Assembly (NCBI GenBank): GCA_950295325.1
Contig: OX485807.1
Coordinates: 37,044,440-37,108,439, forward strand
DNA: 64,000 nt
Source of the DNA: Polytrichum commune
Lineage: Eukaryota > Streptophyta > Polytrichopsida > Polytrichales > Polytrichaceae
Direction of reading: 5' to 3'
Shown: one piece after another, positions 1-64,000 of the stretch
Layout of the letters: every line of letters starts with the position of its first letter
Position numbering within the stretch: position 1 is the stretch's first letter
Made by a program: the position numbers and the translations under genes
The notes under the pieces: model-generated
Databases searched by the model: none
Seen by the model: the letters and a program-made list of their open reading frames with translations, nothing else
Told to the model about the DNA's origin: nothing

Positions 1-10
1 GCCTAGGGGT

Positions 11-1970
11 TTAGCCCATGTGCACCCAGGCGCCCTTTGCAGGAATGCCGTTCTGCACCAGGAAGAGGATGTAGTATTGTTGAGGAGCGACGTTGGCATT
101 GGGAGGAGCCGTGACCTGGCACGACCACCCTCCGCCCGCCGTCACAGGCACCGAAGTCTTGAGACTGAGTTGCCTTTGGCCTTGCGAGAAGGAATGTGTG
201 GAGTAAGGCGCGCTATTCATGTTCACTCCCACGCCGCCCACTCTGGCGCCCACCACGAACGTCACGGTGAACACCTGATTGTATCCGAACCGCCCGGGCA
301 CGCCAGTGATTCTGGGTCTCACGTTGTTGAAACTGCAAAGGAACGTTCCATGACAACCGGGTCAGTACAAGCGATCCAAAACAGAGTGCCGAATCTATAA
401 TCGATGGCACCTCCTAAACATTACTAGCACGCACAGTTGTGTCCGAATCTGTTATTATCCAAGTCACTACACGAACCCCGTGTAAACTACAAGGCCGTAT
501 TTCATATCAACTACTCGCGAACCAGACATTCTTCGAGATGTAGACTGCTTTCATCTGGAAAAGAATAAATCCATGTTTCTACGACGATTGGGTGTACTGA
601 TGAATTCTGCCTCCTCGAGGTGGTCCTCTCAGAACGTAGTAGACCATGGCGGATCCCGGGACTCTATCCGAATTGCAAATTTTACAAACCACTTACTTGG
701 CACCAAGGTAGGGTGGCGAGAAGGCTTCCACTCGGAGCTGCGTAGGGAATGGACCGCTGAAAGTGTAGAATTGGTGGGTGTTGCTTCCGGCCACCATGAT
801 CCGCCCGTCGGTCAGCAGATTGGCGGTGGAGTGGTACATCCTCGCAATGCCGGTCCCCGCGAGCACCTGGAACCGCGTTCCAGCAGCCGCGCCTGGGGCG
901 TACTTCACCGGGTTGAGAGCAGGATTATTGGCCAATCCCCATCCTTGGTACCCGTTTTGCGCTCCGTTGATGATCATGATGTTGCCGTCGGGTGTGTTGA
1001 GCATTTCTCCCATATTTCGACGGATGGGCATGTTCTCCATCGCCCAACCTCCCCCGCCCCCGGTCGCCACGAGTCTCCCGCAGCTCGCGGACGCGGCTGC
1101 CCCTGGGTTATGGGCCGTCGCCCCTCCGCACACCATGATCTCTGCTCTCCCGAATCCCGTCTGCCATGTCAGTGGGAGCATGGCGGCAGACCCTGCGGAC
1201 GGGTAGTTTCGGGGGTTGCCGGGGATGGCAGGGTAATTCCTCGTCACCGCGCCGCTGTTGTAGTTCAGGGCAACGGCGTTCCTATTCGAGAAGATAAAAA
1301 GTTCTCCTGTGGGCAAAAGGTACACGAAGGGGTACAGATTGTCGGCCCCGTTCAGCATCCCCAACCCGAACGCCCCCTCTCCCCCTGCCCTCTTGGGCAC
1401 GAACTCGTAATTTGCCTCGCCTATGCCGCCCACCACAATTTGCCGGTTGCCTCCGGGAAGAACATGGTTGGAGGCGTACCACCTTCCTTTCGCCAACGGC
1501 ACATTCGTCTCCACCCAGTCGCAATTTCCCCCACTCGGGCAGGGAGCTAGCGTCCTGATCTTGAAGTTGCCATCTCTCCAGCCTCCGGTCTGCACCATGG
1601 TGCCATCGGCCATGAACTGCCCCGAGGAGCACCAAGTATCTGTGTTGATGAACAAAGCGCGAACGGTGTTGCGCCCGGGTGTGAACATGACCGAGTGAGC
1701 GGTGCAATCGTGCTTGAGCACGAGGTCCTGAGGATTGTTGCGGCATCTCCCCCCCGGCAATGCGATTTGCGACGGCCCAATGTTGGTCCGGTCGAGCATG
1801 ATGGCCGTGTCGTAGTGAGTGAGAGCACAATGCATGGCAGCAATACCAGCATTGTTGATCAGGACTTGCCATGTGCCCTGCCCTCTCACCACAACCACAG
1901 TCCACATGAACCACTGCACGAGTGCGAGTAAGCCTACCAGGGTCTTCTTACCCCCACCCATCCTCATCAT
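11..1970 (-). CDS. Glyoxal/galactose oxidase-like copper-radical oxidase, copy 1 (two exons)
   Basis: Join of exon 1 (1970 down to 697) and exon 2 (332 down to 11); intron 333-696 has GT..AG ends and a good GTAAGT donor. Splicing gives 531 aa, and the frame reads through the junction into a motif typical of plant family members (SPPYL.. then NNVRPRI). A hydrophobic signal peptide covers residues ~8-30. The family (galactose oxidase seven-bladed propeller with a C-terminal DUF1929 domain) oxidises aldehydes or alcohols outside the cell and releases H2O2. Expected cofactor residues are present: Cys114 in WCSSG and Tyr165 in RWYAS (the thioether pair), Tyr379-His380 in MYHS, and His471 in STHSF encoded by exon 2. 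The N-terminal blades and copper site lie in exon 1, the C-terminal domain in exon 2. The window starts 10 bp past the stop, so the 3' UTR is missing. ATG1 was chosen as the first Met ahead of the signal; Met2 is equally possible. The exact substrate cannot be told from sequence. Confidence 0.9.
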
Positions 1971-2336
1971 TTCGGTGCTTAATCTACACCTTCTCAGAAT
2001 CAGAGATCAAGGCCTCCAGACTCTGAGTTTGCCACTACTCCAGCAGCTCCGAAATCAAACAACTCGATGCATCCACTTGCTCAACTCTAACACCTCGACT
2101 CAACTCGGCCTGATCACATGTGAACTTAACTAATGTCGATCGTTGTCTCTGCTGCTCCAACTTTGCACAGGCTATGCCAGAGCATCCAGACACGTCACCA
2201 ATAAATGTCTGTCGCCTTCTCTAGAGCCAAAACACTTTTCCGCTTCAAATGTACAACGGTGCTTCGCTTCGGATGGCGGAGTTGTAAACCAAAGCTGTGC
2301 GATCCACAACTGCAATGCTCGTCGTCTTGCCGAGGT

Positions 2337-2344
2337 TATAAATA
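2337..2344 (-). promoter_or_regulatory. Possible TATA element, copy 1
   Basis: A TATTTATA/TATAAATA box lies about 370 bp upstream of the start codon in a GC-rich context. The strict consensus TATAAATA reads on the strand opposite to the gene, so this is only a candidate core promoter. It is conserved in all three copies. Confidence 0.3.
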
Positions 2345-2615
2345 CGCGATGGGAGGCGGGGTCGCCTAGTCAGCACTCCTCGTGTCGTGAACAGGTAGGG
2401 AATTTCACTCATTGACGATCCCCTTGGATTCATCGGAAAACCGCGCGTCTGCAACTTAAAGAAATGAATGTGCACCCCCGACCACTGATGACCGAGTCGG
2501 TTTTGCACGTAATCGTTCTCAAATTTCTATTGTTAGCAGAACGCAGGGAGGTAGACTTGTGCCCAGGTCACCAGGCCGTGCTTCCACTCTTTACTGCCCG
2601 TTGGGGGAGGGGGAT

Positions 2616-2832
2616 CGATGAACGGGGAGAACCGGCTGCTACTTGCAGATGAATCGGTTGAGTTGGAGAAATAATCGGTTGAAGCTCAAGACTCCAGGAA
2701 AATTACCCGTCATTTTGGAGGAATTCATAGAATAAACCCCGCTCTTATCAAAGAAAACTGAAGGATGTCAACATGTGACCGGTCGGACTTGGAAACACTG
2801 GGATGTATGCCCGGAATTCTCCCCGGACACTG
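2616..2832 (+). mobile_element. Repeat D1, full length
   Basis: About 217 bp member of a family with four full copies here. It carries several AACCGGTTG-like motifs and ends near CTCCCCGGACACTG. Similar G-rich tracts at both ends (GGGGGAT) may be the target duplication. In gene copies 2 and 3 the same element is cut off at 2771/46859. Confidence 0.6.
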
Positions 2833-2989
2833 ATGGGGGATGAGGGTGGGTGAATTGCCTCATACGAGCACACCTCCCTTTCATCAACGTAAAGGCCTTG
2901 AAATACTATGCCGCCCAGAGTAGATTTCATGCCGGATTTAGCATTAAAGACCCAAACTTTGTCTAATGTCATACGAGAGGCATTGGGCA
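2833..2989. other. Ancestral flank between D1 and fold-back element
   Basis: No gene recognised. Together with 4291-4430 it forms about 300 bp of pre-insertion sequence that copies 2 and 3 have lost. Confidence 0.5.
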
Positions 2990-2998
2990 CAATCTTAC

Positions 2999-4281
2999 GG
3001 GGATGTTAAAGTTCCCCCACGAACTTAAAGTGGGTAGATTCGGGCAGAGACAGCCCCCGGCCAAAAATTCCAGATTTTTTGGACCCGACTGAAAATTGTC
3101 GCCCGCCCGCCTGACTTTGAAAAAATTATTGCCCTTGCATTCTTGAAGGCCACTTATTCACAAATCCCATATTGAGTGCACTTCACCTTCCAGGTCCAAA
3201 ATCCAATGTATATGTTCACTTCCATTGAGTAAATAAGCAATTGACTAGGATTTCATTTTCAAAGTGAAACCGCCAATAAAGCATGTAAATAATTTTGAAG
3301 TCAAAAATATTATAAAACCATCATTAGCACCGAGGTTATGATTTTTGTGACTTGCCATTGAAAGGGTCTTTGTCATTCTAAAATGGAACTAAAATTTGTG
3401 GTTTAAATTTATTAGGCTATATATTATAATATTTTAGTTAATACCTTATACTTTCACAAATTTTCCATACGCATTAAAAATTAGTAAGTGTGATTGAATG
3501 TATTTAAGTCTAATTAATCCTGATTAATTTTAATCAACCCTAATTAAATGATAAAGCATGCTTACCAAATTAATTAAGCCTAATCAATGATTAAATATAC
3601 GTACTGGAATACTATTATACTTAATTAATTATCAAACCTTATTAATTATACTCACTGAAATACTAATTATACTTAATTAATAAGGCTCAATTGATTTCGT
3701 AAGCATACTTTCTGATTTAATTGTTTTTAATTAGGATTAATCATAATTGAATAGACTTAAATACATTCAATCACACTTAATTAGTTTAAATACGTACGAG
3801 AACTTTGTGAAAGTAGAAGGTATAAACTAAAAGATTACAATATTTAACATACTAAAAATAAAACAGAAACAAATTATTTCCATTTTAAGAATGACAAAGA
3901 CCCTTTCAATGGCAAGTCACAAAAATCATAACCTCAGTGCTAGTGAGGGTCTTATAAAAAATTTTACTTCCAAGTTATTTACATACTTTATTGGCGGTTT
4001 TAACTTTGAAAATGAAATCCCAATCAATTGTTTATTTACTCAAAGGAAGTGAACATATATATATATATAGGATTTTGGACCTTGAAGGTGAAGTGCACTC
4101 AATATGGGATTTGTGCATAAGTGGCCTCCAAGAATGCAAAGGCAATAATTTTTTCAAAGTCGGGCGAGCGGGCAACAATTTTCGGTCGGGTCCAAAAACT
4201 CTTGAATTTTTGGTTGGCGACTGCCCGTGTCCGAATCTACCTCCCCTATAAGTTCGTGGGGGGGAACTTTAACGTCCCCCC
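2999..4281. mobile_element. Fold-back (MULE-like) element, 1283 bp
   Basis: Long inverted repeats: 2999-~3400 matches the reverse complement of ~3890-4281 with many small differences, and the AT-rich centre (3480-3800) is itself partly self-complementary. Ends are GGGGATGTTAAAGTTCCCCC and its complement. Flanks carry a 9-bp duplication with one mismatch (CAATCTTAC at 2990-2998, CGATCTTAC at 4282-4290). Nine-base duplications and long terminal inverted repeats fit a non-autonomous Mutator-like element. No transposase frame. Confidence 0.75.
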
Positions 4282-4290
4282 CGATCTTAC

Positions 4291-4430
4291 AAAGTGTCAA
4301 GTTTTTATGTTAAATGGATGAGAGATACACTCATATGCGATGATCTTCTCCCTCCGTTGGGCCGAGAGTGGGGGTGGGGGACCGCCCTCGACTAGTCAAG
4401 GTATGTGGTTTTATTGTGGGCGCTTGGAAC
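4291..4430. other. Ancestral flank up to the deletion point
   Basis: Single-copy DNA ending in GGAAC at 4430. Sequence shared with copies 2 and 3 resumes at 4431. Confidence 0.5.
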
Positions 4431-4934
4431 TTCACATAGAAATTTCAATGTCGAAGCGAATTGGGAATCGTCTCATCTGGTGAGCAGCAATTGCCGAATC
4501 ACACAATCTATCATTCCAGTTCCAAAACCAGAGTGCAAATGCGAGTATTGTTGTAACAGGTCATAATGAATAGTGTCTTTCTTTTTAAAGCGATGACATT
4601 AGCCCTCAACATAACACATCTCATTTTGTACTACAAACCCTACAAGTATATACCACTCAAATAAAGGTAAAGCATGTCCACTGAATTATGCCCACGTTGA
4701 AAATAAGCTAGTTCATTCACACATTGAGGCCCGCCCACATACCTTATGCGATTCTGCATCGCCCAAGTCTCATGGTGAATCAATCCCACTACATTGTTTA
4801 TGGTATTTAGTGTCACTTACTATTTGGAGTTACATTGTGCTATATAAAGTTTTTCATTATGGCTATAAAAATATGGTCACTACATCTAATTGTAACCTTA
4901 ATAAAAGAAAAGTGACCCCTACTATAATCATGAC

Positions 4935-5190
4935 ACAAATGGATAGGGTTGTCATTGGTGATCAATATCACATGACAACAATGGATGATGTGAGTTGGAT
5001 TAAACCAACACGTCTATTTTCATTCTTTCCTTTTAAACCTCAGGGCCCCCTTTTGTACATCCACCTTTACTTCAACTTTATTAATAGCATTTCTAAATGT
5101 ACAAAGTCAAGAAAACTACTATCTCTCCCTCATAATTATCTATATGATGTACACTAATGCCTCAAATAATACCCCTTCTTACACTCACGT
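4935..5190 (-). repeat. Dispersed repeat G, copy 1
   Basis: Related to 27455-27735 and 19536-19790 and their mirrors. Common landmarks are a GGGGTATT..TTTGAGGC tract, AGGGAGAGGT and GGGCCCTAAGGTTTA. No coding frame or clear ends; probably an old transposon. Confidence 0.55.
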
Positions 5191-5545
5191 TGATTCGTAC
5201 ATGGTATGAAGAATCCACCCCTAGGCGCTCAGTGAAATGACCACTTTATACTTTATTCATATAGTACTAAAAAAAACCTTAGACATGCTACGATGTATGT
5301 TCGAGATCATCTTTCAACTATGAATAAAATCTAACCAAAATCAAATAAATAATGATAATGATAATAACCATGCTCAAGACAATTTTTGATGTATGCTAAA
5401 CATTTGAGTTAGTGCATCTCGCACTATTTCTCAATGACCCATGTTGGGTGACGCTAAAAGAAAGTGTCACATGACACTTGATATTGCATGCCGAATCGTG
5501 AACGTTAAAGCCCGCTCTAGTTAATTTCATGACACACCACTTTTA

Positions 5546-6295
5546 TTCTATTTTTCATTTTTGAGACAAAAGGCCAACCGAGCCAATGCCAATGAATTAA
5601 AAACCAAGAAAACGCGCCTGCTTGGAGGGGAGGCGGGGCCCCTTGCATGTGAAACACCGCCACCTAGCACCCGGCCCTACCAAGGACAACCCCCCAGACC
5701 CACCGAGCCAAGGACCACCCCCACCCCACCTGCCAAGGATAACCCCCTAACCACAAAGGCAACCCTTACCGGAGAGTTGGACATCCTACCTACGTTGTTG
5801 TTTCCAGTTCCACTCAATATTGTAAATTGTTCCTCCTACAAGGATGGTCCTACCACCCCACATTTTATTGGGACCTTGGAGCAAGCCCACATCAGAGAAG
5901 CTATTAATCTTGATTTGCTTAATCACCCGTTCCCGTATGTTGCCTTGGCATACATGATTAGTTCATCCCAAATGCGGTGTTTAACCTTAGACTCGTGCCA
6001 TTGTTCGAGGTTGAACACTTTATCATTACGTTCAATCATGATGGTCCACAAAGCGATGCGGCCACAAAGGAGGTGCCAAATTTTAATTTGTATGCAAGAT
6101 TTCCCCCGTACCATTTCCCTATAAATAGCTTGTTTCCAGTGGAAATTGTCGTAGTTGCCAATCCTCACTCCTAACAACTCATGCATGATACACGTGGCCC
6201 ATCTCCAGGCCCTTTGCGCTTGGTGCAATCCCAGAACTTGTGTTTAACCGACTCACTGGTGTTAGGAAGGCAAAAAATACATTATTTGGAAATGG
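5546..6295 (-). pseudogene. LINE 3' fragment (second copy of the LINE family)
   Basis: Reads on the minus strand. The DNA matches the 3' ~750 bp of the LINE at 13347-16291: the GAGACA..AAGGCCAAC end, the CCACC/CCCGACC-rich 3' stretch, and a frame at 6228-5923 with ARRAWRWA..IMHELLGVR followed by IWHLL..ALWTIMIERNDKVFN, as in the larger copy. A T-rich stretch at 5530-5556 corresponds to the A-rich tail. Frames are broken and the 5' part is missing. No clear target duplication found. Confidence 0.75.
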
Positions 6296-8986
6296 AAGCA
6301 AATTTTCAAGCTCCAATTGTTGTTGAATTAAAGGTTCAAGACAAACATATTGGCCCATGTCACCAAAACAAATGAAATTTCATCAAATTTTGTTTATGGA
6401 TGTGAACATACAAATACAAGTGGTGAAAAAATGCATCTTGATTTGTTGGCGATGAAATAAAATGTTTCATTTGTCTAAGAAAAACAAAAATGCATCTTGA
6501 CCATCGAGCATCTTGAACTAGACGTTATACTAATTATACTCATCTAGTTCGTCATCTGAGCAAGTAGGGTCTTCCTCAAAGCAACCTGCTACTTGTAATT
6601 CATCTTAGTATATGGTAGATTAAGATGTTTAGGTTTCCTGGCATTGAGTAGCATGTCTTCCAATATGGCAGACCACCCTAAAACCTTATTTCTTCCAGCA
6701 TGCCTAGGATAACCGAACTTGAACATCCAGTTTGTTCATATTCCAAATTCAGACTCGTGAGTACTTGCTAGTTATTTACACAAATCATGGAGGGGTATTG
6801 ACATTTGCCACCTGATTCGATGATGTGTCCAGAGGCTTAGGGCTTTAGATTGCATCATTCTTTAAACCACTCCGCACACCTCCCATGCATGAGGTACGAC
6901 CCTCCCCACTTTATAAACTCATACCTACTGATGTCTTTGATGTGTTCCCCTGGATCCCAATAACCATACTTGCGGTGATTCAACGGCCACTCGCATTCCT
7001 TCGGATATATGAATCTTCAGATTCGTGCAAGGAGAAAGGTCCATAGCGACTTCCAAGTACACGAGTACGACCTTCTCTCCAAGGAGCTCGCGATGAAGAC
7101 TGCGAATGCATCTATCACAACTCTTAATAGCCCATTCATAGCTAACCCAGGAGCTCTGTCTTCAACAATCTAAGTACACTTCAAGTACATGGGTTGCAAC
7201 AGTAAAAACTAAACATTAGAAGTCCATGAGAGAAGCACATCAGATTACATCAACTTACATATAAATCAAAGTACATCAAATTACATACAAGACCAAGCAC
7301 TTCTCATAACTAATGTACATTCTATTTTAGGTACCCTTTTAGAAGAAAGAAAAACAGAGAAGGAGAAGACGAAGGCGTTGGTTCATGTTCATGTTCATGT
7401 TTTCACCTGAAAAAGCACGACTTTACTTGCGAATCTTGTTTTCACAAGTGTCTTTAACTTTCGAGAGGCAATGTATCCTTTTGCATTACAATGGAGCTCT
7501 GCCTTTCTGACACAGTTGGAGTGGATGATGTTGGATGGCACAAAACACACCTCATTATTTGTGGTACCTTTATATCAACCTTGATTCCTTGCAACAAGAA
7601 AAATGCCCACACTAAAGAGGTTCTATGATAAGGTATCCAAAACATGTGGTTGCCTTGTAGATGAGTGAGTCGTACATGCCAAACTGCCAACTCCTCTGCA
7701 ACATGCAACTCTTCTATTGTAACTCCAGTATCCGCAATGATGTTGTGTGTGTATTATGTTGTTCTTGACTTTGTCCTCCTGGTAAACCTTGTCCTCCCCA
7801 TTCATATTGAACCAAAGTTGTTATCATATTTGTTACAATCTAACTACGAAACCCTAAAAGGAGAACCCTAGTCTTTGAGAGTTAATCTTTGCAAATAGAT
7901 CACATCTTATTCATATGACCTTCCTAGCCATGAACACAAAGATCTTGTTAACATGTGTTGATCACAACTAGAAAACAAAAATGACACCCATCGACTAAGG
8001 AAAAATAACATGAAATCTTGAACTAAACTAGGTGATACATGTTTAGGGCCAAACCTCAACAAGCACCATGAAGGCAGTGACAGCTTGAATCTTCAACAAC
8101 TGATGCAGCAAATTTCTTCCCATTTTGCATCAAAACCAAGGTGGGCCACCAATATCTTCCATCCCTATATGCTTAACTACAACCTTTGAATGCAACCCTA
8201 AGAAAGTGGAGAACAATGTTGTGGAGAAATGACGTGACCATGTTCACAAAAATGGTGTTAGTATTGCATTCTAAACCCCTCCTTAGTATTGGTATGTTCA
8301 TAAATATCTTCTGCCCATGATGCACAAGTATGAGCTACTCAACTGTCCCCTTTGATACCAGTCGGGTATGGTTTGCAATACCCTACTTGATACCAGTGCT
8401 TATACCAGGCCCTAACACATATACCGGTCCAACACTGGTTTACACCATGGACTATGAGGTCGAACCATGAAAGATGGTTTTTTTCCATCGTCCAACTTCC
8501 ATGGTCCGAAGACGGAAAACTTCAATTTACAAAGCTTTTGGGTTCCTCACTAGGTGTAAACCAAATGTGGATCAAGAGGAATAATCATGCATCAAAAAGT
8601 GAGTGTGTTGATTTTTTTAATATATGCCCCAAAAAGGCACTTTTGACAAGTTTGACCATTCTCTTGTCTTTTCTTGTCTTCATTTTCTCTTCCCCAAAAG
8701 AAATTTCATTGAAAATGTATTATAACAACAATTCTTTGTCATGGGCCCTTGCTTTTTTCTACTAGAGCAATTCTTTTACCTCTCCCACCACAAAACATGT
8801 TGGACCATGTCAGTGTATAATGTAGGCCTTAAAATATGTCTTTTGAAGACCTCGAACTCCATGGTCATTCTGACAATTTTTCCCCTAGCTACTGTAGTGT
8901 AAACTGAAGTGAACCTGGGGCAAGTTCAACAACCAATCACATGTTTTACAAAGCCTTGGGATGACTTCATGTTCCATGGTATAAGC
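6296..8986. other. AT-rich intergenic DNA, no confident gene
   Basis: Nothing recognisable at gene level. A minus-strand frame at 7708-7454 contains a CVLCHP motif that might be a remnant of a transposase zinc finger (weak). A short (TTCATG)n repeat lies at 7382-7401. A minus-strand stretch at 6530-7200 ends in an acidic ..CSDDELDEYN peptide but is full of stops. Confidence 0.4.
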
Positions 8987-9205
8987 AATGAATGAGAACC
9001 GGCCGCTAGTCACTGATAAACAAGTTGAGTTTGAGAATTAACCGGTTGAAGTTCAAGATTTCATGAGAATTACCCATCATTTTAAAGGATTTTGTAGAAC
9101 ACACCTCATTAATGAAGAAAATCCAAAAGATTGCAATTTTGTAACCGGTTGGACTTGGAAATACTAGGAGCTCGACAATTATGCCCAAAAATCTCTCTGG
9201 ACACT
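8987..9205 (+). mobile_element. Repeat D2
   Basis: Matches D1, D3 and D4 over their full length (GAGAACCGGC start, three AACCGGTTG motifs, GGACACT end), at roughly 80% by eye. Target duplication not clear. Confidence 0.6.
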
Positions 9206-9206
9206 C

Positions 9207-11340
9207 TTATTAAGGTGTGCAAGTCTTAAATGGGTTTTTTTCTCTCTACGCCCGCTTCTCATATGATGTGAACACGCAATTGTAGTGCTTGGCGATTTAG
9301 CATACCCAAATCATGCCATTGTCACTTTCCTCGTAATTTTTTTTATTTCATATGAATACGGAGTAAAGATTCTCTTAGTTAATAAAATATCATTTAGGTT
9401 CCCTCAATCATGTTGGCTTTCACTTCTAAAATAATTAGCAAATTTTAAGCGTGTAGTCTAATTTCTTTCCAACAAACGTAGTTTTGGTGTCCATTCTAAG
9501 ATCCGCACCCAATGATACACCACTCAAATAAAGGATGTCCATATAATATCTTAAAAAGAATTAGGGTCATCTACCTTATCTCTCAAAACATGCTAGCACT
9601 TGCTTTGTATTTGATGGAAGCTTAAGGTATGTAAGTGCTCTTCAATTACTTAACTCAATTGGACATGTTCTATATTTGATTTTTTTGTGGTTGGGTGAGA
9701 AACAAAGAGCAAACACCATGAAGACACATGATTAGCAGATATAGGAGTATGTCTTCAAAATTTATTAACTACTCCACATTCAATAATGAACACAATTGGA
9801 AGGACCTATGTACTCAATCAAGGAAATCAACAAACATGCACACCAAGTAATCATATCCAAATTAGGAGAGCTCCAATTTTCAAATTGGTTTTGTTGATGT
9901 TTCATCATAGATTTGTTAGTTATGCATCACAAATTTTGAAGATGTGAATCTAATCAATAAAAGTTGATGAACAAGAAAAATGAGCCACCTAACATGCCGC
10001 CAACAAACATGCACACATGATACTTTAAGGTAGGTGGACCAAGTATATGATGTGGTCACTCTTCTTCATCACACACCCATGGTTGGGTATAAAGTTATGA
10101 TATGGATTGTATCAAGGAGCGCACATCAAAAGACAAGTGTTATGATGAGAGTGGACTACATGCTCAAATTATACTCACCAATCTAAGTTGAACAATCAAC
10201 AATATGGGAAGGGTTGGCCTATGTGATCACTCAAAGAGAACTAACATCTTGAAATGACAATATATGTGATTCACTATTGCTAACCTAATTAGACAATTCC
10301 TAATCAAATCCAACGATGTCCCCCAAATGTTGTTTTGGAGTTGGAAGTGCCCCCAATAGGGTCACCATGGGTCTCTTATACTTGCATGTGAACACAACCA
10401 ACTCAAAGGGAGGAATCCAAGTTTTTAAGGTAATTTGTCGTTTCAGGTCAGAGTGGCTTTGTGCTTAGTATTATGTAAATTCACTTTGTGTTTCTATGTT
10501 GGCTGAGCTCTTAGTACAGGGATTATTGAAAGTGGCTGAGCTGGACATATTCTGCCACTATTTTCTAGTATTTGAGCTATATTGTGAAGCTGTTTCTTAT
10601 AGAAGGAAAATTAATGACATGAACGCACTGGAAAATATATCATTTGAAAACACTTGGGAAACTGCTCTCGAGCCAATAACACTTGGTTCCAATCTGCCAA
10701 CATTGGTCTGTTATATGTGAGGATGATAATGGACCATGTCGTGACAAGTTGGAAAACTACACTCTCTGTGACCTATTCCTCAGGTGATTGAGTGGCATTG
10801 ATCTGCAATCAATGGTGATGTAAATTTGGAAACCAACTTCATCCAGGTCCTATTTGCCCAATAAACTCTGTATCCACTTTTGGGTTAGAAAATTTAGGGA
10901 TGCTGATAAGTGACAGTCATCATGATGCTAAATTAAAGCTACCATCAAATTATTGTTGGAGAGAATAAAAATGTTCTGGTGGACATGCTGAGTCACCATG
11001 AACTAGAGAAGAAACAATTCCAAGAACCGAACATTGAGTCATTAGAAAAAAGAACAAAAACAAAGTTGACCCAGGAAAAATGATCATGATTGTAGTGGTA
11101 ACTTGGTCGTTACTTCGTCCGAGATCCGGACCCCAAAATCGAGACTGATTGCTGAGACTTTCCCTGTTTGTCTGGCTCATATACTTGAAAATACAGATAT
11201 TCTTGATGCTAAAGAGTTTTACTGCATCCAAAAGCAAAGTTGAAATGGCTATGTAGAATTTACTTCCACCACATCCAAGATCAATGTAACTTTTTATTCC
11301 AGTTGTAGCCACTGTAGAGACTACTGCGCAATGTCAGGTT
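9207..11340. other. AT-rich intergenic DNA, no confident gene
   Basis: A 74-codon frame at 10496-10720 and a 120-codon minus frame at 11312-10950 have no recognisable domain. I see nothing else here. Confidence 0.4.
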
Positions 11341-11660
11341 GCAAGCAGTGTATATGTTTGACAAAGTTTTTGCAAGTTTTTCTGTTTTGACACGCAAAAA
11401 CTTGCACAAAACAAAAATGCACGTCAATTGACACGCACAATCTAGAAATTGACATGTACTGTGACTTGTGAAGAAAAAAACCACACGTCAATTGACACAA
11501 TAGAAATTGAAATGACACGTATTACTTGAGTATTATAAAGTGCAGCTCAAGTATCCGGAAAACATAACCCATAACAGTAGGAGAACTTCCTACACTCACT
11601 CACATACTTAAGTTCAACTTTGCTCTTGCAATTTCCTTTGTAACCGGGAGCTAAGATGGT
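11341..11660 (+). mobile_element. Possible copia LTR fragment
   Basis: Starts TGTATATGTTTGAC just after GGTTGCAAGCAG. The same arrangement is found at 62649 (and mirrored at 13150) behind a copia relic. Both share an AAAACAAAAATG..GTCAATTGACA tract. A TATAAAG lies at ~11534, and a stretch vaguely like an initiator-Met tRNA primer site (ATGGTGATCGGAGAGC) at ~11655. Boundaries uncertain. Confidence 0.4.
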
Positions 11661-12053
11661 GATCGGAGAGCGAGACTAACTAGGAACATGGCGAGGCAAA
11701 TGTTTGTATCACCGTGGTGCTTGCACATCCTCCACTCCATATGAGTTTTTTCTTGCTTCCAACCAATGTGAATTTTTCTTGCTTTCAACCAAAGTTGTTT
11801 TGAGCAATTCCCTTTGAATTGCAAAGCTCCCTTGTTGAAAGCATCTGAATCCCTTTGAGCTTTCTTGGAGCTGGAGAGGCTTCTTATTGCAAAAATGACG
11901 CAGAAGTGGCACGAAGATCAGCACCTGCTTTTGGTAAGGATTGATTGTAGCGCACTTTGTTCCAGAGTGAATTGTTATGTTGGGATAATTAACTTGTAAT
12001 TATGAAGTTGTGATTGTGTGGTTGCTTTCCACTTCCCCTACCTCTCTGGAAAC

Positions 12054-12404
12054 CTCGGGGGGGGGGGGGGGGTAGTCATTGGTTGGAGTAGCAATGTACG
12101 TGCGAACAAATGATAGGGTATTTTAAAAACATGGGGGCAAAAAATTGTAACTGGACTTAAGAGTAATATAGGGTATCAAAAATGGCACTGGACATCTTTA
12201 ATGTACTATAGGGTATGGAATAATAGGTAATTTGGAATTATAAGTAATGCTAGCCATTTTTCTATTAACCCAAAGTAGAAAGTTACATAATGATAGCATG
12301 TGAAAAAAAGAAGAGAATTGAAAGTAATACCCCCCTATAAAATAGTGGTTGTTCGCACCTATGTCCTTAACTTTTTAACACACGGCCCCCCCCCCCCCCC
12401 CGAG
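12054..12404. mobile_element. MITE A1 with homopolymer termini (left arm)
   Basis: 351 bp, flanked by an exact 8-bp duplication CTGGAAAC (12046-12053 and 12405-12412). Termini are CTC followed by 16 G, and 16 C followed by GAG. No coding frame. The 8-bp duplication suggests hAT-type transposition, but the termini are unlike typical hAT ends. Confidence 0.85.
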
Positions 12405-12412
12405 CTGGAAAC

Positions 12413-13257
12413 ACCTAGAACCAATTAATTCCCAACGATAATCAGTATTCCTTCTTGTAACAACCTTTTGTTGGCCAGCGCACTAGAAGTGTTTCTACAT
12501 TTCACAATTCCAGTTTAGAGACCTAGATCAAACCTCACCAATTGAACAACTTTTTATTATTTTTCTTTACCACTAAAGGATATAATATGCTTCAAAAGGA
12601 TATCGGTTGATATTGATTGTTCAGCAGATAGGTAGATAGATAAATAGATACATTCAACTAGAATCAAACAAAGGGAGGAGCATACGTAATTGTGAGCCTC
12701 AGAGCCTCCGTACTGAAGTGCAAAGAGTCACCCATGTTGATCACCTTTGAGAGTTTTTGTCCGTTGCTTTTGGCGGAGAGATAGCAGAGTTTGGCTGCAG
12801 ATTCAAAAGCAAAAGTGGAGAAAGACGCCTAAATTCAAGGCTCTTGACTTCTTTTCTGTATGTCGTGCATTTCTCTCTAATCGCATTGCATAAGTGGAGA
12901 AACATGCGAGACCAAAGGATACTTACGCTCGATTGATAGTTTTTTTTTTGGTTACAAATCAAGTTTGTTTTTTATTATTCAAAATATTAGTTTTCTAAAA
13001 TATTGTGTAAGCCAAAAATTGAGGTGACATTTTGGAATTAAATGTAGATGTCAATTGACATTCATTTTTGTTTTTGAAAACATCATGTGACACTTTGGAT
13101 TTGAGGTTGAACGTCACATGAAATTTGTCAAACATACACACTGGTTGCAAGTGCATCGCCAGATAAGAGGAGAGAGCCAATGATTTCATGATAAGAAAAT
13201 TAGGGATTGGTGAGTCACGATTTTGTTAGTTTGTTGGAGAAAAAGAAGAAAAATCAT
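12413..13257. other. Copia 3' flank / LTR-like DNA (left arm)
   Basis: No gene. About 13003-13150 (minus) resembles the LTR-like sequence at 11341 (TGTATGTTTGACAAA start, GTCAATTGACA tract), so it is probably the 3' LTR of the copia relic. A GATA-type microsatellite lies at 12631-12652. Mirror at 62542-63386. Confidence 0.4.
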
Positions 13258-13336
13258 ATTTCTAAGCGCATAGCTTCAAAATCATCTGCATGAGGAGAGG
13301 ATAGATGACGATGAGGATCACCAGGAGTGGAGACAG
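13258..13336 (-). pseudogene. Copia polyprotein relic, part downstream of the LINE (left arm)
   Basis: On the minus strand the frame interrupted by the LINE resumes after the target duplication and runs about 26 codons (VSTPGDPH.. to MRLEI) to a stop. Mirror at 62463-62541. Confidence 0.6.
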
Positions 13337-13346
13337 TGCTAACATT

Positions 13347-16291
13347 TTTTATTTTTTATTTTTTATTTTTTTTGAGACATAAGGCCAACACGGCCAACGC
13401 CAAATGAATTGAAAGAAGAAAATAGAGAACACGCCCTCACCGAGGGGAGGCGGGATCCCTCGGGCGTGAAACACCGCCACGTAAAAGAAGCCAAGACCAA
13501 CCCAAACCGCGGACAAACTCCCCGACCCACCAAGCCAAGGACTACCCCCACCCCACCGGCCAAGGACAACCCCCTTCCCACCTTACCACCCGCAAGCGGA
13601 CGCTTGCCAGCCTAACTACATTGCCTTTTCCAATTCCACTCAATACGTAAATTGTGTCTCCGACAGAGGACATTCCTAGCTCCCCAAGTTTTGTCAAAGC
13701 CTTGGAGCATGGCCGCCACAGAGAAGCTACTAATTTTAATTTGTTCCACCACCCGGTTTCACGCGGCTTTGGCATAAATAATGAGTTCGTCCCAAATTTG
13801 TTGTTTGACTTTAGAGACATGCCAATGTTCATGATTAAACACTTTGTCATTCCCTTCGATCCAAATGGTCCGAAGAGTTATACCCCTAAGGAGGTGCCAA
13901 ACTTTAATCATTTTGGCATTTTTTTTGGGAATCCTTTCCCCAAACAAAGCTTGCTTCCAGTTGAAGCAATCATAGTTGCTAGTTCTAACCCCGCATATCT
14001 CATGCATGATACAAGTAGCCATCTCCAAGCTCTCGTAGCTTGAATGCAGTCCCAAAATTTATGTTTGACCGATTCACTCGTGTTGGGGAGGCAAAACACA
14101 TTGCTTGGAGATTGAGACCGGCGCAATGTGGGCCCTCCACTTGTTAACATCAACAGCTTTGTGCCAAATTGACCACATGAACGTGGCTTCCTTCCCCGAC
14201 CGGAGTGGATCCCATAGATGTGATTAGTATAACTTGTAGTTACCTAGGAGGTAGCCCTGCCACTGTCCGTTGCACGTGTGGTTCCTGGGTTCCTATTGAT
14301 AATGGCCTCTCTTCCATCCTTAGTTGTGTAATCAAGGAACCGTCCTTCATCGATCCACCTCCGCTTGTCCGGGTTCCACCCAAGGAAGGCCACTTTGCCG
14401 TAGAAAGATATTATTTCTTATTTTTCCCCTTATTTTTAGGTCCTTTATTAGTGTGGATGATCTTAACCTCATGGAAGAAACCCGCCATTTCCCCTAGAGG
14501 GTATTCCCATTCCCTAGGGCATCGTGAGTGAGTGCCTACCGTGTAACATTGTACCGGTAGTGGTAACTTAAGATTATGCCATTGCATGCATGGGGGTGCA
14601 AAGTCATTATCACTACAGAAGACAAACGTCGGGTCCTCTTCCTCGTCCGCATAAAACCCTATCCACTTCCCTGGGAGGGCAGTATATATCCGAGTCTTTG
14701 TCAAGAAGGTGGCGGCATTGACCGGATATCTTGTCCATCACCTCCTTCGAATCTCCTTCCTCCATTGGTGAGAGTTTAAATTTCTCTTGCACACTCTCCC
14801 AGGTAAAAAAGATCTGTGAGTTACTATCCCAAATATTGTCTACACATTGGATGCCTTTGTGGTAGAGGTGAAGGTCTTTAGAGTACATGAACCCCTTATT
14901 AAGGAGTTCCACCCCATCGGACCGCCAAATGTTGGAGTGTAACAATTCCATCTTATTGCAAGGGGGGATTTGGTATAGACCTTTGACCATAACCTTCCAT
15001 GCTTTGCTAATGTGGTTCCAAACCTTGGAGCCCGGGAACCCTTGGTGTTTTTTATTTGTAAACCAATCCAAGCTTACCCCTTAGCTACGCTCTCTTTGCG
15101 GGTTGAACCTAGCCAGTATATACATGAGCATAAGTTGAAGGTTGGATTCACCTGGTTCCATGGCCCTGACTATTCATTTGCATAGCAGACTAGTTTTGGC
15201 TTCCTCCGGATCCACTAGCCCTAGACCTTCATACTTCTTCTTCAGGCAACACTCTCTCCAACTTACTATAGACTTGGTGAGTTGCTCCTTTCCATACCAC
15301 AAGTAGTTTCAAATTGCGCCTCTTATCCTTCTTCAAATCTTATTAGAGCCTCTCCATAGTGTAATTAAGAACCATAGAGTGGAAAGTAGCACATGGTTGC
15401 AAATAACCATTTGTCTTGCCAAAGGCAATTTCATGGTATTCCAGTAGTCTAGCTTCTTTGCAATTTCTGCATAAAGGAAATGGTCCACATCCTGTACTTT
15501 GAGGTTTAGTCCAAAAGGCATGCCTAGTAATTTTGAAAGATCCCCTTCTTCCGCCTACTGCCAATTGTAACCATTAAGCCATTATGGCTTGTGCATATAC
15601 TTATCGAACCAATATGCACACGACTTCTCCCAGTTGATTTCCATTCCCGATGCTGCGCTAAAAACCTTTAAGAGGCGCACTAGTTCATCTACGTCCCGTT
15701 CCTCACCCCTAATCATGAACGAGAAATCATCTGCATATTGCGAAATACTTTGTTATTTTCTCCTCCATGTAAGGATATCCTTCAACCTCCCTTCGGCAAT
15801 TACTTTCTTAATGACATGTGTGAGAACTTCTCCAACAACGAGGAAAAAGATACTAGGCCAATGGGCATCCCTGCCTAACCCCCTGTTCAACTTTAAAGGT
15901 ACTGCCCGGACTTCCATTGAGGTTGACTGCGGCCAATGCGTTTACAATATACGAGTTTGACCCACTTAATGAATGTCTCGTTAATATTTAACTTCTTCAT
16001 TATAGTACTAAATAGAATAATCCAAGAGACCTTATCATATGTTTTTGAGAAGTTTAGTTTAAGAAAAAACTGTTGGTTGTATGGACACCTTTGCCCAATG
16101 TAGGGTATCCTGGGTTAGCACTATGTTATCCAGGATAAATCTCAATGGTAAAAATGCAGTTTGTTCTGGGTTAATTATGTCCCTAAGTATCAGTTGTAGC
16201 CTAAGTTGTAGGGCCTTGGCAAAAATTTATAGCTAGCCGTCAGGAGCGTAATGGGCCTCCAATAATTAAGGTCTTTAGAGTCCCCCTCTTT
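13347..16291 (-). mobile_element. 5'-truncated LINE retrotransposon (left arm)
   Basis: 2945 bp, flanked by an exact 10-bp duplication (TGCTAACATT at 13337-13346 and 16292-16301). On the minus strand it starts abruptly inside the reverse transcriptase (..DLNYWRPITLLT), has the active-site YADD in QYADDFSF and a DWFTNK..HQGF connection region, then the IWHKA/CVFCLPNTSESVKHKFWDC zinc-binding-like end, and finishes with an A-rich tail of AAAAAT units. Endonuclease and ORF1 are missing. Several frameshifts and stops make it dead. Family level (L1-like or another plant LINE clade) not resolved. Confidence 0.85.
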
Positions 16292-16699
16292 TGCTAACAT
16301 TATGAAAACCATACTTAACAAGCAGGGTTTCAGTAAAATGTTGTTGATCTACAAACAAATTCCAACGAGGAAGATCCCATGTATTATGCAAACCAACATA
16401 AACATCAACATCTCCCACTGTCGCTTTGAAATTGGTTTTTAAGTGAGAAATCATTTTGTGAAGGAGGGATTGATCTCTACACATCACCAGACCATCATTT
16501 ACCCAAAGTGCGAGAATTAGTTGAAGGGCTTTAGTAGAGTAAAAAATAGACGGATAAGCCGTGCTTTGGATGAGATCATACTCCTTTACGAAGTCTGAAA
16601 AAGTCTCGTTCCATCCTCGGGCAAATTGCTTGAGGTTGTAAAGACCTTTGAAGGATACGATAGACTTTAAAGAAATGCTAGAACAGGAGCATGCTCATG
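16292..16699 (-). pseudogene. Copia reverse-transcriptase relic (left arm)
   Basis: On the minus strand: LYNLKQFARGWNETFSDF, a degenerate LYGLKQAPRAW motif, then ILALWVNDGLV (a degenerate YVDD active site) and a tail ending ..KYGFHNVS at the LINE insertion. These mark a Ty1/copia reverse transcriptase. The altered active site and stops upstream show it is inactive. Mirror at 59100-59507. Confidence 0.75.
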
Positions 16700-17475
16700 T
16701 GAGCTTGCTCATGCAATAGGGGTTGTATGTCTATGGTCGTAGGGTGCTCTGTGACCGCAACAACAAATCTAGGGACACTAGCTGGAACTTGTTTTGTGTA
16801 CGGATTTGTTTCCCGAGCAGGACATACAACCTTAATATTTTCTTGAGCGCATGTGGAAAATATCCGTGCTTGAAAATGATGCCCATAAAAAAAAATCACC
16901 TTTAATATATGCTTAAAACCCATGGATAGATAGACAATTTATTTGGAAAAACAACATGATTGCACATGTGTGCCCCTCAATGAAGAAAAAATAATTGACA
17001 ACAATGTTGAGAGTTGCGAGTAATGCCTTGGGGTCTTTATTTGTGTGGCCATGTGTGAGCCCAATTATATGCCCACATCTCAAGTTAACCTTAAAAATAT
17101 CCAAACAATAGAAGTAGCATTTCGCTGAGATTAATTTAAAAGGCTAGGATGTATCGAAGATTCAAAAATCTAAATGAGGGAATTAAAGTCGTGATACAGT
17201 GTGAAACTAAAGAAAAAGGACCAAAAGTAAGTACGTAGTGTAACCGGAGTTTGGGCAATGTTTAAGTTCAAGCGGGTTTAGGATAAGGATATTGGTTGTT
17301 TAGGATGAGAGCATTGTTTAGTTAGGGTGAGGGTATTGTTCGATTAAGGGGGGGTCTCCTCCCGAACGGGATTAGGTTCTGTTTGGGGTCAGGAGAGGTC
17401 GGAGGGCGCTCTCTCGCTCTCTCTCTCTCTGCTCTAAGAAAAACGACGGCAGCTAGGAAGAGGCGGCCGAGGGAT
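16700..17475. other. Intergenic DNA between copia relic and MITE B1
   Basis: No gene recognised. About 40 bp at 16723-16765 (GGTTGTATGTCTATGG.. GTAGGGTG) recurs with differences at 19335-19377. A CT microsatellite lies at 17407-17434. Mirror at 58324-59099. Confidence 0.4.
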
Positions 17476-17483
17476 GCCGCTGT

Positions 17484-17893
17484 CACGGGTAGATCATTCC
17501 ATTGTCAAGTTGAACACCACGTGCGACCAAAAAAAATCTTCTTTTGGTAAGTTGCACCACCAAAATGGGTCAAAATTTTATCAATTTTTTTTCATGAGTA
17601 GATATACACAGTACCTATGACGTAGTTAAAAGTGGTAACTAAAGTTGATGATTTGTTTTTTTCATAAAACATACCGTTTCTAACTAGAATGACACAGAAT
17701 TGAACTAAAACAATTACTACAAATAATAAAGATGATTAAAATTTTCAAAAAAGTATACAAAAGTTACTATCAATGGTTATGTATATGTAAAAAAAATATC
17801 GTAAATTTTAAAATTATATATGGCATGTAATATAGGGGTAGCAAACTTTGTCCGCACGTGGTGTCAACTTGACAATGAAGTGACCTCCCCGTG
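17484..17893. mobile_element. MITE B1 (left arm)
   Basis: 410 bp with imperfect terminal inverted repeats of about 40 bp beginning CACGGGTAGATCA and ending ..CTCCCCGTG, each followed inward by a CACCACGTGCG-like motif. Eight-base duplication with one mismatch (GCCGCTGT, GCCGATGT). Non-coding, hAT-like. Confidence 0.85.
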
Positions 17894-17901
17894 GCCGATG
17901 T

Positions 17902-19535
17902 TCGGCAAATTGACAAGGTTGTTGGGACTAACTAATGGCTGAGAGCCACTGCTACTGGAAGAATTAGAGTAGGGAGTGCTCCGTAATTAAAAAAAAAAAA
18001 AAAACCACCATTAGTCAAACTGGGATGGATTGCGGTAGAAGAGGTGGCCGGTTAGGCGGCTGCACCCAACCGATTTGAAGCGCCTCACTGGCAGGGTAAT
18101 TCATTTCCACTCTTATTTTTACTAACTATCCTGCAAGATGCGGACTTCCTGATTGAATCAGGAAGCAATGTGGGTAAGCTAGTGGCCAAATGCCCACTCG
18201 GGGGTCGGACTAAGAAGTTCAAGGCCGGAAGCAATGAAAGCTAGAACTCGGAACGCCAAATGCTAGTTGGAGAGCTGCGGCATTGCCGAAATTATACAGG
18301 TGTTTAAGGGCCAGGTGGTTGCGGTCAGAGGGGCTCTCACCTAGAGAGATCAAGAATGTCGGAGGCTGATACTGAATTTTCCGAGGCCGGCTTCACCCTC
18401 AATTTCGCTACGGGAAGGAGGGCAAATTTCACCAGTGGTTCGGTAGAGTGATCCATTTGGGTGGAGAGAGCAGCCAAGGCTGCTAGTGCGAAGGCTAACA
18501 TGGGCAGTGAGATTCGGGGAAGAATGAGCGAGCTCGGTCTAGGAGGCTCGGCGATTCGGGAAGGCAGAACAGTGTGGAAGATTCACCCCAGGGGATGAGG
18601 GGATCGGAGCAGCCACCAGGTTATTACCGAGCCGGGAGAAGCCAATAAGGAGTTGGCTTTGGGCTGTGCCGGAAGGAGAATGTGGCGTTAGGAAGGAAGG
18701 AGTAGATGGGTTGTGGCTACTGGGTGTGTTGATTGTGTGGGCAGGGAGAAATTGGTTAGGAGCCGGGGAGTGTTTCATTGGGCCACGGTTACGTGGCATT
18801 GTATGGGATCAAGCAATTGATAATGCTGGTTGGGTGTTAATTGTGTGGGGGTAGTGAATTAAGGAGGTAGGTGGGATTAACCTGGTGTGATGATCAGTAG
18901 CTAGGGACGTAGACAAAAGCATTTGTTAATGCTATTGTATGATTTTCTTTCCATTATAAAGTGTGTGGCATATGAGTTCATTCAAGAGCACCTCGAAGGG
19001 AGGGTTAGGAGAAAGTATTAAATCAGACATGTGAGTCTCACACTCCCCCCAGACACTGACGCATTAAAGGGTCGGGGTTTGGTCTCACACCATGTGGGAA
19101 TACCAAGACATTATTCCAACCTCACGACATGGATGTAGAAGGAATCAAACATGGGATCTTCTAGGATGGCGACGCTGACCATAGTGACATGTGGATTTGA
19201 ATATATGCTTAAATTTATCAGTAAACTTGATATACACGCCAAGCTAATGGACTTCAAAATTTTAACAATGTTCAAACATTTTCACTCCAAAATGTAGTAG
19301 CTATGAAAACAAATCCACCTATAGCAATGAAACAAGGTTGTATGTCCATGGATGTAGGGTGCCCTATGACCACAAGAGTAAATTTTATGATATTGCTAAA
19401 ATCTCCTAACTTGATCATTCCCTTAATCACACCAATGGTTCTTCTTCAACAAAACCTTCCTTTCTTATTTACTAAACATTTATGAGGTACTTTCCTAAGG
19501 CCTAAATGTAACTAGTTTAATGCTTTAACCTAATT
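17902..19535. other. Intergenic DNA, moderately GC-rich
   Basis: A poly-A run lies at 17989-18004, longer by one base in the mirror. Short frames at 18666-18854 and 18799-18539 (minus) have no recognisable domain. The GC-rich character of 18000-18850 could mark an old gene or transposon fragment, but I cannot name it. Mirror at 56263-57897. Confidence 0.4.
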
Positions 19536-19790
19536 ACATGAGTGTAGAAAGGGGTATTTTTTTGAGGCATTAGCATACATAGTATACATAAGGGAGAGGT
19601 TTTTTCTTTTCTTTCTTTAGTGTGTATAATCTAAATGGCTATTAAAATCATGAAGTAAAGGTAGATGTATAAAAGATGGGCCCTAAGGTTTAGACAAAAA
19701 AATCAACAATCGATAAGTTAGTTTCATCCAATTTATGTTCTCATCCATTATTGTCATAATATGGTAAAAGTCCCCAATAACTACCTCATC
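19536..19790 (+). repeat. Dispersed repeat G (left arm, outer copy)
   Basis: GGGGTATTTTTTTGAGGCATTAG, AGGGAGAGGT and GGGCCCTAAGGTTTA landmarks as in 27455-27735. Mirror at 56008-56262. Confidence 0.5.
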
Positions 19791-22384
19791 CAATCTTAGT
19801 AGGGTTTGCATATGGGTTCTAGGTATCTACAAACTAGAGACTCTTGAAGCGCTCATGGGTTTCCTTGAGATTTGCTCTTTGGGTTGAAGCTAAGTTGTTG
19901 TGCTCTTATCTTTGTTTGTTTGAAGCAATTGTTGAGTTACATCCTATGGATGAGAAAATGTTCAAAGATTTTGTGAATGAAAAGTGAAAGTAGATTTTAT
20001 TTGCAATAAAAGTATATTGAATCCATGATCTATATTTTCTATTTGTATTGGAAGCATTTATTACATTGAGAATCTTAGTACGAATCTATTTTCTAGCCTA
20101 TCATTAGTATGTATACATATGGTTTTCTCCATAAAATTTTATATAAAGAGGAGTTTAATTTCATAATGATCCATACACATCATTTAGGTTTCTAGTGAAA
20201 AGTCCACCCCAATGCAAAAGGGTGTCACCAATAACACCCTATTTTCAAGCTTTCTTCCAAAGGATGCACAGTCCTACTTACCTCAATAAGGTAGATTTAT
20301 TTATTTGATGATTTATTTTTTAAAAAAATTCCAGGAAGACTATGGAAGTAAAGAGGTAGTAAGAAATTAATTTCTAAATTTCAAATTTCACTTTTTCACT
20401 TTCAAAAATCTACGGGCATTAAACTACTAGATTGGGCTTCTAGACATTTATCTTGGAGGAGAAGGGGAGAGGCTTCAAGGGGCAAAGCATACAAATTTCA
20501 TGTAGTAGCACTTGGAAAAATCACCTGAAATTGTGGCGTCACCCGATGACACCCTATTTTTAGTCTTTTTATTTCCAAACAATGTGGAATCCTACATATT
20601 ACAAGCAAGGTAGAATTTTAATAAAATTGGAAATTAAAGCTCAATATTTGTCACATCTAGAATCCGACCTTTTGGTCAGTTTTCACTATTGCAATGTGTG
20701 ACATGTAATTTGAAGAAACTAAGTACTAAAGTTGCATGTGATACTTGATGATCGAGCACATGAAGCTCCATGATGTTGCACAACCTCATTTCCATGGACT
20801 TGTAACAAATTTTGCCCAAACCAATTAGAATGTAGTGAGGATGTCTTTAGAAGCAGAATGCAAAGCAACGCATGGAACGTATGAATAGGGCATATATACA
20901 ATTATTATTATGAACATGATATGAAACAAATAAGAAAGCATATTATTGGGTGCTTCCATGATGAGTTCAATCCACATTTCTATGACTGAAACCATCCGAA
21001 GATATTGGACAAACAAATTGTAAACGGTCACAAGCTTGAAGAGTGGTTGGAGTTGTCTAGAGCATGTACCTTGGATGGAGAGGAAGCCATGATGCATTGG
21101 CTCAAGTTTTGGATTTTTTTGTTTTACCCATTGGGGCTCCGCCATTAGAGCTAGGAGTCCCACAAATCCTTGATGTTGATTTGGTTCATGTCATCTTTGA
21201 GACTCTAATTTTTTTATTTGACCTCATCTCATATAGTTGTTGTTTCTAAGCAAGACGTGACACTAAAGGAAGATGCAAGGATGCCCACATACAACCTAGC
21301 CAAAATAATTCATCATAAATGAGATGCAATGTTGGGTAAGAACAACACTGACATGTTTAAGTTATTAATGACTAGGCCATAGCACTGGTTCAACATGCTT
21401 GTTACTTCAAATTTTTGGAAAGAGGCATAACTAGGATGGGACCTAGCAAGTCGAAGTTGTTGCGTTGTATTGTTGGACTGTAGTTGTCACCTACATGTTG
21501 TTTTTCCCATCACCAAAGATTAATTGCAAAGACAAATACACACTAGAATTTGTGTTACATTGGGCGTGTTTTCGCCACCTCCAAAGTTGTATTTGCTATG
21601 ATCCACGCAAGAGGCATGTTCTTCTACAAGATCAAAATTGGCATTTTCACTCATACATCATCTTGTGATAGCCTTTTCAAGTATAAAAACATGAAGAGGG
21701 CCATTTGTAAAACCTTTTGAAATTTATGATGGTGACAAAAACGGTGTGTGGGTGGCAAGATGGCGTGTGGTGTGATGTCCAACCTCCTCCGTCTTGATGT
21801 ACAGTCTATACATATCGATACATATTTCACTGCCTTGTAGGCCTCTAGATTATAAAACAACGGGATTAAAGTTGTTTGGTTCATAAAATACTATGTGGGC
21901 TAGTAAGGCATTCCGAGTTCAAAACACCCAATTACTTATGATGAGAAGGTTGTCCATTATAGTATATTCCAAGTCTCATTATCAACAAATGGCCCTTAAT
22001 TGTTTCTTTCAAAGGATGATTGCGGTGAAAGTGGACTTAACTCCTCCCTTGGGTGATAGGACCATATATGTTGTATACAACCATGATAACATTATTTTTG
22101 GAGAACAATATCACATGATAGTCAACAAGTGTCCAAGGTGTTTGTACACATGTATCTTAAAGACGCATAACTCCAAAATTGGTGGAATATGTCCATATAT
22201 TCAATCTAAACACATGTAAATACCACTGGCATCACTACTATCATTAGATGAAGAGAGGATTGGAAGGATTTTGATGCAATTGAATTTGAGAGATGTTGGG
22301 AAGATAGGGCATGAATTATGGATAGGTCAACATTAGATGATTGAAGGTTGGATGTGAGGATTTTTTGATAGAAATTGAAAATGA
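19791..22384. other. AT-rich DNA, probably decayed Ty3 5' part
   Basis: Many short frames. The stretch nearest 22384 probably precedes the Ty3 reverse transcriptase, but stops prevent a domain call. Mirror at 53414-56007. Confidence 0.35.
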
Positions 22385-22749
22385 GTGTTTTCAAAAGATG
22401 TTTTTACGCCATGGGAAAACATTTCATTTGAGTTGTATGAAATAGGGTGTGTTGATCCAAGTATTGTGGCATCAATGGTTAACTTTATGGTTTCACATAC
22501 ACCATGGAATCTACAACCAAATTCAGTACCAAAAGCTCAATTGCTTAAGTTAATAGAGGTGCTCAATGAGAAGATTAAGATGGAAATTTAAGAGCCATCT
22601 ATTGCATCATATTCTAACAGTTGATTTACGGTATCTAAAAAGAATGGAATATTGAGGTTTATTTAAGATGTGTAATTGGTGAATAAGGTCACTATCAAAA
22701 TAATACGTGCAAGTCTAATTGTGAATGAATTTGCTGAAGGTGTTTGTGG
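22385..22749 (+). pseudogene. Ty3/gypsy reverse-transcriptase N-terminal relic (left arm)
   Basis: Shows EPSIASYSNS.FTVSKKNGILRFI, then VNKVTIK..NEFAEG. This is the typical Ty3 start of the palm domain (a peptide like KKNG.LRFI.D...VNK). Several in-frame stops. The frame breaks where MITE B2 is inserted, just before the first catalytic region. Mirror at 53049-53413. Confidence 0.75.
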
Positions 22750-23147
22750 CACGGGGAGGTCACTTCATTGTCAAGTTGACACCACGTGCGGACAAAGTTT
22801 GCTACCCCTGTATTACATGCCATACATAATTTTAAAATTTATGATATTTTTTCTACATATACATAATCATTGATAGTATCTTTTGTATACTTTTTTGAAA
22901 TTTTTAGTCATATTTTTTTTTAGTAAAATTTTTAGTTCAATTCTGTGTCATTCTAGTTAGAAATGGTATGTTTTATGAAAAAAACAAATCAGTTACCACC
23001 TTTAACTATGTCATAGGTATTGTGTATATCTACTCATGAAAAAGAATTGATAAAATTTTGACCCATTTTGGTGGTGCAACTTACCAAAAGAAGATTTTTT
23101 TTGGCCGCACGTGGTGTTCAACTTGACAATGGAGTGATCTACCCGTG
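22750..23147. mobile_element. MITE B2, inserted in Ty3 relic (left arm)
   Basis: 398 bp, opposite orientation to B1. Exact 8-bp duplication GTTTGTGG at 22742-22749 and 23148-23155. Ends CACGGGGAGGTCAC and ..CTACCCGTG. Non-coding. Confidence 0.88.
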
Positions 23148-23155
23148 GTTTGTGG

Positions 23156-24209
23156 AAAATACAATGGGAATGATAGCTAGTTGTTCTACACTAGATGTTG
23201 TTATGTTGAGGTTATGAGCCCAAAATGAGTGCTCATATTTGTTTTATGTTTAGAATCTACTTCGAATTGCATTTGGAGTGTTATTGAAACAATCAAAAGT
23301 ATAAAAAGAGTGAGGCTTGGTGTGGTTTATGTTTTAGGCTTTAAGCCTATTTTGTGTGGTTAAGTAGAAGCTTAGTGATATTAGGGAGTGTTGTGATTAA
23401 GTGAGTAGTGGTTGATGAAGCAAGAGGAAGGTCCTTGGATTTAAATGTTTGATTTAGAACATGCTCTTGTTGGTTTAAAGGGTGAAGGCTTAGTGGATAG
23501 GATAAGGTCCTACTAAGTAGGAGAAGGTTAAGGGGCTTGTGGTCTTGGGTGCCCTCTCTTCCTCCTCCTCTCCTCTCCTCATTCCCTCTCTTCTTCCTCT
23601 CCAGGCAGTTGGGTCGACTGTAGGAGGCTTAATGCAAGCAGTTGGGCCAACGGAATTGGAGGCTGAGGGTAGGCAGCTGGGTCGACTGTAGGAGGCTTAA
23701 TGTAAGCAGCTGGGCCAACGGAATTGTGTGCTGAATGTAGGCAAATGTCTAAGGCATTGAGATTACAATGGTATAACGGGGGGAGGAGCCTAAAAGTGGG
23801 ACATTAGATTAGGTTGTAGTTAGTCAATAGGGATATCACCTAATGCTAATTAGGTAATTAGCCGTTAGCAATTTGGTTTACCACAAGGCATTATAAGGTG
23901 GTATTAGGGGTTGGACTTGTAGTTGAGTTGTTTGGATTGTAATCAAGCACGTTAATGGTGCCATGATAGAGAAAAGTGTTTCTTAACACTTGTAATCTTG
24001 TTATGGAATAAATTGGTGTGTACGGATTGATGAGACATGTGGTGAATTCTCACGAAGTTGGTAAGGGGGAGCTATGTGAAACAAATGTGATCTCCATTCC
24101 CACACCCGGACTAGGACGCTTAAGGGTGTGTGGTTTGGCCTCACAGAGGTGGATTGCTTACATCAAGTCAATGAATCCGTAGTTCAAACATATTGCGGGG
24201 AAAATTAAT
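23156..24209. other. Non-coding stretch replacing the Ty3 polymerase core
   Basis: Lies where the rest of the reverse transcriptase should be. Features: a CT-rich tract (23550-23600), a 68-bp tandem repeat, an AATAAA at ~24007, and an LTR-tail-like CACACCCGGACTAGGACG..TGTGTGG end. It may be a solo LTR or other insertion; no clean ends found. Mirror at 51589-52642. Confidence 0.4.
23604..23739 (+). repeat. 68-bp tandem duplication (left arm)
   Basis: Two units, 23604-23671 and 23672-23739, each made of two half-repeats starting GCAGYTGGGTCGAC and GCAGYTGGGCCAAC. Confidence 0.75.
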
Positions 24210-25559
24210 ATAATAATAGGTATTTTGTCACAAACAAGATATGATGATGAAGAAGCCAGGATAGATAATAAGGAAGATGTAGACACCAAATTCTATTCCA
24301 TGACATTAGTAAGAAGAGAGGGAATATATTTGCCTACACCATTTTAATTATTCTCAAAAGATTTGTATAAAGGTGAATGGTTACATATTGAAAAGTGTTT
24401 GAATACATTAGAAAGGCAAGAAGGTTCGACGAATCAAGAATTTAAGAGAATTTGATAAAAACTTACGATTGTTTTTTTTGGAACGAGTTTTTATGGAAAC
24501 ATTCAAAGCAAAGGGGTGGAGTGTTGCAACATGTTGTGTATAGCCTTGAAATTCAACAAAAGATCATCAAGGAATTTCATGAACGTTGGTGGGCCAAACA
24601 TCGTGACATTTGAACAATATATTTAAAGTGAAAGAGAGGTATTGGTGGAATGGTGTGTACAAGGACATGGTGGATTTTGTAGGATCTTATGAGACTTGCC
24701 ATTTATATTCAAATATATGTCATCGAGATGGGTTTCATCCTACTTATCTATTGGCAATTCATTACAAATGGGTAATTGACTTAGTTGCAATGCCTTTGGA
24801 CCTCGGACCAAAGAAGTATTTAGTTCTTGCTTGAGATAAATTGTCTAATTAAGTGGAAGGAAGGGTGTTTGGACAAAGACTATGGATGAAGTATGTAGAT
24901 CTCTTTTGGAGGATGTTATTTGTATGTATGGGTGTGTTGGAATAATCACAACGGATAAAGGAAAGTTTGATGCTAAAGAGGCATATAAGTTCTTTGGCAA
25001 ATTTGGGCTTAAACTTGCATTAACGATAGCTTATAATCCAGAAGCCAATGGGAAAAGTGAGCGTGGACATTCACCAATCATGAAAGCATTGGTTAAAGCA
25101 TGCAAAGGAAAACTGTTTGATTGGCCTAGGTTTCTACCATTTGTATTATAGACCGGTCATACTACTCATAGTGGGATACAAGCAAACAAAATTAATGTAT
25201 GGACAATACCCAGTGATCCCAATTCAGGAGGTGGTACCTACATAGAGTGTATTACCGTAGGAGGATGGTCTTAAAAGAGAATAATTATTGGCATTAAGGT
25301 TTCGACAATTTGAACGAAGGCCGGAAGACATTGCAACAACTATCAAGAAATTGAAAGAATGAAGAGAGAATTACAAGGAAATATTTTATTGTAAACATCG
25401 ATTGCGACCTAAAATTTTTCAAAATGGAGATTGGATGTTGGCTTATGATAGTAGCTTGGATAGCAACATAGTACAATTAGAAAATGTACTAAGAGGTAGT
25501 TTGAGACTTATATTATTAAACAATTGTGTAACAATGTTAAGATTTGGATGGGACGGAGT
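24210..25559 (+). pseudogene. Ty3/gypsy RNase H tail and integrase relic (left arm)
   Basis: Order: a degraded linker, zinc-binding H2C2 region (HERWWAKH..YWWNGVYKDMVDFVGSYETCH, ~24580-24700), then integrase core: HYKWVIDLVAMP (first Asp, ~24780), a DKG segment (~24955) and SLTIAYNPEANGKSERGHSP-like active-site block (LTIAYNPEANGKSERG, glutamate, ~25020-25070), and a C-terminal KHRLRPKIFQNGDW segment (~25396-25440). Frameshifts and stops throughout. MITE A2 interrupts it at 25568. Mirror at 50239-51588. Confidence 0.85.
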
Positions 25560-25567
25560 TGAAACTA

Positions 25568-25912
25568 CTCGGGGGGGGGGGGGTAGTCATTGGTTGGAGT
25601 AGCAATATACGTGCGAACAAATGATAGGGTAATTTAAAAACATGGGGGCTAAAAATTATAAATGGACTTAAGAGTAATATAGGGTATCAAAAATGGCACT
25701 GGACATCTTTAAAGTACTATAGGATATGGAATAATAGGTAATTTGGAATTATAAGTAATGCAAGCCATTTTTCTATTAACCCAAAGTAGAAATTTACATA
25801 ATGATAGCATGTGAAAAAAAGAAAAGAATTGAAAGTAATACCCCCCTTTAAAATAGTGGTTGTTCACACCTATATCCTTAACTTTTTAACACACTGCCCC
25901 CCCCCCCCCGAG
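25568..25912. mobile_element. MITE A2, inserted in Ty3 relic (left arm)
   Basis: 345 bp, about 95% like A1. Exact duplication TGAAACTA at 25560-25567 and 25913-25920. Ends are CTC + 13 G and 13 C + GAG. Confidence 0.88.
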
Positions 25913-26106
25913 TGAAACTATCAATTGTGGGCAAAATGATTAAGTTGTTTAGAAGAAAAAAATGATGATTGTTCACTTGACGATATGGATGATGATTTGA
26001 CGGACAATGAGAATGAGGATGGAGATAATGAAGCATAATGAAGGCCCACATCATTTTCTTCACTAAAAATGCACTACCAAAAGATGTGCGTGTTTAGAAG
26101 GGGTGG
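25913..26106 (+). pseudogene. Ty3 polyprotein end and polypurine tract (left arm)
   Basis: Short decayed, acidic-coding stretch (DDMDDDLTDNENEDGDNEA) followed by the purine-rich AGAAGGGGTGGA directly before the LTR start. Mirror at 49692-49885. Confidence 0.5.
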
Positions 26107-26935
26107 ATGTTGTGATATAGGCCGGTTAATATTTAACATGTAAGAATTTACGTGTGTAATTATTATTTCTAGTATGCATGTATATGGATGTTAGTATAAT
26201 GTTGTATCAACCATGTTCTAGTTAGTTGTTTAGTTGAGAACCGGTCTTGATTTTAAGACCAAGAGTGTTTGGTAGGAAAAACTTGGTAGGGACTACTTGA
26301 GGGTTAGGGAAGAATAGGGCTTAACAGCAGCGTTACCGTCACCTATTCGCTTAGGGTTCTTTGATGCTCTAAACCTAATGGTATCCTATTTGCTGAAGGG
26401 TTAGGGAAGGTTAGGGTTTACCAACAGCGGCCATTACCTAGCCGCTTAAGGTTCCTTGATACCCTAAATCCAAAGTTTCCTATCAGTCGAGGGGGGCAAA
26501 AGAGAAGTTCATTTAAAGCATAGAGGAAGGGTGGTAAGGCATTATTGTGGGTATTCTTAAGGGGTTTTAAGAGGTTGTGTTTATAGAGTTTATGGAGTTG
26601 AGAGAGTGGATGTTTCCAAGTACTTGGAGAAGTTGAGGGCATTGAGGTTACTTGGAGGAGTGAGGGTATGCACTAGGCAAAGTGTTGTATCTTTTACATT
26701 TGGTTTATAAAGAAGGCAAAATTTGGGTCTCCGATTTTGGTCCATTGTGCATGATGGGGTAAATATTTTGTTGCAATATTCTAGAAGGGTGGTTTGAGTG
26801 AGGTAGGTTACTTGTACACAAAGTTTGAGGATTTGATTCGTGATGGAGAGAGAGCAATGAAGCATTTCAGCAAAGGGGGTCTAAAATTATCACAACTACA
26901 CAACCCAACTTTGAGGGTTTCGTTCTCCGTAATAA
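26107..26935 (+). mobile_element. Probable Ty3 3' LTR (left arm)
   Basis: Begins TGTTGTGATATAGGCC right after a polypurine tract, which fits plant LTR starts. Contains a 97-bp imperfect tandem duplication. The 3' end is uncertain. No matching 5' LTR found. Mirror at 48863-49691. Confidence 0.6.
26301..26490 (+). repeat. 97-bp imperfect tandem duplication in LTR
   Basis: Units begin GGGTTAGGGAAG at 26301 and 26398 and share a CAACAGCGG/CAGCAGCG..CGCTTA.GGTTC core. Mirror at 49308-49497. The GGGTTAGGG strings are not telomeric arrays. Confidence 0.65.
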
Positions 26936-27454
26936 TTGTAGCTATGAATGTGGGATTTAAATGATAGTTAAGAAACCATCTTTCCTCGTTTATGGAAAAA
27001 AATTCAACTTCATAAGTGTTAAATATTGAGAGTTATTGATCTTGATGGAACCCGATCCTTTCAAGGCATTTTGTTTCCAAAATAAAAATAGCAAATAAAA
27101 GTGGTGTGCCATGAAATTAATTAGAGCGGGCTTTAACGTTCATGATTCGGCATGCAATATCAAGTGTCATGTGACACTTTCTTTTAGCGTCACCCAACAT
27201 GGGTCATTGAGAAATAGTGCAAGATGCACTAATTCAAATGTTTAGCATACATCAAAATTTGTCTTGAGCATAGTTCTTATCATTATCATTATTTATTTGA
27301 TTTTGGTTAGATTTTATTCATAGTTGAAAGATGATCTTGAACATACATCGTAGCACGTCTAAGGTTTCTTTAGTACTATATGAATAAAGTGTAAAGTGGT
27401 CATTTCACTAAGCGCCTAGGGGTGGATTCTTCATATCATGTACGAATTAATGTG
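26936..27454. other. Old segmental-duplication DNA beside the LTR
   Basis: From about 27090 onward it matches the reverse complement of copy 1's flank (5546 down to 5190), about 95% by eye. 26936-27090 is unmatched. No gene. Mirror at 48344-48862. Confidence 0.6.
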
Positions 27455-27735
27455 AGCGTAAGAAGGGGTATTATTTGAGGCGATCGTGTACATCACATAG
27501 ATAATTATGAGGGAGAGGTAGTATTTTTCTTTACTTTGTACATTTCAAAAGGCTATTAATAAATTTGAAGTAAAAGTGGATGTACAAAAAGGGGCCCTAA
27601 GGTTTAAAGAAAAAAATGAAAATAGATGTGTTGGTTTAATCCAATTCACGTCATCCATTGTTGTCATATGGTATTAATCATCAATGACAACTCTATCCAT
27701 TCATATGAGGGTTATAGTGAGGGTCATTTTTCTTT
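27455..27735 (+). repeat. Dispersed repeat G (left arm, inner copy)
   Basis: Related to 19536-19790 and to 4935-5190 (minus). Mirror at 48063-48343. Confidence 0.55.
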
Positions 27736-28091
27736 TGTTGAGGTTACAATTAGATGTAGTGACCATATTTGTTACCTATGTTTTAGAATGAATGTGAGGT
27801 AGCCAACGGGAACACACGAGCTCATTCTTGAAGATAATGAACGATTGACTTGTTACTTAAAATCGAGAATGTACCCTAAGCTTGCTTGCATTGAATCCCA
27901 AGGAGATGCGTTGGCTTCAAATGTTTTACCACGCATGTATGTGGAAGACTTGTGAGTGGCTGAGCAACAAGAGAATTCAATTTGGTGAGTGATACCCATG
28001 CACAGAGCAAAACCTTGCTCGACCAAGGTGAAGCCGCCAAAACCAAGTTGACTTTAGGAGAGGTTTCGGACCACTACACAATTTAAGATGA
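27736..28091. other. Intergenic DNA absent from copy 1
   Basis: No gene seen. Most of it belongs to the ~720 bp that copy 1 lacks. Mirror at 47707-48062. Confidence 0.45.
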
Positions 28092-28554
28092 TAATTAGTG
28101 CCACTTACTGTTCGCAGTTACATAGTGCTATAACCATCTTCTAAGATTGTAATATAGTACCAAGATAAAGCAGTGTGATCTATAATGACCGAACAACCTA
28201 TTCAACCTTTGCTAATAAAAAATGGATTCTAGAATGATGAATACTTTAGTACTAAATGATTATAAATAGTAAGTGACACTAAATACCATAAATGGCATGT
28301 TAGTGAATCATTCTTGAAAGCGGGATTCTCGTGTTGACATCTACCGAACCATTTATGGTATTAAACATCACTTACTATTCGGAATTGTGCATTGCTATAA
28401 CATTTTATCGTTAATGAATTTTTTTCACCAGATAAATGTTATATAGTGTGTAGACAACCGATTTGACCTTTTTGGTAAGAAACGAGAGCCATAATGAAAT
28501 TCTTTATATAGCACAATGTAACTCCAAATAGTAAGTGACACTAAATACCATAAA
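28092..28554. mobile_element. Doublet of short inverted-repeat elements E1/E2 (left arm)
   Basis: E1 (28092-28292) and E2 (28350-28554) each begin with AT..GTATTAAACATCACTTACT-like and end with AGTAAGTGACACTAAATACC, i.e. about 45-bp inverted ends, non-coding. Mirror at 47244-47706. Copy 1 keeps only one end (about 4798-4850). Confidence 0.65.
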
Positions 28555-28938
28555 CAATGTAGTGGGATTGATTCAGGATGAGATGAGACTTGGGCGATGC
28601 AGAATCACATATTAAGGTATGTGGGCGGGCCTCAATGTGTGAATGAACTAGTTTATCTTCAAGATGGGCATAATTCAGTACATAAGTGGACATGCTTTAC
28701 CTTTGTTTGAGTGGTATATACTTGTAGGGTTTGTAGTACAAAATGAGATGTGTAATGTTGAGGGCTAATGTCATCGCTTTAAAAAGAAAGACGGTCTTCA
28801 TTATGACCTGCTACAACAATACTCGCATTTGAACTCTGGTTTTGGAACTGGAAACGATAGATTGTGTGATTCGGCAATTGCTACTCACCAGACGAGACGA
28901 TTCCCAATTTGCTTCGACACTCAAATTTCTATGTGAAG

Positions 28939-29094
28939 TTGACATCCTTCAGTTTTCTTTGATAAGAGCGGGGTTTATTCTATGAATTCCTCCAAAATGA
29001 CGGGTAATTTTCCTGGAGTCTTGAGCTTCAACCGATTATTTCTCCAACTCAACCGATTCATCTGCAAGTAGCAGCCGGTTCTCCCCGTTCATCG
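28939..29094 (-). mobile_element. Truncated repeat D upstream of oxidase copy 2
   Basis: Same as D1 from its outer end to GGATGTCAAC, then joins directly to TTCACATAG, which in copy 1 lies 1.66 kb away. Confidence 0.8.
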
Positions 29095-29365
29095 ATCCCC
29101 CTCCCCCAACGGGCAGTAAAGAGTGGAAGCACGGCCTGGTGACCTGGGCACAAGTCTACCTCCCTGCGTTCTGCTAACAATAGAAATTTGAGAACGATTA
29201 CGTGCAAAACCGACTCGGTCATCAGTGGTCGGGGGTGCACATTCATTTCTTTAAGTTGCAGACGCGCGGTTTTCCGATGAATCCAAGGGGATCGTCAATG
29301 AGTGAAATTCCCTACCTGTTCACGACACGAGGAGTGCTGACTAGGCGACCCCGCCTCCCATCGCG

Positions 29366-29373
29366 TATTTATA
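29366..29373 (+). promoter_or_regulatory. Possible TATA element, copy 2
   Basis: TATTTATA sits within GC-rich DNA 367 bp upstream of the ATG. If used, it implies a 5' leader of about 340 nt. An ACGTGTC (ABRE/G-box-like core) lies at ~29515, inside that leader. Motif-based guess only. Confidence 0.3.
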
Positions 29374-29739
29374 ACCTCGGCAAGACGACGAGCATTGCAG
29401 TTGTGGATCGCACAGCTTTGGTTTACAACTCCGCCATCCGAAGCGAAGCACCGTTGTACATTTGAAGCGGAAAAGTGTTTTGGCTCTAGAGAAGGCGACA
29501 GACATTTATTGGTGACGTGTCTGGATGCTCTGGCATAGCCTGTGCAAAGTTGGAGCAGCAGAGACAACGATCGACATTAGTTAAGTTCACATGTGATCAG
29601 GCCGAGTTGAGTCGAGGTGTTAGAGTTGAGCAAGTGGATGCATCGAGTTGTTTGATTTCGGAGCTGCTGGAGTAGTGGCAAACTCAGAGTCTGGAGGCCT
29701 TGATCTCTGATTCTGAGAAGGTGTAGATTAAGCACCGAA

Positions 29740-31699
29740 ATGATGAGGATGGGTGGGGGTAAGAAGACCCTGGTAGGCTTACTCGCACTCGTGCAGTGGT
29801 TCATGTGGACTGTGGTTGTGGTGAGAGGGCAGGGCACATGGCAAGTCCTGATCAACAATGCTGGTATTGCTGCCATGCATTGTGCTCTCACTCACTACGA
29901 CACGGCCATCATGCTCGACCGGACCAACATTGGGCCGTCGCAAATCGCATTGCCGGGGGGGAGATGCCGCAACAATCCTCAGGACCTCGTGCTCAAGCAC
30001 GATTGCACCGCTCACTCGGTCATGTTCACACCCGGGCGCAACACCGTTCGCGCTTTGTTCATCAACACAGATACTTGGTGCTCCTCGGGGCAGTTCATGG
30101 CCGATGGCACCATGGTGCAGACCGGAGGCTGGAGAGATGGCAACTTCAAGATCAGGACGCTAGCTCCCTGCCCGAGTGGGGGAAATTGCGACTGGGTGGA
30201 GACGAATGTGCCGTTGGCGAAAGGAAGGTGGTACGCCTCCAACCATGTTCTTCCCGGAGGCAACCGGCAAATTGTGGTGGGCGGCATAGGCGAGGCAAAT
30301 TACGAGTTCGTGCCCAAGAGGGCAGGGGGAGAGGGGGCGTTCGGGTTGGGGATGCTGAACGGGGCCGACAATCTGTACCCCTTCGTGTACCTTTTGCCCA
30401 CAGGAGAACTTTTTATCTTCTCGAATAGGAACGCCGTTGCCCTGAACTACAACAGCGGCGCGGTGACGAGGAATTACCCTGCCATCCCCGGCAACCCCCG
30501 AAACTACCCGTCCGCAGGGTCTGCCGCCATGCTCCCACTGACATGGCAGACGGGATTCGGGAGAGCAGAGATCATGGTGTGCGGAGGGGCGACGGCCCAT
30601 AACCCAGGGGCAGCCGCGTCCGCGAGCTGCGGGAGACTCGTGGCGACCGGGGGCGGGGGAGGTTGGGCGATGGAGAACATGCCCATCCGTCGAAATATGG
30701 GAGAAATGCTCAACACACCCGACGGCAACATCATGATCATCAACGGAGCGCAAAACGGGTACCAAGGATGGGGATTGGCCAATAATCCTGCTCTCAACCC
30801 GGTGAAGTACGCCCCAGGCGCGGCTGCTGGAACGCGGTTCCAGGTGCTCGCGGGGACCGGCATTGCGAGGATGTACCACTCCACCGCCAATCTGCTGACC
30901 GACGGGCGGATCATGGTGGCCGGAAGCAACACCCACCAATTCTACACTTTCAGCGGTCCATTCCCTACGCAGCTCCGAGTGGAAGCCTTCTCGCCACCCT
31001 ACCTTGGTGCCAAGTAAGTGGTTTGTAAAATTTGCAATTCGGATAGAGTCCCGGGATCCGCCATGGTCTACTACGTTCTGAGAGGACCACCTCGAGGAGG
31101 CAGAATTCATCAGTACACCCAATCGTCGTAGAAACATGGATTTATTCTTTTCCAGATGAAAGCAGTCTACATCTCGAAGAATGTCTGGTTCGCGAGTAGT
31201 TGATATGAAATACGGCCTTGTAGTTTACACGGGGTTCGTGTAGTGACTTGGATAATAACAGATTCGGACACAACTGTGCGTGCTAGTAATGTTTAGGAGG
31301 TGCCATCGATTATAGATTCGGCACTCTGTTTTGGATCGCTTGTACTGACCCGGTTGTCATGGAACGTTCCTTTGCAGTTTCAACAACGTGAGACCCAGAA
31401 TCACTGGCGTGCCCGGGCGGTTCGGATACAATCAGGTGTTCACCGTGACGTTCGTGGTGGGCGCCAGAGTGGGCGGCGTGGGAGTGAACATGAATAGCGC
31501 GCCTTACTCCACACATTCCTTCTCGCAAGGCCAAAGGCAACTCAGTCTCAAGACTTCGGTGCCTGTGACGGCGGGCGGAGGGTGGTCGTGCCAGGTCACG
31601 GCTCCTCCCAATGCCAACGTCGCTCCTCAACAATACTACATCCTCTTCCTGGTGCAGAACGGCATTCCTGCAAAGGGCGCCTGGGTGCACATGGGCTAA
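29740..31699 (+). CDS. Glyoxal/galactose oxidase-like copper-radical oxidase, copy 2 (left palindrome arm)
   Basis: Exon 1 is 29740-31013, intron 31014-31377 (364 bp, GTAAGT donor, TTTGCAG acceptor), exon 2 is 31378-31699. The predicted 531-aa protein is identical to copies 1 and 3. It has a signal peptide (~8-30), paired cysteines near the N terminus (Cys76, Cys89, Cys144, Cys150), the Cys114/Tyr165 radical pair, the Tyr379-His380 and His471 copper ligands, and a C-terminal immunoglobulin-like DUF1929 domain (~430-531). Length fits plant glyoxal-oxidase-related proteins. It should be secreted to the wall or apoplast and make H2O2. The 5' flank (28939-29739) is also conserved in all three copies, so all could share one promoter. 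AATAAA-like signals lie at about 32328 and 32371. The gene is far more GC-rich than its surroundings. An in-frame stop directly after exon 1 would truncate the protein at 425 aa if the intron were retained, losing His471. Confidence 0.92.
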
Positions 31700-33114
31700 A
31701 CCCCTAGGCCACCCAAGTTATATGGATCTGTACAATATATAGCAATCTTAGGATCCGAAGAGTTGGGGATGCGACAACAGCATTATCAAGATCCTTGGGT
31801 TGTTGTACTCCCAGTCTCCACCGTTAAAGGTTCGCCTACCACGTGGTGGGATTGGGGCTCAAGAATTTAATGTGCGCACTGCATTGAACATTGAAAATTC
31901 GATGCAAGTACGCATTTTCGTTCCAGGGAAGACGCAGTGCAGGGCTTAGTATGCTTTCTTGGGTTGAAAACAGATGTACAACGGACAGGATCGACCGAGG
32001 GGACTTTGTAATGGAGGCGGGAGGTCAACTATATCCAAACTGGGTTAATTCAGTGGGCTTATTGAGGGGACTTTCATGCAACCATTGAACGATGTACACA
32101 TGAGCGGCTACTCAATGCCGTATGTAGAGTACTTACTATTGGATGTAGAGGCAATGCGGCTAGTGCTAAAGATATGTATGTTCTATCAACGGCTACATTG
32201 TAAGCCAGAGTAGCAGTAGGTTTGGTGGGTGAGCGAGCAGCTTGTAAATTCAATGGATAGAGGATGCTAAAAGCGTAGGTAAAGCGTAGATGGGTTCTAG
32301 AGACTCGTCTTAATTAAATGAATAAAGGATAGCTTGCCCCTCTTGTGTTTCTGCCAAAATGGTTTATGAATAAAGGCAGATTTTGTCTCAAAAATCCTGA
32401 CTCGCGGTTTTGATGAGAGTGCCTGTGGGAATTCCGAAGCCGGGTTCGTGCACCCATGACAATGCAGTCTGGCCTGTAATCCGGGAAAGTTGTCAGTTAT
32501 TGAAGCATGTGCAAGTGCAGACTCCCAAAGGAATGGTTCCTCTTGTCAAAGCACAGAATCTGGTCGTGGTCCACACCCCAGTGGATTCGGATGCTCAAAA
32601 CTTGAATGATGACTTATAAAAGTTGGTCATAGGATTGCTTGTCAAACTCTGTACTAAGTTACAAGGCTACGTAAGGTGGCTAACCCTTGGCCGGAAAATA
32701 TTCAGCTCACAACAACCCTGATATAAGCTAACTTTGCGATCCAAGTGAAACAGACGAAGCTTGGATTTGAGCAGCATGGCTACCTCACCTACACAACAAA
32801 CATATGGAATGGTAATAGATGCTAGCTTTTGAGAGGAATGTGCTCAAGCATGCATTACTGATGAAGGGTTCACTTAACCCTTAAATGCCCCGAGGTGCAA
32901 GCTTACATCATGAAATCTCTTGAGGGCTTTGTGCAGCCTACCCCAGAACCAGAAATAAACCTCAGATTTGGTTTCAAGAGAGGAACTGTGAAAAAAGCAA
33001 AATCATTTCAAAGAAAGGATTGGGAAATCGACTGACGAGTCACAAGTGTTGCGAATGACCTCAAATTTAAATGTCCAGAAATTGCTTAAGAATTTGTTTG
33101 TAGGCACACAAGTA
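31700..33114. other. 3' flank of oxidase copy 2
   Basis: Probable 3' UTR with AATAAA-like signals near 32328 and 32371, then unannotated DNA. Mirror at 42684-44098. Confidence 0.4.
32410..32619 (+). other. Small frame of unknown nature (69 codons)
   Basis: Balanced codon use and an MMRVPVGIPKPGSC.. start give it a more coding-like look than its surroundings. It could be an exon of an unrecognised gene or part of the oxidase 3' region. No domain recognised. Mirror at 43179-43388 (minus). Confidence 0.2.
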
Positions 33115-33376
33115 CACTACATATGATATTTCGTGTCATGTGGTATTTAATTTCACTATGGTAACTTTTCAGATAGCACTTCTCACAAATAAGTGAACAA
33201 ATACTGTCATGGATGAGGGATGAGTTCATCCATTGGCAAAGCCCTACCTTCTCTTGTCCGCAATGTGTGATGAAATACTGTCATGGATGATTGAAAGTTG
33301 ATCGAAAAATCATTTTATAAGTGATAGTAAATGCAACATTGTAAATCTTGAATCCCCTAAATTTTTTACAAGGTTC
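33115..33376 (+). mobile_element. Repeat C1, 3'-truncated (left arm)
   Basis: Starts CACTACATATGATATTTCGTG. Its last part is missing compared with the mirrored copy, and it joins directly to TTCAGGGCA, which flanks the intact copy in the right arm. The 116-bp gap has GG/CC at both sides. Confidence 0.7.
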
Positions 33377-33585
33377 AGGGCAGTGCTGGTATTCAAACTT
33401 TTAAGCCATGACGGACATGGTCATTGATGCATATTAGTGCTCCTAATTCACGTTGACGAGTGGACAGGTCCTACTTTGCATTTGAGAGTGAACAAGCTGT
33501 GAAATTCAGCAAAGAGCAAATCATTCGTTTGAAATTAGTATGTTAATCCTGTACATATTCAGTCGTGGCCCATAACATTACTCAG

Positions 33586-34156
33586 CAGGGTTGTCTATTG
33601 TGTCGTGACGGAGGCTAATCTCGGCATAATGTCGTGCCGTCACGACACGTATCCGTCACGACAGTATGCCGGATGTTGTCTTTATCCTGACGGACTTGAA
33701 TTTTACCGAATTCTGTGTGTAATTACATTACCCCATTTTGGACACGTAGGATGTAAGATGTCCATGTGTGATGACATGTCAGCAAAGTAGAGGTAAAGTG
33801 GGGAAAAAATTACTAGCCCCTGTCCGCCCCCGTTCCCCCCCGTCCGCCCCACCCCTGTCCGCCCCACCCGTCCGCCCCACACACTCCTTATTCATATTTT
33901 ACTACTTTGATTTTAACTGAATGATAACAGAATGGCAAAATGGTTTACTTGGCGCTAGGCATATCCATGTCCACGTTGGCCTTTTCTGCCACATAGGACG
34001 CCACCTTGGCAAGAAGGTAAGTATTTTACCCACCCTACTAGCTGCCCCCTAGGTGGACCCTATGTGGACCCTATTGTGTCGTGACGGAGGGGTCCGTCAC
34101 GACACGACACGTCATGACGGCACGACACCGTCATGACGTCGGGATAGACAACCCTG
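33586..34156. mobile_element. Non-autonomous hAT-type element, 571 bp
   Basis: Terminal inverted repeats CAGGGTTGTCTAT / ATAGACAACCCTG with an exact 8-bp duplication TTACTCAG (33578-33585, 34157-34164): the hAT signature. Both ends have repeated GTCGTGACGG-type palindromic motifs inside the terminal repeats. The centre holds a GTCCGCCCC repeat. No transposase. Confidence 0.88.
33816..33880 (+). repeat. GTCCGCCCC-type minisatellite inside the hAT element
   Basis: About five degenerate C-rich units (CYGTCCGCCCCAC), strongly strand-asymmetric. Confidence 0.8.
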
Positions 34157-34164
34157 TTACTCAG

Positions 34165-34643
34165 CTTTTAGCTCTTGTTCCATGGGCCCTCATACAATAA
34201 TAGTAAGATACTTGAAAAACTATGCAAGGAGATTCGAATTCAAATTGAACTCCAAGCATCCCACCGATATATTCTACGGGCCCATGTCATTGAGTAATGT
34301 TACGACCCATGGGATGCAAAAACACATTATAATATAGCATATGCTAAGGTCAATGAACACCCTAGCCACTAAACTAAGTGGGCCTACTTTGGTTACTTAT
34401 CTTAATTAAACAACCATATATTAGTTTGATGTAGTTAGGTGTGGATCTAAGAACATACACCAAAATACATATGTTGACTAAGATTGGATTATGTCACATG
34501 AATAACAATTAACCGTTGAGTTAAAGCTTTCCAAATATACAGCCTAGTTACTTGTTATTGGCACTAATAGTTAGTCAATGGTAGGTTTTAGCATTGTAGA
34601 AGAAAGTTGAAGCTCATCGCCGTCTAGAACCATCTAGAAGATA
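34165..34643. other. Shoulder DNA, no gene
   Basis: From ~34550 on it pairs with 42190-42270 in reverse complement. Nothing coding seen. Confidence 0.45.
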
Positions 34644-34923
34644 CACTAAATATGATATTTAGTGTCATATGGTAACTTTTTGGATGACATTTCTTATGAA
34701 TAACTGAACAAATGCTATCATGGATGATTGAAAGTTGGATGAAAAATCACTTGGTACGTGACAGTAATTGTAACATTATAAATCTATAATCCCCCAAAAA
34801 AATTTACAAGGAATTCCAAATAATGTTGGGTAAATACTTAGTGTTTGTGACACTACACTGCGGTTCACAATTGGTATTGAGCAAGACAATTAGAATCAGT
34901 GACAATTAATATTATATTTAGTG
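34644..34923 (+). mobile_element. Repeat C2
   Basis: CACTAAATATGATATTTAG start and TATTATATTTAGTG end, about 280 bp. Shares CATGGATGATTGAAAGTTG and TTTACAAGGAA internal tracts with C1 and C3. A 3'-truncated partner lies at ~42020-42190 (minus). Confidence 0.65.
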
Positions 34924-34988
34924 GAGTTAGTTCGTAGGTTACTAAGTTCATAGAGTGAGTAGGCATCTCTCTTATGGTACTTAGGGCC

Positions 34989-35215
34989 TATGAATGGGGG
35001 GATCCGACCGCTAGGTACGGATGAACCGGTTGAGTTTGAGAAGGAATCGGTTGAAGTTTCAAGACTACAGGAAATTTACTGATCGTTTTAGAGGACCCTA
35101 TGGAATATACCTCAGATTAATAAAAATTTACCGAAATATCACAACATGTAACTGGTTGGACTTGGAAATACTAGGATTTTAAACCGAGTATGCCTAAAAT
35201 CCTCCCCAGACACTG
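34989..35215 (+). mobile_element. Repeat D3
   Basis: 227 bp, D-family. 9-bp duplication with one mismatch (CTTAGGGCC at 34980-34988, CTTAGGGCT at 35216-35224). Confidence 0.7.
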
Positions 35216-35224
35216 CTTAGGGCT

Positions 35225-36469
35225 GGTTACTTGATGAGTGCAATTACTGTGTATAGGACTCTAGTATGTGGGCAACATGATGATGTTCTGCAACAAAGAT
35301 AGTAAGTAGGAGTTTGATCACATGAGATGTGCCTGATATGTGAATTTATCAGGTTCTGCTTAACAGTAGGTTTATGCACCTTTGTCACAGTGTTTGTTCG
35401 GCTGCACACAATATTTTGATTGTATTACTTGGGTAGACTAGGTGAAGTTAGTCCAGAAAACAAGAACATCAAATACTCCTTGAATTATTGAGGTTGTGAA
35501 TTGTTTCTGTTTCAATTCAACCAAAAGCTCAATCAGTCACTCACCATGTCAGATGTTGGTGAAATACAGGAGTCTAACACAGTCAACAAGTAATAAGTGA
35601 GACCTATTCAGCCTAAATGCCTTCCAGCTTAGTGCTTGGAACATATTGACAACAACTTTGTCTTGGAAACATTGACAGGAGCGAGTTGATTAAAAATCAC
35701 CTAGATTTCAAGCGATGTGAACCAACCAACACTATACAACGTGTGTTATTGTTTTTGGTTTGCAGAAGTTGGGGGAAATGTCGCGCACCTTTTCATGAGG
35801 ACTGCCCGCAACACCATGGGCACAAGTGGGACCCTGGAGTGACACCCGGGACTTGTGGCGCCATAGGTGAGAGGGCCCAAGTGATCCTAGTATGGGTGAA
35901 GGCCCAGGCGTTGAGAACGTCTCCCACCCATGGATACTAGGAGTCACAAGGGTAAGGCCATGAGCATTGAGTAGTTTACGGTGTCCAGATTCTAGAACAC
36001 TCAAGAACTCCCCAATCGGAGGCGTGAGCTAGAAGATATGGCAATTTGAGTGGGGCACTGCCTAGGGACAATGCCGAACACTCCAAGGGCTCAATGACTT
36101 GGGAGTGGCGCCCAAAATTGTTGAGGTTAGAACAACCATAGCTTCTGCAATACTTGCCTAAATGGGGCAAGTGTGGAGTCTATCGGCATCTACGTACGCA
36201 AAGAGTAGATGTTAATGGAATGGTCGCTTGATTGGAGATTGGACAACAAAATTATGTAGGTTTGGGAAAACTCCATGATGATTATTATTGTGTACAACCA
36301 ACACAAAGAAACAAATCTATCTTGAAGGTTCCGGTAAACCTGCAACACATCTTGAGTACTCATTTGTTGCAAAGTGCAAAAATTCATGTGAGTAGTAGTA
36401 GTAGGAGCAGAGGTGATAAAAAGATTGGCTACACTCTAAGACTTGGTAGCGATAATATGAACACGCCAT
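35225..36469. other. Core DNA, no confident gene
   Basis: 35407-35622 is the last block of the shoulder. 35740-36180 is GC-richer with frames on both strands (for example 36004-35732 minus) but no recognisable domain. Confidence 0.4.
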
Positions 36470-38290
36470 GATAGATTGTGGAACTTGTAGCTAGTCGTGA
36501 GATTATGACTATTGCCATTGTTTGTGATCATTTTGCAGAGGTTACGAAAATGGACGATAGCAACACACTTTTCAGTGAGTTGTCATGTAACGATAAGGTT
36601 GCAACAAAGTTGAGGTACATATAAAATGTTCTTGAGCTTGAGAGGAGTGATAATGCCATTTGTGGCATGAACGTGAATGTCACCAATGCCTTTGACATAG
36701 AGAAGATGGTAGTCAACAATTATGATTGTCCAACAATAATCGTCAATAGATTGATAGTTTGAAAACTAGTTAAGTTTATTAGTCATGTGCTCAGTGGCAC
36801 CCAAGTCTGCAAACCAAAATGATTATGCATCAGAGGAGGAAGAATCTTGAGAAGAGGAGACGATGCAATACGGTTCACTAGAGACAAAGGTGGGTAATTC
36901 GATAAAACTGGCCATCACATCCCCGGGTACGCAACTCCCGTACTATATGGTCCTGATTATAATCACTTATAATGCGTTTTAGTCCAATATTGAGTGATAC
37001 AATTTGTTTTAATGTAGGAAACCCTTGTAGCCCTTCTAACAAGGAATCCAAAAATGTAATTATATATAGGAAATGAATATATTTTGAAGCATATAATTGC
37101 ATTAAAAACCTAATTATATGATTTTTTTTAATACAAGTACCATAGGTCAAACTACCCAACTTTTTGGACTTTTTAATAAAATTTTAACATTGTGAATGAA
37201 TTATAATTTTAATGGGAGGCTTAATAAATATGCAACCCAACTTTTTTTTCATCTCATTTTATTTAATTTGGTCTTCACCCAAATTTTTGATCATTTTAAT
37301 TTGATATAATTTGATATAATTTTTACAAAAGCCGTCGTCTAAGCTGTTTTAAGTACGATGCCCCTTGCGTATAATATGGGAGTTGCGTACCCGGGATCAC
37401 ATCCGCATGACTTTTAATTTTTCTTATGTGATTGTTTGTTGAGATGACATTTGGGAGAACGTGTAGTGTGCTTGTGTTTTGGTGAATTAGCAACAAAAAA
37501 AACTATTAATGTCATTGAGATAGTCTTTTTTTTAAATGGCCATGCTTGCCACATTGACGGCAATGTGCATGCCGCTTATGTCGGGGAAGCTTTTCAACAT
37601 GCTCCTTCGTTTGTTCTATAGTCAAAGGAGCAAGAATGAGAGGCGTCAAAGGAAGTGCCTCTGGCTATTGTGCATGATACCACAATTTCTTTTGGAACTT
37701 GATGAATTGAGATTGAAGAGTGATAAGGCTTTGATCACCAAGAGGAACATTTTGTCCCATGCAAGTAGGATTGGGTCAAATGAAGGAGGCAAGCCGCATA
37801 TGATGTTGATGATGAGTTTTTGTTCAATAATCGTTTGTCCAAGAGCATTTAATTGTGTGGCTAATTGCTACAAAAGAACCAATAAACACAATGATAAACT
37901 CTTCCCTTATTGAGTCTGCAGTTGTAGCAATTCTCTTGAAGACCAATGATGTACACTTTGGAGTGTTGGTCGTGATAAACTTGAAGTGGTGTCCACATAG
38001 CATGAGATACACAATAGTTGATGGCCTCTTGTTTATGAAGCAAATCAAGGGTGCCAAGAATTGCAATAATGGTTTGTTTATCCTTTTTTCTCCCATAAGA
38101 GCTGCTTAGCAAGATCCATAAGAGAAGTTTTCATGAGTGCGCCATTGACACATGTATCGAATTTGGAAAATGAAGTAGATGTGCATCTTCCATAGCCAAA
38201 AATTGGTACCATTTTACTTGAATGTTGTGCACGATTGCTCTGGTTTTTCCATTGTCTAAAGTTTGCTTGTGTTGTAATAATGTTGTGGGA
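36470..38290 (-). pseudogene. Ty1/copia gag-protease relic, split by a MITE
   Basis: Read on the minus strand. About 38290-37600 gives a decayed gag (KDKQTIIAILGTLDL.., ..MWTPLQVYHDQHSKVYIIGLQ). At ~37575-37535 lies a zinc-knuckle start CRQCGKHGH. About 36820-36480 gives the protease region: FADLGATEHMT (a degenerate D-S/T-G active site) then YVKGIGDIHVHA..LKNILYVPQL. Frames shift repeatedly. A MITE (36922-37395) separates knuckle and protease. Integrase and RT do not follow, so it is a partial element. Confidence 0.75.
36922..37395. mobile_element. MITE H, 474 bp, inside copia relic
   Basis: Inverted ends CCCGGGTACGCAACTCCC / GGGAGTTGCGTACCCGGG with an exact 8-bp duplication ATCACATC (36914-36921, 37396-37403). 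AT-rich, non-coding, hAT-like duplication length. Confidence 0.9.
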
Positions 38291-40652
38291 ATCTAGCCAT
38301 ATCTTGCATGTTTAACAATTCAAAAAGGCATGTAAGTGTGAAAGGATCTTGTTACTTCTACTTTTCAAAGTAATAGGTATGAGTACTTGACCACACGGAC
38401 GGTCAAAGCATCATAATAGTTGAGATGAGGGGCTTGCAGGATAGTTACCTCTAAGCAATAGACACCTATGAGGTAATGGGATACAACAATAACAAAGGGA
38501 TGCCATGGCTAAGAAGGCTAATGAAATGCACCAATGGGTTGATCGAGGGGCCAAGCGGGCCTTTCTTAAAAGTTGACAACACACTTAGATGGCCCTAGAC
38601 CAAACACTAAATCACAAAATACTCTCTGATCTCAACCACAATCGCCTTAGGTAACTTGGGCACTTAATTCATGGTCCAAATGGTCAATGAATCATCAAAA
38701 AAGGGAAATTTGCACCCTTTTACCAAGATGACAACACATAAGATGGGGCAAAATGGTTGTTCCCACATTCTGATTTCACCAACTAACACCACATCAATAC
38801 CCAATAATCATAATGGGTCAAAACCAATTACACCTCGGCCATGAAATGCAATTGGATTTGCAATTTCTTAAAAGTATTGGACAACGTTTTTGCGTCGTGC
38901 CCATAACCCTGCTTTTGATTATACCTATGCCTACTAATCGGGAGTAACTCTACCCAATTGGGACCAAAGCCCGGTGCAAATATGGCAGCCCTACCACACT
39001 AAACCATGCACCGGGAGGATCAATTCCACATACAAATCCGCCACCGTCCAAAAAAAACATCCACTATCCAAATTTCTGCACTTCTTAACATGGCCTACAA
39101 AATTTGCCTCCGCACCTCAAAGGCCAAGGTATCAAACCATAGATTTGAATGCAAGGAACCGCAACCTCTCAAAAGCAATTCCAACACCTAATCTGTGCAC
39201 AAATCTCCTAAGAAGGCGAAGAAAAACGGGCAAGCTCCCTTTAAACAAGAAACAAGTTCCAAACTAAAGTAGCTCTTTGACCACTAGATTCAACAAACTA
39301 TCTCGCCCAATCCACAAAAACCCTCAATTATGCGCACAACCAACTAAATCTTCACCACAATGGCAACCAAAATCGACCAAACTACCACCGAAACTCCCAA
39401 GCTCCCACCAATTTGCCTCCACAGCCCACACAACAACCCAAAGATCTTAAAAAACTTGGAGATGCAAGAGAGAAGAATATGGGATGGAAGCTATCAAGGG
39501 ACCACGTCAGTGAGGGTTTCTTCACAAAACCAGTTGAAATGCAAAAGATGTCCAAGAAAACAACACAAAGCACCAAATTGTGAGCGATGCGCCTCCATAG
39601 CAATTAAGCACATGGTCTCAAAGACCTCAAAAATGTAAGAGAGATTGAGATGGAAGGGAACAAGTGACCATGGCAACAAGGATTTTTCCACATAACGAGC
39701 TGAAATGTGGAAGAAGGTACAAGAAAACAACACACATCACCAAATTGCAAAGGCATGATGGCTACAAAGAGGGAAAAATCAGGGCAACCAAGAGGATGTG
39801 AGGTATTATGTCAAAGATAGCTAGGATTTAGAGGAGCAAGGATTTAGAGGAGCGATGACAAGTGCCAAAGATAGCGATGGCACTCGCGGCAATGGACACT
39901 TGCTACCTTGCTCTTGGCCATGCTCTTGCTCTTGTTGCTCGCGCTCTTGCTCCTCCGTTCACCCTTGCCCCCTCAACAACCTTACTTCCTCAATCCTCAA
40001 CCATAATCCTCTAAATCTCCTCCTAAATATAATTTATCCCTTGTTCTTCAAAACCTACTCTCATCAATAAAATTCCAACTCTTTCCTCTCACACACTTCC
40101 CCCAAATCTCAAGGCTTCGCACTCCTACCCACTTGAAAAAGGGAAAAAAACCATCAAAACAATAAGACAAAGGATTTCAATCCTGTGCCTCCCAACTTCA
40201 TATGCCAAAAACGCTCATCTAAATGTCTCCTCTAGTCTAACTCCAAACTATTCCTAACTCAAACCTAAGATAACTCAAGGTCGTTGTAGATCTACTCCAA
40301 GGTTTGAAACTGCCCTAATTTTTACCACCTATTCAATGCCACTCTAACTATAGTTGAGGGTAACCGCATAACCTCTCACATTGTAAAACCTCATTCACAT
40401 AAAACTATGAAAAAAAACCAAGGATAATCATCAAGAAACCACTAACTCATGCAATTCACACAAAGAATTGAAGTCACGGTAAAACATCTAATTGACCACT
40501 ACTTATCCTACAAAAATACCTCAATAATTTGATTTGGCAAAACACATAAAATAAATATTAGGAATATAGAAAATATCACCAAATACCATAGTGTTTATTT
40601 TACCATGACTCATGAACCGTTCGGATGGTTCACAATAGGTATTGGTGACATG
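38291..40652. other. Core DNA, C-rich on the plus strand, no confident gene
   Basis: Many C/A-rich stretches and short frames (39494-39733 and 39382-39603 minus) without recognisable domains. Contains an imperfect tandem duplication. Confidence 0.4.
39461..39790. repeat. 167-bp imperfect tandem duplication
   Basis: Units near 39461-39627 and 39628-39790 share ACAACACAAAGCACCAAATTG-like tracts 167 bp apart and a GAGAGA..GATGGAAG start. Considerably diverged. Confidence 0.55.
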
Positions 40653-40660
40653 TCCCTCCA

Positions 40661-41220
40661 CACGGGTAGGTCACTCTAAGGCATTTTTGTGCACCACGTG
40701 CGGCTGGGGGTTTTTTGTTTTGGGGCTATTTACCTTCAAGGGTTGAATTAAAGCCTCCCTATAATTACTTAAATGTAAAAAATGGCCCATTTGTTTGCAC
40801 CCTTCCATTACTTATATTGTCCAAGTCACTGCAATTTTTTGTACTCTATATTCCTTTTAAGTAATAAAAGCTAATCTACTTCCTAATGCATTGACGAGTG
40901 TTAAGGGAAACCATGGAAACAAAGAAGGGTGCAAACAATAATATCATTCAAACAAAGTTATGAAGAAAACACATAGGAGACCATAGCAAACATACTAAAC
41001 ATACCTTCTAGGATCCTTATCTTCAGCCCCTATATTAATTTTACAAAAAAATAATGGCCCACGTTTTATGTTCATCTAACTTACTTAGAATGGGATTGTC
41101 TACATTTAATGGCCCCTTTGTTATTTGGAATTCCTTTATAATTTTTATTTCAAATGATTTTAATCCTCTCTATATTATGCCGCACGTCGTTTTTAAAATG
41201 CACTAAGTGACCTACCCGTG
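40661..41220. mobile_element. MITE B3, 560 bp
   Basis: Ends CACGGGTAGGTCACT and AAGTGACCTACCCGTG, with a CACCACGTGCGG motif inside the left end as in B1/B2. Eight-base duplication with one mismatch (TCCCTCCA, TCCCTCCG). The interior differs from B1/B2. Lies in the core, so it has no mirror. Confidence 0.82.
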
Positions 41221-41294
41221 TCCCTCCGTATGTTCTTCTTTCCTAAAATATTTATGAAAGGGATATGCTATATTAATAGAACGCCCAATAAGTA

Positions 41295-41552
41295 CACCAA
41301 ATATGATATTGAGTGTCATCTAATTATTTACTTGTGATGAAATATTTTCATGGATGATTGAAATTTGATTGAAAAATCACTTCGTAAGTGACAGCAACTG
41401 CGACATCGTACATCTATAATCCCCCAAAAAAATTACAAGGAGTGACAAATATTGTTTGGGTTAACGTATAGTGTAGGTGACACTATACTACAGTTTACAA
41501 TTAGTCTTGAGCAAGACCAAAGAATTTGTGATACTAATTATCATATTTAGTG
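41295..41552 (+). mobile_element. Repeat C3
   Basis: CACCAAATATGATATTGAGTG start, CATATTTAGTG end. Same internal tracts as C1 and C2. Its tail is the target of repeat D4. Confidence 0.6.
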
Positions 41553-41553
41553 C

Positions 41554-41778
41554 TATGATCGGGGAGAACCGGCAATTAGGTATAGATGAACCGGTTCAGT
41601 TTGAGAAATAACCGGTTGAAATTCGAAATTGCAAGAAAATGACCGATCATTTTAGAGGAATTTTTAGAATATACCCCAATTTAATAAAGAAAAACCAAAG
41701 GATGTCAACATGTAACCGGTTGGACTTGCAAACACTAGGATCTCGACCGGTTATGCCCAAAAATCTCCCCGAGCACTG
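41554..41778 (+). mobile_element. Repeat D4
   Basis: 225 bp with an exact 9-bp duplication ATTTAGTGC (41545-41553, 41779-41787). Near-terminal inverted repeat CGGGGAGA / TCTCCCCG. Contains GAACCGGTTCAG, AACCGGTTGAA and AACCGGTTGGA motifs. Confidence 0.78.
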
Positions 41779-41819
41779 ATTTAGTGCACAATTTACCTAT
41801 TACTTATACCCCTGTGAAC

Positions 41820-42426
41820 AGGCATTTAGGCTGAATAGGTCTCAGTTATTACCTGTTGACTGTGTTACATTCCTGTATTTCACCAACATCTGACATGGTG
41901 AGTGACTGATTTAGCTTTTGGTTGAATTGAAACAATTCACAACCTCAATAATTCAAGGAGTATTTTCTGGACTAACTTCACCTAGTCTACCCAAGTAATA
42001 TAATCAAAATATTGTGAGATTATAGATTTACATTGTTACAAATACTGTCATGTACCAAGTGATTTTTTTATCCAAATTTCAATCATTCATGCTAACATTT
42101 GTTCAGTTATTCATATGAATGTCATCCATAAAGTTACCATATGACACTAAATATAACGAAACTAAATGTCATATTTACTATATCTTCCAGATATAGCTAG
42201 ATGGCGATGAGCTTCAACATTCTTCTACAATGTTGAAACCTACTATTGACTAACTATTAGTGCCAATAACAAATAAGTAGGCCATTCAAATACATGCATT
42301 GCCCTGAACCTACACTAAATATGATATTTAGTGTCACCAATTCTGATTGTCTTGGTCAGTACTGATTTTGAACCGCGGTATATTGTCACCAACGCTAAAT
42401 GTTAATCCAACATTATTTTTCATTCC
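41820..42426 (-). repeat. Right inner shoulder of palindrome (older, diverged)
   Basis: Reverse-complement partner of blocks in 33377-35622. It holds a 3'-truncated copy of repeat C (about 42020-42190) joined directly to the block matching 35407 onward, and the last 114 bp of the intact repeat C1' (42313-42426). Confidence 0.75.
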
Positions 42427-42683
42427 TTGTAAAAAATTTAGGAGATTCAAGAATTACAATGTTGCATTTACTGTCACTTATAAAATGATTTTTCGATCAA
42501 CTTTCAATCATCCATGACAGTATTTCATCACACATTGCGGACAAGAGAAGGTAGGGCTTTGCCAATGGATGAACTCATCCCTCATCCATGACAGTATTTG
42601 TTCACTTATTTGTGAGAAGTGCTATCTGAAAAGTTACCATAGTGAAATTAAATACCACATGACACGAAATATCATATGTAGTG
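42313..42683 (-). mobile_element. Repeat C1', full length (right arm)
   Basis: 371 bp with inverted ends CACTAAATATGATATTTAG / ATATCATATGTAGTG. A TA dinucleotide on each side could be a 2-bp target duplication. The ends start with CACTA. Superfamily not settled (Tc1/mariner-like or CACTA-like). Confidence 0.65.
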
Positions 42684-43178
42684 TACTTGTGTGCCTACAA
42701 ACAAATTCTTAAGCAATTTCTGGACATTTAAATTTGAGGTCATTCGCAACACTTGTGACTCGTCAGTCGATTTCCCAATCCTTTCTTTGAAATGATTTTG
42801 CTTTTTTCACAGTTCCTCTCTTGAAACCAAATCTGAGGTTTATTTCTGGTTCTGGGGTAGGCTGCACAAAGCCCTCAAGAGATTTCATGATGTAAGCTTG
42901 CACCTCGGGGCATTTAAGGGTTAAGTGAACCCTTCATCAGTAATGCATGCTTGAGCACATTCCTCTCAAAAGCTAGCATCTATTACCATTCCATATGTTT
43001 GTTGTGTAGGTGAGGTAGCCATGCTGCTCAAATCCAAGCTTCGTCTGTTTCACTTGGATCGCAAAGTTAGCTTATATCAGGGTTGTTGTGAGCTGAATAT
43101 TTTCCGGCCAAGGGTTAGCCACCTTACGTAGCCTTGTAACTTAGTACAGAGTTTGACAAGCAATCCTATGACCAACTT

Positions 43179-43388
43179 TTATAAGTCATCATTCAAGTTT
43201 TGAGCATCCGAATCCACTGGGGTGTGGACCACGACCAGATTCTGTGCTTTGACAAGAGGAACCATTCCTTTGGGAGTCTGCACTTGCACATGCTTCAATA
43301 ACTGACAACTTTCCCGGATTACAGGCCAGACTGCATTGTCATGGGTGCACGAACCCGGCTTCGGAATTCCCACAGGCACTCTCATCAA
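43179..43388 (-). other. Small frame of unknown nature (mirror)
   Basis: Mirror of 32410-32619, with identical translation. Confidence 0.2.
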
Positions 43389-44098
43389 AACCGCGAGTCA
43401 GGATTTTTGAGACAAAATCTGCCTTTATTCATAAACCATTTTGGCAGAAACACAAGAGGGGCAAGCTATCCTTTATTCATTTAATTAAGACGAGTCTCTA
43501 GAACCCATCTACGCTTTACCTACGCTTTTAGCATCCTCTATCCATTGAATTTACAAGCTGCTCGCTCACCCACCAAACCTACTGCTACTCTGGCTTACAA
43601 TGTAGCCGTTGATAGAACATACATATCTTTAGCACTAGCCGCATTGCCTCTACATCCAATAGTAAGTACTCTACATACGGCATTGAGTAGCCGCTCATGT
43701 GTACATCGTTCAATGGTTGCATGAAAGTCCCCTCAATAAGCCCACTGAATTAACCCAGTTTGGATATAGTTGACCTCCCGCCTCCATTACAAAGTCCCCT
43801 CGGTCGATCCTGTCCGTTGTACATCTGTTTTCAACCCAAGAAAGCATACTAAGCCCTGCACTGCGTCTTCCCTGGAACGAAAATGCGTACTTGCATCGAA
43901 TTTTCAATGTTCAATGCAGTGCGCACATTAAATTCTTGAGCCCCAATCCCACCACGTGGTAGGCGAACCTTTAACGGTGGAGACTGGGAGTACAACAACC
44001 CAAGGATCTTGATAATGCTGTTGTCGCATCCCCAACTCTTCGGATCCTAAGATTGCTATATATTGTACAGATCCATATAACTTGGGTGGCCTAGGGGT

Positions 44099-46058
44099 TT
44101 AGCCCATGTGCACCCAGGCGCCCTTTGCAGGAATGCCGTTCTGCACCAGGAAGAGGATGTAGTATTGTTGAGGAGCGACGTTGGCATTGGGAGGAGCCGT
44201 GACCTGGCACGACCACCCTCCGCCCGCCGTCACAGGCACCGAAGTCTTGAGACTGAGTTGCCTTTGGCCTTGCGAGAAGGAATGTGTGGAGTAAGGCGCG
44301 CTATTCATGTTCACTCCCACGCCGCCCACTCTGGCGCCCACCACGAACGTCACGGTGAACACCTGATTGTATCCGAACCGCCCGGGCACGCCAGTGATTC
44401 TGGGTCTCACGTTGTTGAAACTGCAAAGGAACGTTCCATGACAACCGGGTCAGTACAAGCGATCCAAAACAGAGTGCCGAATCTATAATCGATGGCACCT
44501 CCTAAACATTACTAGCACGCACAGTTGTGTCCGAATCTGTTATTATCCAAGTCACTACACGAACCCCGTGTAAACTACAAGGCCGTATTTCATATCAACT
44601 ACTCGCGAACCAGACATTCTTCGAGATGTAGACTGCTTTCATCTGGAAAAGAATAAATCCATGTTTCTACGACGATTGGGTGTACTGATGAATTCTGCCT
44701 CCTCGAGGTGGTCCTCTCAGAACGTAGTAGACCATGGCGGATCCCGGGACTCTATCCGAATTGCAAATTTTACAAACCACTTACTTGGCACCAAGGTAGG
44801 GTGGCGAGAAGGCTTCCACTCGGAGCTGCGTAGGGAATGGACCGCTGAAAGTGTAGAATTGGTGGGTGTTGCTTCCGGCCACCATGATCCGCCCGTCGGT
44901 CAGCAGATTGGCGGTGGAGTGGTACATCCTCGCAATGCCGGTCCCCGCGAGCACCTGGAACCGCGTTCCAGCAGCCGCGCCTGGGGCGTACTTCACCGGG
45001 TTGAGAGCAGGATTATTGGCCAATCCCCATCCTTGGTACCCGTTTTGCGCTCCGTTGATGATCATGATGTTGCCGTCGGGTGTGTTGAGCATTTCTCCCA
45101 TATTTCGACGGATGGGCATGTTCTCCATCGCCCAACCTCCCCCGCCCCCGGTCGCCACGAGTCTCCCGCAGCTCGCGGACGCGGCTGCCCCTGGGTTATG
45201 GGCCGTCGCCCCTCCGCACACCATGATCTCTGCTCTCCCGAATCCCGTCTGCCATGTCAGTGGGAGCATGGCGGCAGACCCTGCGGACGGGTAGTTTCGG
45301 GGGTTGCCGGGGATGGCAGGGTAATTCCTCGTCACCGCGCCGCTGTTGTAGTTCAGGGCAACGGCGTTCCTATTCGAGAAGATAAAAAGTTCTCCTGTGG
45401 GCAAAAGGTACACGAAGGGGTACAGATTGTCGGCCCCGTTCAGCATCCCCAACCCGAACGCCCCCTCTCCCCCTGCCCTCTTGGGCACGAACTCGTAATT
45501 TGCCTCGCCTATGCCGCCCACCACAATTTGCCGGTTGCCTCCGGGAAGAACATGGTTGGAGGCGTACCACCTTCCTTTCGCCAACGGCACATTCGTCTCC
45601 ACCCAGTCGCAATTTCCCCCACTCGGGCAGGGAGCTAGCGTCCTGATCTTGAAGTTGCCATCTCTCCAGCCTCCGGTCTGCACCATGGTGCCATCGGCCA
45701 TGAACTGCCCCGAGGAGCACCAAGTATCTGTGTTGATGAACAAAGCGCGAACGGTGTTGCGCCCGGGTGTGAACATGACCGAGTGAGCGGTGCAATCGTG
45801 CTTGAGCACGAGGTCCTGAGGATTGTTGCGGCATCTCCCCCCCGGCAATGCGATTTGCGACGGCCCAATGTTGGTCCGGTCGAGCATGATGGCCGTGTCG
45901 TAGTGAGTGAGAGCACAATGCATGGCAGCAATACCAGCATTGTTGATCAGGACTTGCCATGTGCCCTGCCCTCTCACCACAACCACAGTCCACATGAACC
46001 ACTGCACGAGTGCGAGTAAGCCTACCAGGGTCTTCTTACCCCCACCCATCCTCATCAT
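44099..46058 (-). CDS. Glyoxal/galactose oxidase-like copper-radical oxidase, copy 3 (right palindrome arm)
   Basis: This is the mirror image of copy 2. Exon 1 runs 46058 down to 44785, the intron is 44421-44784, and exon 2 runs 44420 down to 44099, giving 531 aa with the same sequence and the same five cofactor residues. Copies 2 and 3 face each other tail to tail across the palindrome core, about 12.4 kb apart. Compared with copy 1 (offset 44088), the DNA matched everywhere I compared from 44089 to 46859, including intron and 5' flank, although the DNA just beyond differs by about 5%. No disabling mutation was seen. All three copies therefore look functional, and short reads could not tell their transcripts apart. 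Confidence 0.92.
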
Positions 46059-46424
46059 TTCGGTGCTTAATCTACACCTTCTCAGAATCAGAGATCAAGG
46101 CCTCCAGACTCTGAGTTTGCCACTACTCCAGCAGCTCCGAAATCAAACAACTCGATGCATCCACTTGCTCAACTCTAACACCTCGACTCAACTCGGCCTG
46201 ATCACATGTGAACTTAACTAATGTCGATCGTTGTCTCTGCTGCTCCAACTTTGCACAGGCTATGCCAGAGCATCCAGACACGTCACCAATAAATGTCTGT
46301 CGCCTTCTCTAGAGCCAAAACACTTTTCCGCTTCAAATGTACAACGGTGCTTCGCTTCGGATGGCGGAGTTGTAAACCAAAGCTGTGCGATCCACAACTG
46401 CAATGCTCGTCGTCTTGCCGAGGT

Positions 46425-46432
46425 TATAAATA
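46425..46432 (-). promoter_or_regulatory. Possible TATA element, copy 3
   Basis: Mirror of the element upstream of copy 2, with the same sequence and spacing. Confidence 0.3.
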
Positions 46433-46703
46433 CGCGATGGGAGGCGGGGTCGCCTAGTCAGCACTCCTCGTGTCGTGAACAGGTAGGGAATTTCACTCAT
46501 TGACGATCCCCTTGGATTCATCGGAAAACCGCGCGTCTGCAACTTAAAGAAATGAATGTGCACCCCCGACCACTGATGACCGAGTCGGTTTTGCACGTAA
46601 TCGTTCTCAAATTTCTATTGTTAGCAGAACGCAGGGAGGTAGACTTGTGCCCAGGTCACCAGGCCGTGCTTCCACTCTTTACTGCCCGTTGGGGGAGGGG
46701 GAT

Positions 46704-46859
46704 CGATGAACGGGGAGAACCGGCTGCTACTTGCAGATGAATCGGTTGAGTTGGAGAAATAATCGGTTGAAGCTCAAGACTCCAGGAAAATTACCCGTCA
46801 TTTTGGAGGAATTCATAGAATAAACCCCGCTCTTATCAAAGAAAACTGAAGGATGTCAA
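46704..46859 (+). mobile_element. Truncated repeat D upstream of oxidase copy 3
   Basis: Mirror of 28939-29094, with the same deletion joint at 46859/46860. Confidence 0.8.
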
Positions 46860-47243
46860 CTTCACATAGAAATTTGAGTGTCGAAGCAAATTGGGAATCG
46901 TCTCGTCTGGTGAGTAGCAATTGCCGAATCACACAATCTATCGTTTCCAGTTCCAAAACCAGAGTTCAAATGCGAGTATTGTTGTAGCAGGTCATAATGA
47001 AGACCGTCTTTCTTTTTAAAGCGATGACATTAGCCCTCAACATTACACATCTCATTTTGTACTACAAACCCTACAAGTATATACCACTCAAACAAAGGTA
47101 AAGCATGTCCACTTATGTACTGAATTATGCCCATCTTGAAGATAAACTAGTTCATTCACACATTGAGGCCCGCCCACATACCTTAATATGTGATTCTGCA
47201 TCGCCCAAGTCTCATCTCATCCTGAATCAATCCCACTACATTG

Positions 47244-47706
47244 TTTATGGTATTTAGTGTCACTTACTATTTGGAGTTACATTGTGCTATATAAAGAATT
47301 TCATTATGGCTCTCGTTTCTTACCAAAAAGGTCAAATCGGTTGTCTACACACTATATAACATTTATCTGGTGAAAAAAATTCATTAACGATAAAATGTTA
47401 TAGCAATGCACAATTCCGAATAGTAAGTGATGTTTAATACCATAAATGGTTCGGTAGATGTCAACACGAGAATCCCGCTTTCAAGAATGATTCACTAACA
47501 TGCCATTTATGGTATTTAGTGTCACTTACTATTTATAATCATTTAGTACTAAAGTATTCATCATTCTAGAATCCATTTTTTATTAGCAAAGGTTGAATAG
47601 GTTGTTCGGTCATTATAGATCACACTGCTTTATCTTGGTACTATATTACAATCTTAGAAGATGGTTATAGCACTATGTAACTGCGAACAGTAAGTGGCAC
47701 TAATTA
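47244..47706. mobile_element. Doublet E2'/E1' (right arm mirror)
   Basis: Mirror of 28092-28554. Confidence 0.65.
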
Positions 47707-48062
47707 TCATCTTAAATTGTGTAGTGGTCCGAAACCTCTCCTAAAGTCAACTTGGTTTTGGCGGCTTCACCTTGGTCGAGCAAGGTTTTGCTCTGTGCAT
47801 GGGTATCACTCACCAAATTGAATTCTCTTGTTGCTCAGCCACTCACAAGTCTTCCACATACATGCGTGGTAAAACATTTGAAGCCAACGCATCTCCTTGG
47901 GATTCAATGCAAGCAAGCTTAGGGTACATTCTCGATTTTAAGTAACAAGTCAATCGTTCATTATCTTCAAGAATGAGCTCGTGTGTTCCCGTTGGCTACC
48001 TCACATTCATTCTAAAACATAGGTAACAAATATGGTCACTACATCTAATTGTAACCTCAACA

Positions 48063-48343
48063 AAAGAAAAATGACCCTCACTATAACCCTCATATGAATG
48101 GATAGAGTTGTCATTGATGATTAATACCATATGACAACAATGGATGACGTGAATTGGATTAAACCAACACATCTATTTTCATTTTTTTCTTTAAACCTTA
48201 GGGCCCCTTTTTGTACATCCACTTTTACTTCAAATTTATTAATAGCCTTTTGAAATGTACAAAGTAAAGAAAAATACTACCTCTCCCTCATAATTATCTA
48301 TGTGATGTACACGATCGCCTCAAATAATACCCCTTCTTACGCT
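48063..48343 (-). repeat. Dispersed repeat G (right arm, inner copy)
   Basis: Mirror of 27455-27735. Confidence 0.55.
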
Positions 48344-48862
48344 CACATTAATTCGTACATGATATGAAGAATCCACCCCTAGGCGCTTAGTGAAATGACC
48401 ACTTTACACTTTATTCATATAGTACTAAAGAAACCTTAGACGTGCTACGATGTATGTTCAAGATCATCTTTCAACTATGAATAAAATCTAACCAAAATCA
48501 AATAAATAATGATAATGATAAGAACTATGCTCAAGACAAATTTTGATGTATGCTAAACATTTGAATTAGTGCATCTTGCACTATTTCTCAATGACCCATG
48601 TTGGGTGACGCTAAAAGAAAGTGTCACATGACACTTGATATTGCATGCCGAATCATGAACGTTAAAGCCCGCTCTAATTAATTTCATGGCACACCACTTT
48701 TATTTGCTATTTTTATTTTGGAAACAAAATGCCTTGAAAGGATCGGGTTCCATCAAGATCAATAACTCTCAATATTTAACACTTATGAAGTTGAATTTTT
48801 TTCCATAAACGAGGAAAGATGGTTTCTTAACTATCATTTAAATCCCACATTCATAGCTACAA

Positions 48863-49691
48863 TTATTACGGAGAACGAAACCCTCAAAGTTGGGTTGTGT
48901 AGTTGTGATAATTTTAGACCCCCTTTGCTGAAATGCTTCATTGCTCTCTCTCCATCACGAATCAAATCCTCAAACTTTGTGTACAAGTAACCTACCTCAC
49001 TCAAACCACCCTTCTAGAATATTGCAACAAAATATTTACCCCATCATGCACAATGGACCAAAATCGGAGACCCAAATTTTGCCTTCTTTATAAACCAAAT
49101 GTAAAAGATACAACACTTTGCCTAGTGCATACCCTCACTCCTCCAAGTAACCTCAATGCCCTCAACTTCTCCAAGTACTTGGAAACATCCACTCTCTCAA
49201 CTCCATAAACTCTATAAACACAACCTCTTAAAACCCCTTAAGAATACCCACAATAATGCCTTACCACCCTTCCTCTATGCTTTAAATGAACTTCTCTTTT
49301 GCCCCCCTCGACTGATAGGAAACTTTGGATTTAGGGTATCAAGGAACCTTAAGCGGCTAGGTAATGGCCGCTGTTGGTAAACCCTAACCTTCCCTAACCC
49401 TTCAGCAAATAGGATACCATTAGGTTTAGAGCATCAAAGAACCCTAAGCGAATAGGTGACGGTAACGCTGCTGTTAAGCCCTATTCTTCCCTAACCCTCA
49501 AGTAGTCCCTACCAAGTTTTTCCTACCAAACACTCTTGGTCTTAAAATCAAGACCGGTTCTCAACTAAACAACTAACTAGAACATGGTTGATACAACATT
49601 ATACTAACATCCATATACATGCATACTAGAAATAATAATTACACACGTAAATTCTTACATGTTAAATATTAACCGGCCTATATCACAACAT
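48863..49691 (-). mobile_element. Probable Ty3 3' LTR (right arm mirror)
   Basis: Mirror of 26107-26935, including the polypurine tract at 49692-49703. Confidence 0.6.
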
Positions 49692-49885
49692 CCACCCCTT
49701 CTAAACACGCACATCTTTTGGTAGTGCATTTTTAGTGAAGAAAATGATGTGGGCCTTCATTATGCTTCATTATCTCCATCCTCATTCTCATTGTCCGTCA
49801 AATCATCATCCATATCGTCAAGTGAACAATCATCATTTTTTTCTTCTAAACAACTTAATCATTTTGCCCACAATTGATAGTTTCA

Positions 49886-50230
49886 CTCGGGGGGGGGGGG
49901 GCAGTGTGTTAAAAAGTTAAGGATATAGGTGTGAACAACCACTATTTTAAAGGGGGGTATTACTTTCAATTCTTTTCTTTTTTTCACATGCTATCATTAT
50001 GTAAATTTCTACTTTGGGTTAATAGAAAAATGGCTTGCATTACTTATAATTCCAAATTACCTATTATTCCATATCCTATAGTACTTTAAAGATGTCCAGT
50101 GCCATTTTTGATACCCTATATTACTCTTAAGTCCATTTATAATTTTTAGCCCCCATGTTTTTAAATTACCCTATCATTTGTTCGCACGTATATTGCTACT
50201 CCAACCAATGACTACCCCCCCCCCCCCGAG
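49886..50230. mobile_element. MITE A2' (right arm mirror)
   Basis: Mirror of 25568-25912, with runs of 13 and 13. Confidence 0.88.
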
Positions 50231-50238
50231 TAGTTTCA

Positions 50239-51588
50239 ACTCCGTCCCATCCAAATCTTAACATTGTTACACAATTGTTTAATAATATAAGTCTCAAACT
50301 ACCTCTTAGTACATTTTCTAATTGTACTATGTTGCTATCCAAGCTACTATCATAAGCCAACATCCAATCTCCATTTTGAAAAATTTTAGGTCGCAATCGA
50401 TGTTTACAATAAAATATTTCCTTGTAATTCTCTCTTCATTCTTTCAATTTCTTGATAGTTGTTGCAATGTCTTCCGGCCTTCGTTCAAATTGTCGAAACC
50501 TTAATGCCAATAATTATTCTCTTTTAAGACCATCCTCCTACGGTAATACACTCTATGTAGGTACCACCTCCTGAATTGGGATCACTGGGTATTGTCCATA
50601 CATTAATTTTGTTTGCTTGTATCCCACTATGAGTAGTATGACCGGTCTATAATACAAATGGTAGAAACCTAGGCCAATCAAACAGTTTTCCTTTGCATGC
50701 TTTAACCAATGCTTTCATGATTGGTGAATGTCCACGCTCACTTTTCCCATTGGCTTCTGGATTATAAGCTATCGTTAATGCAAGTTTAAGCCCAAATTTG
50801 CCAAAGAACTTATATGCCTCTTTAGCATCAAACTTTCCTTTATCCGTTGTGATTATTCCAACACACCCATACATACAAATAACATCCTCCAAAAGAGATC
50901 TACATACTTCATCCATAGTCTTTGTCCAAACACCCTTCCTTCCACTTAATTAGACAATTTATCTCAAGCAAGAACTAAATACTTCTTTGGTCCGAGGTCC
51001 AAAGGCATTGCAACTAAGTCAATTACCCATTTGTAATGAATTGCCAATAGATAAGTAGGATGAAACCCATCTCGATGACATATATTTGAATATAAATGGC
51101 AAGTCTCATAAGATCCTACAAAATCCACCATGTCCTTGTACACACCATTCCACCAATACCTCTCTTTCACTTTAAATATATTGTTCAAATGTCACGATGT
51201 TTGGCCCACCAACGTTCATGAAATTCCTTGATGATCTTTTGTTGAATTTCAAGGCTATACACAACATGTTGCAACACTCCACCCCTTTGCTTTGAATGTT
51301 TCCATAAAAACTCGTTCCAAAAAAAACAATCGTAAGTTTTTATCAAATTCTCTTAAATTCTTGATTCGTCGAACCTTCTTGCCTTTCTAATGTATTCAAA
51401 CACTTTTCAATATGTAACCATTCACCTTTATACAAATCTTTTGAGAATAATTAAAATGGTGTAGGCAAATATATTCCCTCTCTTCTTACTAATGTCATGG
51501 AATAGAATTTGGTGTCTACATCTTCCTTATTATCTATCCTGGCTTCTTCATCATCATATCTTGTTTGTGACAAAATACCTATTATTAT
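50239..51588 (-). pseudogene. Ty3/gypsy integrase relic (right arm mirror)
   Basis: Mirror of 24210-25559. Confidence 0.85.
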
Positions 51589-52058
51589 ATTAATTTTCCC
51601 CGCAATATGTTTGAACTACGGATTCATTGACTTGATGTAAGCAATCCACCTCTGTGAGGCCAAACCACACACCCTTAAGCGTCCTAGTCCGGGTGTGGGA
51701 ATGGAGATCACATTTGTTTCACATAGCTCCCCCTTACCAACTTCGTGAGAATTCACCACATGTCTCATCAATCCGTACACACCAATTTATTCCATAACAA
51801 GATTACAAGTGTTAAGAAACACTTTTCTCTATCATGGCACCATTAACGTGCTTGATTACAATCCAAACAACTCAACTACAAGTCCAACCCCTAATACCAC
51901 CTTATAATGCCTTGTGGTAAACCAAATTGCTAACGGCTAATTACCTAATTAGCATTAGGTGATATCCCTATTGACTAACTACAACCTAATCTAATGTCCC
52001 ACTTTTAGGCTCCTCCCCCCGTTATACCATTGTAATCTCAATGCCTTAGACATTTGCC

Positions 52059-52194
52059 TACATTCAGCACACAATTCCGTTGGCCCAGCTGCTTACATTA
52101 AGCCTCCTACAGTCGACCCAGCTGCCTACCCTCAGCCTCCAATTCCGTTGGCCCAACTGCTTGCATTAAGCCTCCTACAGTCGACCCAACTGCC
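52059..52194 (-). repeat. 68-bp tandem duplication (right arm mirror)
   Basis: Mirror of 23604-23739. Confidence 0.75.
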
Positions 52195-52650
52195 TGGAGA
52201 GGAAGAAGAGAGGGAATGAGGAGAGGAGAGGAGGAGGAAGAGAGGGCACCCAAGACCACAAGCCCCTTAACCTTCTCCTACTTAGTAGGACCTTATCCTA
52301 TCCACTAAGCCTTCACCCTTTAAACCAACAAGAGCATGTTCTAAATCAAACATTTAAATCCAAGGACCTTCCTCTTGCTTCATCAACCACTACTCACTTA
52401 ATCACAACACTCCCTAATATCACTAAGCTTCTACTTAACCACACAAAATAGGCTTAAAGCCTAAAACATAAACCACACCAAGCCTCACTCTTTTTATACT
52501 TTTGATTGTTTCAATAACACTCCAAATGCAATTCGAAGTAGATTCTAAACATAAAACAAATATGAGCACTCATTTTGGGCTCATAACCTCAACATAACAA
52601 CATCTAGTGTAGAACAACTAGCTATCATTCCCATTGTATTTTCCACAAAC

Positions 52651-53048
52651 CACGGGTAGATCACTCCATTGTCAAGTTGAACACCACGTGCGGCCAAAAA
52701 AAATCTTCTTTTGGTAAGTTGCACCACCAAAATGGGTCAAAATTTTATCAATTCTTTTTCATGAGTAGATATACACAATACCTATGACATAGTTAAAGGT
52801 GGTAACTGATTTGTTTTTTTCATAAAACATACCATTTCTAACTAGAATGACACAGAATTGAACTAAAAATTTTACTAAAAAAAAATATGACTAAAAATTT
52901 CAAAAAAGTATACAAAAGATACTATCAATGATTATGTATATGTAGAAAAAATATCATAAATTTTAAAATTATGTATGGCATGTAATACAGGGGTAGCAAA
53001 CTTTGTCCGCACGTGGTGTCAACTTGACAATGAAGTGACCTCCCCGTG
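52651..53048. mobile_element. MITE B2' (right arm mirror)
   Basis: Mirror of 22750-23147. Confidence 0.88.
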
Positions 53049-53413
53049 CCACAAACACCTTCAGCAAATTCATTCACAATTAGACTTGCACGTATTATTT
53101 TGATAGTGACCTTATTCACCAATTACACATCTTAAATAAACCTCAATATTCCATTCTTTTTAGATACCGTAAATCAACTGTTAGAATATGATGCAATAGA
53201 TGGCTCTTAAATTTCCATCTTAATCTTCTCATTGAGCACCTCTATTAACTTAAGCAATTGAGCTTTTGGTACTGAATTTGGTTGTAGATTCCATGGTGTA
53301 TGTGAAACCATAAAGTTAACCATTGATGCCACAATACTTGGATCAACACACCCTATTTCATACAACTCAAATGAAATGTTTTCCCATGGCGTAAAAACAT
53401 CTTTTGAAAACAC
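53049..53413 (-). pseudogene. Ty3/gypsy reverse-transcriptase relic (right arm mirror)
   Basis: Mirror of 22385-22749. Confidence 0.75.
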
Positions 53414-56007
53414 TCATTTTCAATTTCTATCAAAAAATCCTCACATCCAACCTTCAATCATCTAATGTTGACCTATCCATAATTCATGCCCTATCTTCCC
53501 AACATCTCTCAAATTCAATTGCATCAAAATCCTTCCAATCCTCTCTTCATCTAATGATAGTAGTGATGCCAGTGGTATTTACATGTGTTTAGATTGAATA
53601 TATGGACATATTCCACCAATTTTGGAGTTATGCGTCTTTAAGATACATGTGTACAAACACCTTGGACACTTGTTGACTATCATGTGATATTGTTCTCCAA
53701 AAATAATGTTATCATGGTTGTATACAACATATATGGTCCTATCACCCAAGGGAGGAGTTAAGTCCACTTTCACCGCAATCATCCTTTGAAAGAAACAATT
53801 AAGGGCCATTTGTTGATAATGAGACTTGGAATATACTATAATGGACAACCTTCTCATCATAAGTAATTGGGTGTTTTGAACTCGGAATGCCTTACTAGCC
53901 CACATAGTATTTTATGAACCAAACAACTTTAATCCCGTTGTTTTATAATCTAGAGGCCTACAAGGCAGTGAAATATGTATCGATATGTATAGACTGTACA
54001 TCAAGACGGAGGAGGTTGGACATCACACCACACGCCATCTTGCCACCCACACACCGTTTTTGTCACCATCATAAATTTCAAAAGGTTTTACAAATGGCCC
54101 TCTTCATGTTTTTATACTTGAAAAGGCTATCACAAGATGATGTATGAGTGAAAATGCCAATTTTGATCTTGTAGAAGAACATGCCTCTTGCGTGGATCAT
54201 AGCAAATACAACTTTGGAGGTGGCGAAAACACGCCCAATGTAACACAAATTCTAGTGTGTATTTGTCTTTGCAATTAATCTTTGGTGATGGGAAAAACAA
54301 CATGTAGGTGACAACTACAGTCCAACAATACAACGCAACAACTTCGACTTGCTAGGTCCCATCCTAGTTATGCCTCTTTCCAAAAATTTGAAGTAACAAG
54401 CATGTTGAACCAGTGCTATGGCCTAGTCATTAATAACTTAAACATGTCAGTGTTGTTCTTACCCAACATTGCATCTCATTTATGATGAATTATTTTGGCT
54501 AGGTTGTATGTGGGCATCCTTGCATCTTCCTTTAGTGTCACGTCTTGCTTAGAAACAACAACTATATGAGATGAGGTCAAATAAAAAAATTAGAGTCTCA
54601 AAGATGACATGAACCAAATCAACATCAAGGATTTGTGGGACTCCTAGCTCTAATGGCGGAGCCCCAATGGGTAAAACAAAAAAATCCAAAACTTGAGCCA
54701 ATGCATCATGGCTTCCTCTCCATCCAAGGTACATGCTCTAGACAACTCCAACCACTCTTCAAGCTTGTGACCGTTTACAATTTGTTTGTCCAATATCTTC
54801 GGATGGTTTCAGTCATAGAAATGTGGATTGAACTCATCATGGAAGCACCCAATAATATGCTTTCTTATTTGTTTCATATCATGTTCATAATAATAATTGT
54901 ATATATGCCCTATTCATACGTTCCATGCGTTGCTTTGCATTCTGCTTCTAAAGACATCCTCACTACATTCTAATTGGTTTGGGCAAAATTTGTTACAAGT
55001 CCATGGAAATGAGGTTGTGCAACATCATGGAGCTTCATGTGCTCGATCATCAAGTATCACATGCAACTTTAGTACTTAGTTTCTTCAAATTACATGTCAC
55101 ACATTGCAATAGTGAAAACTGACCAAAAGGTCGGATTCTAGATGTGACAAATATTGAGCTTTAATTTCCAATTTTATTAAAATTCTACCTTGCTTGTAAT
55201 ATGTAGGATTCCACATTGTTTGGAAATAAAAAGACTAAAAATAGGGTGTCATCGGGTGACGCCACAATTTCAGGTGATTTTTCCAAGTGCTACTACATGA
55301 AATTTGTATGCTTTGCCCCTTGAAGCCTCTCCCCTTCTCCTCCAAGATAAATGTCTAGAAGCCCAATCTAGTAGTTTAATGCCCGTAGATTTTTGAAAGT
55401 GAAAAAGTGAAATTTGAAATTTAGAAATTAATTTCTTACTACCTCTTTACTTCCATAGTCTTCCTGGAATTTTTTTAAAAAATAAATCATCAAATAAATA
55501 AATCTACCTTATTGAGGTAAGTAGGACTGTGCATCCTTTGGAAGAAAGCTTGAAAATAGGGTGTTATTGGTGACACCCTTTTGCATTGGGGTGGACTTTT
55601 CACTAGAAACCTAAATGATGTGTATGGATCATTATGAAATTAAACTCCTCTTTATATAAAATTTTATGGAGAAAACCATATGTATACATACTAATGATAG
55701 GCTAGAAAATAGATTCGTACTAAGATTCTCAATGTAATAAATGCTTCCAATACAAATAGAAAATATAGATCATGGATTCAATATACTTTTATTGCAAATA
55801 AAATCTACTTTCACTTTTCATTCACAAAATCTTTGAACATTTTCTCATCCATAGGATGTAACTCAACAATTGCTTCAAACAAACAAAGATAAGAGCACAA
55901 CAACTTAGCTTCAACCCAAAGAGCAAATCTCAAGGAAACCCATGAGCGCTTCAAGAGTCTCTAGTTTGTAGATACCTAGAACCCATATGCAAACCCTACT
56001 AAGATTG

Positions 56008-56262
56008 GATGAGGTAGTTATTGGGGACTTTTACCATATTATGACAATAATGGATGAGAACATAAATTGGATGAAACTAACTTATCGATTGTTGATTTTT
56101 TTGTCTAAACCTTAGGGCCCATCTTTTATACATCTACCTTTACTTCATGATTTTAATAGCCATTTAGATTATACACACTAAAGAAAGAAAAGAAAAAACC
56201 TCTCCCTTATGTATACTATGTATGCTAATGCCTCAAAAAAATACCCCTTTCTACACTCATGT
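56008..56262 (-). repeat. Dispersed repeat G (right arm, outer copy)
   Basis: Mirror of 19536-19790. Confidence 0.5.
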
Positions 56263-57905
56263 AATTAGGTTAAAGCATTAAACTAGTTACATTTAGGCCT
56301 TAGGAAAGTACCTCATAAATGTTTAGTAAATAAGAAAGGAAGGTTTTGTTGAAGAAGAACCATTGGTGTGATTAAGGGAATGATCAAGTTAGGAGATTTT
56401 AGCAATATCATAAAATTTACTCTTGTGGTCATAGGGCACCCTACATCCATGGACATACAACCTTGTTTCATTGCTATAGGTGGATTTGTTTTCATAGCTA
56501 CTACATTTTGGAGTGAAAATGTTTGAACATTGTTAAAATTTTGAAGTCCATTAGCTTGGCGTGTATATCAAGTTTACTGATAAATTTAAGCATATATTCA
56601 AATCCACATGTCACTATGGTCAGCGTCGCCATCCTAGAAGATCCCATGTTTGATTCCTTCTACATCCATGTCGTGAGGTTGGAATAATGTCTTGGTATTC
56701 CCACATGGTGTGAGACCAAACCCCGACCCTTTAATGCGTCAGTGTCTGGGGGGAGTGTGAGACTCACATGTCTGATTTAATACTTTCTCCTAACCCTCCC
56801 TTCGAGGTGCTCTTGAATGAACTCATATGCCACACACTTTATAATGGAAAGAAAATCATACAATAGCATTAACAAATGCTTTTGTCTACGTCCCTAGCTA
56901 CTGATCATCACACCAGGTTAATCCCACCTACCTCCTTAATTCACTACCCCCACACAATTAACACCCAACCAGCATTATCAATTGCTTGATCCCATACAAT
57001 GCCACGTAACCGTGGCCCAATGAAACACTCCCCGGCTCCTAACCAATTTCTCCCTGCCCACACAATCAACACACCCAGTAGCCACAACCCATCTACTCCT
57101 TCCTTCCTAACGCCACATTCTCCTTCCGGCACAGCCCAAAGCCAACTCCTTATTGGCTTCTCCCGGCTCGGTAATAACCTGGTGGCTGCTCCGATCCCCT
57201 CATCCCCTGGGGTGAATCTTCCACACTGTTCTGCCTTCCCGAATCGCCGAGCCTCCTAGACCGAGCTCGCTCATTCTTCCCCGAATCTCACTGCCCATGT
57301 TAGCCTTCGCACTAGCAGCCTTGGCTGCTCTCTCCACCCAAATGGATCACTCTACCGAACCACTGGTGAAATTTGCCCTCCTTCCCGTAGCGAAATTGAG
57401 GGTGAAGCCGGCCTCGGAAAATTCAGTATCAGCCTCCGACATTCTTGATCTCTCTAGGTGAGAGCCCCTCTGACCGCAACCACCTGGCCCTTAAACACCT
57501 GTATAATTTCGGCAATGCCGCAGCTCTCCAACTAGCATTTGGCGTTCCGAGTTCTAGCTTTCATTGCTTCCGGCCTTGAACTTCTTAGTCCGACCCCCGA
57601 GTGGGCATTTGGCCACTAGCTTACCCACATTGCTTCCTGATTCAATCAGGAAGTCCGCATCTTGCAGGATAGTTAGTAAAAATAAGAGTGGAAATGAATT
57701 ACCCTGCCAGTGAGGCGCTTCAAATCGGTTGGGTGCAGCCGCCTAACCGGCCACCTCTTCTACTGCAATCCATCCCAGTTTGACTAATGGTGGTTTTTTT
57801 TTTTTTTTTTAATTACGGAGCACTCCCTACTCTAATTCTTCCAGTAGCAGTGGCTCTCAGCCATTAGTTAGTCCCAACAACCTTGTCAATTTGCCGAACA
57901 TCGGC

Positions 57906-58315
57906 CACGGGGAGGTCACTTCATTGTCAAGTTGACACCACGTGCGGACAAAGTTTGCTACCCCTATATTACATGCCATATATAATTTTAAAATTTACGA
58001 TATTTTTTTTACATATACATAACCATTGATAGTAACTTTTGTATACTTTTTTGAAAATTTTAATCATCTTTATTATTTGTAGTAATTGTTTTAGTTCAAT
58101 TCTGTGTCATTCTAGTTAGAAACGGTATGTTTTATGAAAAAAACAAATCATCAACTTTAGTTACCACTTTTAACTACGTCATAGGTACTGTGTATATCTA
58201 CTCATGAAAAAAAATTGATAAAATTTTGACCCATTTTGGTGGTGCAACTTACCAAAAGAAGATTTTTTTTGGTCGCACGTGGTGTTCAACTTGACAATGG
58301 AATGATCTACCCGTG
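57906..58315. mobile_element. MITE B1' (right arm mirror)
   Basis: Mirror of 17484-17893 with the same ends and flanking duplications. Confidence 0.85.
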
Positions 58316-59099
58316 ACAGCGGCATTCCTCGGCCGCCTCTTCCTAGCTGCCGTCGTTTTTCTTAGAGCAGAGAGAGAGAGAGCGAGAGAACGCCCTCCGA
58401 CCTCTCCTGACCCCAAACAGAACCTAATCCCGTTCGGGAGGAGACCCCCCCTTAATCGAACAATACCCTCACCCTAACTAAACAATGCTCTCATCCTAAA
58501 CAACCAATATCCTTATCCTAAACCCGCTTGAACTTAAACATTGCCCAAACTCCGGTTACACTACGTACTTACTTTTGGTCCTTTTTCTTTAGTTTCACAC
58601 TGTATCACGACTTTAATTCCCTCATTTAGATTTTTGAATCTTCGATACATCCTAGCCTTTTAAATTAATCTCAGCGAAATGCTACTTCTATTGTTTGGAT
58701 ATTTTTAAGGTTAACTTGAGATGTGGGCATATAATTGGGCTCACACATGGCCACACAAATAAAGACCCCAAGGCATTACTCGCAACTCTCAACATTGTTG
58801 TCAATTATTTTTTCTTCATTGAGGGGCACACATGTGCAATCATGTTGTTTTTCCAAATAAATTGTCTATCTATCCATGGGTTTTAAGCATATATTAAAGG
58901 TGATTTTTTTTTATGGGCATCATTTTCAAGCACGGATATTTTCCACATGCGCTCAAGAAAATATTAAGGTTGTATGTCCTGCTCGGGAAACAAATCCGTA
59001 CACAAAACAAGTTCCAGCTAGTGTCCCTAGATTTGTTGTTGCGGTCACAGAGCACCCTACGACCATAGACATACAACCCCTATTGCATGAGCAAGCTCA

Positions 59100-59507
59100 C
59101 ATGAGCATGCTCCTGTTCTAGCATTTCTTTAAAGTCTATCGTATCCTTCAAAGGTCTTTACAACCTCAAGCAATTTGCCCGAGGATGGAACGAGACTTTT
59201 TCAGACTTCGTAAAGGAGTATGATCTCATCCAAAGCACGGCTTATCCGTCTATTTTTTACTCTACTAAAGCCCTTCAACTAATTCTCGCACTTTGGGTAA
59301 ATGATGGTCTGGTGATGTGTAGAGATCAATCCCTCCTTCACAAAATGATTTCTCACTTAAAAACCAATTTCAAAGCGACAGTGGGAGATGTTGATGTTTA
59401 TGTTGGTTTGCATAATACATGGGATCTTCCTCGTTGGAATTTGTTTGTAGATCAACAACATTTTACTGAAACCCTGCTTGTTAAGTATGGTTTTCATAAT
59501 GTTAGCA
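59100..59507 (+). pseudogene. Copia reverse-transcriptase relic (right arm mirror)
   Basis: Mirror of 16292-16699, with the frame open up to the LINE target duplication. Confidence 0.75.
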
Positions 59508-62452
59508 AAAGAGGGGGACTCTAAAGACCTTAATTATTGGAGGCCCATTACGCTCCTGACGGCTAGCTATAAATTTTTGCCAAGGCCCTACAACTTAGGC
59601 TACAACTGATACTTAGGGACATAATTAACCCAGAACAAACTGCATTTTTACCATTGAGATTTATCCTGGATAACATAGTGCTAACCCAGGATACCCTACA
59701 TTGGGCAAAGGTGTCCATACAACCAACAGTTTTTTCTTAAACTAAACTTCTCAAAAACATATGATAAGGTCTCTTGGATTATTCTATTTAGTACTATAAT
59801 GAAGAAGTTAAATATTAACGAGACATTCATTAAGTGGGTCAAACTCGTATATTGTAAACGCATTGGCCGCAGTCAACCTCAATGGAAGTCCGGGCAGTAC
59901 CTTTAAAGTTGAACAGGGGGTTAGGCAGGGATGCCCATTGGCCTAGTATCTTTTTCCTCGTTGTTGGAGAAGTTCTCACACATGTCATTAAGAAAGTAAT
60001 TGCCGAAGGGAGGTTGAAGGATATCCTTACATGGAGGAGAAAATAACAAAGTATTTCGCAATATGCAGATGATTTCTCGTTCATGATTAGGGGTGAGGAA
60101 CGGGACGTAGATGAACTAGTGCGCCTCTTAAAGGTTTTTAGCGCAGCATCGGGAATGGAAATCAACTGGGAGAAGTCGTGTGCATATTGGTTCGATAAGT
60201 ATATGCACAAGCCATAATGGCTTAATGGTTACAATTGGCAGTAGGCGGAAGAAGGGGATCTTTCAAAATTACTAGGCATGCCTTTTGGACTAAACCTCAA
60301 AGTACAGGATGTGGACCATTTCCTTTATGCAGAAATTGCAAAGAAGCTAGACTACTGGAATACCATGAAATTGCCTTTGGCAAGACAAATGGTTATTTGC
60401 AACCATGTGCTACTTTCCACTCTATGGTTCTTAATTACACTATGGAGAGGCTCTAATAAGATTTGAAGAAGGATAAGAGGCGCAATTTGAAACTACTTGT
60501 GGTATGGAAAGGAGCAACTCACCAAGTCTATAGTAAGTTGGAGAGAGTGTTGCCTGAAGAAGAAGTATGAAGGTCTAGGGCTAGTGGATCCGGAGGAAGC
60601 CAAAACTAGTCTGCTATGCAAATGAATAGTCAGGGCCATGGAACCAGGTGAATCCAACCTTCAACTTATGCTCATGTATATACTGGCTAGGTTCAACCCG
60701 CAAAGAGAGCGTAGCTAAGGGGTAAGCTTGGATTGGTTTACAAATAAAAAACACCAAGGGTTCCCGGGCTCCAAGGTTTGGAACCACATTAGCAAAGCAT
60801 GGAAGGTTATGGTCAAAGGTCTATACCAAATCCCCCCTTGCAATAAGATGGAATTGTTACACTCCAACATTTGGCGGTCCGATGGGGTGGAACTCCTTAA
60901 TAAGGGGTTCATGTACTCTAAAGACCTTCACCTCTACCACAAAGGCATCCAATGTGTAGACAATATTTGGGATAGTAACTCACAGATCTTTTTTACCTGG
61001 GAGAGTGTGCAAGAGAAATTTAAACTCTCACCAATGGAGGAAGGAGATTCGAAGGAGGTGATGGACAAGATATCCGGTCAATGCCGCCACCTTCTTGACA
61101 AAGACTCGGATATATACTGCCCTCCCAGGGAAGTGGATAGGGTTTTATGCGGACGAGGAAGAGGACCCGACGTTTGTCTTCTGTAGTGATAATGACTTTG
61201 CACCCCCATGCATGCAATGGCATAATCTTAAGTTACCACTACCGGTACAATGTTACACGGTAGGCACTCACTCACGATGCCCTAGGGAATGGGAATACCC
61301 TCTAGGGGAAATGGCGGGTTTCTTCCATGAGGTTAAGATCATCCACACTAATAAAGGACCTAAAAATAAGGGGAAAAATAAGAAATAATATCTTTCTACG
61401 GCAAAGTGGCCTTCCTTGGGTGGAACCCGGACAAGCGGAGGTGGATCGATGAAGGACGGTTCCTTGATTACACAACTAAGGATGGAAGAGAGGCCATTAT
61501 CAATAGGAACCCAGGAACCACACGTGCAACGGACAGTGGCAGGGCTACCTCCTAGGTAACTACAAGTTATACTAATCACATCTATGGGATCCACTCCGGT
61601 CGGGGAAGGAAGCCACGTTCATGTGGTCAATTTGGCACAAAGCTGTTGATGTTAACAAGTGGAGGGCCCACATTGCGCCGGTCTCAATCTCCAAGCAATG
61701 TGTTTTGCCTCCCCAACACGAGTGAATCGGTCAAACATAAATTTTGGGACTGCATTCAAGCTACGAGAGCTTGGAGATGGCTACTTGTATCATGCATGAG
61801 ATATGCGGGGTTAGAACTAGCAACTATGATTGCTTCAACTGGAAGCAAGCTTTGTTTGGGGAAAGGATTCCCAAAAAAAATGCCAAAATGATTAAAGTTT
61901 GGCACCTCCTTAGGGGTATAACTCTTCGGACCATTTGGATCGAAGGGAATGACAAAGTGTTTAATCATGAACATTGGCATGTCTCTAAAGTCAAACAACA
62001 AATTTGGGACGAACTCATTATTTATGCCAAAGCCGCGTGAAACCGGGTGGTGGAACAAATTAAAATTAGTAGCTTCTCTGTGGCGGCCATGCTCCAAGGC
62101 TTTGACAAAACTTGGGGAGCTAGGAATGTCCTCTGTCGGAGACACAATTTACGTATTGAGTGGAATTGGAAAAGGCAATGTAGTTAGGCTGGCAAGCGTC
62201 CGCTTGCGGGTGGTAAGGTGGGAAGGGGGTTGTCCTTGGCCGGTGGGGTGGGGGTAGTCCTTGGCTTGGTGGGTCGGGGAGTTTGTCCGCGGTTTGGGTT
62301 GGTCTTGGCTTCTTTTACGTGGCGGTGTTTCACGCCCGAGGGATCCCGCCTCCCCTCGGTGAGGGCGTGTTCTCTATTTTCTTCTTTCAATTCATTTGGC
62401 GTTGGCCGTGTTGGCCTTATGTCTCAAAAAAAATAAAAAATAAAAAATAAAA
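59508..62452 (+). mobile_element. 5'-truncated LINE retrotransposon (right arm mirror)
   Basis: Mirror of 13347-16291. Target duplications AATGTTAGCA at 59498-59507 and 62453-62462. The YADD motif lies near 60063-60074 and the A-rich tail at 62426-62452. Confidence 0.85.
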
Positions 62453-62462
62453 AATGTTAGCA

Positions 62463-62541
62463 CTGTCTCCACTCCTGGTGATCCTCATCGTCATCTATCC
62501 TCTCCTCATGCAGATGATTTTGAAGCTATGCGCTTAGAAAT
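62463..62541 (+). pseudogene. Copia polyprotein relic, part downstream of the LINE (right arm)
   Basis: Continues the copia frame after the LINE, to a stop at about 62541. An LTR-like start (TGTGTATGTTTGAC) follows at ~62649. Confidence 0.6.
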
Positions 62542-63394
62542 ATGATTTTTCTTCTTTTTCTCCAACAAACTAACAAAATCGTGACTCACCAATCCCTAAT
62601 TTTCTTATCATGAAATCATTGGCTCTCTCCTCTTATCTGGCGATGCACTTGCAACCAGTGTGTATGTTTGACAAATTTCATGTGACGTTCAACCTCAAAT
62701 CCAAAGTGTCACATGATGTTTTCAAAAACAAAAATGAATGTCAATTGACATCTACATTTAATTCCAAAATGTCACCTCAATTTTTGGCTTACACAATATT
62801 TTAGAAAACTAATATTTTGAATAATAAAAAACAAACTTGATTTGTAACCAAAAAAAAAACTATCAATCGAGCGTAAGTATCCTTTGGTCTCGCATGTTTC
62901 TCCACTTATGCAATGCGATTAGAGAGAAATGCACGACATACAGAAAAGAAGTCAAGAGCCTTGAATTTAGGCGTCTTTCTCCACTTTTGCTTTTGAATCT
63001 GCAGCCAAACTCTGCTATCTCTCCGCCAAAAGCAACGGACAAAAACTCTCAAAGGTGATCAACATGGGTGACTCTTTGCACTTCAGTACGGAGGCTCTGA
63101 GGCTCACAATTACGTATGCTCCTCCCTTTGTTTGATTCTAGTTGAATGTATCTATTTATCTATCTACCTATCTGCTGAACAATCAATATCAACCGATATC
63201 CTTTTGAAGCATATTATATCCTTTAGTGGTAAAGAAAAATAATAAAAAGTTGTTCAATTGGTGAGGTTTGATCTAGGTCTCTAAACTGGAATTGTGAAAT
63301 GTAGAAACACTTCTAGTGCGCTGGCCAACAAAAGGTTGTTACAAGAAGGAATACTGATTATCGTTGGGAATTAATTGGTTCTAGGTGTTTCCAG

Positions 63395-63744
63395 CTCGGG
63401 GGGGGGGGGGGGCAGTGTGTTAAAAAGTTAAGGACATAGGTGCGAACAACCACTATTTTATAGGGGGGTATTACTTTCAATTCTCTTCTTTTTTTCACAT
63501 GCTATCATTATGTAACTTTCTACTTTGGGTTAATAGAAAAATGGCTAGCATTACTTATAATTCCAAATTACCTATTATTCCATACCCTATAGTACATTAA
63601 AGATGTCCAGTGCCATTTTTGATACCCTATATTACTCTTAAGTCCAGTTACAATTTTTTGCCCCCATGTTTTTAAAATACCCTATCATTTGTTCGCACGT
63701 ACATTGCTACTCCAACCAATGACTACCCCCCCCCCCCCCCCGAG
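63395..63744. mobile_element. MITE A1' (right arm mirror)
   Basis: Mirror of 12054-12404, with the same flanking duplication. Terminal runs are 15 G and 16 C, one shorter than in the left arm, with a neighbouring base change. Confidence 0.85.
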
Positions 63745-64000
63745 GTTTCCAGAGAGGTAGGGGAAGTGGAAAGCAACCACACAATCACAACTTCATAATT
63801 ACAAGTTAATTATCCCAACATAACAATTCACTCTGGAACAAAGTGCGCTACAATCAATCCTTACCAAAAGCAGGTGCTGATCTTCGTGCCACTTCTGCGT
63901 CATTTTTGCAATAAGAAGCCTCTCCAGCTCCAAGAAAGCTCAAAGGGATTCAGATGCTTTCAACAAGGGAGCTTTGCAATTCAAAGGGAATTGCTCAAAA

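Follow-up and report, generated by a model that had tools for sequence, protein, structure and literature searches.

An inverted cluster of oxidase genes within a palindrome

Three identical genes for a glyoxal/galactose-oxidase-type protein (GLOX) were present in the 64,000-nucleotide stretch of Polytrichum commune analysed in this work (the window; Table 1), and their orientations along it (left, right, left) make up an inverted cluster. All three genes are open. Both domains that define this class, Glyoxal_oxid_N and GO-like_E_set, were detected with Pfam. A canonical GT-AG intron of 364 bp (GTAAGT...TTTGCAG) splices the two exons into 531 codons, and the joined product aligned across the splice with protein P0008 of Ceratodon (GANFNNVRP vs. 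GANFNAVRP). Cys114, Tyr165, Tyr379, and His380 were invariant in the 10 aligned proteins and also lined up with the solved chain 9n3u (Cys, RWY, and YHS), and the histidine of the E-set domain ("THS/THT") appeared in all seven alignment rows extending that far. We take these residues to be the Cys-Tyr cofactor pair and the Tyr-His-His copper ligands, the positions being assigned from galactose-oxidase motifs. The presence of both domains and the retention of these residues support the view of the copies as putative copper-radical-oxidase-type enzymes, and a signal-like N-terminus, judged by eye, suggests that the product may be secreted.

Relatives of the GLOX protein were sought by scoring the 8000 candidates with most words in common, of which 1027 proteins matched and the best 120 were listed. 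Among the matches listed, the closest came from a 4.1-kb JGI contig (99%) and from ENA (89 and 86%); the closest with a species assigned were from mosses (69 and 65% for Ceratodon purpureus, 63 and 62% for Physcomitrium), fern, lycophyte, and liverwort proteins ranking below them, an order that makes a moss the likely source. The 531-aa product resembles the two best Ceratodon matches in length (530 and 531 aa), and both Pfam domains and the conserved active-site positions are common to the plant proteins and the copies described here; in contrast, the latter are three identical genes in an inverted cluster. The copies have a glycine in "LA(G)TGIARM" (exon 1), a residue that the nine remaining proteins of the alignment all lack, the three relatives with 86-99% identity carrying arginine at this site; in this alignment, the glycine is a private change common to the GLOX copies.

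Comparison of the window with itself by BLASTN gave one giant inverted pair, 11798-33373 vs. 64000-42425, with 21,577 columns at 99.958% identity. Over the 21,576 bp of the arms there were seven substitutions and two one-base indels (K2P 0.0003). The length of this inverted match (21.5 kb) excludes chance, and the right arm stops at position 64000 because the window stops there, so that the arm length is a lower bound. As in other large gene-bearing palindromes, the arms are >99% identical, the spacer is unique and each arm carries an intact gene. The preliminary description of this DNA had reported a near-perfect palindrome with arms of at least 21.5 kb, a coordinate sum of 75798/75799 between mirrored features and an intact oxidase gene per arm, all of which were borne out, the last as a two-exon, 531-codon GLOX gene in each; the arm differences listed below reproduce the sum, which shifts by one because of the one-base indels in poly-C and poly-A runs. 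Its picture of two gene copies held for the arms and left out the third identical copy, at 1-2772.

Table 1. Positions of the genes, palindrome parts and identity tracts in the window.
Feature	Position	Strand	Remarks
GLOX gene, third copy	11..1970	-	Identical; outside the observed arms, within tract 1-2772
Identity tract common to the three copies	1..2772	-	Reverse complement of 28938-31709; extends past the window start
Segment of the third copy absent from both arms	2773..4427	.	1,655 bp; AAC microhomology at the junction
Diverged continuation of the third copy	4428..5575	-	K2P 0.052 (437 sites) and 0.084 (704 sites)
Left palindrome arm	11798..33373	+	21,576 bp or more; 99.958% against 42425-64000, reverse-complemented
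Cluster of arm differences	17409..18034	.	Four of the six interior differences in 626 bp; flanks the 410-bp repeat 17484-17893
Left-arm counterpart of 4428-5575	27065..28940	+	About 712 bp inserted at 27775-28486
GLOX gene, left arm (531 aa)	29740..31699	+	PF07250, E=1.3e-96; PF09118, E=1.9e-25
Exons and intron of the left-arm gene	29740-31013; 31014-31377; 31378-31699	+	Exon 1; intron; exon 2 including TAA (from splice sites and alignment)
Inner fade-out	33325..33373	.	49 bp with three of the nine arm differences; followed by the gap of about 116 bp
Core (spacer)	33374..42424	.	9,051 bp; no near-identical inverted match to itself
Left old shoulder	34542..35622	+	34542-34797 and 35407-35622, about 609 bp between
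Right old shoulder	41820..42282	-	Contiguous; inverted match to the left shoulder
Right palindrome arm	42425..64000	-	Mirror of the left arm; truncated by the window end
GLOX gene, right arm	44099..46058	-	Identical copy; mirrors the difference-free stretch 18035-33324

Limits of the identity between copies

The nine differences between arms were located at 12384, 12386, 17409, 17473, 17989, 18034, 33325, 33345, and 33355, and none occurred across the 15.3 kb from 18035 to 33324. Since 12384 and 12386 lie at the edge of a poly-C run, 17989 lies within a poly-A run, and the final three fall in the last 49 bp, the solid interior differences are just three (17409, 17473, and 18034), all of them C:G/T:A transitions. 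The clustering of four of the six interior differences in 17409-18034 gave P 0.0014 by simulation, for a region picked after inspection. The 410-bp repeat at this place forms an inverted pair within each arm with 22750-23147 (92%); the four differences lie on both sides of the copy at 17484-17893 and none inside it.

At the inner edge, identity decayed in 33325-33373 while the two sequences remained alignable, ahead of the gap (chance of three or more of the nine differences falling there 9.7e-7, the region again being chosen after inspection). The segment 42309-42424 on the right has no left counterpart, and AGG forms a microhomology at this gap if the short resumed homology is genuine; the latter (42308-42289) matches in 17 of 20 bases, which is weak, as an equal score against this stretch was reached by 39 of 2000 30-mers drawn at random from the window. 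A repeat of about 220 bp spans the right junction, 42424/42425; it is complete at this site, and so are its copies at 34710 and 41333. In the left arm, it is truncated at 33373.

Beyond this edge, inverted homology was found between 34542-34797 and 42282-42012 (83.8% with gaps counted, K2P 0.115) and between 35407-35622 and 42016-41820 (88.4% with gaps counted, K2P 0.031). A third inverted match, 34818-34926 vs. 42418-42310 (K2P 0.23), pairs two copies of a dispersed repeat only. The unique core and the older, diverged shoulders proposed previously were both supported by the self-comparison. The shoulder pattern would fit an older, longer palindrome but also two repeat clusters. With a length of about 450 bp, gaps, and a content made up in part of dispersed repeats, the shoulders argue only weakly for the age of the palindrome. 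In the left core, a segment at about 33580-34160 has CAGGGTTGTCTA...TAGACAACCCTG ends and TTACTCAG on both flanks; it is probably another transposon insertion, widening the left shoulder.

Tract 1-2772 was identical to the arms in 2772 of 2772 positions, 1,176 of them non-coding, so that selection at the protein level cannot account for this match. The identity ends where both arms lack 1,655 bp, with the three bases AAC on both sides of the arm junction. The segment concerned contains the 3' end of a small transposon, together with a hairpin element. In the third copy, a transposon-like repeat of about 230 bp runs uninterrupted across position 2772, as it does in its relatives at 34972, 41555, and 8994; in its relative in the core, either flank bears ATTTAGTGC (nine bases). 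The deletion is therefore in the arms, and the third copy is ancestral at this point, its DNA being contiguous and native where the switch occurs. One copy was recently overwritten by, or copied from, another. The third copy shows that copy-to-copy transfer took place at this locus at least once, which suggests that copies recently overwrote one another.

The hairpin element itself (2999-4279, 1.28 kb), present in the third copy and deleted from the arms, is 82% identical to its own reverse complement and has ATCTTAC on both flanks. The predicted RNA fold of the region 2990-4290 reached -707 kcal/mol, a value calculated without a shuffle control.

Conversion, recent duplication or assembly fault

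Three accounts of this arrangement were weighed. We lean, with modest confidence, towards a real nuclear palindrome with a cluster of genes for putatively secreted GLOX-type enzymes, homogenised by ectopic gene conversion. The inverted copies would be older than their current identity. Gene conversion (ectopic homologous recombination) would mend a break in one of them with another as the template, and copying would end at or near the two gaps (1,655 bp and about 116 bp), where alignment is lost. As an outcome, the gene and its surroundings would be kept uniform while the shoulders drift, and crossing over between arms would be expected to invert the core as a by-product. Both visible ends of the identity tracts lie at gaps or no more than 49 bp from them, each with a 3-bp microhomology, and ends at gaps are a prediction of conversion because copying stops where the partners no longer align. 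Conversion is favoured over a recent duplication and over an assembly fault because the tract ends sit at gaps and the third copy shows transfer; conversion itself we infer from indirect support. The preliminary description had already invoked conversion from arm to arm, which is plausible and strengthened by the third copy, a recent inverted duplication still being a competing account.

According to that account, which we consider rather unlikely, older inverted dispersed repeats would have been the site of a break or a stalled fork, from which fold-back or a template switch led to the outward copying of >21.5 kb in one step, with no need for continuing conversion; the repeat at 33266-33373/42310-42532, or the shoulders, would be candidate seeds. 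The near-zero divergence of the arms agrees with such an event, as do the dispersed repeat copies within the shoulders and the positions at which identity switches, within or next to dispersed repeats and at microhomologies of 3 bp; the tract of the third copy could likewise derive from a similar single template switch via AAC, without conversion. However, the arms and the third copy together demand at least two copying events, and the differences between arms should be evenly spread, whereas a segment of 626 bp contains four of the six interior ones, a clustering based on few differences in a region defined post hoc. An artefact of assembly or library preparation, in which a fold-back or a collapsed repeat was unrolled twice and polishing equalised the copies, appears improbable. 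Polishing could yield the exact 2,772-bp identity at a third place, and miscalls at methylated bases might mimic the only three interior differences outside homopolymers, all of which are C:G/T:A; against this, the 9,051-bp core has two unlike inner junctions, the right one within the full-length dispersed repeat, the homology of the shoulders extends past the arms, and in the third copy the tract is followed by a diverged continuation of its own, the transposon that spans the switch being intact. A simple fold-back read, already disfavoured previously, is made unlikely by the spacer and its junctions. Of the differences between arms, also put forward at that time against an artefact, just three interior ones lie outside homopolymers, which makes this argument weaker than stated.

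Comparison with known palindromes and remaining sequence content

Descriptions of large converting palindromes come from animal Y and W chromosomes and, among plants, for example from willow. In those of human and apes, mirror arms with genes are held near-identical by arm-to-arm gene conversion (PMC7023750, PMC5704215). The near-identical mirror arms with genes found here are similar; the Y palindromes are larger, carry testis-expressed genes and are located on a non-recombining chromosome. Palindromes W.P1 and W.P2 of the W chromosome of Salix purpurea have arms of about 20 kb that are on average >99% identical and contain genes, and W.P1 has a partial "pre-arm" copy of 12 kb next to it (PMC7023750). 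In the same source, conversion was inferred for a 3-kb region with the aid of a second species, and the spacer is given as 2.6 kb (text) or 3.6 kb (table). The palindrome of P. commune is like those of willow in its near-identical arms of this size class (about 20 kb), the genes in them, the short spacer and the extra partial copy alongside. In contrast, its spacer is 9.05 kb vs. 2.6-3.6 kb, and its gene is GLOX, whereas willow, an angiosperm, has a ZW system and carries RR, SMR, HCT, and others in its arms (same source).

No description of a palindrome of this type in a moss was found in the accessible parts of the open-licence literature, including PMC9946827, PMC6511839, and PMC8000587. Efficient homologous repair is known in the moss Physcomitrella, according to the available text of PMC4990234. 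A moss example would test whether a non-recombining sex chromosome is required or efficient homologous repair is enough, and the window offers natural markers in its two tract ends at sequence gaps, its third donor copy and its invertible core. A wider reading, which we put forward tentatively and regard as doubtful, is that an inverted cluster of three or more oxidase genes in a haploid-dominant plant would be kept uniform by recombination between the arms and with the neighbouring third copy, with structural gaps bringing the copying to a halt. A bryophyte would then show concerted evolution like that of Y and W palindromes, and the locus might be on a U or V sex chromosome.

Additional coding content was surveyed by a Pfam scan of 38 ORFs, beyond two GLOX pieces, out of 140 stop-to-stop frames of at least 65 aa at about 1-42500; many of the remaining frames were antisense to GLOX, overlapping or short, and short exons may escape such a scan. 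In these 38 of 140 frames, covering the arms, core, and left flank, no host genes other than GLOX were found above the cut-off, where the only further hit was a copia RVT_2 piece at 16278-16694 (E=1.5e-9). Below it were two integrase pieces, one of them similar to Integrase_H2C2 (24607-24831, E=5e-5, just under the cut-off), a weak copia-gag-like piece in the core (37649-37867), and two presumably chance hits, zf-RRPl_C4 at 14616-15080 (E=0.034) and Peptidase_C65 at 26593-26880 (E=0.048). The ORF at 14616-15080 had 25 relatives among 29 candidates. Neither non-coding RNA at the Rfam gathering level nor tRNA by ARAGORN with the bacterial code was detected in the window. An organelle inverted repeat was ruled out by the GT-AG intron in GLOX and by the retrotransposon relics in the arms. 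A 339-bp repeat with CTCGGGG...CCCCGAG ends occurred in two copies with 96% identity (12060-12398 and 25571-25909), flanked by differing 8-bp duplications, CTGGAAAC and TGAAACTA. These ends and the unlike duplications speak against the two copies being LTRs of one element; they are probably two small DNA transposons.
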